Assembly: GCA_013287475.1 (NCBI GenBank)
Contig: JABDDT010000027.1
Location: 444-36,125, forward strand
Origin: Bacteroidota bacterium
Lineage (GTDB): Bacteria; Bacteroidota; Bacteroidia; Chitinophagales; Chitinophagaceae
Direction: 5' to 3'
Length of the DNA: 35,682 nt
The notes under the pieces: generated by a model
What the model saw: only the letters and a program-made list of their open reading frames with translations
What the model was told of the DNA's origin: nothing
The model's database searches: none
Shown here: piece by piece, positions 1-35,682 of the stretch
How positions within the stretch are numbered: position 1 is the stretch's first letter
Layout of the letters: each line of letters opens with the position of its first letter
Position numbers and translations under genes: made by a program

Positions 1-162
1 AGAATATCACAAAATTTAATTATTTCAATTGCAAATGCAAGTGATTTTTGTACAATTGGACCATCTCTTCGGATCATAATTTCAAGTATTAAGACTCGAA
101 ATTGATTGATTCAATTTGAAAAAAAATGAGGGTTTCACTCAATATTTATAAGAAAAACCCCT
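1..162. other. Gene-free left edge
   Basis: AT-rich sequence with stops in all frames and no recognisable gene. It holds the candidate terminator for the leftward prfC gene (119-160) and then runs into the octamer array beginning at 163. I see nothing else in it. Confidence 0.6.
119..160 (-). terminator. Candidate prfC terminator
   Basis: Read on the minus strand, GGGTTT (160-155) can pair with AAACCC (135-130) across a 19-nt loop. It is followed three bases later by eight T residues (126-119). The stem is short and the loop long, so this is a weak intrinsic terminator candidate for the leftward prfC gene that ends at 199. Confidence 0.35.
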
Positions 163-202
163 TATACTCCTATACTCCTATACTCTTATACTCCTATACT
201 AC
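163..202. repeat. Octamer tandem array (TATACTCC)x5
   Basis: Five consecutive 8-bp units: TATACTCC, TATACTCC, TATACTCT, TATACTCC, TATACTAC. The last unit contains the TAG stop of prfC (199-201 on the minus strand). The same octamer, read on the other strand as GTATAGGA/GTATAAGA, recurs at 24407-24438 beyond the M13 peptidase gene. This belongs to the wider set of 7/8-bp arrays at gene ends in this window. Confidence 0.9.
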
Positions 203-1785
203 TTGTGTATCTCCGAAGTATAATGAAACTCTATCTCGGGATTATTGGTGATCTCCGTTTTCAGGAACCACTCACTTTGTGCGAGATAAACCATATTCCC
301 GTCCTTATCCTCAGCAATATTATTTTGCTTGAATCTGGCGAAGTCAAAGAGCTTTTTCTCATCATTACTCGTTATCCAGCAGGCTTTGAAAAAAGGAAGT
401 GTATTGAATTGAACAGATGCCGAATATTCATGCAGTAGTCTGTATTGAATGACTTCAAATTGTAACTCGCCCACACATCCAATTATTTTTTTGTTACCGC
501 CAAACTGAGTGAATAATTGCGCCACGCCTTCATCTGTTAATTGTAACAATCCCTTTTCGAGCTGTTTGGTTTTCATGGGATCTTTATTCTGGACTTCCTT
601 AAATATTTCTGGTGAAAAAGAAGGTATACCGGTGAAATAAAAATTGGCTCCTTCTGTGAGTGTATCCCCGATTTTGAAATTCCCGGTGTCGAATAGGCCG
701 ACTACATCGCCAGGAAATGCTTCATCTATAACATCCTTGTCACGCGCAAGAAAACTATATGGATTGCTGAAACGGATGTCTTTATTCAAACGGACATGAT
801 GGAAATATTTATTTCTTTCAAATTTCCCGCTGCAGGCCCGGATAAATGCAATCCGGTCACGATGCCTGGGATCAAGATTTGCATGGATCTTGAAAACAAA
901 ACCGCTGAATTTTTCGTCCTCAGGACAAACTGCACCGTCAGTCGTAGGCCGGCATTGCGGTACCGGCGCGATTCGGATAAAATTATCCAGCATTTCACGT
1001 ACGCCGAAATTATTAATGGCAGATCCAAAAAATACCGGTGCAATTTTTCCACTGAGGTAATCTTCAATAGCAAGTGGTCCGTAAACGCCATCCACCAGCT
1101 CCACATCTTCACGTAATATGGATGCATCTTTTTCACCGAGTTTTTCATCCAGCAATGATGTACTGAGATCCCCGATTTGAACTACGTCCTCATCAGATGC
1201 TTTTGTATTCGCAGTAAATAGAATCAGATTTTTATCGTGCAGGTTATAAACACCTTTAAAATCTTTACCATTATTAATGGGCCAGGTAAGCGGATGTAAT
1301 TTGATTTGCAGCTCATTCTCAATTTCCTCCATCAGTTCAAACCTGTTCTTGCCATCACGATCCATTTTATTTACAAAAACTATGATCGGCGTGTCGCGCA
1401 TACGGCAGACTTCTGTCAGTTTTCGGGTTTGTTCTTCAACACCGTTAACACTGTCTATTACAAGAATTACACTGTCCACAGCCGTTAATGTTCGGTAAGT
1501 ATCTTCGGCAAAATCTTTATGTCCCGGTGTATCCAGCAGGTTTATCAGTTTATCCTTATATTGAAAACTCATTACGGAAGTGGCCACAGAGATGCCGCGC
1601 TGGCGCTCTATTTCCATGAAATCGCTGGTGGCATATTTTCTGATCTTATTACTTTTAACGGCACCTGCTGTTTGAATTGCACCTCCAAATAAAAGGAATT
1701 TTTCGGTCAGCGTCGTTTTACCGGCGTCCGGATGGGAAATGATGGCGAATGTTCTTCTTTTCTCGATTTCTGATTTATAACTCAT
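199..1785 (-). CDS. prfC: Peptide chain release factor 3
   Basis: A translational GTPase that removes RF1 or RF2 from the ribosome after peptide release. The 528 residues match the usual RF3 length. The G1 loop HPDAGKTT lies at residues 18-25, followed by DTPGH (G3, about residue 86) and NKMD (G4, about residue 140). The switch region reads [13 protein letters not shown], as in RF3 rather than EF-G. The C-terminal half contains the [10 protein letters not shown] segment typical of the family. The ATG start is supported by an upstream -7 box about 35 nt away. The stop codon lies inside an octamer repeat array. It stands alone with no obvious operon partner. I am confident of the assignment; other translational GTPases lack this pattern. 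Confidence 0.97.
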
Positions 1786-1820
1786 ACTATGGGACCGGAT
1801 AAGCTTTCTCCGGAAGCGCG

Positions 1821-1828
1821 CAAAATTA
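1821..1828 (-). promoter_or_regulatory. Candidate -7 box for prfC
   Basis: The minus strand reads TAATTTTG, an exact match to the Bacteroidota -7 consensus TAnnTTTG. TTCG lies 17 nt further upstream as an imperfect -33 element. The predicted transcript would begin about 30 nt before the prfC ATG. Confidence 0.5.
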
Positions 1829-1857
1829 AGAAGTTCCTGTTGATGCGAAGTATCTTT

Positions 1858-4707
1858 CTAAAGATTGGACAATCTGCTGTTATAACCCTTTTCGAGAATA
1901 TTCAACGGTAGAATCAGCTCCCATTGATTTGGTCCCCTTCCTTCATAGTCAGCATCCAGGAGACGGCTGTACCGGATTCCAAAACTCAAAGGAAGCTGGT
2001 TCCACCATTGTGTGTCCAGATATATTTCAAGACCAACTGAACGGTATTGAGATTGTACACCTGGACCATTTGTAGCAAAATAAGGTACTCCTGTATAATC
2101 GTAGTATGCATTGGCACGGATTCTAAAAAAGTAAATAAGATTTGCAAACCCCCAGTCAGGATATACAAGCGGAAGATTATAATTGAACCCTATCGTAAAC
2201 ATCTGATAGAAGTTTTCTCCGGAATAACCCCTTGCAAATGGAAAGTTGTTGGTAAATCTGACCTGGTTTAATGAATCACGCTGTTGCACTGCAGTATTAA
2301 TTACAATACTATTGGTAGCTGTCAGTCCCGGGAAATAAAAATTGGCAGACGCCAGAACCTGGTTCCCGGAAATATTGGTTATAGCCCGGTTATATTGCAA
2401 CAATAAGGTTTGCGCAAATGATGGATTGATTTGAAGTCTGCCTGTCTGAAGCTGGTGTCTAAAAAATAATTGCGGATCCAGACTGAAATAGGAAGTGTTT
2501 TTAATACTGTCTTTAAACGATCCCTGAAAGTACTGCTGGTGCCAGGTGATATTGCTTCCGCCTTCCAGGCTTGTAAGCCACCTGCCCCTGCTTAAATTCA
2601 GTGGGATGGAAAATCCTGCATAACTAAGCAATTCATTCCAGTATATTTTTTGATTGCCATAATAACTGTTCCGATCAAGAATATATTCTGTACCGATATT
2701 AAGAAAGGGAAATAATCCTCCGTAAATAAAATCCATTCCGGCATTCTTCGATTGTTCATTGCGATTAACGCCTACAAATATTTCCGATTGAAAGGTATTC
2801 AATACATTCTCACCCAAAAGAGACAGTGTATAATTCGGGTCATTAACATAGGGTCTCCAGCTGTAGAAATTAAAAAGACGTGTGAATGAATTATATGGTT
2901 TCACAGGAAATACTGAATCAGGAATAGGATGAGGTATCTGGAATGGAGGATTATTCAGCGCGTATACCCTGTGTTTTTCGGATGTGTCCAGTGCAGGAAA
3001 AATTTCCGGCACATTGCGGAATGCTTTTTTTGCATTCGTAGTTTGAACATGGTATCCTGCACTCGTAAAACTATTCCAGGTTAATTTCCCATATCCCCCT
3101 GATAGCTGATAGTTTCCGGCACTTGCTTCGTCATTCATCTCGTAAATCTGTCCTTCATGCCAACAGAAACCCTGGTCGTGTTCATTGAAAGTACGTGTAA
3201 AATAAATCCGGTTATTTTCTACAGAAATAAAACCGAGTGGTTCCATTGACCAGCCAACAAGTAATTGCTGATTACCCGAAAGAATGTCGACCTGCATCAG
3301 ACCCATCTGTCCTTTTTTATTTCTGACGGCTGTTACCAACTGTCCGTCAGAAAAAAATTTAGGATAGGTATAAATCAGCATGTCGGGATTTGGAATTTGT
3401 CTCAGGATTTTACCTGATTGAATATCCAGGATGTCAAGGGTACTTTTTCCTGTCGTCGACATGTTTACTGCAACCAAAGATTTTCCGTCGGGAGAGATAT
3501 CCGGAGAAAAATATTTTGTCTTTCCACGAAGCCGGGTATCTTTTTTTGTATCGAGATCTATTATACGGAGTACAGAATAATCACGCCACCCCCAGCGGAG
3601 ATCCGGTTCATACGCTGTGTAAACAATTTTACGGTTCCTGTAAGTAAAGGTCTGATCCAATACGACTGCCTGGAATTTTATCCGGATAAGTTTTTCAGTG
3701 CCGGTATGTTGTAAAACAAAATCAGGAGGGAGACGGTAGCTGCTATTCAGGAATACCAGGTGATTACTGTCGGTGAATTGCGGAAATAATTCATCTGCGA
3801 CGAAATGAGGCATTTTTTTACCATACATCGCAGGCTCACTTGTAAAGGCATCTTCCGGCAGCTGATCCCGGAAATAGTCCATGGCCCTCACTCTGAAAGT
3901 ATCAAAGTTTACGCCCGAATTTCTTTTTATTGAATTTTGAAGTGGATAGAATAAACCTTTAAATGCAGCAGCTTCCCTGGCAGTTTTATCCCAGAAATTA
4001 GATCCATATTTTTCTCTTCCAAAGGCCACCAGCATATATCCCAAAGGATACCAGTTTGGTGTATAATCCCGGTATGATCCATTGCGAAGTTTCATCCAGG
4101 AATAATTCTTTTCTGAAACCCAGAGACTTTCAAATCCTGCGAGGAAAAGTGGAAGTCGTCCCCTGCCCTGCTGACTGACCAGTGTTTCCTGGAAAACAGC
4201 GTCTCCTTCAAAAAACCAGTTAGGGACAGAAAGACTATTGGCAAATGCAAGACCGTCCTGACCAAACAGAATGTAAAATGCTTTAGAAAGGCCTAAACGA
4301 AAATTATTGTATTGCTGCACATGCCGGTATTCATGAATGGCCAGGGTCTGATACCAGGGCAGACTTCCAAGATCAAAACTATTTTGCTCAGGAGTAAGCT
4401 GGAATTCACTTCTGAAAGGAGCAAGCTGTACATATCCGTTGGGGATGGTTGTCAGATCGTGAAAAACAATATCAATTGGTTTTTGCTGGTCACCAATGGT
4501 TGACAAAGTGGTTTTACTCAGAGCTGTAACCAGGAATGCCACTTCACGTGCTTCGCTATCCAGTCCCGGAGGAAAAATGATATTTGCCGGAATTGAATGA
4601 ACTACTTTCCACTTTACAGAAGGAGGTGTCCCCCCAAATATCTGGGCACTGGCATGGTCAAAGCTGCAGACGACTAATAAACAAATAAGGTATTTGATCC
4701 TGTTCAT
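1858..4707 (-). CDS. Outer-membrane peptidase/beta-propeller/barrel protein
   Basis: About 949 residues, likely exported to the outer membrane. The open frame extends to a TTG at 4728, but the ATG at 4707 starts a clean signal peptide (MNRIKYLICLLVVCSF...SAQ), so I use it. Near residue 125 is HEYRH, a zinc-metallopeptidase HExxH motif. The downstream WFFEGDAVFQE supplies a plausible third ligand, as in gluzincin (peptidase MA-like) enzymes. The middle resembles TolB/WD40-like propeller blades (YFSPDISPDGKSLVAV and similar). The last 300 or so residues are rich in aromatic alternating strands, as in an outer-membrane barrel. Only 67 nt separate the open frame from the divergent glycosyltransferase gene. 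Substrate unknown; the domain reading is from motifs only. Confidence 0.8.
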   Translation of the reverse strand: MNRIKYLICLLVVCSFDHASAQIFGGTPPSVKWKVVHSIPANIIFPPGLDSEAREVAFLVTALSKTTLSTIGDQQKPIDIVFHDLTTIPNGYVQLAPFRSEFQLTPEQNSFDLGSLPWYQTLAIHEYRHVQQYNNFRLGLSKAFYILFGQDGLAFANSLSVPNWFFEGDAVFQETLVSQQGRGRLPLFLAGFESLWVSEKNYSWMKLRNGSYRDYTPNWYPLGYMLVAFGREKYGSNFWDKTAREAAAFKGLFYPLQNSIKRNSGVNFDTFRVRAMDYFRDQLPEDAFTSEPAMYGKKMPHFVADELFPQFTDSNHLVFLNSSYRLPPDFVLQHTGTEKLIRIKFQAVVLDQTFTYRNRKIVYTAYEPDLRWGWRDYSVLRIIDLDTKKDTRLRGKTKYFSPDISPDGKSLVAVNMSTTGKSTLDILDIQSGKILRQIPNPDMLIYTYPKFFSDGQLVTAVRNKKGQMGLMQVDILSGNQQLLVGWSMEPLGFISVENNRIYFTRTFNEHDQGFCWHEGQIYEMNDEASAGNYQLSGGYGKLTWNSFTSAGYHVQTTNAKKAFRNVPEIFPALDTSEKHRVYALNNPPFQIPHPIPDSVFPVKPYNSFTRLFNFYSWRPYVNDPNYTLSLLGENVLNTFQSEIFVGVNRNEQSKNAGMDFIYGGLFPFLNIGTEYILDRNSYYGNQKIYWNELLSYAGFSIPLNLSRGRWLTSLEGGSNITWHQQYFQGSFKDSIKNTSYFSLDPQLFFRHQLQTGRLQINPSFAQTLLLQYNRAITNISGNQVLASANFYFPGLTATNSIVINTAVQQRDSLNQVRFTNNFPFARGYSGENFYQMFTIGFNYNLPLVYPDWGFANLIYFFRIRANAYYDYTGVPYFATNGPGVQSQYRSVGLEIYLDTQWWNQLPLSFGIRYSRLLDADYEGRGPNQWELILPLNILEKGYNSRLSNL

Positions 4708-4778
4708 CAATAATTTGATCTGGAACAAAAATTGAAATTAGGCTAAGGTGTTCATAGAAAAAACAATCATAATTCCTA

Positions 4779-4786
4779 TATCTTCG
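4779..4786 (+). promoter_or_regulatory. Candidate -7 box before membrane glycosyltransferase
   Basis: TATCTTCG matches TAnnTTTG at 7 of 8 positions and ends 9 nt before the ATG at 4796, so a transcript would have a very short leader. There is no good -33 element, so confidence is low. Confidence 0.3.
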
Positions 4787-4795
4787 AATTAACAA

Positions 4796-6304
4796 ATGAA
4801 AGTAAAGTCACATTTATTTTCCCTTTCAAACAACCTGGATTCAATTCTGGCCGCCCTGATCGGCTTTTTTCTGATTCAGATATTTTCCAGGCATAGTGGA
4901 ATCGGGATATCTCCGGATTCTGTAACCTATCTAAGCGCTGCAAGGCACCTGGTTCATGGCAAAGGATTCATTTCATTTGACGACCTGCCGGTTGTAGACT
5001 TTCCATTTGCTTATCCTTTTTTTTTAACCGTCATTTCTTTTTTTACCAGGCTGGACCCCCTTCAATTTGGTCCTTTGCTGAATGGACTCCTGTTCGGAAT
5101 ACTGTTGTATGTAAGTGGCGGAATTATGAATGGGTTTAACAAACCTTCCGCATGGTATAAACGTATTTTGCTCATATGTATTCTATTGAGTCCGGCAATG
5201 CAGGAGGTCTATTCTTATCTATGGTCAGAAACCATTTTTCTTATCCTGATCCTTTTTTTCATTATTAGTTTTTCAAATTATTTAAAACAACATACCACAG
5301 GCTGGTTCCTGATTTCAATCCTGATTTGTTCTTTAGCCTGCTTAACCCGTTATGCAGGTGTCTTTTTGATCATAACCGGCTTATGTCTTATATTTTTTAA
5401 CGGGGCTTTTACCTGGCGTAAAAGAATTCTCGATTGTGTACTGTTTGGAAGTATTTCTTTCTCTTTGCTGCTCATCAATATTATTCGTAATCTCAAAGAT
5501 ACCGGACTCGCTATGGGCCCCCGTCCCAGGAATGATGAAGGAATCCTGAAAATCATGGAATATTTCGGTGGCGTGCTTTGTGACTGGCTCTTGCTTGACA
5601 GAAAGCCTCTGTTAGCGATTGCGCTGACTTTTATATTGTTGATACTTTTTGTTGTCACCATTTTATTTAATAAAAACAGTAAAAAATCAAAGTATGGATT
5701 TGAATATACAATGGCGGTTACCGGATTGATCTATTGTATTTTCATGATTATTACCTCAAGCTATACCCGGTACGAACAATTTACAAACCGGTTATTGTCA
5801 CCCATTTTTATTCCTCTCTTGTGGAGCTTTAGTTGTTGGATATCGGGATTTTTTAAAAATATATCCATCCGGTTGAAATGGATTTATGGTATTCTTTTTT
5901 TATTGATTACGGTTTGGTTTTTGAATGTTCAGGTACGTGCTGATTATGAATATTATGATGGAGTGAAGGATGCAGGAATTCCAGGTTACCGGGAAGACCC
6001 CTTTGTTCAGTCTGAAATTGTTCAGTTTCTTGAAAAAAATAAAAATGTTTTTGACCCCCGGATTCCGATCTATTCAAATGCGGGTGAAGCAGTATATTTT
6101 GTTAGCGGGATAGCTGCGCGACAGTTACCATTTCTGGATTTCCCCGCACAGGTTCAGCAGTATTATACCGGAAATAATAATTACCTGGTTTGGTTCAATG
6201 ACCTTGATAATCCTTCCATGCCCGATCTGAAATCCATACTGCAACATAAGAACATGGTAACGGTAAAGGAATTCCCCGATGGCGGAGTGTACTTAACGAA
6301 GTAA
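4796..6304 (+). CDS. GT-C type membrane glycosyltransferase
   Basis: A 502-residue polytopic membrane protein with about ten hydrophobic helices. The first periplasmic loop reads ISPDSVTYLSAARHLVHG, which matches the acidic-residue-plus-YLxxA pattern of GT-C (PMT/ArnT/RgtA-like) transferases that use polyprenyl-phosphate sugars. The C-terminal 100 residues form a soluble periplasmic tail. Family knowledge suggests transfer of a sugar to an envelope lipid or glycan; donor and acceptor cannot be read from the sequence. It is divergent from the peptidase/barrel gene and convergent with the DUF1080 gene. Its TAA stop is the first triplet of a heptad array. Confidence 0.75.
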   Translation: MKVKSHLFSLSNNLDSILAALIGFFLIQIFSRHSGIGISPDSVTYLSAARHLVHGKGFISFDDLPVVDFPFAYPFFLTVISFFTRLDPLQFGPLLNGLLFGILLYVSGGIMNGFNKPSAWYKRILLICILLSPAMQEVYSYLWSETIFLILILFFIISFSNYLKQHTTGWFLISILICSLACLTRYAGVFLIITGLCLIFFNGAFTWRKRILDCVLFGSISFSLLLINIIRNLKDTGLAMGPRPRNDEGILKIMEYFGGVLCDWLLLDRKPLLAIALTFILLILFVVTILFNKNSKKSKYGFEYTMAVTGLIYCIFMIITSSYTRYEQFTNRLLSPIFIPLLWSFSCWISGFFKNISIRLKWIYGILFLLITVWFLNVQVRADYEYYDGVKDAGIPGYREDPFVQSEIVQFLEKNKNVFDPRIPIYSNAGEAVYFVSGIAARQLPFLDFPAQVQQYYTGNNNYLVWFNDLDNPSMPDLKSILQHKNMVTVKEFPDGGVYLTK

Positions 6305-6332
6305 TTATTAATTATCAATTATTAATTATTAA
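6302..6332. repeat. Heptad array TAATTAT, left arm of inverted pair
   Basis: Units TAATTAT, TAATTAT, CAATTAT, TAATTAT plus a partial unit. It starts with the TAA stop of the membrane glycosyltransferase. The same 31 bases recur inverted at 6392-6422, so the two arms can fold into a 31-bp AT-only stem around a 59-nt loop. It may act as a bidirectional transcript end between the two convergent genes. Confidence 0.9.
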
Positions 6333-6390
6333 CGACTGGATTTGCATTTACTTTTAAGAATTTCGATTATTCCGAGATTCATCTCTCAGC

Positions 6391-6422
6391 ATTAATAATT
6401 AATAATTGATAATTAATAATTA
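6391..6422. repeat. Heptad array ATTAATA, right arm of inverted pair
   Basis: Units ATTAATA, ATTAATA, ATTGATA, ATTAATA, ATTA: the reverse complement of 6302-6332, including the single variant unit. It ends in the TAA stop of the leftward DUF1080 gene (6422-6420). Confidence 0.9.
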
Positions 6423-7214
6423 CAAAGGTCTTACCCAAATATTCCTGTAACTAATCGGTTCGCTGGCATCTCCGTGCGCCTGGAGTTTTATGGGCGATGT
6501 ACCATGTTTCTTGTAATATGGTTTACCGATATATTGTGTAACACCAGTCAGGACATAATTATTTTGCACCAGCACTCCATTTAAAAAAACAGTTACACGT
6601 GCGGGTGAATCAAGGCTACCGTCATCTTTGAATCGGGGGGCAGTCCATACTACTTCGTAGTCCTGCCATTCACCTGGTTTGCGGGAAGGGTTAGCCAGAG
6701 GAACACTTTGTTTATAAATACTTCCTACCTGACCGTTAACATAAGTTGTATTATTATAATTATCCAGTACCTGCAATTCATATCCAACATCGCCTCCATT
6801 ATCGGATATGTCTGCAAGAAAAACTCCGCTGTTTCCTCTAGCCTGTCCGGAGCCAGTAATATTTTCAGGAATTCTGAATTCAACATGGAGTTGAAAATCC
6901 ATGAATCTTTGACGGGTAAGGATTCCACCTGCTTTTTTTTCAACGGTCATAATACCATCATGTACTTTCCAGCCTGCTGCTTTGGTTGAATCTTTACCCT
7001 CCGCTCTCCACATATCGAGATTTTTTCCGTCGAAAAGAACTATGGCATCGGAGGGCGGTTCAGAGTCTGTTTTACCTGGCGTCACTATTTTGGGAACAGG
7101 GCTATAAAATTCAGTGTCTTCGGGTTTTTGTGCCTTAACGAAATTTAAAACAAAGCAAAATGAAATAAGCAGAATGAAGAATTTTTTACCTGATGGTATA
7201 GCAAGTGCTTGCAT
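6420..7214 (-). CDS. DUF1080 / 3-keto-disaccharide hydrolase family protein
   Basis: An exported protein of about 264 residues. The open frame extends to a TTG at 7220; I choose the ATG two codons in, which still gives a signal peptide (KKFFILLISFCFVLNFVKA). The mature part has the full DUF1080 (PF06439) jelly-roll pattern: IVLFDGKNLDMW, WKVHDGIMTVE, GGILTRQRFMDFQLHVEF, RGNSGVFL, YELQVLDNY, GEWQDYEVVW and the closing SYRNIWVRPL. Members of this family cleave glycosides previously oxidised at C3, and they are found in the periplasm or on the cell surface. Two GMC oxidoreductases that might supply such oxidised sugars lie about 12 kb away. It is 32 nt downstream of the HU-like/SPOR gene on the same strand. 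Family assignment is firm; substrate unknown. Confidence 0.88.
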   Translation of the reverse strand: MQALAIPSGKKFFILLISFCFVLNFVKAQKPEDTEFYSPVPKIVTPGKTDSEPPSDAIVLFDGKNLDMWRAEGKDSTKAAGWKVHDGIMTVEKKAGGILTRQRFMDFQLHVEFRIPENITGSGQARGNSGVFLADISDNGGDVGYELQVLDNYNNTTYVNGQVGSIYKQSVPLANPSRKPGEWQDYEVVWTAPRFKDDGSLDSPARVTVFLNGVLVQNNYVLTGVTQYIGKPYYKKHGTSPIKLQAHGDASEPISYRNIWVRPL

Positions 7215-7252
7215 ATTCAATTTTATTTAAAAATGAAGATAGCAAAAAAGCA

Positions 7253-8182
7253 TCATTGCTCGATGATCACATCATGTGCATATTGCTTCCGGAGAGAATC
7301 TTTTATGTGAATGGTATCTTTCGCAAGTGCAGGAAATTGAAAATAAACTTTGAAGAAAGATGAATCCTTCTGGTATAAATAAGCTTTCAGATCGAATCCT
7401 AACAGTTGCTTATAACGCCTGAGGGCGTGAGATTTATTATAAGTAGACAGGATAATAAATTTATAAGTTGAAGGTTGGCCGTTAATTGTTGACAGATGAC
7501 CGGGACCTTTGGCTAAATTTTTTACTGAATCACGGTGCGCTGCTGAGTCAGCAGCCAATGAATCGCTGGCAGGTGGCTGCTGCGTCTGAGCAACTGAACT
7601 TGTGTCCGGATTATTTCCTGCTGCTCCGGTATTATTTTTCTTGTACATCATCCAGCCACCCAATCCAACGATTACCAGAGCAGCTAAAAGAGCAACCACC
7701 TTCAACATATTTCTGTTCTGAATGGACGTAACTGTATTTAATTGGTTTTTCTCGGAAGTATAAAGCTTTTTCTTTCCGTGATCAGGACCAGGAGTATTTT
7801 CTTTAATGAGGGTGTATTCTCCAGGTGTAAAATCAAACTTGCCGGTTTTATTTTTGGTGATGGTCCCGATGCCTTCGAGATGAAATGGTTTTCCGATATT
7901 CAGCATTTCAGTTCCGAGATTTAGATAGGAATCCAGGTCTGAAATGGCGAGAGGTTTTATCTTACCCGTATTTTCACAAATAAAACTAATAAGCTCTTTG
8001 TCAGCCGCTGCTATATTTGCATTTTGAAACTGAACGGCGTTTGGTATAGCAAGTTGCGTGCGATCATTTTCTTCCGGAAGCACTACAGACTTATCGAGCG
8101 TAAAGATGCCAAGACCGGGAAGGGCCATCTTTCGGTTCTTATAAAGATATTCTACCAGTAAGAGTGGGATCTTCAAAGCCAA
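7253..8182 (-). CDS. HU-like (CCDC81-type) domain and SPOR-like membrane protein
   Basis: About 309 residues in three parts. Residues 1-130 resemble the prokaryotic CCDC81/HU-like tandem domain (LLLVEYLYKNRKMALPGLG, then FHLEGIGTITKN). One transmembrane helix follows near residues 160-180 (VVALLAALVIVGLGGWMMY). After a Ser/Ala/Gln-rich linker, the C-terminal 80 residues resemble a SPOR domain (YKFIILSTYNKSHALRRYKQL). SPOR domains bind denuded peptidoglycan at division sites, so an N-in, C-out envelope role is plausible. No ATG precedes the conserved start; TTG at 8182 or 8176 must be used, the latter giving MKIPLLLVEY. It probably precedes the DUF1080 gene in one transcript. Confidence 0.78.
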   Translation of the reverse strand: MALKIPLLLVEYLYKNRKMALPGLGIFTLDKSVVLPEENDRTQLAIPNAVQFQNANIAAADKELISFICENTGKIKPLAISDLDSYLNLGTEMLNIGKPFHLEGIGTITKNKTGKFDFTPGEYTLIKENTPGPDHGKKKLYTSEKNQLNTVTSIQNRNMLKVVALLAALVIVGLGGWMMYKKNNTGAAGNNPDTSSVAQTQQPPASDSLAADSAAHRDSVKNLAKGPGHLSTINGQPSTYKFIILSTYNKSHALRRYKQLLGFDLKAYLYQKDSSFFKVYFQFPALAKDTIHIKDSLRKQYAHDVIIEQ

Positions 8183-8187
8183 TGGAT

Positions 8188-8203
8188 TTACTTTTAAAAG
8201 TAA
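8188..8203. promoter_or_regulatory. Perfect 16-bp palindrome upstream of HU-like/SPOR gene
   Basis: TTACTTTTAAAAGTAA reads the same on both strands and lies 6 nt before the TTG start of the leftward HU-like/SPOR gene, in the divergent region it shares with the 8337 gene. It could be an operator. Its AT-rich composition means chance is not excluded. Confidence 0.4.
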
Positions 8204-8336
8204 TTAACGAACGCTAATACAGTTAAATAATTATCTGAAAATTAAAATAAAATATTGAAAACTAACCATATACCTGAGGAAACCTCAATTTTTGTTCCAT
8301 ATTTCTTATGTGAGTCGTCCTTTAAACAAGAACTAA

Positions 8337-8669
8337 ATGCTGACTGAGGAAGAAGAAGCCTTTATAGTTTACTGGAAAACCAACCGCGATAAACAAAGGA
8401 AAACCTTCCGGCAATTTCTGCTTGGAATTCCACTGGCGCTCTTATTTGTAATACCAATTGCAGTTAATTTCTTCTCCGGCTGGTATAAAAGGGCAAAAAT
8501 GATAAGCAATACAAGTGATTTCAATCCAGGAGTTCTCCTCCTGGCCCTTGTTCTGATTGTTGTTTTCGTAGCTATTTTCTCGAGAAAATTCAAATGGGAT
8601 CAATACGAACAACGCTATATTGAGCTTCTTGCCAAAAAAAAAAGACAGGAGGAAGGCAAAAAAAAATGA
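8337..8669 (+). CDS. Small two-helix membrane protein, function unknown
   Basis: A 110-residue protein with two hydrophobic helices (IPLALLFVIPIAVNFF near residues 29-44 and VLLLALVLIVVFVAIF near 63-78) and a strongly basic tail (AKKKRQEEGKKK). The N-terminus is charged (LTEEEEAFIVYWKTNRDKQRKTFRQFL). The layout resembles small conserved membrane proteins of Chitinophagaceae, but I cannot name a function. It starts with ATG and is divergent from the HU-like/SPOR gene. An intrinsic terminator follows at 8763, before sdaA. Codon use and composition look like its neighbours. Confidence 0.7.
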   Translation: MLTEEEEAFIVYWKTNRDKQRKTFRQFLLGIPLALLFVIPIAVNFFSGWYKRAKMISNTSDFNPGVLLLALVLIVVFVAIFSRKFKWDQYEQRYIELLAKKKRQEEGKKK

Positions 8670-8762
8670 CCGGTGCAGCATTTTATCTTTCAGTGATGTC
8701 TATATGTTCGAGGCCGATATTTTTATTCCAAGTGCCGTAACCATACACTACCTGCTAAACCG

Positions 8763-8790
8763 ACCCTGGACACCCGTTCAGGGTTTTTTT
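8763..8790 (+). terminator. Intrinsic terminator before sdaA
   Basis: ACCCTGGA pairs with TTCAGGGT (8 bp including one G-U), with a CACCCG loop, and is followed directly by a run of T residues up to 8790. It would end the transcript of the small membrane protein gene. The sdaA -7 box begins only five bases after the T-run. Confidence 0.8.
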
Positions 8791-8794
8791 ATTG

Positions 8795-8802
8795 TAATTT
8801 TG
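8795..8802 (+). promoter_or_regulatory. Candidate -7 box for sdaA
   Basis: TAATTTTG is an exact TAnnTTTG match, 14 nt before the TTG start at 8817. No clear -33 TTTG is visible, because that position falls in the upstream terminator hairpin. The leader would be under 15 nt. Confidence 0.45.
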
Positions 8803-8816
8803 CCCAAATACATTGC

Positions 8817-10238
8817 TTGCCTTACGAACCCATTTCGGTTTTCGACATTTTCAAGATTGGTGTAGGTCCTTCAAGCTCACATACTTTAGGTCCCTGGCGC
8901 GCGGGTCAGGCTTTTATCAAGTCCCTGGAACAGAAAGCCATGTTGTCAGACTTAACTCATCTCCAGATTCTTCTTTATGGGTCACTGGCAAAAACTGGAA
9001 AGGGACATGGAACCGATATTGCCATCCAGCTGGGGCTGGCAGGTTATGATCCGGTGGAAATTGATACATCGGTCATTCCTTCAGTTATTGAAACGATCCG
9101 GGATAAAAAATCCCTCGGACCAGAGCTTTCTATCCGGTTTGATCCTTCGGAAGATATCATATTTCTGATGAATGAATCCCTCCCCCATCATCCCAATGCC
9201 CTTAGCTTTCTGGCAGATTTTAATGGACATAGTTCAATTGCTGAGACTTATTATTCCATCGGAGGGGGTTTTATTGAGAAAGAAGCCGGTTCCCTGACTG
9301 AAAAGAAAATGGTGCAACTGCCTTTTCCCATAGATACAGCAGAAAACCTGCTGCACTGGTGCAGGAAAACAGGATTCTCCATTCATGAAGTCGTAATGGA
9401 AAACGAACTGGCATGGCGTGAAGAATCTGAAATAAAAAAACAACTGGGGAAAATTTGGAAAGTAATGAGGGATTGCATGTATAAAGGCTGCCACACTGAG
9501 GGTGTTTTACCTGGAGGACTTCAGGTGAGCAGGCGGGCTGCTGCCCTGAATAAGAAATTACTTAAAGGGAGAATTTACAGTGATTATTCCGGGTGGGTAA
9601 AGGCAATAAAGGAGGGCGGAAAAGATTTTCAATACATACTCGACTGGGTAAGTTGCTTTGCGCTGGCGGTAAACGAAGAAAATGCTTCATTTGGGAAAGT
9701 AGTAACCGCTCCAACCAATGGAGCAGCAGGAGTTATTCCTGCAGTGCTCCAATACTTTATTTGTTTTACGGATGAATTCCAGGAAGAAAAAGTTCTTTCC
9801 TTTTTATTAACTGCATCTGAAATCGGAAGCATATTTAAAAAAGGAGCAACATTGTCTGCAGCAATGGGAGGATGCCAGGCAGAAATTGGCGTTTCATCAG
9901 CTATGGCTGCAGCTGCATTAACGGAATCCATGGGTGGAACCCAACGACAGGCCCTGATGGCCGCAGAAATCGCCATGGAGCATCACCTGGGCCTGACCTG
10001 TGATCCCATCGGAGGATTGGTACAGGTACCCTGCATAGAAAGAAATACGATGGGCGCTATAAAGGCTATTACTGCCTCTCAACTGGCTTTACAAAGCATG
10101 CCGGATTTTGCGAAAGTTTCCCTGGATGCTGTAATCCGTACCATGTGGGATACAGCGCTGGACATGAACAGCAAATACAAAGAAACTTCCGACGGTGGCC
10201 TCGCCGTGCATATTCCTCTTAGCCTGCCGGAGTGCTAA
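8817..10238 (+). CDS. sdaA: L-serine ammonia-lyase, iron-sulfur type
   Basis: Deaminates L-serine to pyruvate and ammonia using a [4Fe-4S] cluster. This is the single-chain form, 473 residues. The N-terminal beta domain starts [20 protein letters not shown]. The alpha domain carries [25 protein letters not shown] and [12 protein letters not shown]. Cys353, Cys395 and Cys406 have the 42- and 11-residue spacing of the cluster ligands in the Legionella enzyme. The chain also ends in a cysteine (Cys473), as that enzyme does, where the C-terminal cysteine occupies the cluster in the resting state. The start is TTG at 8817; no ATG precedes the conserved region. It is convergent with the aldo/keto reductase, with heptad arrays between them. 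Confidence 0.96.
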
Positions 10239-10243
10239 TCTTG

Positions 10244-10278
10244 AGCCTAAAGCTTAAAGCCAAAAGCCAAAAACTAAA
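10244..10278. repeat. Heptad array AGCCTAA, five units
   Basis: AGCCTAA, AGCTTAA, AGCCAAA, AGCCAAA, AACTAAA, starting five bases after the sdaA stop. It is followed by the flank AAAACTAGTGTGG, which recurs with one change after the array at 11856-11890. Confidence 0.88.
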
Positions 10279-10308
10279 ACTAGTGTGGTAGTGCGATTGG
10301 AAGAACCG

Positions 10309-10336
10309 CCAACGGCCAACGGTCAACGGCCAACTG
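10309..10336. repeat. Heptad array CCAACGG, four units
   Basis: CCAACGG, CCAACGG, TCAACGG, CCAACTG. It overlaps the 3' end of the leftward aldo/keto reductase: the TCA triplet of unit 3 is its TGA stop, and the last residues (VGR) are encoded by the repeat. Confidence 0.88.
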
Positions 10337-11279
10337 TAAGTGCTTCCCCCGACAACATTCTGATAGATTCTTCATCCAAATTAATATCGGCTGACATCAG
10401 CAAATCCTTTAACTGATCCTCTTTCGTTGCACTCGCAATAGGCGCTACAACTGCAGGACGGGTCATCAGCCAGGCAAGTGCAATAGTTGCAGGAGAAGAC
10501 TTATACTTTGCAGAAACTTCATCCAGTGCTGTTAGGATTTTCTTTCCCCTCAAATCCAGGTATTTTTTTATTCCCTGTCCCCGTACACTTTTATTGAGAT
10601 CTTGTTCTGAACGGTATTTACCAGTTAAAAATCCGCTGGCGAGGGCATAGTAAGAAATAATTCCAATTCCTTCCTTTACACAAAGCCACTGAAGATCTTT
10701 TTCAATACTTCGATCATACAGATTATATGGCGGCTGCAGGGTTTCATAACGGGCATAATTATTCGCTTTACTGACTTCCAAAGAAAGTGTAAGCCTGTCA
10801 GCTGTAAAATTGGATGCACCGATAGCCCTTACCTTTCCTTCTTTTATCAGGTCGGTGAAAGTGCTCAATGTCTCTTCCATGGGCGTATGCGGATCGTCAT
10901 CATGCGATTGATACAGATCAATATAATCTGTTTGAAGTCTTTTTAATGAATCTTCAACAGCGTGGCGTATATACTTTCCTGAAAGCCCCAATTTACCCGG
11001 ACCCATCGGCTTGCCTACTTTGGTGGCGATCACGACATCCTTCCTGTTATTTCTTCTGCTTAGCCACTGACCAATGATCGTTTCTGATTCTCCCCCTTTA
11101 TTACCCGATACCCAGGTTGAATATACATCGGCCGTATCAATTAAGTTAAAGCCCGATCGGGTAAATTCATCCAATAACTTAAAGGCCATGGATTCGTTTA
11201 CTGTCCATCCAAAAACATTGCCTCCAAATGCAAAGGGTGCGACCTGGATCCCGGACCTGCCCAAATTCCTGTTTTCCAT
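10323..11279 (-). CDS. Aldo/keto reductase
   Basis: An NADPH-dependent carbonyl reductase of the AKR superfamily, 318 residues, cytoplasmic with no signal peptide. The fold motifs are in order: GGNVFGWTV near residue 19, LIDTADVYSTW (catalytic Asp and Tyr, about 46-56), VVIATKVG (catalytic Lys, about 82), QSHDDD (catalytic His, about 125), RAIGASNF and a C-terminal PIASATKEDQLKDLL cofactor-binding segment. It resembles the YhdN/Tas-like general AKRs rather than a potassium-channel subunit. It is divergent from the GNAT gene (75 nt) and convergent with sdaA. Its stop codon is inside a heptad array. The substrate cannot be read from the sequence. Confidence 0.93.
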   Translation of the reverse strand: MENRNLGRSGIQVAPFAFGGNVFGWTVNESMAFKLLDEFTRSGFNLIDTADVYSTWVSGNKGGESETIIGQWLSRRNNRKDVVIATKVGKPMGPGKLGLSGKYIRHAVEDSLKRLQTDYIDLYQSHDDDPHTPMEETLSTFTDLIKEGKVRAIGASNFTADRLTLSLEVSKANNYARYETLQPPYNLYDRSIEKDLQWLCVKEGIGIISYYALASGFLTGKYRSEQDLNKSVRGQGIKKYLDLRGKKILTALDEVSAKYKSSPATIALAWLMTRPAVVAPIASATKEDQLKDLLMSADINLDEESIRMLSGEALTVGR

Positions 11280-11354
11280 ATACTGTTTTTTATATTTACA
11301 AATCCGGGGTTGAAATGTTATAAACTCGGCATTATATTTTAAAACTAATACAAA

Positions 11355-11876
11355 ATGGATGCAAATACTCAGGGCATTGAAGTTCGTGAAGTGTCGGAAG
11401 AAGATTTATGGCAGGTAAGAGATCTGGCATTTCAGATATTTCCGGTGACTTACCAGGATATTGTGGAGCCTGGGCAGATCGATTATATGATGGATCTTAT
11501 TTATAGTCCGGAAGCCCTGGTAGCACAATGGGATTCCGGACAAAATTTTCTGATTGTTTATTCTGAAGAACTACCTGTGGGTTTTGCTTCCTTCACCAGG
11601 CTAAATGAAGAGGGCGACTTCAAGTTGAATAAGATATACCTTGATAATCGTTTACAGGGAAAAGGCCTGGGAAAATGGTTATTGAATGATGTGATATCCC
11701 GTGTGAAATCTGCCGGAGGAAGAGCGCTGCTATTAAATGTCAACCGTCACAATAAAGCAAGGATCTTTTATGAGAAAATGGGATTCTCTCTTCTGAAAGA
11801 AGATCTGATTGATATAGGAGGCGGATATTTTATGGATGATTACGTGATGGAACTTAGCCTAAAGCCTAAAGCTTAA
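11355..11876 (+). CDS. GNAT family N-acetyltransferase
   Basis: A 173-residue single-domain acetyl-CoA-dependent acetyltransferase. Motif A reads RLQGKGLGKWLL (about residues 98-109), matching the Q/RxxGxG/A acetyl-CoA pyrophosphate loop. It is preceded by the strand FKLNKIYLD and followed by LLLNVNRHNKARIFYEKMGF, the usual motif B. Acceptor unknown; small-molecule or protein N-termini are both possible. The ATG start at 11355 opens a normal beta-alpha N-terminus (IEVREVSEEDLWQVRDLAF). The final residues SLKPKA and the TAA stop are encoded by a heptad array that continues past the gene, so the natural C-terminus may have been altered by the repeat. Confidence 0.92.
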   Translation: MDANTQGIEVREVSEEDLWQVRDLAFQIFPVTYQDIVEPGQIDYMMDLIYSPEALVAQWDSGQNFLIVYSEELPVGFASFTRLNEEGDFKLNKIYLDNRLQGKGLGKWLLNDVISRVKSAGGRALLLNVNRHNKARIFYEKMGFSLLKEDLIDIGGGYFMDDYVMELSLKPKA

Positions 11877-11890
11877 AGCTTAAAGCCTAA
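11856..11890. repeat. Heptad array AGCCTAA overlapping GNAT stop
   Basis: AGCCTAA, AGCCTAA, AGCTTAA, AGCTTAA, AGCCTAA. The TAA ending unit 3 (11874-11876) is the GNAT stop codon. It is followed by AAAACTAGTATGG, nearly identical to the flank of the 10244 array. Confidence 0.92.
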
Positions 11891-11926
11891 AACTAGTATG
11901 GAAATGTTGAATTAATTACTAGTCGG

Positions 11927-11969
11927 TAGTTGTTAGCTGCAAATAATTACAACTAATAACTAACAACTA
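11927..11969. repeat. Inverted repeat with heptad array ACAACTA
   Basis: TAGTTGTTAG (11927-11936) is perfectly complementary to CTAACAACTA (11960-11969), with a 23-nt loop. The right arm is part of a heptad array ACAACTA, ATAACTA, ACAACTA (11949-11969) ending three bases before the stop of the leftward 92-residue gene. It could be a transcript end for the two convergent genes. Confidence 0.75.
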
Positions 11970-11972
11970 AAC

Positions 11973-12251
11973 TTATTTTATTAATAAGATTATTTGAATA
12001 ACAAGAAATGCCCCATTTAAATAAAATAAGAAACGTGGAATTACTGGTAAAGGTTTTTTAAAAACCCGGATAAGGATCAGCCAGATATTTACTACAATAT
12101 TCAGAACGATAGAAAGCAAAAATCCCATCACAATAATCAGTGAGGAAAGTCCGGGATTAACAGGATGCGAATACCATAACAGGAATATCGCTAACAGAAA
12201 ACATACATTACAAATAAAAGCCGCGCGATTGAGCATTCTTAAGAAAGCCAT
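11973..12251 (-). CDS. Small membrane protein, function unknown
   Basis: A 92-residue protein with three predicted transmembrane helices (FICNVCFLLAIFLLWY, SLIIVMGFLLSIVLNIVVNI and FLFYLNGAFLVIQIILLI). The N-terminus MAFLRMLNRAAFIC starts from ATG. I do not recognise a named family. The hydrophobic pattern is regular and the frame is free of stops, so I think it is real. It is divergent from the YfhO-type gene (65 nt), which suggests a shared regulatory region. Its stop is three bases from a heptad array in the convergent junction with the GNAT gene. Confidence 0.65.
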   Translation of the reverse strand: MAFLRMLNRAAFICNVCFLLAIFLLWYSHPVNPGLSSLIIVMGFLLSIVLNIVVNIWLILIRVFKKPLPVIPRFLFYLNGAFLVIQIILLIK

Positions 12252-12316
12252 ATGTCAAAAATCTAAATTTCTGCATAAAATAGCATTATTTTGCCTGATT
12301 AACCAGTTTCATTCGT

Positions 12317-14848
12317 ATGAATTCATCGCTTCTTAAGAAAGCCGTACCACATCTTATTGCTATCGCTGTATTTCTAATTGTTTCAATTGTTTATAATAAG
12401 ACGGCCCTGGAAGGAAAAGTTCTTCACCAGGCAGATGTGCAAGGATATACAGGCATGGCAAAACAATCAAATGATTACAGAGAAAAGAATGGACACTGGC
12501 CATTATGGTCTGAATCTATGTTCGGAGGTATGCCTGCTTATAATATCGCGATTGAAAGCACTTCGAATATCAATAAACCGTTGCTTGCTATTAACTGGTT
12601 ATTTTTTTTAAATAAAGATGAACCCTGGAAACCGATTTCTTTTTTCTTCAGTGCCTGTGTTTGCTTTTATATCCTGACCCAGGTTTTTGGGCTGAGCCTT
12701 TTAATTTCTTTACTGGGATCACTGGCGTACGGTTTTGCGACCTTTAATCCTATTTTGGTAGTTGCGGGTCATGATACAGAACTTATTGCAATTGGATATA
12801 TGCCCGCTGTAATTGCCGGCGTGCTCCTGATACTTCGCGGGAAATACCTGGGCGGCACAGCTATGATGACATTGTTCTTTACGCTGGAAGTCAGTATTCA
12901 GCATTTGCAAATTGTTTATTATACCGGACTGATTATTGGGATCCTCTGCCTGGTTTATTTAGGAACACACTGGAAAGAAAAAAAAATAAAGCATTTTTTA
13001 ATTTCCTTCTCTCTCATTGCTTTTTCTCTGATCATCGGATCTCTCAATTTAGCATATACGCTTCTGCCTACCAGGGAACTGGTTACAGAAACCATGCGGG
13101 GTGGGAAATCCCAGCTGACAGCAGTGAATACTAATAATAAAACCAAAGGTGGTCTTGATAAGGAATATGCATTCCGATGGAGTTATGGAATTTCAGAAAC
13201 GCTTACACTTTTTGTTCCGGGTATGCAGGGAGGTGGTTCAGCAGGGAAAGAAATTACCGGAAGTTCAAAATTTGCCGATAAGTTAGCAGAAGCCGGAATT
13301 CCTGAAGATAATGCCATGGCAATGGCAAACAATGCATCTTACTGGGGCGACCAGCCAGGAACCAGTGGACCTGTTTATCTCGGAGCAGTCATTTGCTTTT
13401 TGTTTATTCTAGGAATGTTCTATGTAAATAGCTGGCACAAATGGTGGATTTTTTCAATCAGCTTAGTGGGAATAATTCTCGCATGGGGCAGACATTTTGA
13501 ACTGGTCAATTATTTTCTATTCGACCACCTGCCATTGTACAGTAAATTCCGAGCGCCCTCCATGGCCCTTGTCATGCCACAACTTGGATTTGCATTACTT
13601 GCTGCGCTGGGATTACAGGAATTTGTTGACTCAAAAGAAAACAAAGAAGTATTTTTTAAGAAATTTAAAAATACACTGTATACAACAGGGGCGCTTGTAT
13701 TCATTAGCCTGCTTGTTTTTTTTATGAGTGATTTTAAAGCAGATTCAGATAGCCGTATCAAAGGAAATTTTATATCAAACATTCTGCAGCAACAGGCTCA
13801 GGGCAAACAACCTACTCCCGAAATGCAGCAGCAGGCAACGCAGGTAGTGAATGGATGGATGTCTGCTTTACAGGATGATCGAAGAGGCATTTTTGAAACG
13901 GATCTTCTTCGCAGTATTGTTCTGGTTTTACTTGCTTCCGGCCTTTGCTGGTTTTATTTTAAAGGCAAAATAAAATCTCCCTTATTAATATCTGGGCTGC
14001 TGGTACTGAGTTCATTTGATTTGATGCTCGAAGGAAAAAAATATCTTAACGAGGATAGTTATACTGAACCTGAAAATATTGAAGCTGCATTTACACCATC
14101 TAATGCCGACGGGATAATCAATGCAGATCCCGAGAAGAATTTTCGTGTTTTGGATATAGCAAGCGGCGATCCATTCCAGGATGCACATGCCTCTTATTTT
14201 CATAATTCCGTAGGTGGTTACCATCCTGCCAAACTTGCATTATACAATGATCTGATAGAACACCAACTCGTTAAAGGAAACCAAAGGGTTTACAATATGC
14301 TGAATACAAAATATGTTATTCAGAAAGGACAGGATGGTAAGGATCATGCAATTCCGAATTCAGGTGCGTTTGGATCCTGCTGGCTTGTTTCTGATATCCA
14401 TTTTGTGGATAATGCAGATCAGGAAATGAAGGCGTTGGATAGTATTAACGTTCGCGATACAGCAATTGTAGAAAATATATTCAGAAATAATATCCCATTC
14501 ATGCCGGTTAGAGATAGTACCGCCAGCATTCAACTGATCGAAAACCAGAATGATAAAATTTCTTACAGATTCAAATCAAGAACAAATCAGTTCGCTGTGT
14601 TCAGTGAAATATATTATGATAAAGGATGGAACGCTTTCATAGATGGCAATCCGGCTCCTTATTGTAAAGTGGATTATGTATTAAGGGGAATGTCAGTTCC
14701 GGCAGGAGAACATACCATCGAATTCAGGTTTGAACCAAAATCTTATATTATGGGTAACAGGTTAAGTATTTGGGCTGGCATCATCACTTACCTTCTTTTA
14801 ATAAGTGCGGTTTTACAAATATTTGGGGTTATTAGGCCTAAAGTCTAA
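12317..14848 (+). CDS. YfhO-type multispanning membrane protein
   Basis: An 843-residue protein with about a dozen transmembrane helices and a large C-terminal extracytoplasmic domain. The first loop (YNKTALEGKVLHQADVQG) and the following FGGMPAYNI segment match the YfhO family (PF09586), which is related to GT-C transferases and implicated in glycosylation of envelope polymers in Firmicutes. The C-terminal FSEIYYDKGWNAFIDG segment and GEHTIEFRF are typical of the family. The Bacteroidota members are uncharacterised. The next gene is a group-1 glycosyltransferase, so an envelope glycan role is plausible. Its last residues and TAA stop lie inside a heptad array (14835-14862). Confidence 0.88.
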   Translation: MNSSLLKKAVPHLIAIAVFLIVSIVYNKTALEGKVLHQADVQGYTGMAKQSNDYREKNGHWPLWSESMFGGMPAYNIAIESTSNINKPLLAINWLFFLNKDEPWKPISFFFSACVCFYILTQVFGLSLLISLLGSLAYGFATFNPILVVAGHDTELIAIGYMPAVIAGVLLILRGKYLGGTAMMTLFFTLEVSIQHLQIVYYTGLIIGILCLVYLGTHWKEKKIKHFLISFSLIAFSLIIGSLNLAYTLLPTRELVTETMRGGKSQLTAVNTNNKTKGGLDKEYAFRWSYGISETLTLFVPGMQGGGSAGKEITGSSKFADKLAEAGIPEDNAMAMANNASYWGDQPGTSGPVYLGAVICFLFILGMFYVNSWHKWWIFSISLVGIILAWGRHFELVNYFLFDHLPLYSKFRAPSMALVMPQLGFALLAALGLQEFVDSKENKEVFFKKFKNTLYTTGALVFISLLVFFMSDFKADSDSRIKGNFISNILQQQAQGKQPTPEMQQQATQVVNGWMSALQDDRRGIFETDLLRSIVLVLLASGLCWFYFKGKIKSPLLISGLLVLSSFDLMLEGKKYLNEDSYTEPENIEAAFTPSNADGIINADPEKNFRVLDIASGDPFQDAHASYFHNSVGGYHPAKLALYNDLIEHQLVKGNQRVYNMLNTKYVIQKGQDGKDHAIPNSGAFGSCWLVSDIHFVDNADQEMKALDSINVRDTAIVENIFRNNIPFMPVRDSTASIQLIENQNDKISYRFKSRTNQFAVFSEIYYDKGWNAFIDGNPAPYCKVDYVLRGMSVPAGEHTIEFRFEPKSYIMGNRLSIWAGIITYLLLISAVLQIFGVIRPKV

Positions 14849-14862
14849 AGCCCAAAGCCTAA
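14835..14862. repeat. Heptad array AGCCTAA overlapping YfhO-type stop
   Basis: GGCCTAA, AGTCTAA, AGCCCAA, AGCCTAA. The TAA ending unit 2 (14846-14848) is the stop codon of the YfhO-type gene. It is an inverted relative of the array at 14941-14998. Confidence 0.88.
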
Positions 14863-14940
14863 AACTTCTTTTTAGATCGTTGCAATTTTTTACTAATGGT
14901 ATTATTCAAAACCATTTCATATTCAAATTAAACATTAGTT

Positions 14941-14998
14941 TTAGGCTTTAAGCTTTAAGCTTTAAGCTTTGGGCTTGAGAGGCTTTAGGCTTTAGGCT
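14941..14998. repeat. Heptad array TTAGGCT/TTAAGCT, eight units
   Basis: TTAGGCT, TTAAGCT x3, TTGGGCT, a 9-bp irregular unit, TTAGGCT x2. It ends 8 nt before the ATG of the glycosyltransferase at 15007. It is the opposite orientation of the 14835 array, so the two can pair across a 78-nt interval. This is the longest array in the window and one of only two that lie close upstream of a start codon (the other is at 18742). Confidence 0.92.
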
Positions 14999-15006
14999 TT
15001 TGAATA

Positions 15007-16119
15007 ATGAATATAATCTCTCTCGTATCATACCCCTTTCTTCCTGCGCGATCCGGCGGACAAAAAGGCATTGCCCTTTTTTATAAATATTTTTCAAGAT
15101 ACCACCAGGTTACGATCGTAGGAATAAAAAATAATCAACCTGAACTGGCCGATGGTTATGAGTTATTGAATATTCTTCCCAATGCTTCTTTTAGATATAT
15201 TAATCCGTTTATTTTTTTTAAACTGAGAAAACTGATACACGAAAAAAAGGCATCTGTATTTATTTTGGAACACCCATACTATGGATGGCTGGGTATTTTG
15301 TTGAAAAAGTTCTGTGGTGTCCGCCTCGTGGTTCATTCGCATAACCTGGAAGGAAATCGCTGGAAAAGCCTTGGTAAATGGTGGTGGCGCATATTGTGGA
15401 ACTATGAAAAGCTCACGCACAGGCATGCAGATTATAATTTTTTTATCCAGGATGCTGACAGAGATTATGCGATTAAAAATTTTGGTCTGAATAAGGACCG
15501 GTGCATAACAGTCAGCTTCGGAACTGAAATTTCTGAACCCCCCTCTGACGAAAACCGCACGTCAGCAGGATCATCCATTCATCAGCAAATGAATATTCCC
15601 GAAGAAATTCCCTTGCTATTATTCAATGGCGCTTTCAGTTATTCACCAAACCGCGAAGCCCTGGAAAATCTTCTGTTTAAAATAAATCCTCTTTTACAAA
15701 GCGGGGGACTCTCCTATCTTTTATTAATCTGTGGCCTGGATATTCCGGAGGCCATTTCAAATAATGAATATCCTTCTGTCCGCTTTATGGGCTTTGTCGA
15801 AAACCTTGACTATTACCTAATGGGCTGCCGAACATTTTTAAATCCGGTACACTCTGGCGGTGGCATTAAAACAAAATTGGTGGAAGCGCTTGCATTTAAT
15901 CTGAACGTAGTATCAACAGAAAATGGCGCTATTGGTGTTGATCCTTTACTATGTAATGGTAAATTGATCGTTTGTCCGAATGATGACTGGGATGTTTTTG
16001 CAGCATCTGTTGTTCGCTCTGTTCATTTAACGAATACAATACCTGCTGTTTTTTATAATCATTTTTATTGGGCGAATATAACTCGACGTGCAGCGGAGTT
16101 TATTATGGATGACCGATGA
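15007..16119 (+). CDS. Group-1 (GT4-type) glycosyltransferase
   Basis: A 370-residue GT-B fold enzyme, cytoplasmic or membrane-associated. The N-terminal domain starts SLVSYPFLPARSGGQKGIAL, the usual glycine-rich acceptor loop, with LVVHSHNLEGNRW near residue 110. The C-terminal domain has LLFNGAFSYSPNREAL, VRFMGFVENLDYYLMGC and NPVHSGGGIKTKLVEALAF, matching the E-x7-E-like nucleotide-sugar region of GT4 enzymes, with the second acid in VEALAF. Donor and acceptor unknown. It follows the YfhO-type gene on the same strand with 158 nt between them, mostly filled by inverted heptad arrays, so cotranscription is uncertain. A strong 15-bp hairpin follows at 16128. Confidence 0.88.
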   Translation: MNIISLVSYPFLPARSGGQKGIALFYKYFSRYHQVTIVGIKNNQPELADGYELLNILPNASFRYINPFIFFKLRKLIHEKKASVFILEHPYYGWLGILLKKFCGVRLVVHSHNLEGNRWKSLGKWWWRILWNYEKLTHRHADYNFFIQDADRDYAIKNFGLNKDRCITVSFGTEISEPPSDENRTSAGSSIHQQMNIPEEIPLLLFNGAFSYSPNREALENLLFKINPLLQSGGLSYLLLICGLDIPEAISNNEYPSVRFMGFVENLDYYLMGCRTFLNPVHSGGGIKTKLVEALAFNLNVVSTENGAIGVDPLLCNGKLIVCPNDDWDVFAASVVRSVHLTNTIPAVFYNHFYWANITRRAAEFIMDDR

Positions 16120-16127
16120 CCGGAATG

Positions 16128-16175
16128 AAAAATGGTTAATGAAAGAAGTGTTTCACATCCTCATTAACCATTTTT
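16128..16175. terminator. Bidirectional hairpin terminator
   Basis: A perfect 15-bp inverted repeat: AAAAATGGTTAATGA (16128-16142) and TCATTAACCATTTTT (16161-16175) with an 18-nt loop. The stem is flanked by an A-run on one side and a T-run on the other, so it can serve both the glycosyltransferase on plus and the PUR-domain gene on minus. Confidence 0.75.
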
Positions 16176-16194
16176 AAAATCTTAAAAACCTTGA

Positions 16195-16236
16195 GCCTTA
16201 CACCTTACGCCTTAAGCTTTACGCCTTAAGCCTAAA
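16195..16236. repeat. Heptad array GCCTTAA/GCCTTAC, six units
   Basis: GCCTTAC, ACCTTAC, GCCTTAA, GCTTTAC, GCCTTAA, GCCTAAA. It abuts the TGA stop of the leftward PUR-domain gene (16239-16237) with no gap. Confidence 0.88.
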
Positions 16237-16707
16237 TCACCATTTATCAACTTCTTCCAGATGATCCGGAGAAGATGATGTAGGTTCGGGTGTTGTAGAA
16301 ACTGCTTCCACTTTTACAGCTTCCACTTCACTAATTTCAGTAACCTGTTCAACGGGAATTGAAACTGCATCATGATTTTCATGGTGTTCATGATGCCCAT
16401 CACCGTTTTCATGTACCTGGTCGTGATTAAAAGCATCGAAATCAAAATCAGGCATCAAATCAGTCTTAACATAGTCTACAGCTTCAGTAAGGGCTTTGAT
16501 AAACTTGTTGAAATCTTCTTTGTAAAGGAAGATTTTGTGACGGTCGTAACCATCTTCATTAAATTTTTTGCGGCTTTCAGTAATCGTTAAATAATAATCA
16601 TTGCTTCTTGTAGCCCTGACATCAAAAAAATAAGTCCTACGCTTACCGGCCCTGATTCGTTTGCTGTAAACACTCTCCATTCTTTTGTCATTGTTCTCGT
16701 ACGCCAC
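16237..16707 (-). CDS. PUR-domain (DUF3276) nucleic-acid-binding protein
   Basis: About 156 residues. The open frame continues to 16815, but the conserved protein begins at GTG 16707 (AYENNDKRMESVYSKRIRAG), and the upstream translation is unlike the family, so I take the GTG. Residues 9-85 contain the PUR repeat (SKRIRAGKRRTYFFDVRATR, then YYLTITESRKKF and KIFLYKEDFNKFIKAL), as in DUF3276 proteins. These are related to Pur-alpha and to the Borrelia regulator BpuR, and bind single-stranded DNA or RNA. The C-terminal half is acidic and low in complexity (HENGDGHHEHHENHD). It lies 114 nt downstream of the ABC exporter. Likely a global nucleic-acid-binding regulator; the target is unknown. Confidence 0.85.
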   Translation of the reverse strand: MAYENNDKRMESVYSKRIRAGKRRTYFFDVRATRSNDYYLTITESRKKFNEDGYDRHKIFLYKEDFNKFIKALTEAVDYVKTDLMPDFDFDAFNHDQVHENGDGHHEHHENHDAVSIPVEQVTEISEVEAVKVEAVSTTPEPTSSSPDHLEEVDKW

Positions 16708-16745
16708 GGTTGTTGTTTTAGGTAAAAAATAAAAGCAAGCGCATA

Positions 16746-16753
16746 AAAATATA
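16746..16753 (-). promoter_or_regulatory. Candidate -7 box for PUR-domain gene
   Basis: The minus strand reads TATATTTT, 7 of 8 matches to TAnnTTTG, 38 nt before the GTG start at 16707. Placing a promoter here fits the choice of GTG over the longer frame, because the longer start would lie upstream of the transcript. Confidence 0.3.
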
Positions 16754-16821
16754 ATATTGTTATAGAACTGGCAAAAAATTCCCCAATTTGTCGCGACAAG
16801 CGTGTTTTTACGCAAATCCCG

Positions 16822-18717
16822 TCAGTCGCGGGTTTCGCGGTCTCCACCGCTTTTTTGTTGCTGTTCGTACAACCGGGTATAGTGCCCGTTTCCTGCCAGC
16901 AATTCTGCATGGGTGCCGGTTTCCACCATTTTTCCCTGATCCAGAACTATAATACGGTCAAATTCAAACAGGGAGAAAATCCTGTGCGTGATTATAAAGG
17001 CGGTTTTATTCTGAAGATATTCGTAGAGACTGGTAATTATTTCCTTTTCCGTTCTGGCGTCTACCGCACTAAGGCAGTCATCAAAGATTACTAATTCATG
17101 GTTGCCTGCCAGTGCCCGCGCTATGGAAATCCTTTGTTTTTGTCCGCCGCTTAAGGTAACCCCTCTCTCACCAATCAAAGTATCATAACCACCTGAAAAA
17201 TGTAAGATTTCTTTGTCGATACTTGCATATTCAGCTGCCTTCCTTGCTTCTGATTCTATTTTGCGGTCCATGCCAAAAAGTATGTTGTCAGTAACTGTAT
17301 CACTGAATAGAAAAACGTCCTGGGGAACATATCCGATCTGATTTCTGAAACCTGGCAGGTCAAAGTTTTGAAGATTTATACCATCCATAGAGATGCTTCC
17401 ATGGGTCGGATCATAAAATCGGAGCATCAGTTGGGCCAGCGTGGTTTTGCCACTGCCGGTTCTTCCAATGATTGCAATTTTTTCACCTTTACGAACTTCC
17501 AGGTTGAAATCTTTCAAGGCATGAATTCCGGTTTGGGGATATATAAAATCCACATGATCGAATAATATGTTTCCACTTAACTTCTGAAGAATTGCCCTTG
17601 GAACATTTTGTATCGCAGGGGATGTTTCCAGGAATTCATTAAGTCTTTTCTGTGATGCAGAAGCTCGTTGAATCATACTTGCCACCCAGCCGATCGCACT
17701 TACAGGGAAAGTAAGCATGGTAATATAAATAACGAATTCAGTGATGGTACCCAGGTCGGCATGATGTGTTCCATGAATTACATAAAAACCTCCGATCATG
17801 ATTGTCAGAAGAGTACTCAAACCAATGATCAGTCCCATGGATGGGAAATAAATCGCCTCAACTTTGGCCAGTCCAATCGCATTCTTTCTGTATTCTTCAC
17901 TATTTGAACTGAAGAAACGAAGCATCGCTGATTCCTGTACGAAGGATTTGATTACACGAATTCCGCTGTAAGATTCCTGGGCGTTGGTAGTAAGCTTGCT
18001 CAGTAAAGCCTGTATCCTTTCACTTTTCCGGTGGATAAGGTTGTTGACCATATAAATGGTAACGGCTAATATGGGCAGTGGCGCCAGCACATATAAGGTA
18101 AGCAGCGCGTCTTTGCGAATCATAAAGTAGAGACTGAAACTTATGGTCGCCAGCAGATTTGCGAGATACATAATGGCCGGCCCTGTATACATGCGAACCC
18201 GGCTTACATCTTCAGCCATCCGGCTCATCAGATCGCCTGTACTATGGGATTTATAAAATGCAGTATCGAGTTGCTGATAATGCTGGAAGATTTCATTTTT
18301 CTGATCAAATTCAATATGACGGCTCATGACGATAATGGTCTGACGCATTAAGAACATAAATAATCCGCCAATGATTGCCAGCAATAGTAAAGTAATACCC
18401 GAAATGGCCACTTTCTGTCCGAATGTTCTTTGAGTGGTATTTAATTTCCGGATGAATTTTTTTACCAGGATATCATAATTGGAAGTGTCCGCTTTCTGAT
18501 TTGCCGCATTGTGCATTTTAGCATCTGCAGAAACGGGAACCGGGGATTTTGCACGTGCCTGTACAGTTAATTCTTTCTCCACCGTATTCACTACATAGCC
18601 GGTAACCTGCGGAGCAAGAATTCGAAAATAGTTGGAGAGAATTACGAAGATCAGGCCCAGGAGAAGTCTCCATTTATATTTCCAGAAGTATTTATTGACC
18701 GCGCGCAGATATTTCAA
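16822..18717 (-). CDS. ABC exporter half-transporter (MsbA/MdlA-like)
   Basis: A 631-residue fusion of a six-helix exporter domain and an ATPase domain in the inner membrane. Residues 1-330 are the membrane part, with an insertion around residues 50-80 (KSPVPVSADAKMHNAANQK). The ATPase has Walker A GRTGSGKTT, Q-loop YVPQDVF, signature LSGGQKQR and H-loop ITHR. The Walker B reads LVIFDDCLSAVD: the usual catalytic glutamate is aspartate (Asp547), as in the degenerate site of heterodimeric exporters such as TM287 and BmrC. No partner subunit is adjacent. TTG is the only usable start, because a TAG lies two codons upstream. The substrate could be lipid, drug or peptide. Confidence 0.92.
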   Translation of the reverse strand: MKYLRAVNKYFWKYKWRLLLGLIFVILSNYFRILAPQVTGYVVNTVEKELTVQARAKSPVPVSADAKMHNAANQKADTSNYDILVKKFIRKLNTTQRTFGQKVAISGITLLLLAIIGGLFMFLMRQTIIVMSRHIEFDQKNEIFQHYQQLDTAFYKSHSTGDLMSRMAEDVSRVRMYTGPAIMYLANLLATISFSLYFMIRKDALLTLYVLAPLPILAVTIYMVNNLIHRKSERIQALLSKLTTNAQESYSGIRVIKSFVQESAMLRFFSSNSEEYRKNAIGLAKVEAIYFPSMGLIIGLSTLLTIMIGGFYVIHGTHHADLGTITEFVIYITMLTFPVSAIGWVASMIQRASASQKRLNEFLETSPAIQNVPRAILQKLSGNILFDHVDFIYPQTGIHALKDFNLEVRKGEKIAIIGRTGSGKTTLAQLMLRFYDPTHGSISMDGINLQNFDLPGFRNQIGYVPQDVFLFSDTVTDNILFGMDRKIESEARKAAEYASIDKEILHFSGGYDTLIGERGVTLSGGQKQRISIARALAGNHELVIFDDCLSAVDARTEKEIITSLYEYLQNKTAFIITHRIFSLFEFDRIIVLDQGKMVETGTHAELLAGNGHYTRLYEQQQKSGGDRETRD

Positions 18718-18741
18718 ACTCTAAATTTTACACCCTGCAAT

Positions 18742-18842
18742 TTAATTGTTAATTGTAAACGGAAACTTCAAAAAGTTCTGAAAGAATTAATAGTGCAGAT
18801 CCATTTCAGCGTTAACAATTAACAATTGACCATTAACAATTA
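18742..18842. repeat. Inverted heptad arrays TTAATTG/TTAACAA
   Basis: TTAATTG x2 at 18742-18755 and TTAACAA, TTAACAA, TTGACCA, TTAACAA at 18812-18839. Positions 18744-18761 and 18810-18827 are complementary at 17 of 18 bases around a 48-nt loop. The right array ends in the TAA stop of the leftward GMC gene (18842-18840). The left array is 24 nt upstream of the ABC exporter start. Confidence 0.85.
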
Positions 18843-20522
18843 TAAGTTCTGCTTCTTCATTTCGCTAACAGCGTATCCCGCCGCCCTCGCGGTTAATGCC
18901 ATATATAAAATAGAAGGACTCTGATTCGCAGTACTGGTCATACACGCGCCATCAGTGACAAATACATTCTTACATTCATGTAACTGATTCCATCCATTCA
19001 GCAAAGAAGTTTTAGGATCTTTTCCCATGCGGCAGCCACCCATTTCATGAATGTCTCTGCCCGGCGCCCAATGATTATCATATTGCTCGATATCTTTTAC
19101 ACCTCCGTTAGAAAGTGTTTCGGATGCCTGTTCAAGAAAGTCTTTCAGAAGAAGTTCATCATTATGATCATACGCAACATCTGTTACCAGCAGCGGAATA
19201 CCCCATTGATCCGTTTTATCCTTGCTGAGATAAACCCTGTTGGATTCTTTCGGGATGGTCTCTCCCTGCATATACATATAACATCCCCAGGAGCCTGCCT
19301 CTGATAAGGCTTTCTTATAATCTTCTCCGATTTCAGGTCCGTCGGTAGTTGCTCCTCTCCGCCTGAAACATCCCATGAATGCCATATAGCCGCCAACAAA
19401 ATCCATATCCTGTTTTTTCAGATTCCTGAAATTAGCCATCATGGACTCCGCAGGTTTTCTTCCGTAATAGTATGAATCCAGGAAACCATCAATATTACCT
19501 CCGACAGAACCGCGGTAGTTCTGGTGGCAAATATACTTTCCCAGAAGCCCGTTGTCATTTCCGAGTCCATTTGGAAAACGATTCGATTTTGAATTTAAAA
19601 GAATAAGGTTTGTATTCAGTGCAGACGCATTCATGAAGATGATGCGTGAAAAATAATCGGTCGTTTCATGTGTATTGCTGTCAATAATACGAACGCCGAC
19701 GGCTTTGTTTTTCTTTTCATCATAGATGATGGAATGCACAACACTGAACGGACGAACAGTAAGATTTCCTGTGCTTGCCGCCCATGGTAAAGTAGATGAG
19801 TTGGAACTAAAGTATCCGCCAAATGGACAACCACGCATGCAAAGATCACGCGACTGACATTGTGCGCGGCCCTGCTTTGCATGGATTTCTTTTGCTTCCG
19901 TAAGCTGGGCCCAGCGTCCCTGTATCATGAAGCGGTCTTTATATTTCGAACTTATTTTTTTCTGAAGATCCTTTTCAACACAATTGAATTCGAAGGGAGG
20001 CAGATAATCTCCGTCCGGCATAGCTTCCAGTCCGTCTCTATTTCCGCAGATACCGGCAAATTGTTCAACATGTGAATACCAGGGAGCGATATCGTTATAT
20101 CCGATAGGCCATTCAATTCCATATCCATACCGGGCCGGCGCTGTAAATTCATATTTGCTCCAGCGGGGACAGGCCCTTCCCCAGATCAAAGATTTTCCGC
20201 CGACCTGGTAACCACGGATCCACTCAAATGGTTTTTCCTGCACATAGGGATGATCATTGTCCTTTATGAAAAAATGCTGCGTGGATTCATCAAAACCCGC
20301 CGCCTCTGTGATGAGTGGATTTTCTTTTATGAATTTTTCCGGCATCCTTAACCGGTGCGAAAATTCCCAGGGAGCCAGGGTGGCTGTCGGGTAGTCTTTA
20401 ATATGTACCACATCACGGCCTCTTTCCAATACCAGTGTTTTCAGGCCGGCTTCGCAAAGTTCTTTTGCGGCCCAGCCTCCGCTTATTCCTGATCCAACTA
20501 CAATCGCGTCGTATGTATTCAC
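18840..20522 (-). CDS. GMC family FAD oxidoreductase (second of tandem pair)
   Basis: A 560-residue flavoprotein of the glucose-methanol-choline family. The dinucleotide-binding motif YDAIVVGSGISGGWAAKE begins at residue 4, and VGGKSLIWGRACPRW is the FAD-contacting region. A cysteine-rich stretch (CQSRDLCMRGCPFGGYFSSN) precedes the substrate domain. The C-terminus has HEMGGCRMG and STANQSPS. Compared with the upstream paralog, the Asn of the canonical QNPS motif is Ser here (Ser535) with an Asn two residues earlier. It starts with GTG overlapping the upstream stop (GTGA), so translation is probably coupled. No signal peptide is visible. Likely oxidises a sugar or alcohol; substrate unknown. 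Confidence 0.9.
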   Translation of the reverse strand: MNTYDAIVVGSGISGGWAAKELCEAGLKTLVLERGRDVVHIKDYPTATLAPWEFSHRLRMPEKFIKENPLITEAAGFDESTQHFFIKDNDHPYVQEKPFEWIRGYQVGGKSLIWGRACPRWSKYEFTAPARYGYGIEWPIGYNDIAPWYSHVEQFAGICGNRDGLEAMPDGDYLPPFEFNCVEKDLQKKISSKYKDRFMIQGRWAQLTEAKEIHAKQGRAQCQSRDLCMRGCPFGGYFSSNSSTLPWAASTGNLTVRPFSVVHSIIYDEKKNKAVGVRIIDSNTHETTDYFSRIIFMNASALNTNLILLNSKSNRFPNGLGNDNGLLGKYICHQNYRGSVGGNIDGFLDSYYYGRKPAESMMANFRNLKKQDMDFVGGYMAFMGCFRRRGATTDGPEIGEDYKKALSEAGSWGCYMYMQGETIPKESNRVYLSKDKTDQWGIPLLVTDVAYDHNDELLLKDFLEQASETLSNGGVKDIEQYDNHWAPGRDIHEMGGCRMGKDPKTSLLNGWNQLHECKNVFVTDGACMTSTANQSPSILYMALTARAAGYAVSEMKKQNL

Positions 20523-22246
20523 AGATTTCCCTTTTTTAATTCAGAAACTGCATGATCTACCGCACGGGCAGTAAATGCCATAAAAGTGAGCGATGGATTT
20601 TGTGTACTCGTTGAAACCATGGCTGCACCATCTGTAACAAATACATTCCGACAAAGATGGAACTGATTGAATTTATTCAGAAGTGAAGTTTTGGGATCCT
20701 TACCCATCCTGCATCCTCCCATTTCATGAATGTCCAATCCGGGTGACTGATGGGTGTCCCTTTGCTGGATATTCTTACATCCTCCCATTTCCAGCATCTC
20801 TGAAGTCTGCTGCATATAATCTTTCATCGACTTCACATCGTTCTCATCGTAATCCACCGAAACAACCAACTCGGGTATTCCCCATGCATCTTTTTTATCT
20901 TTACTGAGCCTTACATGATTTGATTCTTTGGGAATGGTTTCTCCCTGCATCTGTGACGAAACGTACCAGGGACCTGCTTCCGTAAGATTCTCTTTAAAAG
21001 CTGCTCCCAGCTCTTCTCCATTGCCTGTAAAATTTCCTGTTCCTCTTCCTGCACCAAAAAATACCATATATCCTCTTAGAAAATCCATTTCCTGTTTGTG
21101 AACATTTCTGAAATTCGGCATCATGGGCTGAGTCGGGCGTCTCCCATAATAATATTTATCCATGGGGCCTTCGTAAGAAGCGTTTACCGTTCCCCGGTAG
21201 TTATGGAAACAAACATATTTTCCAAGCAATCCACAGTCATTTCCCAATCCATTTGGAAACCTGGCAGAAACAGAATTTAAAAGAATTAAATTAGAATTCA
21301 GGCATGCAGCATTAACGAAAATTACTTTTGCATAATAAAGCGTTTCTTCTTTTGTGTGGGCGTCAATCACCCGCACACCTGTAGCCTTTTTTTTATTTTC
21401 ATCATAAATAACAGAATGCACAACACTGTCGGGCCTGATGGAAAGATTTCCGGTTTTTGCAGCCCATGGTAGTGTAGTAGAATTGGAGCTGAAATACCCT
21501 CCGAAGGGACATCCTCTTTCACATTCGCTTCGCGCCTGGCAGGGATTACGACCCTGCTGGATATGAATCTCCCGGGGCTTGGTCAGATGAGCACAGCGTC
21601 CCTGTACCACATGGCGGTCTTTATAATGTGCATTGATCTTCGCGCTGATATCTGTTTCCACACAATTCATTTCCCATGCCGGTAGAAAATCGCCGTCCGG
21701 AAGTGTATCCAATCCGTCGAAATTTCCACTGATACCGGCAAAATGTTCAACATGGCTGTACCAGGGTGCCAGTTCATCGTACGACAAGGGCCATTCTACG
21801 GCATATCCATCCCTGCCCGGACCTTCAAAATCATATTTACTCCATCTCTGTGTTTGCCTGGCCCAGAGAAGTGATTTGCCTCCAACCTGGTAACCACGTA
21901 TCCAGTCATATGGCTTTTCCTGAATATAAGGATGCTCATCATCCTTGACGAAAAAATGCTGGGATGTTTCATTGAATGCATAACAACGGTTGACGATCGG
22001 GTTTTTTTCAGTAACCGAGAGTGGTAACTGTTCCCGGTGAGGAAAATCCCAGGGATTCATCGTTGCCGTAGGGTAATCCTTTAAATGAACCACATTTCTT
22101 CCGCGCTCCAATACAAGAGTTTTGAGACCATGATCACAAAATTCCTTGGCTGCCCATCCACCGCTGATCCCTGAACCAATTACAATTGCGTCATAGGTAT
22201 TAGCAGCTGTGGCTTTGTTATTAATATTTACTGAATCTCCGGGCAT
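20519..22246 (-). CDS. GMC family FAD oxidoreductase (first of tandem pair)
   Basis: A 575-residue paralog of the downstream gene, clearly similar along the whole length, with an extra 15-residue N-terminus (PGDSVNINNKATAAN). It has YDAIVIGSGISGGWAAKE for FAD, VGGKSLLWARQTQRW, the CQARSECERGCPFGGYFSSN cysteine stretch, HEMGGCRMG and a canonical STSTQNPSLT ending (Asn550). This layout is found in bacterial GMC enzymes that include glucoside 3-dehydrogenases, which usually have a small partner subunit. None is encoded next door. It starts from ATG and is divergent from the M13 peptidase gene, with 98 nt to that gene's chosen start. Catalytic Asn present, so this copy is the better candidate for full activity. 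Confidence 0.9.
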   Translation of the reverse strand: MPGDSVNINNKATAANTYDAIVIGSGISGGWAAKEFCDHGLKTLVLERGRNVVHLKDYPTATMNPWDFPHREQLPLSVTEKNPIVNRCYAFNETSQHFFVKDDEHPYIQEKPYDWIRGYQVGGKSLLWARQTQRWSKYDFEGPGRDGYAVEWPLSYDELAPWYSHVEHFAGISGNFDGLDTLPDGDFLPAWEMNCVETDISAKINAHYKDRHVVQGRCAHLTKPREIHIQQGRNPCQARSECERGCPFGGYFSSNSTTLPWAAKTGNLSIRPDSVVHSVIYDENKKKATGVRVIDAHTKEETLYYAKVIFVNAACLNSNLILLNSVSARFPNGLGNDCGLLGKYVCFHNYRGTVNASYEGPMDKYYYGRRPTQPMMPNFRNVHKQEMDFLRGYMVFFGAGRGTGNFTGNGEELGAAFKENLTEAGPWYVSSQMQGETIPKESNHVRLSKDKKDAWGIPELVVSVDYDENDVKSMKDYMQQTSEMLEMGGCKNIQQRDTHQSPGLDIHEMGGCRMGKDPKTSLLNKFNQFHLCRNVFVTDGAAMVSTSTQNPSLTFMAFTARAVDHAVSELKKGNL

Positions 22247-22344
22247 GTTGTCAGATTATATATTTAGCGAAAATGAATGAACGACTTAGAATAGCAAAGG
22301 TTATAAAAATTTCGTTACCTTCTCATTTACAAAATAAACTCATT

Positions 22345-24372
22345 ATGCGCAACAGTTTGTGTTTTCTTATCCTGGTATTAATATTTGTATCCTGTCATAC
22401 CACGGAAAAAAAAGAAGCACCCGATTTTCTTGCTGAAAATATTGATACCACTGTGAACCCCGCTACAGATTTCTTTTTGTATGCAAATGGCGGGTGGATT
22501 AAAAAGAACCCCATTCCTGCGGATCAAAGTGCATGGGGAGTTGGTTTCTTAGTGCAGGAAGATATCTACAACCGCCTCCGCGCAATAAATAAAAAAGCCC
22601 TAAATGAAAAATCTGAACCCGGCAGCGTATCTCAAAAAATTGGTGACTTCTGGTTTAGCGCCATGGATTCAGACGGAATCGAAAAGCAAGGCATACAACC
22701 ACTGCAACCACAGCTTCAGGAAATTGAAAAAATCGGAACAGTTGAAGATCTTTTACGCGTAAGCGCGAAACTTCAGAATGAAGGAGTTGACGTATTGCTC
22801 GGTGAAGATATTTCGCAGGATGAAAAGAACAGCGATAAGATTGCATTTCATATTTATCAGGGCGGTCTCGGAATGTCGAACCGCGATTATTATTTTAATA
22901 CGGATGCAAAAACATTGAAAGTCCGTAAAGCTTATCAAACATATTTATACAATGCTTTCAGGTCAATGGGCAAAGACAGCTTAGTGGCCAGATCTGCTGC
23001 CGGTGCGGTTTATGATCTGGAAACCAGGCTGGCAAAGGCTTCACGAAAATTAGAAAACCTCCGCGACCCTGATTCCAATTATCATAAAATAGATCTGGTT
23101 ACAATGCAAAAGATTTATTTCAGGATCGGCTGGAGTGAGTTTTTTAAAAATACAGGTGTAAAATCTCTTGACTCCGTAATCGTGGGACAACCGGAATTTC
23201 TTGTGGCATTGAACCAGGAATTGTCCAAGACTCCCCTGGGAGTTTGGAAAAATTACCTGTCCTTCCATTTACTGAAGAATTCCGCCAGGTATATGGACCA
23301 GGCTCTTTATAAAGATTTATTCACCTATTCGCAAAGCATCAGCGGAGTTGAAAAACCTAAGGCCCGCTGGAAAAGAGTGCTGGATGCAGAAGAAACAGCG
23401 ATGGGAGAAGCGTTGGGACAATTATTTGTGAAGGAATATTTTCCTGAAAAAACAAAACAACGCTATAACGATATGGTGGAAGCGATCCGGGATGCATATA
23501 AGGAAAGAATTATGCACCTTGCCTGGATGAGTGACAGTACAAAGCAGAGGGCACTGATTAAACTTTCTAAAGTAACAAAAAAAGTAGGCTATCCTGATAA
23601 ATGGAAAGACTTCAGTGCGCTGGTAATAGACCGCGGTCCCTGGGTTTTGAATATGCAAAGAGCATCAGAATGGTGGACAAATTACTATGTAAATAAACTG
23701 GGCAAACCGGTTGACAGAACAGAATGGGGAATGTCTCCTCAAACATACAATGCTTATTATAATCCGAGTAATAATGAGATCGTATTGCCTGCGGGTATTT
23801 TTATTGTTCCCGGCAAGAGGGATGATGAACTGGATGATGCATTTGTATATGGATATGCGGCTGCTTCAACGATCGGCCATGAGATTACACATGGATTCGA
23901 TGATCAGGGAAGAAAATTTGATGAAGCCGGAAACCTGCGCGACTGGTGGCAGCCTAATGACACGAAACAATTCAACGCCAGTGCAGCCAGGATCATTCGC
24001 CAGTTTAATGAATTTGTTCCTGTTGATACATTACGTGTGAACGGAGAAGCCAGTCAGGGAGAAAATATTGCCGACCTGGGTGGTGTGTTGCTGGGATGGG
24101 ATGCATTCTCAAAAACAGAGGCATTTAAAAAAGGAGAAAAAATCGGCGGCTTTACACCTGCCCAGCGTTATTTTCTGGGATATGCATACGGCTGGTTGTA
24201 TAGTGAAAGAAAAGAAGTACTCGCAGCTCAGCTGATGACCGATGTACACGCACCTTCAAAGGAAAGAGTCAACGGACCCATGGCAAATATTCCCGCTTTC
24301 TACGAAGCATTCAATGTTAAACCCGGTGATAAAATGTATCGTCCGGATAGTTTGAGGGTAAGCATCTGGTAA
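22345..24372 (+). CDS. M13 (neprilysin/PepO-like) metallopeptidase lipoprotein
   Basis: A zinc endopeptidase of family M13, about 675 residues from the chosen start. An earlier ATG at 22273 is in frame, but the ATG at 22345 opens a lipoprotein signal peptide (MRNSLCFLILVLIFVSC) with cysteine at residue 17, so I use it. HEITH at residues 512-516 gives two zinc ligands, and ENIAD (573-577) gives the third and the supporting Asp. NAYYNPSNNEIVLPAGI and the closing CxxW-like end (here RVSIW) are family signatures. It probably degrades peptides at the outer membrane. Divergent from the GMC pair. An octamer array starts five bases after its stop. Confidence 0.95.
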   Translation: MRNSLCFLILVLIFVSCHTTEKKEAPDFLAENIDTTVNPATDFFLYANGGWIKKNPIPADQSAWGVGFLVQEDIYNRLRAINKKALNEKSEPGSVSQKIGDFWFSAMDSDGIEKQGIQPLQPQLQEIEKIGTVEDLLRVSAKLQNEGVDVLLGEDISQDEKNSDKIAFHIYQGGLGMSNRDYYFNTDAKTLKVRKAYQTYLYNAFRSMGKDSLVARSAAGAVYDLETRLAKASRKLENLRDPDSNYHKIDLVTMQKIYFRIGWSEFFKNTGVKSLDSVIVGQPEFLVALNQELSKTPLGVWKNYLSFHLLKNSARYMDQALYKDLFTYSQSISGVEKPKARWKRVLDAEETAMGEALGQLFVKEYFPEKTKQRYNDMVEAIRDAYKERIMHLAWMSDSTKQRALIKLSKVTKKVGYPDKWKDFSALVIDRGPWVLNMQRASEWWTNYYVNKLGKPVDRTEWGMSPQTYNAYYNPSNNEIVLPAGIFIVPGKRDDELDDAFVYGYAAASTIGHEITHGFDDQGRKFDEAGNLRDWWQPNDTKQFNASAARIIRQFNEFVPVDTLRVNGEASQGENIADLGGVLLGWDAFSKTEAFKKGEKIGGFTPAQRYFLGYAYGWLYSERKEVLAAQLMTDVHAPSKERVNGPMANIPAFYEAFNVKPGDKMYRPDSLRVSIW

Positions 24373-24377
24373 ATCAA

Positions 24378-24440
24378 GTGTGAGAGTGTGAGAGTGTGAG
24401 AGTGAAGTATAAGAGTATAGGAGTATAAGAGTATGTGAGT
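24378..24440. repeat. Octamer array GTGTGAGA / GTATAAGA
   Basis: Three GTGTGAGA units (24378-24401), a five-base break, then GTATAAGA, GTATAGGA, GTATAAGA, GTATGTGA (24407-24438). The second block is the reverse-complement octamer of the array at 163-202. It begins five bases past the M13 stop codon. Confidence 0.9.
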
Positions 24441-24446
24441 TGAACT

Positions 24447-24481
24447 CATATCTCATATCTCATAACCCATAACCCATATCC
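24447..24481. repeat. Heptad array CATATCT/CATAACC, five units
   Basis: CATATCT, CATATCT, CATAACC, CATAACC, CATATCC. It lies between the octamer array and the end of the leftward DUF481-like gene (24505). Two different periods side by side in one junction suggest independent expansions. Confidence 0.88.
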
Positions 24482-24504
24482 CATTATAAATAATGTCTGC
24501 GACA

Positions 24505-25533
24505 TCAGAACTTATAAGAAAGCCCCACTACAATTCCGAAATCAAAAGTGCTCCCACTTCCCGCAGGCGGCTTACTGTCGAAATTGGTATAAGGATTGAT
24601 ATTCAGATAAAAATATCTGATGAGCTGCCATGAAAAATTTGTGCTTCCATCATATCGGATCCGACCGCTTTCTGACAAGCTGAAATAAACAGACTGCGTA
24701 CTGTTGATCTGGATATCAGGATGATGGAATTGGTAAAAATTAAATTGAAACATTAATGGGATTTCATATAACAATGCACTGGATACGCCTTCTGTACTTT
24801 TTTCTGTTGAAAAAGTAATACCCGTGATTGCTACCAATCTCCAGTTCTTTCTTATTATAAGTTTATTTCCGGGACCTACCAATCCCAGATACCTGTGTGC
24901 TATAGACAATTCATTGTTCCGCTGATATTGGAGGGAAGTAGCAACGAACCATGTAGGATCCAAATCATAAGTAGCGATTAATTGGAAATTTTCATTATCC
25001 CTTGAGTAATTACCCGAATCTATAGATCCAATACTTGATGTAATCAACTGATACTCGACATGCTTGGTCGCATACTGAATGTTCGCACTAAAATTCACCT
25101 GTCCAATTCCGCTTGATTTGGTAAAACTCAATCCAGCTGAAACATTTCCATTCAATCTTGTGAAGAAATTATTATCCATTGAAATCAGCTGATAGATCTC
25201 TGTAATATGAATGTTTATTCTTTCTCCACCGGCAGTTAAAATATCAGCTCTGCCGTCCTGGCCATTAGTTCTAAGCGAACCATAAAGAATTCTTTTATCC
25301 ACTAATTCAATTTTGAATTTTTCGTAAATGACCAGCTTTTTTATTCTGAAAAGCTTGATGCTTTGCATTTTCAGATCCATATCATCTATTGAAAGTGCTG
25401 CGAAGTTGGCTGCCTGTACTGCACCAATCAACACCTGTCCGTTATAGAGAAAAACAGTATCCTTGTCCTGACAAATAGCACTGAAGCCCAGGCAGCAAAT
25501 AAAAATAAAAGTGACTGAAATTATTCTGTACAT
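24505..25533 (-). CDS. DUF481-like outer-membrane protein
   Basis: A 342-residue exported protein. The signal peptide is MYRIISVTFIFICCLGFSAICQ. A short N-terminal part (DTVFLYNGQVLIGAVQAANF, then FKIELVDKRILYGSLRT) resembles the small beta domains that precede DUF481. The rest is a barrel of alternating strands (GNVSAGLSFTKSSGIGQVNFSANIQY, FQLIATYDL, WQLIRYFYLNINPYTNFD) ending in the aromatic KF (GLSYKF), as expected for BamA-recognised outer-membrane proteins. Homologues such as YdiY are described as salt-induced; function is unknown here. It is divergent from the VOC gene (67 nt) and convergent with the M13 gene. Confidence 0.8.
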   Translation of the reverse strand: MYRIISVTFIFICCLGFSAICQDKDTVFLYNGQVLIGAVQAANFAALSIDDMDLKMQSIKLFRIKKLVIYEKFKIELVDKRILYGSLRTNGQDGRADILTAGGERINIHITEIYQLISMDNNFFTRLNGNVSAGLSFTKSSGIGQVNFSANIQYATKHVEYQLITSSIGSIDSGNYSRDNENFQLIATYDLDPTWFVATSLQYQRNNELSIAHRYLGLVGPGNKLIIRKNWRLVAITGITFSTEKSTEGVSSALLYEIPLMFQFNFYQFHHPDIQINSTQSVYFSLSESGRIRYDGSTNFSWQLIRYFYLNINPYTNFDSKPPAGSGSTFDFGIVVGLSYKF

Positions 25534-25588
25534 CGAAAAGTATTGCTGAATCTGAAATGTATGAACAAAAATAACAGGTTAATTGAGA

Positions 25589-25596
25589 TAAATTCG
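25589..25596 (+). promoter_or_regulatory. Candidate -7 box before VOC gene
   Basis: TAAATTCG matches TAnnTTTG at 7 of 8 positions and ends four bases before the ATG at 25601. If used, the transcript would be leaderless. Confidence 0.3.
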
Positions 25597-25600
25597 TAGA

Positions 25601-26023
25601 ATGAAGCAGTTTATAGCACATCTGGCACTTGTAGTAAAAGATTATGATGAAGCCATAAATTTCTATAGGCAAAAACTCGGTTTTCGTTTGCTCGAAGACA
25701 CCATCTTATCTGAATCTAAAAGATGGGTTATCATCGCACCGCCCGGACCGGGCGATTGTTCCATTTTATTGGCAAAGGCTAACGGTCCTGAGCAGCTGAA
25801 AGCCGTCGGCAACCAAACAGGCGGACGTGTTTTTTTATTTCTATATACAGATGATTTTTACAGGGACTACCAGGCCATGCTCGAAAATGGAATTCATTTT
25901 ATAAGGCCGCCGGCAAAGGAAGTTTATGGAACGGTGGCTGTTTTTGAGGATTTATATGGAAACCTTTGGGATCTTATCGAGCCTTCTGCAAAAGAAAAGA
26001 TAAATAAAGTAAGAAATGCCTGA
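25601..26023 (+). CDS. VOC (glyoxalase/bleomycin-resistance fold) protein
   Basis: A 140-residue vicinal-oxygen-chelate protein with the two beta-alpha-beta-beta-beta modules: FIAHLALVVKDYDEAINFY followed by LGFRLLEDT, and GRVFLFLYTDDFYRDYQAMLENG followed by VAVFEDLYGNLWDLIEP. The metal-binding positions appear to include His5 near the N-terminus and the Glu in LIEP. Members include lyases, dioxygenases and drug-binding proteins, so the reaction cannot be assigned. It is 43 nt upstream of the efflux operon on the same strand, and could be cotranscribed with it. Confidence 0.88.
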   Translation: MKQFIAHLALVVKDYDEAINFYRQKLGFRLLEDTILSESKRWVIIAPPGPGDCSILLAKANGPEQLKAVGNQTGGRVFLFLYTDDFYRDYQAMLENGIHFIRPPAKEVYGTVAVFEDLYGNLWDLIEPSAKEKINKVRNA

Positions 26024-26066
26024 CCATGGCATACCCATTGCTTTATCAATGTAATTTCAATTAATA

Positions 26067-27410
26067 ATGTTAGCAAAAGTATTCGCGTGCGGATTCTTAT
26101 TTCTATGTTGCATTAGCAACCATTCCCTAAAGGCCCAGAATGACAGTTCACAACAACTCCCTTTGAAATGGGATCTGCAGACCTGCCTGGACTATGCGAA
26201 AAAAAATAACATCCAGTTAAATACTATACGTCTCAGTCAGTTGATCAGCAGGCAGGACGTCCTACTTGCCCAGGCGGCAAAGTATCCCAACCTGTTCGGT
26301 AATTTAGGGCAAAACTTTACACATAGTACGAATGCCAACCCTGTAGTGGGTGGTTTTGCAACTCAATCCAGTTTTGCCAGTAATAGTTCTCTCACATCGG
26401 CCTGGACAGTTTTCAATGGCGGCTATCTGAACTATAATATCAAATTGCAAAATCTTAATCTGAACCAGGCGGGTCTTAATATCGATCAGACAATAAATAC
26501 GCTCACACTTGAAATTACGCAGGACTTTCTCAACATCTTATTGTCGAAAGAAAATATCATCTATGTTGAGGATCTTGTAAAAACTTCAGAAGCCCAGTTG
26601 GACCAGGGTAACAGATTATACAGCGCTGGAAGTATTGCGAAGAATGCTTTAATTGAATTGCAAGCGCAAACCGCAACAGATAAATACAACCTGGTGAGCG
26701 CGCAAAGTGCATACCGGCAAAATGTATTAAACCTGAAACAATTGCTTCAGCTGCCCTGGAATTATTCCCTGGATATTGCCATTCCGGATACGATAATAGC
26801 TACTGCCCTGATGCCATCATTGGACGAAGTACAAAGAATAGCATTAGCAACGAGGCCCGAAATAAAATATGCAGAAGCGGGAGTTGATATTGCACAAATG
26901 AATCTGAAATTGGCAAAGGCACAGACACTCCCTGTTGCTTCTATTAGCGCTTCCCTGGCTACTGGTTATTCAAATAATGAATCTGTCAGTTACCTGAAGC
27001 AATTAGATAATAACTTTTACCAGCGGATCGGGTTGGCTATTTCGATACCTATTTTTAATAACCGCATTTATAGAACACAGGTTGAAATTAGTAAAATTGA
27101 AATAGATCAGGCTAACCTGTCGCTGATGGGCGCCAAAACAACATTGTCTCAAATGGTAGAGCAGGCTTATATCAATGTGATCAATGCTCAGGCCCAGTAT
27201 GATGCAGCCGTTGTTCAACTGAAATCAACGCAGGAAGGTTACCGGGTAGCGAGCGAAGAATTTAAATATGGTGCGGCCAATCTGGTAGAACTGCTGCAAC
27301 AAAAAAATCTCTATGTACAGGCATTGCAGGGTTATATTCAGGCAAAATATACTGCAGCATTGAACCTGGAAGTATATAATTTTTACAAAGGAGAACCGGT
27401 CAAACTATAG
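26067..27410 (+). CDS. TolC-family outer-membrane efflux protein
   Basis: A 447-residue outer-membrane channel subunit of tripartite exporters. The signal peptide is MLAKVFACGFLFLCCISNHSLKAQ. The mature chain has the two repeated halves of the TolC fold: long helices with LDYAKKNNIQLNTIRLSQL, LNLNQAGLNIDQTINTLTLE and, in the second half, RIALATRPEIKYAEAGVDIA and GYRVASEEFKYGAANLVELL. Between them are beta segments (FGNLGQNF, SISASLATGYSNN) that cross the outer membrane. It is the first of four genes. The next, the periplasmic adaptor, starts two bases after its stop, so the two are translated from one mRNA. Confidence 0.94.
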   Translation: MLAKVFACGFLFLCCISNHSLKAQNDSSQQLPLKWDLQTCLDYAKKNNIQLNTIRLSQLISRQDVLLAQAAKYPNLFGNLGQNFTHSTNANPVVGGFATQSSFASNSSLTSAWTVFNGGYLNYNIKLQNLNLNQAGLNIDQTINTLTLEITQDFLNILLSKENIIYVEDLVKTSEAQLDQGNRLYSAGSIAKNALIELQAQTATDKYNLVSAQSAYRQNVLNLKQLLQLPWNYSLDIAIPDTIIATALMPSLDEVQRIALATRPEIKYAEAGVDIAQMNLKLAKAQTLPVASISASLATGYSNNESVSYLKQLDNNFYQRIGLAISIPIFNNRIYRTQVEISKIEIDQANLSLMGAKTTLSQMVEQAYINVINAQAQYDAAVVQLKSTQEGYRVASEEFKYGAANLVELLQQKNLYVQALQGYIQAKYTAALNLEVYNFYKGEPVKL

Positions 27411-27412
27411 AA

Positions 27413-28708
27413 ATGAAAAAATACAGAGCTATAATTGTTATTGTTGTTTTGCTACTGGCCGGGATCGGAGTCTGGTATTTTTTTTACAGGAAGAAGGATA
27501 ATAAAATATATGTTATTACTGAAAAACCCCAGATTGGCTATATCTCTAAAAGTGTAACTGCTACAGGCACTATAGAACCGGTGGATACGGTAGCCGTAGG
27601 TTCACAGGTATCAGGAACGATTGCTAAAATTTATACGGACTTCAACGCCAGGGTAACCAAGGGACAATTGATTGCCGAAATGGATAAGTCCCTTTTTATG
27701 GCGCAGGTGGATCAGTATAAAGCCAATCTTGAATTATCAAAAGCTACGTTAACGTATCAGAAAAGCAACTTTGACCGCCAGACACTTCTGTTCAATACAG
27801 GTTCAATCAGCAAGGCGGATTTTGAGACCGCCCAGGATCAATACCTTACCGCAAAAGCTTCAGTGGCCAGTGTGCAGGCTCAACTGGACGCAGCTTTAAA
27901 AAATCTTTCTTACGCCAATATATTTTCGCCGGTTAACGGAGTAGTTCTGCTGCGTAATGTTAGCGTGGGTCAAACGGTCGCAGCTTCTTTCAACACCCCT
28001 ACCCTGTTTATCATCGCTAAGGATATTACTAAAATGCAGGTACGTGCGGCTGTAGATGAAGCCGATATTGGCGATGTGACCGATAGTCAGCGCGTGATTT
28101 TTACAGTGGATGCATATCCGGATATTACTTTCACAGGCAAAGTAAATCAGATAAGACTTGAACCCGTCGTATCCGCAAATGTAGTAACCTATACAACCAT
28201 TGTTACTGCCCCAAATGATAACCTTAAGCTGATGCCTGGCATGACTGCGAATATTTTTATTTACACTAAGGAAGTTGACAGTGCCATGCTGATTTCTTCC
28301 AGAGACCTCAAATTTAAACCAGATCCAACACTGGCTGATCAATATAAAATTTTGCCATTGCCTGCATCCACCAAGCCAAAACAAAATGCGCAGGGTGCCA
28401 GGAATAGCACGGCTCCTGGTTCATCCAAACGCAGTGCGGGTAATTTAACTGACAGCAGTGCAAAGAAAAAAACAGTCGCATATGTATGGGTACAGTTCGG
28501 AGATAGTATCGAAGAAAAAAAAATACATACCGGACTGAATGATGATACGCATGTGGAAGTACTGGACGGATTAACACTGAGTGATAGCGTGATCACAGGT
28601 GTCAGCCAGGCAGGCAGCAATACGACTTCTGTCCCCAGTGCAGCACCAAAAAGTCCCTTTATGCCTTCAAGACAACAAACACCCAAGCCAAAAAGCAACA
28701 GGCCCTGA
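27413..28708 (+). CDS. MacA/HlyD-type periplasmic adaptor
   Basis: A 431-residue membrane fusion protein. An N-terminal membrane anchor (IIVIVVLLLAGIGVWYFFY, about residues 6-24) is followed by the lipoyl half GTIEPVDTVAVGSQVSGTI, a helical hairpin (about 85-165), the second lipoyl half NIFSPVNGVVLLRNVSVGQ, a beta barrel (QVRAAVDEADIGDV) and the membrane-proximal domain. The tail after residue 325 is low-complexity and rich in Ser, Pro and Lys (TKPKQNAQGARNSTAPGSSK), longer than in MacA of Proteobacteria, and part of it lies inside the MP domain as an insertion. It links the TolC protein to the ABC pump encoded next. Confidence 0.93.
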   Translation: MKKYRAIIVIVVLLLAGIGVWYFFYRKKDNKIYVITEKPQIGYISKSVTATGTIEPVDTVAVGSQVSGTIAKIYTDFNARVTKGQLIAEMDKSLFMAQVDQYKANLELSKATLTYQKSNFDRQTLLFNTGSISKADFETAQDQYLTAKASVASVQAQLDAALKNLSYANIFSPVNGVVLLRNVSVGQTVAASFNTPTLFIIAKDITKMQVRAAVDEADIGDVTDSQRVIFTVDAYPDITFTGKVNQIRLEPVVSANVVTYTTIVTAPNDNLKLMPGMTANIFIYTKEVDSAMLISSRDLKFKPDPTLADQYKILPLPASTKPKQNAQGARNSTAPGSSKRSAGNLTDSSAKKKTVAYVWVQFGDSIEEKKIHTGLNDDTHVEVLDGLTLSDSVITGVSQAGSNTTSVPSAAPKSPFMPSRQQTPKPKSNRP

Positions 28709-28777
28709 TATGAATTTAATTTCAGGAAAGAAGATAAACAAAGATTTTACAATGATGTTCTTTATATTGAAATCGGG

Positions 28778-29521
28778 ATGAATAATAAAATACTGGAATT
28801 AAAAAATATTAAGCGTGAATTCAAAATGGGAAGTGAAATCGTGAGGGCACTGAAAGATGTAAGTTTTGAAGTAGCGACAGGAGAATTTGTAACCATCATG
28901 GGTGCCAGCGGTTCGGGGAAAACCACTTTACTTAATATGCTGGGTTGTCTGGATAAACAATCCGATGGCGTTTATCTGCTGGATGGTGTGGATGTTGGAA
29001 AACTTTCAAGAAATGAATTAGCGCATTTGAGAAATAATAAAATAGGATTTGTATTCCAGTCATACAATCTTCTTCCACGCACTTCGGCATTGGAAAATGT
29101 TGAATTGCCATTAATGTATAACCGTTCAATTAAAACCACAGACAGAAAAGAGCGGGCGATCAGGGCACTTGAGGCGGTGAACCTTGCCGACAGACAGGAT
29201 CACAAACCCAATCAGCTATCAGGCGGTCAACAACAACGGGTAGCCATCGCAAGAGCTTTAATAAATGAACCGGTCATGATACTTGCCGATGAGGCAACTG
29301 GCAACCTGGACACAAAAGCTTCGTTCAGTATAATGGCATTATTACAGGAATTAAATCAAAACCATGGGAAAACAATTGTCTTTGTTACGCATGAACCTGA
29401 TATCGCTGAATTCAGCAGTCGTACAATAACCCTGAAGGATGGGAGAATTATAAAAGACCATATCAATGAAAATAAAAAAAATGCTAAAGAGGCATTGGCT
29501 GCATTGCCTGCAGACGATTAA
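28778..29521 (+). CDS. MacB/LolD-type ABC ATPase
   Basis: A 247-residue ATPase subunit of a type VII (MacB-like) ABC exporter. Walker A is GASGSGKTT (about residues 43-51), followed by the Q-loop FVFQSYNLLPRTSALENVELP, the signature LSGGQQQR, Walker B VMILADEATGNLDT and H-loop FVTHE. The Q-loop wording and the ADEATGNLD Walker B are typical of the LolD/MacB group. The last 20 residues are a lysine/alanine-rich tail. It is separated from the adaptor gene by 69 nt without a gene and from the permease by 17 nt. Here the ATPase and permease are separate chains, unlike the fused MacB of E. coli. Confidence 0.95.
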   Translation: MNNKILELKNIKREFKMGSEIVRALKDVSFEVATGEFVTIMGASGSGKTTLLNMLGCLDKQSDGVYLLDGVDVGKLSRNELAHLRNNKIGFVFQSYNLLPRTSALENVELPLMYNRSIKTTDRKERAIRALEAVNLADRQDHKPNQLSGGQQQRVAIARALINEPVMILADEATGNLDTKASFSIMALLQELNQNHGKTIVFVTHEPDIAEFSSRTITLKDGRIIKDHINENKKNAKEALAALPADD

Positions 29522-29538
29522 GTTTAATAATAACTGCC

Positions 29539-30762
29539 ATGAATTTTATCAACCTCATCCGGATTGCCTTTAAAGCACTGCTAAGAAATAAATTACGGGC
29601 TTTCCTGACGATGCTTGGTATTATCATTGGTGTCGCTTCTGTCATAGCGATGGTCGCCATCGGTCAGGGTTCCAAGCAAAGTATTCAGACTCAATTATCA
29701 GGTATGGGCTCCAATATGATCGTGATCCGCCCCAACAGCAATGTAACCGGAGGTGTCCGGCTGGATGCAACATCCGTTCAGACATTAACTTTAAATGATG
29801 TTGTTGCACTGCAAAAAAAATCAACTTATCTGAGCGCTGTTTCACCTTCTGCAACAGCAAAAGGTCAGGTAATTTACGGCAACAACAACTGGTCGACCAG
29901 TATACAGGGGGTAAATAATTTCTACCTGGATACTATTCGTCAATGGCCTTTAACTGCTGGGAATGAATTTACAGATAAGGATATTGCTTCGGAAGCTAAA
30001 GTCTGCCTGTTGGGACAGACCGTCGTAACAAATCTTTTTACCAATGGAGAAACTCCGGTGGGTAAGTATATTCGTTTTGCCCAAATACCATTTTTAGTAA
30101 TCGGTGTTTTATCTCCGAAAGGCGCCAATGCTTTTGGGCAGGATCAGGATGATATTATTATTGCACCCTATACTACTGTTCAGAAAAGAATTTTGTCCAC
30201 CATCTATTTTCAAAACATTTATGCATCAGCACGCGATGAATCATCTACTGTTCAGGCATCAACAGAAATATCTCAAATCCTGAGAGAATCACATAGACTT
30301 AAAGCTACCGACGACGATGATTTCGCTGTTAGGACCATGGAAGAACTTATCAATACATTCAGTTCAACCAGCTCGTTGCTGACCATACTGCTGGCAGTAA
30401 TTGCCGGTATTTCTTTGCTGGTTGGAGGGATTGGTATCATGAATATTATGTATGTTTCGGTTACAGAAAGAACCCGTGAAATAGGATTGCGGATGGCTAT
30501 TGGTGCAACCGGTGGAGATATATTACTGCAATTCCTGACGGAAGCAATCATGATCAGTATTACCGGTGCAGTGATCGGTGTTTTTTTAGGTATTACTGCA
30601 TCAAAACTCGTCACCTTATTTTTATCCTGGCCCACTTTAATTACGCAATTCTCCATTATTTTGTCTTTTATGGTTTGCGTAATCACAGGTGTGTTTTTTG
30701 GATACTACCCTGCCCAGAAAGCATCCCGGCTTGATCCGATCGAAGCATTACGGTATGAATAA
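29539..30762 (+). CDS. MacB-type ABC permease
   Basis: A 407-residue membrane subunit. The first helix carries LRAFLTMLGIIIGVASVIAM, followed by AIGQGSKQSIQTQLSGMGSN, both standard for MacB_PCD domains. A large periplasmic domain (about residues 50-270) separates it from three C-terminal helices (LLTILLAVIAGISLLVGGIG; ITGAVIGVFLGITASKL; FSIILSFMVCVITGVFFGYY), with the coupling-helix motif VTERTREIGLRMAIGA. The chain ends in ASRLDPIEALRYE, the family's conserved tail. It completes the tripartite operon starting at 26067. The cargo may be an antibiotic, peptide or lipid-like molecule; the sequence does not say. Confidence 0.95.
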   Translation: MNFINLIRIAFKALLRNKLRAFLTMLGIIIGVASVIAMVAIGQGSKQSIQTQLSGMGSNMIVIRPNSNVTGGVRLDATSVQTLTLNDVVALQKKSTYLSAVSPSATAKGQVIYGNNNWSTSIQGVNNFYLDTIRQWPLTAGNEFTDKDIASEAKVCLLGQTVVTNLFTNGETPVGKYIRFAQIPFLVIGVLSPKGANAFGQDQDDIIIAPYTTVQKRILSTIYFQNIYASARDESSTVQASTEISQILRESHRLKATDDDDFAVRTMEELINTFSSTSSLLTILLAVIAGISLLVGGIGIMNIMYVSVTERTREIGLRMAIGATGGDILLQFLTEAIMISITGAVIGVFLGITASKLVTLFLSWPTLITQFSIILSFMVCVITGVFFGYYPAQKASRLDPIEALRYE

Positions 30763-30815
30763 TATCAGATGAAAACGGTATTATTCAGTATTTTTTAACT
30801 TTAACCTCTGCTCCA

Positions 30816-32213
30816 ATGACTGTTACCAACAAATTAATTTATAAGAAGAGAAAAATCTGGGAACCGATGCTTTCCATACAGGAAAGAATGGAGTTGGGGA
30901 AAAATCAGCGATTAACAACTCCCCGCGAAGCACATGCAATGATGGCGCCATCTGAAGGACGTGCAGATCCTATTCAACTATTGATTGATCTGGACGCCGG
31001 AAGGGTTCCCAAACTTATTCCCATAAGATATGGCAGGATGCTGCAGTCACCCTTTGCTTTTCTCAGGGGTTCAGCTGTTGTAATGGCTGAAGACTTATTC
31101 AATACTCCCTGCAGTGATATTTATGTACAGTGCTGTGGCGACTGCCACCTGATGAATTTCGGAGGTTATGCGACGCCTGAAAGAAACCAGGTATTTGATA
31201 TCAATGATTTTGATGAAACATTGCCGGCTCCCTTTGAGTGGGATGTTAAAAGACTTGCGGCAAGTATTGTTGTTGCAGGCAGATACAAACAATTCACATC
31301 TAAAGAAATAAAGAAAGCTGCATTTGAAACAGTAAAAACATATACAGATGAAATAAATGCATTCGCAGGGATGCGGCAGCTTGAAATATGGTACAACAGA
31401 CTCGATGAATCAACTGTTATTAAAATGTTCAGAACCGACAGGGAGTTTGTAAAAGGAGTTAAAAAGATTACAGAAAAAGCAAGACGTCATACCCATGAAT
31501 TTGCATTTCCCAGGCTTTCAGAAATAAAAAATGGTAAAAGAAGAATTCTTGACGACCCACCACTGATATATCACTCCGAAGATGGTGACAAGATGGTTGA
31601 ATCAGGTAATGTTTTTTTTGATGAATATTATGATAGTTTAACGGATGATAAAAAGTCATTGCTGGACAGGTACAGACTCGAAGACATTGCTTTAAAAGTG
31701 GTGGGCGTAGGAAGTGTAGGTACCCGCTGTCTGATCGGACTATTCAATGTAAGTGATGAGGATGCCATCATACTTCAATTCAAAGAAGGCAAGCAATCTG
31801 TTTTGGAAAAATATGCCGGTAAATCAGTTTATTCAAACCATGGAGAACGAATTGTAAACGGCCAGCATTTAATGCAGACCGTGAGTGATATCTTCCTCGG
31901 ATGGACAAAAAGTAAAAGTGGGTTCGACTTTTACGTCAGGCAACTAAGGGATATGAAAGCAAGCGCTAACATTGAACTCTTCACGCCGGTGGTCCTGAAA
32001 GATTATTCTTCTTTATGTGGCTGGACACTGGCCAAGTCACATGCTAAAGCAGGACGATCACCGGAAATAGCCGGCTACATCGGAAAATCAGATGCTTTTG
32101 CTGAAGCGGTTACTGAATTCGCTGTTAAATATGCCGATCAGACCGAAAAAGATTATAAGTTATTGGTTGCAGCAGAAAAAGATAAACGCATAGTAGCTGA
32201 GCGGGGCAAATAA
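30816..32213 (+). CDS. DUF2252 family protein
   Basis: A 465-residue cytoplasmic protein. The conserved blocks of DUF2252 are present: RYGRMLQSPFAFLRGSAVVM (about residues 69-88), CGDCHLMNFGGY (about 109-120), FDINDFDETLPAPFEWDVKRLAAS and, later, DIALKVVGVGSVGTRC and the closing SLCGWTLAKSHAKAG. GDCHxxNFG followed by FDINDFD resembles the catalytic HxxN and DxD loops of aminoglycoside-phosphotransferase-like kinases, so a kinase-like fold is likely, but no substrate is established to my knowledge. It starts 53 nt after the MacB-type permease gene on the same strand; whether it belongs to that transcript is unclear. Confidence 0.9.
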   Translation: MTVTNKLIYKKRKIWEPMLSIQERMELGKNQRLTTPREAHAMMAPSEGRADPIQLLIDLDAGRVPKLIPIRYGRMLQSPFAFLRGSAVVMAEDLFNTPCSDIYVQCCGDCHLMNFGGYATPERNQVFDINDFDETLPAPFEWDVKRLAASIVVAGRYKQFTSKEIKKAAFETVKTYTDEINAFAGMRQLEIWYNRLDESTVIKMFRTDREFVKGVKKITEKARRHTHEFAFPRLSEIKNGKRRILDDPPLIYHSEDGDKMVESGNVFFDEYYDSLTDDKKSLLDRYRLEDIALKVVGVGSVGTRCLIGLFNVSDEDAIILQFKEGKQSVLEKYAGKSVYSNHGERIVNGQHLMQTVSDIFLGWTKSKSGFDFYVRQLRDMKASANIELFTPVVLKDYSSLCGWTLAKSHAKAGRSPEIAGYIGKSDAFAEAVTEFAVKYADQTEKDYKLLVAAEKDKRIVAERGK

Positions 32214-32232
32214 TATTTTCTCATTAGGATCT

Positions 32233-32240
32233 TATACTTG
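32233..32240 (+). promoter_or_regulatory. Candidate -7 box for OmpH/Skp gene
   Basis: TATACTTG matches TAnnTTTG at 7 of 8 positions, 27 nt before the ATG at 32268. No exact -33 TTTG is visible. Confidence 0.35.
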
Positions 32241-32267
32241 CATCTTTAAAAGATAACTTTAGACCTT

Positions 32268-32777
32268 ATGAAACGAATCTTTCTTATTGTTCTGTCTTTA
32301 ATAAGTTTCGAACTTGTGTCCCATGCGCAAATTGCATTTGTAGACACGAGGTATATTCTGAATAAAATGCCCAGTTACAGGGATTCAGTAGCGAAAATCA
32401 ATCAGCTTGGCATTATCTGGCAGAAAGAAATCGACGATAAACAAATTATTCTTGATAAAATGGTCAATGATTTTGAGCGGGATGAAGTGATGCTGAGTGA
32501 TAGTATAAAGAAAGACAGGTCAAATGATCTTTATTATCATCAGAAAGAAGTGCGTGATCTGCAGCGTATGAGGTTTGGATATCAGGGTGATTTATCCAAA
32601 AAAAAGCAGGAACTATTGAAACCCATTGAAGACTCCGTAAATAATGTAGTTAAACAAACTGCCGCCAGGTTGAATTATAAAATTGTTTTGGATAAGAGCC
32701 AGGGAATTACAGTCATGTTTGCCAATCCCAAACTTGATATTACCGATGAAGTGCTGAAGGATCTTGGGATGCAATAA
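32268..32777 (+). CDS. OmpH/Skp-family periplasmic chaperone
   Basis: A 169-residue exported protein with signal peptide MKRIFLIVLSLISFELVSHA. The mature N-terminus IAFVDTRYILNKMPSY matches the opening strand of OmpH/Skp proteins (typically IAYVDxxYIL in Bacteroidota). The middle 90 residues are a charged coiled coil (IWQKEIDDKQIILDKMVNDFERDEVML; KKKQELLKPIEDSVNNVVKQ). The C-terminus LNYKIVLDKSQGITVMFANPKLDITDEVL closes the small beta body. Skp trimers carry unfolded outer-membrane proteins across the periplasm. Here it is a lone gene and is not next to bamA, which is its usual place in many genomes. It could be one of several paralogs. Confidence 0.9.
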   Translation: MKRIFLIVLSLISFELVSHAQIAFVDTRYILNKMPSYRDSVAKINQLGIIWQKEIDDKQIILDKMVNDFERDEVMLSDSIKKDRSNDLYYHQKEVRDLQRMRFGYQGDLSKKKQELLKPIEDSVNNVVKQTAARLNYKIVLDKSQGITVMFANPKLDITDEVLKDLGMQ

Positions 32778-32802
32778 AAAAAGGGCCGCTTGCTGCGGCC
32801 CT
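32776..32802 (-). terminator. Intrinsic terminator for DUF6266 gene
   Basis: An 8-bp GC-rich stem AGGGCCGC (32782-32789) / GCGGCCCT (32795-32802) with loop TTGCT. On the minus strand it is followed by seven T residues (complement of 32776-32782), directly over the OmpH/Skp stop codon. It fits the leftward DUF6266 gene that ends at 32835. On the plus strand there is no T-run, so the OmpH/Skp gene would rely on the stem alone. Confidence 0.85.
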
Positions 32803-32834
32803 GTTACCACGAAGGTCATATCGGTTATGTAATT

Positions 32835-33479
32835 CTATAAAACGTTCACCAAACCTGTATAAAGGCTTTCTGAAGTTCTGTTCCTGTCTGCAGACACAAA
32901 TCCGATGTATGTCTGAACAGGTTTTCCTGTAAAGGAAGCTACTTCCAATGTGCAGGTGCCGGCATTTCTCATGGCGATATTTCCCTGGTAGACCCAGTGA
33001 TTCAATTCCTCAAGAAAGACTGCAACAAAAGCGCCGTCCGAACCGAGAGCCTGATTAATTCCACTGTTATCAGCCCAGTTAAATACCAGTTTCCCAGTTT
33101 CATTCGAAACAACAGACGGTGCGCCTGCATTGGCAAGACTGCCTTTACTCAGGAGAATTCTGCTATAGTCAATTTTATAGTCAGGATATTCTCCAATGAC
33201 CGCTCCTCTTATTGAGTTATCAGAAAATGCCCGGTTAAAACCGGACATCATTCCGAGAGCGGATTTTCTGTAAGTCTGATTCAGCAAATCAGTGATTGGC
33301 CGGAGAAATTTATTCATCACCCTAAATTTCACCTGGTTCGCTATTTGCGATTCAGAAGACTTACCCCTTTTTCTCGGGGGTCTGCTACGAATAACGTTTT
33401 TACGTTTCCATTTGCTACCAACGGCCGTTCCTAACGTGCCGCTGAACCCCCCTAAGAATCCTTCATTTAAGGTTCCCAT
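32835..33479 (-). CDS. DUF6266 family protein
   Basis: A 214-residue protein without a signal peptide. The N-terminus is glycine-rich (LNEGFLGGFSGTLGTAVGSK), followed by a strongly basic stretch (KWKRKNVIRSRPPRKRGKSS) and QIANQVKFRVMNKFLRP. The C-terminal half is rich in beta strands (GKLVFNWADNSGINQALGSD; CTLEVASFTGKPVQTYIGFV), possibly fibronectin-like. These are the features of DUF6266, a family found mainly in Bacteroidota and of unknown role. The basic N-terminus suggests contact with nucleic acid or an anionic surface (inference). It stands alone, downstream of the palindrome-rich gene-free stretch, and has its own intrinsic terminator. Confidence 0.78.
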   Translation of the reverse strand: MGTLNEGFLGGFSGTLGTAVGSKWKRKNVIRSRPPRKRGKSSESQIANQVKFRVMNKFLRPITDLLNQTYRKSALGMMSGFNRAFSDNSIRGAVIGEYPDYKIDYSRILLSKGSLANAGAPSVVSNETGKLVFNWADNSGINQALGSDGAFVAVFLEELNHWVYQGNIAMRNAGTCTLEVASFTGKPVQTYIGFVSADRNRTSESLYTGLVNVL

Positions 33480-33518
33480 GAGGTTGGATTTTTAAAAGTT
33501 AAAAAATATAAAAGTCTA

Positions 33519-33620
33519 TGTCAGCTATTCAGACAGGCATTGCGTTACAACAAACCGGGGGTGTATATTCCTTAGTCGCAGCACCCTCCGACCTGTTGCG
33601 TCGTATCTGAACAGCTGACA
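33519..33620. repeat. Nested inverted repeats upstream of DUF6266 gene
   Basis: Outer stem: TGTCAGCTATTCAG (33519-33532) with CTGAACAGCTGACA (33607-33620), 13 of 14 complementary; the one mismatch becomes G-U in minus-strand RNA. Middle stem: ACAGG (33533-33537) with CCTGT (33592-33596). Inner stem: GGGGGTG (33557-33563) with CACCCTC (33582-33588), one wobble on the plus strand. It could be a structured RNA or a DNA element. Confidence 0.7.
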
Positions 33621-33682
33621 AGACAAATATATGGTTAGGAAGAGGACCTATTTCCCAGTGTGGTCACAACTTGTGAGATTTA

Positions 33683-33705
33683 TTTTTTGCATTTTTTGCA
33701 AAAAA
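33683..33705. repeat. AT-rich 9-bp hairpin
   Basis: TTTTTTGCA (33683-33691) and TGCAAAAAA (33697-33705) are perfectly complementary with a five-T loop. The role is unknown; there is no gene on either side close enough to call it a terminator. Confidence 0.5.
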
Positions 33706-33899
33706 CCGCAGTTTTTATGCTTTTTAAGAGGAAATGGGCGAATACTGGTGATTTTCCTTAAAATTTCGGAGTGCTCCCGGAGCTGGGAAGGATTTATATT
33801 TCGAATAATATGTTTAATAAGGTGGTTTTTAGCAGGATTCTACCATATTACATCCTCCGTAAACCGTGTGTTTTTCGTGTATTTTTTGTGGCTAATCGT

Positions 33900-33966
33900 G
33901 GTTTCTTCGTGATTCTGCGAAGAAACCGCGAAGAAACACGAAGATTCTTCGCGGATCCGCGAAGAA
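33900..33966. repeat. GCGAAGAAAC palindrome cluster (REP-like)
   Basis: GGTTTCTTCG (33900-33909) pairs perfectly with CGAAGAAACC (33918-33927). The unit GCGAAGAAAC recurs at 33928. A perfect 22-bp palindrome spans 33945-33966, centred on GCGGATCCGC. The arms are all variants of the same CGAAGAA word, as in repetitive extragenic palindromes. Confidence 0.85.
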
Positions 33967-34039
33967 ACCTCAAACAAAGGTGGAGCAAATTTCATTGAAA
34001 TCTATTCTTCCAGTATCCTTCCTCTAATAGTTATAGATA

Positions 34040-34876
34040 TTATTTTTTACCCAGGCGATAACTCAAACCGAATTGAATATTTGTGGCATAGGTTCCAAAA
34101 TTTGTCTGTATGAAACCTGTAAAATGATCTTTTTTTACGTGGTAAGCTATTGAAAAACAGTAGAGTGGTAAAATGGATGGTGCATAATAATTGGTATAGC
34201 TACTGCCTGGACTAAGGTCGGTCCCAACTCCCATTTTAAAACCAAATTCAACCTGGTCTCTGTTGGTCCATAACCATTCGGAGTATAAGCCCATATATGC
34301 AGAAAAATGTTTCCTGAAAATGATATTTGCAGCGGTATCAGGAAGTTTATCACGGAAGTTAATGTAGTCCCCAAATTCATTTTGCAGGGAGGTTTCCAAT
34401 CCAAGAATTCGCCATTCTGAATGCCTGAATTTTTTTACATGCTGATGCGTAGTCACAATATTAATGCCGGCTGATACACCATAACTTCCAAAAAAATTAT
34501 TGGAGTTTGGAATATGATTCAGTGTATCCTGGGTATAAGGGTAGTAATAACCCAGATTATAGATGTTATAGTAATCAGAAACATGATAAGAACCAAGTGA
34601 AAGATTAGCGCCATAATAAGCCTGGAAATTTCCAAAATTATTGCTGCGGTGTAAACTTCCCTGAAATACAAATAAATGATCAGACCCCTGATCATTGGCA
34701 GATCCGCTGGTAAAAACGATACTTGCGTATATGGCAGATTTCAAAGAGTCTGCTTTCATTGGGATAGCATGATAGGGATTTGAATTTGCGTTCTGCGGAC
34801 TAAGATAATATGTCCGTCTTTCGATGCAGCTGGTAAAAAGGGGAATAATTATGCATGCTGCATAAATTCTGTTCAT
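34040..34876 (-). CDS. Envelope lipoprotein with barrel-like sequence, function unknown
   Basis: About 278 residues. The frame extends to a TTG at 34891, but the ATG at 34876 opens a lipoprotein signal peptide (MNRIYAACIIIPLFTSC, cysteine at residue 17), so I use it. The mature chain has many alternating aromatic strands (SAIYASIVFTSGSA, LFVFQGSLHRSNNF, NFQAYYGANLSLGSYHV, SVFSIAYHV-like segments) and ends in FGLSYRLGKK, which suggests an outer-membrane or surface beta structure. I do not recognise a family. It lies 67 nt downstream of the alpha/beta hydrolase on the same strand and could be cotranscribed with it. Confidence 0.72.
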   Translation of the reverse strand: MNRIYAACIIIPLFTSCIERRTYYLSPQNANSNPYHAIPMKADSLKSAIYASIVFTSGSANDQGSDHLFVFQGSLHRSNNFGNFQAYYGANLSLGSYHVSDYYNIYNLGYYYPYTQDTLNHIPNSNNFFGSYGVSAGINIVTTHQHVKKFRHSEWRILGLETSLQNEFGDYINFRDKLPDTAANIIFRKHFSAYMGLYSEWLWTNRDQVEFGFKMGVGTDLSPGSSYTNYYAPSILPLYCFSIAYHVKKDHFTGFIQTNFGTYATNIQFGLSYRLGKK

Positions 34877-34943
34877 ATATCGTATTGACAAAAACCCTAG
34901 TATGTATGCTGCGAATCAGCTGTTAAATAAAATCCAATGCGAG

Positions 34944-35600
34944 TTACTTCACGAACCCTTCCCCCTGAAGCCAATAATAAAAAATGCTGATCCAATGATC
35001 AACGGGAAGGTTTTTTTTCAGTCCGCCAAATCCATGTCCTCCTTTCTCGAAAACGTGCAATTCAACATTTTTATTTGCTTTTAACCAGGCTGTATAAAAA
35101 CGAAAAGCCCCTTCCGTTCCAACAACATTATCGTCTGAAGCCATTGCTAAAAATATAGGGGGAGCATCCTTTGGCACTTTTATTTCATCCTCAAATGCTC
35201 CGTAAATCGGAGCTACAAAATCAGGCCTGGAACTGCTATCGTATTCTGTAGCTATTAAAGATGCCACCATGCCGCCTGCAGAGAAACCCATAAATCCAAT
35301 ATGATTTTTTTGAATACCATATTCAGCTGCATGTATACGGACATACCTAACCGCAGCCTTAGCATCTTCAATTATAAAAGGCCTTAATGTTTCTTTCACA
35401 AGCTGGAGGCGGTTATCCTTTGGTAACCCGGATTTTTTATCAGCTGTGTATAAAAAGTTGTCATTTGTCTTCAACAGACGATAGCGAAGTAAGAATATCG
35501 TAAATCCTCTTGCAGTAAGTGAATCAGCGACAGGCTTTCCTTCCACACCTTCTACAATTGTTTCAAAACCACCACCGGGTGCAATAATAATCGCTGTTCT
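34944..35600 (-). pseudogene. Alpha/beta hydrolase, 5' end disrupted
   Basis: The open frame runs from 35600 to 34944 and encodes an alpha/beta hydrolase of the BD-FAE/dienelactone-hydrolase-like esterase group. The oxyanion motif IIIAPGGGF is at the very start of the frame, followed by the nucleophile elbow GFSAGG, the acid in ASDDNVVG and the histidine in GGHGFGG, so the catalytic residues are intact. The only standard start (GTG at 35546) lies downstream of the oxyanion motif, and an in-frame TGA is at 35603-35601. A signal-peptide-like stretch (KFFLSSFLFLAAGIVF) is in another frame at 35671-35624 and ends in TAG. The normal N-terminal 50 or so residues are missing. A sequencing error near the window edge is possible. 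Confidence 0.7.
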
Positions 35601-35682
35601 TCATTTGATAAAGCCCTATGCTAAAAAACTATTCCAGCTGCCAAGAATAGAAAGGATGACAGGAAAAATTTAGAAACAGACT

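Follow-up and report, generated by a model that had tools for sequence, protein, structure and literature searches.

Mirrored tandem arrays of 7- and 8-base units that border intergenic gaps in a Chitinophagaceae bacterium, as possible arms of 3'-end hairpins

The STRR of filamentous cyanobacteria are dispersed tandem heptamers, and the REP/BIME palindromes that go with RAYT transposases are short inverted repeats that occur in pairs at the 3' ends of genes. As of 2015, heptamers were described as over-represented in many bacterial genomes with no detailed literature on them (PMC4692102, introduction), and those of Calothrix are mentioned in the same paper. In its account, the GGGAATC heptamers of Xanthomonas have a period of 7 and are mostly intergenic; on the sense strand, they overlap a stop codon or lie close to one, and on the antisense strand, they are found up to 50 bp upstream of ORFs (PMC4692102). 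Close pairs of arrays in convergent orientation number 70 in one genome and 75 in another; 16% of the repeats lie between convergent ORFs versus 7 to 8% between divergent ones, and 83% keep their gene context between two species, with a length that varies and a single or paired type that is usually preserved. The unit is described as a single G-rich one, able to fold as a quadruplex, with the consensus GGGANTN (PMC4692102). The TAACTGA repeats of Beggiatoaceae are reported as tandem heptamers in many gaps, patchy across lineages. Five Bacteroidetes are reported to have them as well, with other heptamers in some gaps of these genomes, and the single unit in most cases stands immediately ahead of a start codon, reading forward (PMC4679880). 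Prokaryotic satellites of 6- to 8-nt origin include a multicopy Chloroflexus heptamer and, in Burkholderia, repeats with units of 6, 7, and 8 nt (PMC6749651). By titles and abstract openings, no paper among the matches listed concerned arrays of such a kind in Chitinophagaceae.

Here we compare these systems with the arrays of a window, by which we mean the whole stretch of 35,682 nucleotides analyzed, and of the genome it comes from (G000). The host of the arrays is a soil bacterium. All 14 arrays listed in an earlier note on this DNA were recovered by TRF, with coordinates within about 6 bases. A strict scan of the window at periods 4 to 13 revealed 7 arrays of period 7, 3 of period 8, and 0 at each other period; 100 block shuffles gave 0 at every period. 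A looser scan found 10 period-7 and 5 period-8 arrays, and 100 shuffles of the window yielded 10 arrays over all periods (0 of period 7 and 1 of period 8). In the 26% of G000 that was scanned strictly, we observed 109 period-7 and 44 period-8 arrays, with no other period exceeding 5; in 400 kb of a second species (G005), there were 52 and 22. The array density of G000 is about 21 per 100 kb. G020, G025, and G026 likewise show a period-7 signal, with an excess at lags 7 and 14. Shuffle controls of this multi-genome scan covered G000, G005, and G008 only (1, 1, and 0 arrays). The comparison with periods 5, 6, and 9 that the earlier note had proposed as a test did not refute its idea: strict arrays of these periods numbered at most 3 per genome sample. 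At low score, TRF also reported periods 9 (9 arrays), 11 (19), 12 (28), and 13 (9), with 2, 9, 7, and 9 in the shuffle. An Rfam scan of the window returned no match. These data confirm that the 7- and 8-base tandem arrays are real and beyond chance. As tandem dispersed heptamers, they share with the cyanobacterial STRR the form that the earlier note had pointed out, and form alone; the Xanthomonas repeats are closer, although the 44 octamer arrays beside 109 heptamer arrays are unlike them.

In the window, an octamer array of TATACTCC at 163-200(-), with the outward unit AGTATAGG/AGTATAAG, covers the stop codon of the RF3 gene at 199-1785(-). Five of the six convergent gene pairs carry arrays, as had been claimed (6304/6420, 10238/10323, 11876/11973, 16119/16237, and 24372/24505). 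At the first pair, a TAATTAT heptamer array at 6302-6332(+) covers the stop of the gene at 4796-6304(+), and its reverse complement, an ATTAATA array at 6391-6422(-), forms the right arm at the stop of the gene at 6420-7220(-); the two fold into a stem of about 30 bp (-42.3 kcal/mol for 6290-6430). At the second, the left array, AGCCTAA/AGCCAAA at 10244-10278(+), lies 5 bp past the stop of the gene at 8817-10238(+), and the right array, AACGGCC (outward GGCCGTT) at 10304-10336(-), covers the stop of the gene at 10323-11279(-) with a unit family unlike that of its partner. At the third, an AGCCTAA heptamer array at 11856-11891(+) includes the stop codon of the gene at 11355-11876(+), and a weak ACAACTA heptamer array of 3.1 copies at 11949-11970(-) adjoins a conserved 92-aa ORF at 11973-12251(-); this pair depends on that ORF, which our dicodon gene caller overlooked and which neighbors yfhO in 21 of 29 loci from relatives. 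At the fourth, a CCTTAAG/CCTTACG heptamer array (outward TAAGGCG) at 16189-16233(-), at the stop of the gene at 16237-16815(-), shares its gap with an AT-rich hairpin that is separate from it and has a stem of 15 bp (about 16128-16175). At the fifth, octamer arrays of AGTGTGAG at 24377-24404(+), past the stop of the peptidase M13 gene at 22273-24372(+), and of AGTATAAG/AGTATAGG at 24406-24434(+) are followed by a CATATCC/CATAACC heptamer array (outward GGGTTATGAGATAT) at 24447-24484(-), 20 bp before the stop of the gene at 24505-25533(-); the earlier note listed the two adjacent octamer arrays as one at 24378-24440. The sole array-free convergent gap, between the OmpH (PF03938) and DUF6266 (PF19781) genes, holds the GC-rich hairpin ascribed to it, an ordinary terminator-like one at 32782-32802.

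Arrays also stand in co-directional gaps of the window. Between yfhO and the glycosyltransferase gene, a left arm of GCCTAAA heptamers at 14836-14863(+) covers the stop of the YfhO-family gene at 12317-14848(+), and a right arm of TTTAGGC/TTAAGCT heptamer arrays at 14940-15002(-) ends 4 bp short of the glycosyltransferase start at 15007; the fold of 14830-15006 is -59.0 kcal/mol. In the gap 18717/18840, TTAATTG units (2.1 copies) at 18742-18756(+) form a weak left arm, and a TTAACAA heptamer array at 18812-18842(-) forms the right arm, covering the stop of the gene at 18840-20522(-).

The idea that such arrays mark gene 3' ends extends to the genome, where they hug stop codons. The gene edge nearest to an array in G000 was a 3' edge in 118 cases and a 5' edge in 59, and 5 of 189 arrays lay within gene bodies; 61 of the 118 3'-end arrays have the gene's own stop codon inside them. 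Such stop-codon centering, together with mirroring and many units, is unlike the TAACTGA repeats. For gaps of 40 to 800 bp in 37 stretches of G000 picked by contig order, arrays were present in 21/54 convergent versus 13/108 divergent gaps (P = 1.6e-4); the frequencies in G005 were 16/37 versus 5/51 (P = 4e-4). Thus, the statement that no divergent pair carries arrays holds in the window and fails genome-wide. Co-directional gaps of G000 carried arrays in 52/198 cases, with array positions that include the start-codon side. All gene calls came from our own dicodon script, not a standard caller. The remaining 3 of the 40 G000 stretches (L032, L051, and L052) were picked for holding hits. The same is true of 10 among the initial 11 from G005 and of several from two further genomes, G016 and G019; for another 20 from G005, contig order decided, and 3 of these happen to hold previously listed hits.

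What the earlier note overlooked is that the two arrays of a gap have mirrored polarity and a shared family. In two-array gaps of G000, the order was "+ -" in 38/41 and "- +" in 0. Because the polarity reference list was built from G000 gaps and pairs, polarity calls in this genome carry some circularity; G005 alone provides an out-of-sample test. There, outward arrays outnumbered inward ones 36:1 in convergent and 14:1 in divergent gaps and, in co-directional gaps, 31:2 on the 5' side and 44:14 on the 3' side; arrays of ambiguous polarity were dropped from the ratios (7/189 in G000, and 11 and 19 in two G005 sets). A single array was detected in 63 of the 114 array gaps. Neighboring arrays were of the same family and inverted in 29 of 62 pairs, versus a mean of 7.6 and a maximum of 14 upon re-pairing (200 trials); the other 33 pairs comprised 11 that differ in period, 7 that are direct, and 15 others. 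The fine order of unit variants was mirrored within a gap hardly more than between gaps of the same family (22/36; medians, 0.79 versus 0.74), which gives no support to fine mirror copying of the arms, despite some near-perfect single gaps. The bases flanking the arrays did not pair beyond chance.

A 7-bp intergenic unit, a sense-strand position at stop codons, facing arrays in one gap, and outward polarity at both gap edges are all shared with the Xanthomonas repeats, which are the closest match in print among the matches listed, as PMC4692102 describes them. Since facing pairs, stop-codon position, and polarity already occur there, the present arrays vary an already known, unexplained kind. 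They differ from the Xanthomonas case in having many unit families, octamers, and units that differ between species at one gap. Facing pairs and the stop-codon position also set the arrays apart from the prokaryotic satellites as those are described in PMC6749651.

Our best explanation, which we hold tentatively and at somewhat less than an even chance, is that the arrays are slippage-grown arms of bidirectional 3'-end hairpins that partly replace GC-rich terminators. In this explanation, intergenic gaps would be edged by long inverted repeats that evolve fast, and the arrays would be their two arms. Replication slippage would lengthen and shorten the arrays, local template switching could place one family in both arms, and selection may act on a hairpin that works in both directions where convergent or adjacent transcripts end, for termination or 3'-end protection. 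If the hairpin rather than its letters were selected, the letters would drift while place, period, and complementarity persisted. The polarity, the same-family inverted pairs, and the excess of arrays in convergent over divergent gaps speak for this proposal. Folding is consistent with it, being far more stable in convergent array gaps than in shuffles: in convergent gaps, the median fold z-score was -5.0 with arrays (74% below -2; n = 27) versus -0.92 without (23%; n = 22), and in co-directional gaps, the values were -1.71 (n = 49) and -0.26 (n = 135), respectively. Stable folding follows from the arrays being inverted, whatever produced them.

Like bidirectional intrinsic terminators, the arrays are sited between convergent genes and are predicted to fold into hairpins; unlike them, they have tandem repeats as arms, with some 0 to 100 bp of core in between, and in most cases lack a tight GC stem and T-run. 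In convergent and co-directional gaps taken together, hairpins in the core that contain GC pairs were rarer with arrays (5/80; shuffle, 1.6) than without (29/163; shuffle, 8.6; P = 0.017), in a search that masked the arrays and so had less sequence left to cover. Under a stricter stem rule, this anti-association had a P value of 0.056, and for convergent gaps alone, the values were 0.15 and 0.06. A short-loop, GC-containing stem followed by a T-run was seen in only 2/27 convergent array gaps (arrays masked) versus 6/23 without arrays. These terminator scans were crude: one with loops of 3 to 8 bases gave 2/27 versus 3/22 convergent gaps, later ones allowed loops of up to 12, and both miss long-loop hairpins such as that at 16128-16175 of the window. 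That gap and three others (L014 3674, L014 10584, and L052 2230) combine arrays with a separate core hairpin. Against the hairpin reading stand these combined gaps, the outward arrays of divergent gaps, the many gaps with a single array, the neighboring pairs of other kinds, and the lack of fine mirroring and of pairing in the flanking bases. The reading covers neither the 7/8 period nor the single polarity of each family.

The units themselves can differ between species. More than 10 different unit consensuses occur in G000, some one change apart; the units do differ in sequence, as had been noted, but fall into families that recur genome-wide. Unlike the Xanthomonas unit, few are G-rich, and the GGGANTN consensus fits none of the listed units of the leading families in G000. 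AGTGTGAGAGTGTGAG occurs at 139 places in G000 and, among the other 32 congeners, at a single place in two genomes, the reversed-pattern control for the octamer search of congeners being invalid because reversal turns the octamer into a rotation of itself. Of 396 genomes drawn from the order, with G005 and G016 outside the draw, 2 contained TAACGCTTAACGCTTAACGC. At 11 scored orthologous gaps, the unit family differed between species in 7, again unlike Xanthomonas; arms matched better within a species than across species in 9/11 (opposite, 1; tie, 1) and in 9/12 of a partly overlapping set, and only 3/11 beat cross-species matching strictly. BLAST of the cores between arrays yielded 35 pairs among the 114 array gaps, and on inspection by eye most of these pairs looked like residual array units. 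The shared period and position claimed in the earlier note hold up, and the dissimilarity of most cores and the differing units at orthologous gaps support its case against one copied element. The arrays offer paired repeats able to keep their place while their sequence changes; given their density in G000, the many families, the sharp 7-8 window, the strict polarity, and close relatives with and without arrays, the origin of heptamers becomes testable by comparison.

The lineage-specific distributions of AGTGTGAGAGTGTGAG and TAACGCTTAACGCTTAACGC would also suit an origin free of function, which we consider nearly as likely as the hairpin reading. Here, slippage and template switching make arrays, purifying selection removes them except along gene edges free of promoters and terminators, and lineage bursts reflect a weakness in replication or repair. 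Consistent with this, 100 kb of a close relative (G003) held zero strict arrays, and variant order is not finely mirrored. SbcD reached the cut-off in only 2/33 congeners, but array-free G003 likewise gave no SbcD, and the SbcD model passes the cut-off in only 8/14 control genomes. A long MutS1 match was not found in G000 and G016, yet array-rich G005 has MutS1, and we rejected loss of mismatch repair as the cause. Slippage alone predicts neither the sharp 7-8 window (none at 6 or 9 in G000) nor the fixed polarity. A function-free origin is also at odds with the 23 array gaps of G000 that have an orthologous gap in G005, 13 of which carry arrays in both species (17/73 in G005; about 5 expected if independent, a comparison that gap length confounds).

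Beyond the hairpin reading and slippage without function, we regard as unlikely a wider proposal, namely, that in array-rich species of the genus, an active process writes or renews 7- to 8-bp units at both gap edges, mirrored and largely regardless of sequence, so that the paired structure is kept at orthologous gaps while the letters are replaced, and that a length-measuring mechanism of this sort also lies behind the Xanthomonas and cyanobacterial heptamers. Less probable still is that a protein or nucleoid factor recognizes the arrays, reading their tandem 7- to 8-bp units as DNA or RNA and requiring two arrays that face each other. The confinement to periods 7 and 8 and a polarity that is fixed whatever the direction of transcription would fit such a factor, but more than 10 consensuses in one genome are ill suited to sequence-specific binding, as is the replacement of units at 7/11 orthologous gaps.

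It is very improbable that the arrays are fail-safe cassettes whose TAA, TGA, or TAG units, at a period not divisible by 3, put stops in three frames after each gene. The 3'-end arrays of G000, with the gene's own stop so often included, had three-frame stops in 74/118 cases on the sense strand versus 42/118 on the antisense strand, and perfect arrays of shuffled units would give them in 49%. However, only 20/59 arrays in G005 had three-frame stops and 20/59 had none, arrays before start codons or in divergent gaps cannot serve in this way, and periods 4, 5, and 10 would be equally suitable yet are missing; as a general function, we rejected the cassette, which fits G000 and fails in G005. We give just as little credence to a mobile or RNA-templated writer (a REP/RAYT-like transposase, a MITE, or a telomerase-like reverse transcriptase), which would explain one unit in many dispersed copies and a polarity resembling two extended 3' ends: the arrays are tandem 7- to 8-mers rather than one palindrome, despite sharing with REP/BIME paired inverted repeats at gene 3' ends; we rejected both enzymes, since neither Y1 transposase (PF01797) nor reverse transcriptase RVT_1 (PF00078) was found in the four array-bearing assemblies (G000, G005, G016, and G019; 58 to 80% complete); and we rejected a MITE because cores are mostly dissimilar, although one core with three copies, all on contig C33, and one 20-base piece common to two gaps count in favor of such a writer.

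Near-perfect mirror images were seen in single gaps, one at 6304 of the window and one on L197 of another genome (G025). The yfhO gap of relatives, inspected by eye, contained TTGACGG hairpins at two loci (L076 and L077) and ordinary hairpin-plus-T terminators at three (L079, L081, and L085).

In the window (contig 27 of a 137-contig assembly of 3.16 Mb, 74% complete), all of the tandem arrays listed in the earlier note were recovered by TRF. A mechanical scan of periods 4 to 13 returned strict arrays at periods 7 (seven) and 8 (three) alone, and 100 block shuffles of the window yielded no strict array of any period. Analysis of the genome that holds the window (G000) revealed the same preference: 40 stretches (0.80 Mb) together with the window, covering 26% of the genome, contained strict arrays at periods 7 (n = 109), 8 (n = 44), 11 (n = 5), and 12 (n = 2) but none at periods 4 to 6, 9, 10, or 13; the shuffled sample held a single strict array, all periods together. 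Using a looser detector, and excluding the window and three hit-picked stretches, the density was 21 arrays per 100 kb; by extrapolation, the genome carries several hundred. More than 10 unit consensuses recur, several differing from each other by one change, among them the heptamers AAAGCCT, AACGCTT, AATAATT, AACAATT, and AACGGTC and the octamers ACACTCTC, AAGAGTAT, ACTCCCAT, and ACACTACC. The 14-mer AGCCTAAAGCCTAA (≤1 mismatch) was found at 363 places in the whole G000 assembly, adjacent units of one array being counted separately, versus 2 places for its reversed pattern.

Among 57 other genomes, this 14-mer occurred at 217 places in one relative (G005), at 13 in another (G016), and at ≤4 in each of the others. 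Stretches of G005 picked in contig order (400 kb) yielded arrays at periods 7 (n = 52), 8 (n = 22), 11 (n = 3), 12 (n = 2), and 13 (n = 1) but none at periods 4 to 6, 9, or 10. Strict arrays were absent from 100 kb of G003, though its YfhO protein is equally close (76% identity). Intergenic autocorrelation (3 to 10 kb per genome) showed an excess at lags 7 and 14 in G020, G025, and G026 as well, and no such excess in G003, G002, G009, or G028. A further 74 Bacteroidota loci (557 kb, congeners among them) held seven arrays of period 7, four of period 8, seven of period 11, and none of the remaining periods within 4 to 13. Six of the seven period-11 arrays are fragments of one long array (ATTGAATGACC/ATCGAATGACT) at L175:327-478, on a contig where arrays of periods 7 and 8 occur as well.

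Arrays avoid gene bodies (5 of 189 in the G000 sample). When the nearest gene edge was a 3' end (118 arrays), 61 arrays included the stop codon itself (2-base tolerance), 31 were at most 12 bp away, and 26 were more distant. For gaps of 40 to 800 bp, arrays were present in 21/54 convergent, 52/198 co-directional, and 13/108 divergent gaps of G000, and in 16/37, 28/149, and 5/51, respectively, of G005 (convergent over divergent, P = 1.6e-4 and P = 4e-4). The 3'-end preference noted earlier is real, but arrays are found in divergent gaps, too, and upstream of start codons.

Each unit family has a fixed reading: starting at the gene edge and moving into the gap, the unit runs in one direction. 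Outward to inward counts in G000 were 55:1 in convergent gaps, 44:16 on the 3' side and 30:5 on the 5' side of co-directional gaps, and 14:7 in divergent gaps, and all 13 window arrays scored were outward. Because family orientation was derived from G000 itself, G005 is the test of polarity. There, the counts were 36:1, 44:14, 31:2, and 14:1 in the same order for both sets summed, and 19:1, 15:7, 11:1, and 5:1 for the contig-order part alone. Accordingly oriented pairs, with the left array in forward and the right array in reverse orientation ('+ -'), made up 38 of the 41 two-array gaps in G000; one had both arrays in reverse orientation ('- -'), two contained an ambiguous array, and the opposite arrangement ('- +') did not occur among them.

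Arrays ≤150 bp apart were of the same family and inverted in 29 of 62 pairs, compared to 7.6 expected on re-pairing, and convergent array gaps were stable in folding (median z, -5.0). The mirroring of variant order was scarcely closer within a gap than between gaps of the same family (22/36), and bases flanking the arrays did not pair beyond chance; these two results count against a finely tuned stem. Near-perfect mirrors exist singly, as at window positions 6300 to 6426 (stem of ∼30 bp). In G025, the gap on L197 orthologous to L035 17127 holds heptamers (GTTATGGGTTATGAATTATGAG and the mirror image) that form a near-perfect palindrome, in which the order of the variant units is mirrored; the orthologous gap in G000 is 14 bp long.

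Loci with a YfhO-family protein include those of two named near relatives, Puia dinghuensis and Flavitalea sp. BT771. In 29 relatives' loci, yfhO neighbors a glycosyltransferase gene in 17 and a small open reading frame (ORF) in 21; the latter corresponds to the window ORF at 11973-12251 (-), of 92 amino acids and without a Pfam match (35 to 66% identity). Two long divergent window ORFs, 1858-4728 (-) and 4796-6304 (+), of 956 and 502 amino acids, likewise have no Pfam match. By eye, the YfhO-glycosyltransferase gap has AGCCTAA at both sides in G000 and G005, a TTGACGG-type hairpin in G008 and G006, AACGCTT on the left in G016, no array in G003, and ordinary hairpin-plus-T terminators in some more distant species. 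For 73 orthologous pairs of neighboring genes in the G000 and G005 samples, the gap carried arrays in 23 cases for G000 and in 17 for G005, with 13 gaps having arrays in both species, and the unit family was unlike in 7 of 11 scorable gaps. Arm matching in 11 scored gaps was higher within than across species in 9 (strictly in 3), with one opposite and one tie. Inspection by eye also showed arrays surrounding a terminator-like hairpin in the L014 10584 gap, where G003 has the hairpin without arrays, and an octamer array in the L026 6332 gap of G000, where G005 has a terminator-like hairpin.

Sequence between arms can also recur. A conserved core of ∼85 bp lies between AGCCTAA arrays at L043:1312-1395, 7047-7132, and 19693-19777 (contig C33; ∼80% alike by BLAST), probably a local duplication. 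Two other AGCCTAA gaps, L031 after 15841 and L038 after 7131, have an identical 20-base core piece in common, ∼15 bases of which are seen by eye in the window core at ∼14866-14880, beside the yfhO array. This match hints that copying of an array sometimes included its core.

What might the arrays do? We tentatively favor the reading that array pairs act as bidirectional 3'-end hairpins, because gaps with arrays less often contain a core hairpin with GC pairs: 5 of 80 3'-end gaps with arrays had one versus 29 of 163 without (P = 0.017; P = 0.056 under a stricter stem rule), a comparison in which array masking reduces the searchable sequence (shuffle, 1.6 with and 8.6 without arrays). Close behind, and somewhat less probable, is a mutational origin without function. 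Of 33 congeners, just two (G007 and G030) had an SbcD (TIGR00619) match over the cut-off, and 14 more had weaker ones; this scarcity may permit long inverted repeats, but it does not set array-rich species apart. A long MutS1 (TIGR01070) match was missing from the G000 and G016 assemblies (best, ∼110 bits versus ∼900 in most congeners), which could reflect assembly incompleteness (74% and 77%); array-rich G005 has one. Arrays could instead supply stops in three frames, as 74 of 118 3'-end arrays do in G000; however, only 20 of 59 do so in G005, and another 20 contain no stop at all. A transposase or reverse transcriptase as array writer found no gene support in G000, G005, G016, or G019 (assemblies 58 to 80% complete).

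The nearest printed case that we found is the GGGAATC repeat of Xanthomonas, also of period 7. There (PMC4692102), sense-strand repeats lie near stop codons and antisense-strand repeats upstream of ORFs, two arrays face each other in 70 and 75 cases, and transcript starts and stops are reported to be commoner at quadruplex-forming repeats than at control repeats. The G000 arrays resemble these repeats in outward polarity but differ from them, as there described, in having many families, few of them G-rich, in including octamers, and in bearing different units at orthologous gaps. We regard them as a variant of this already known kind of repeat.
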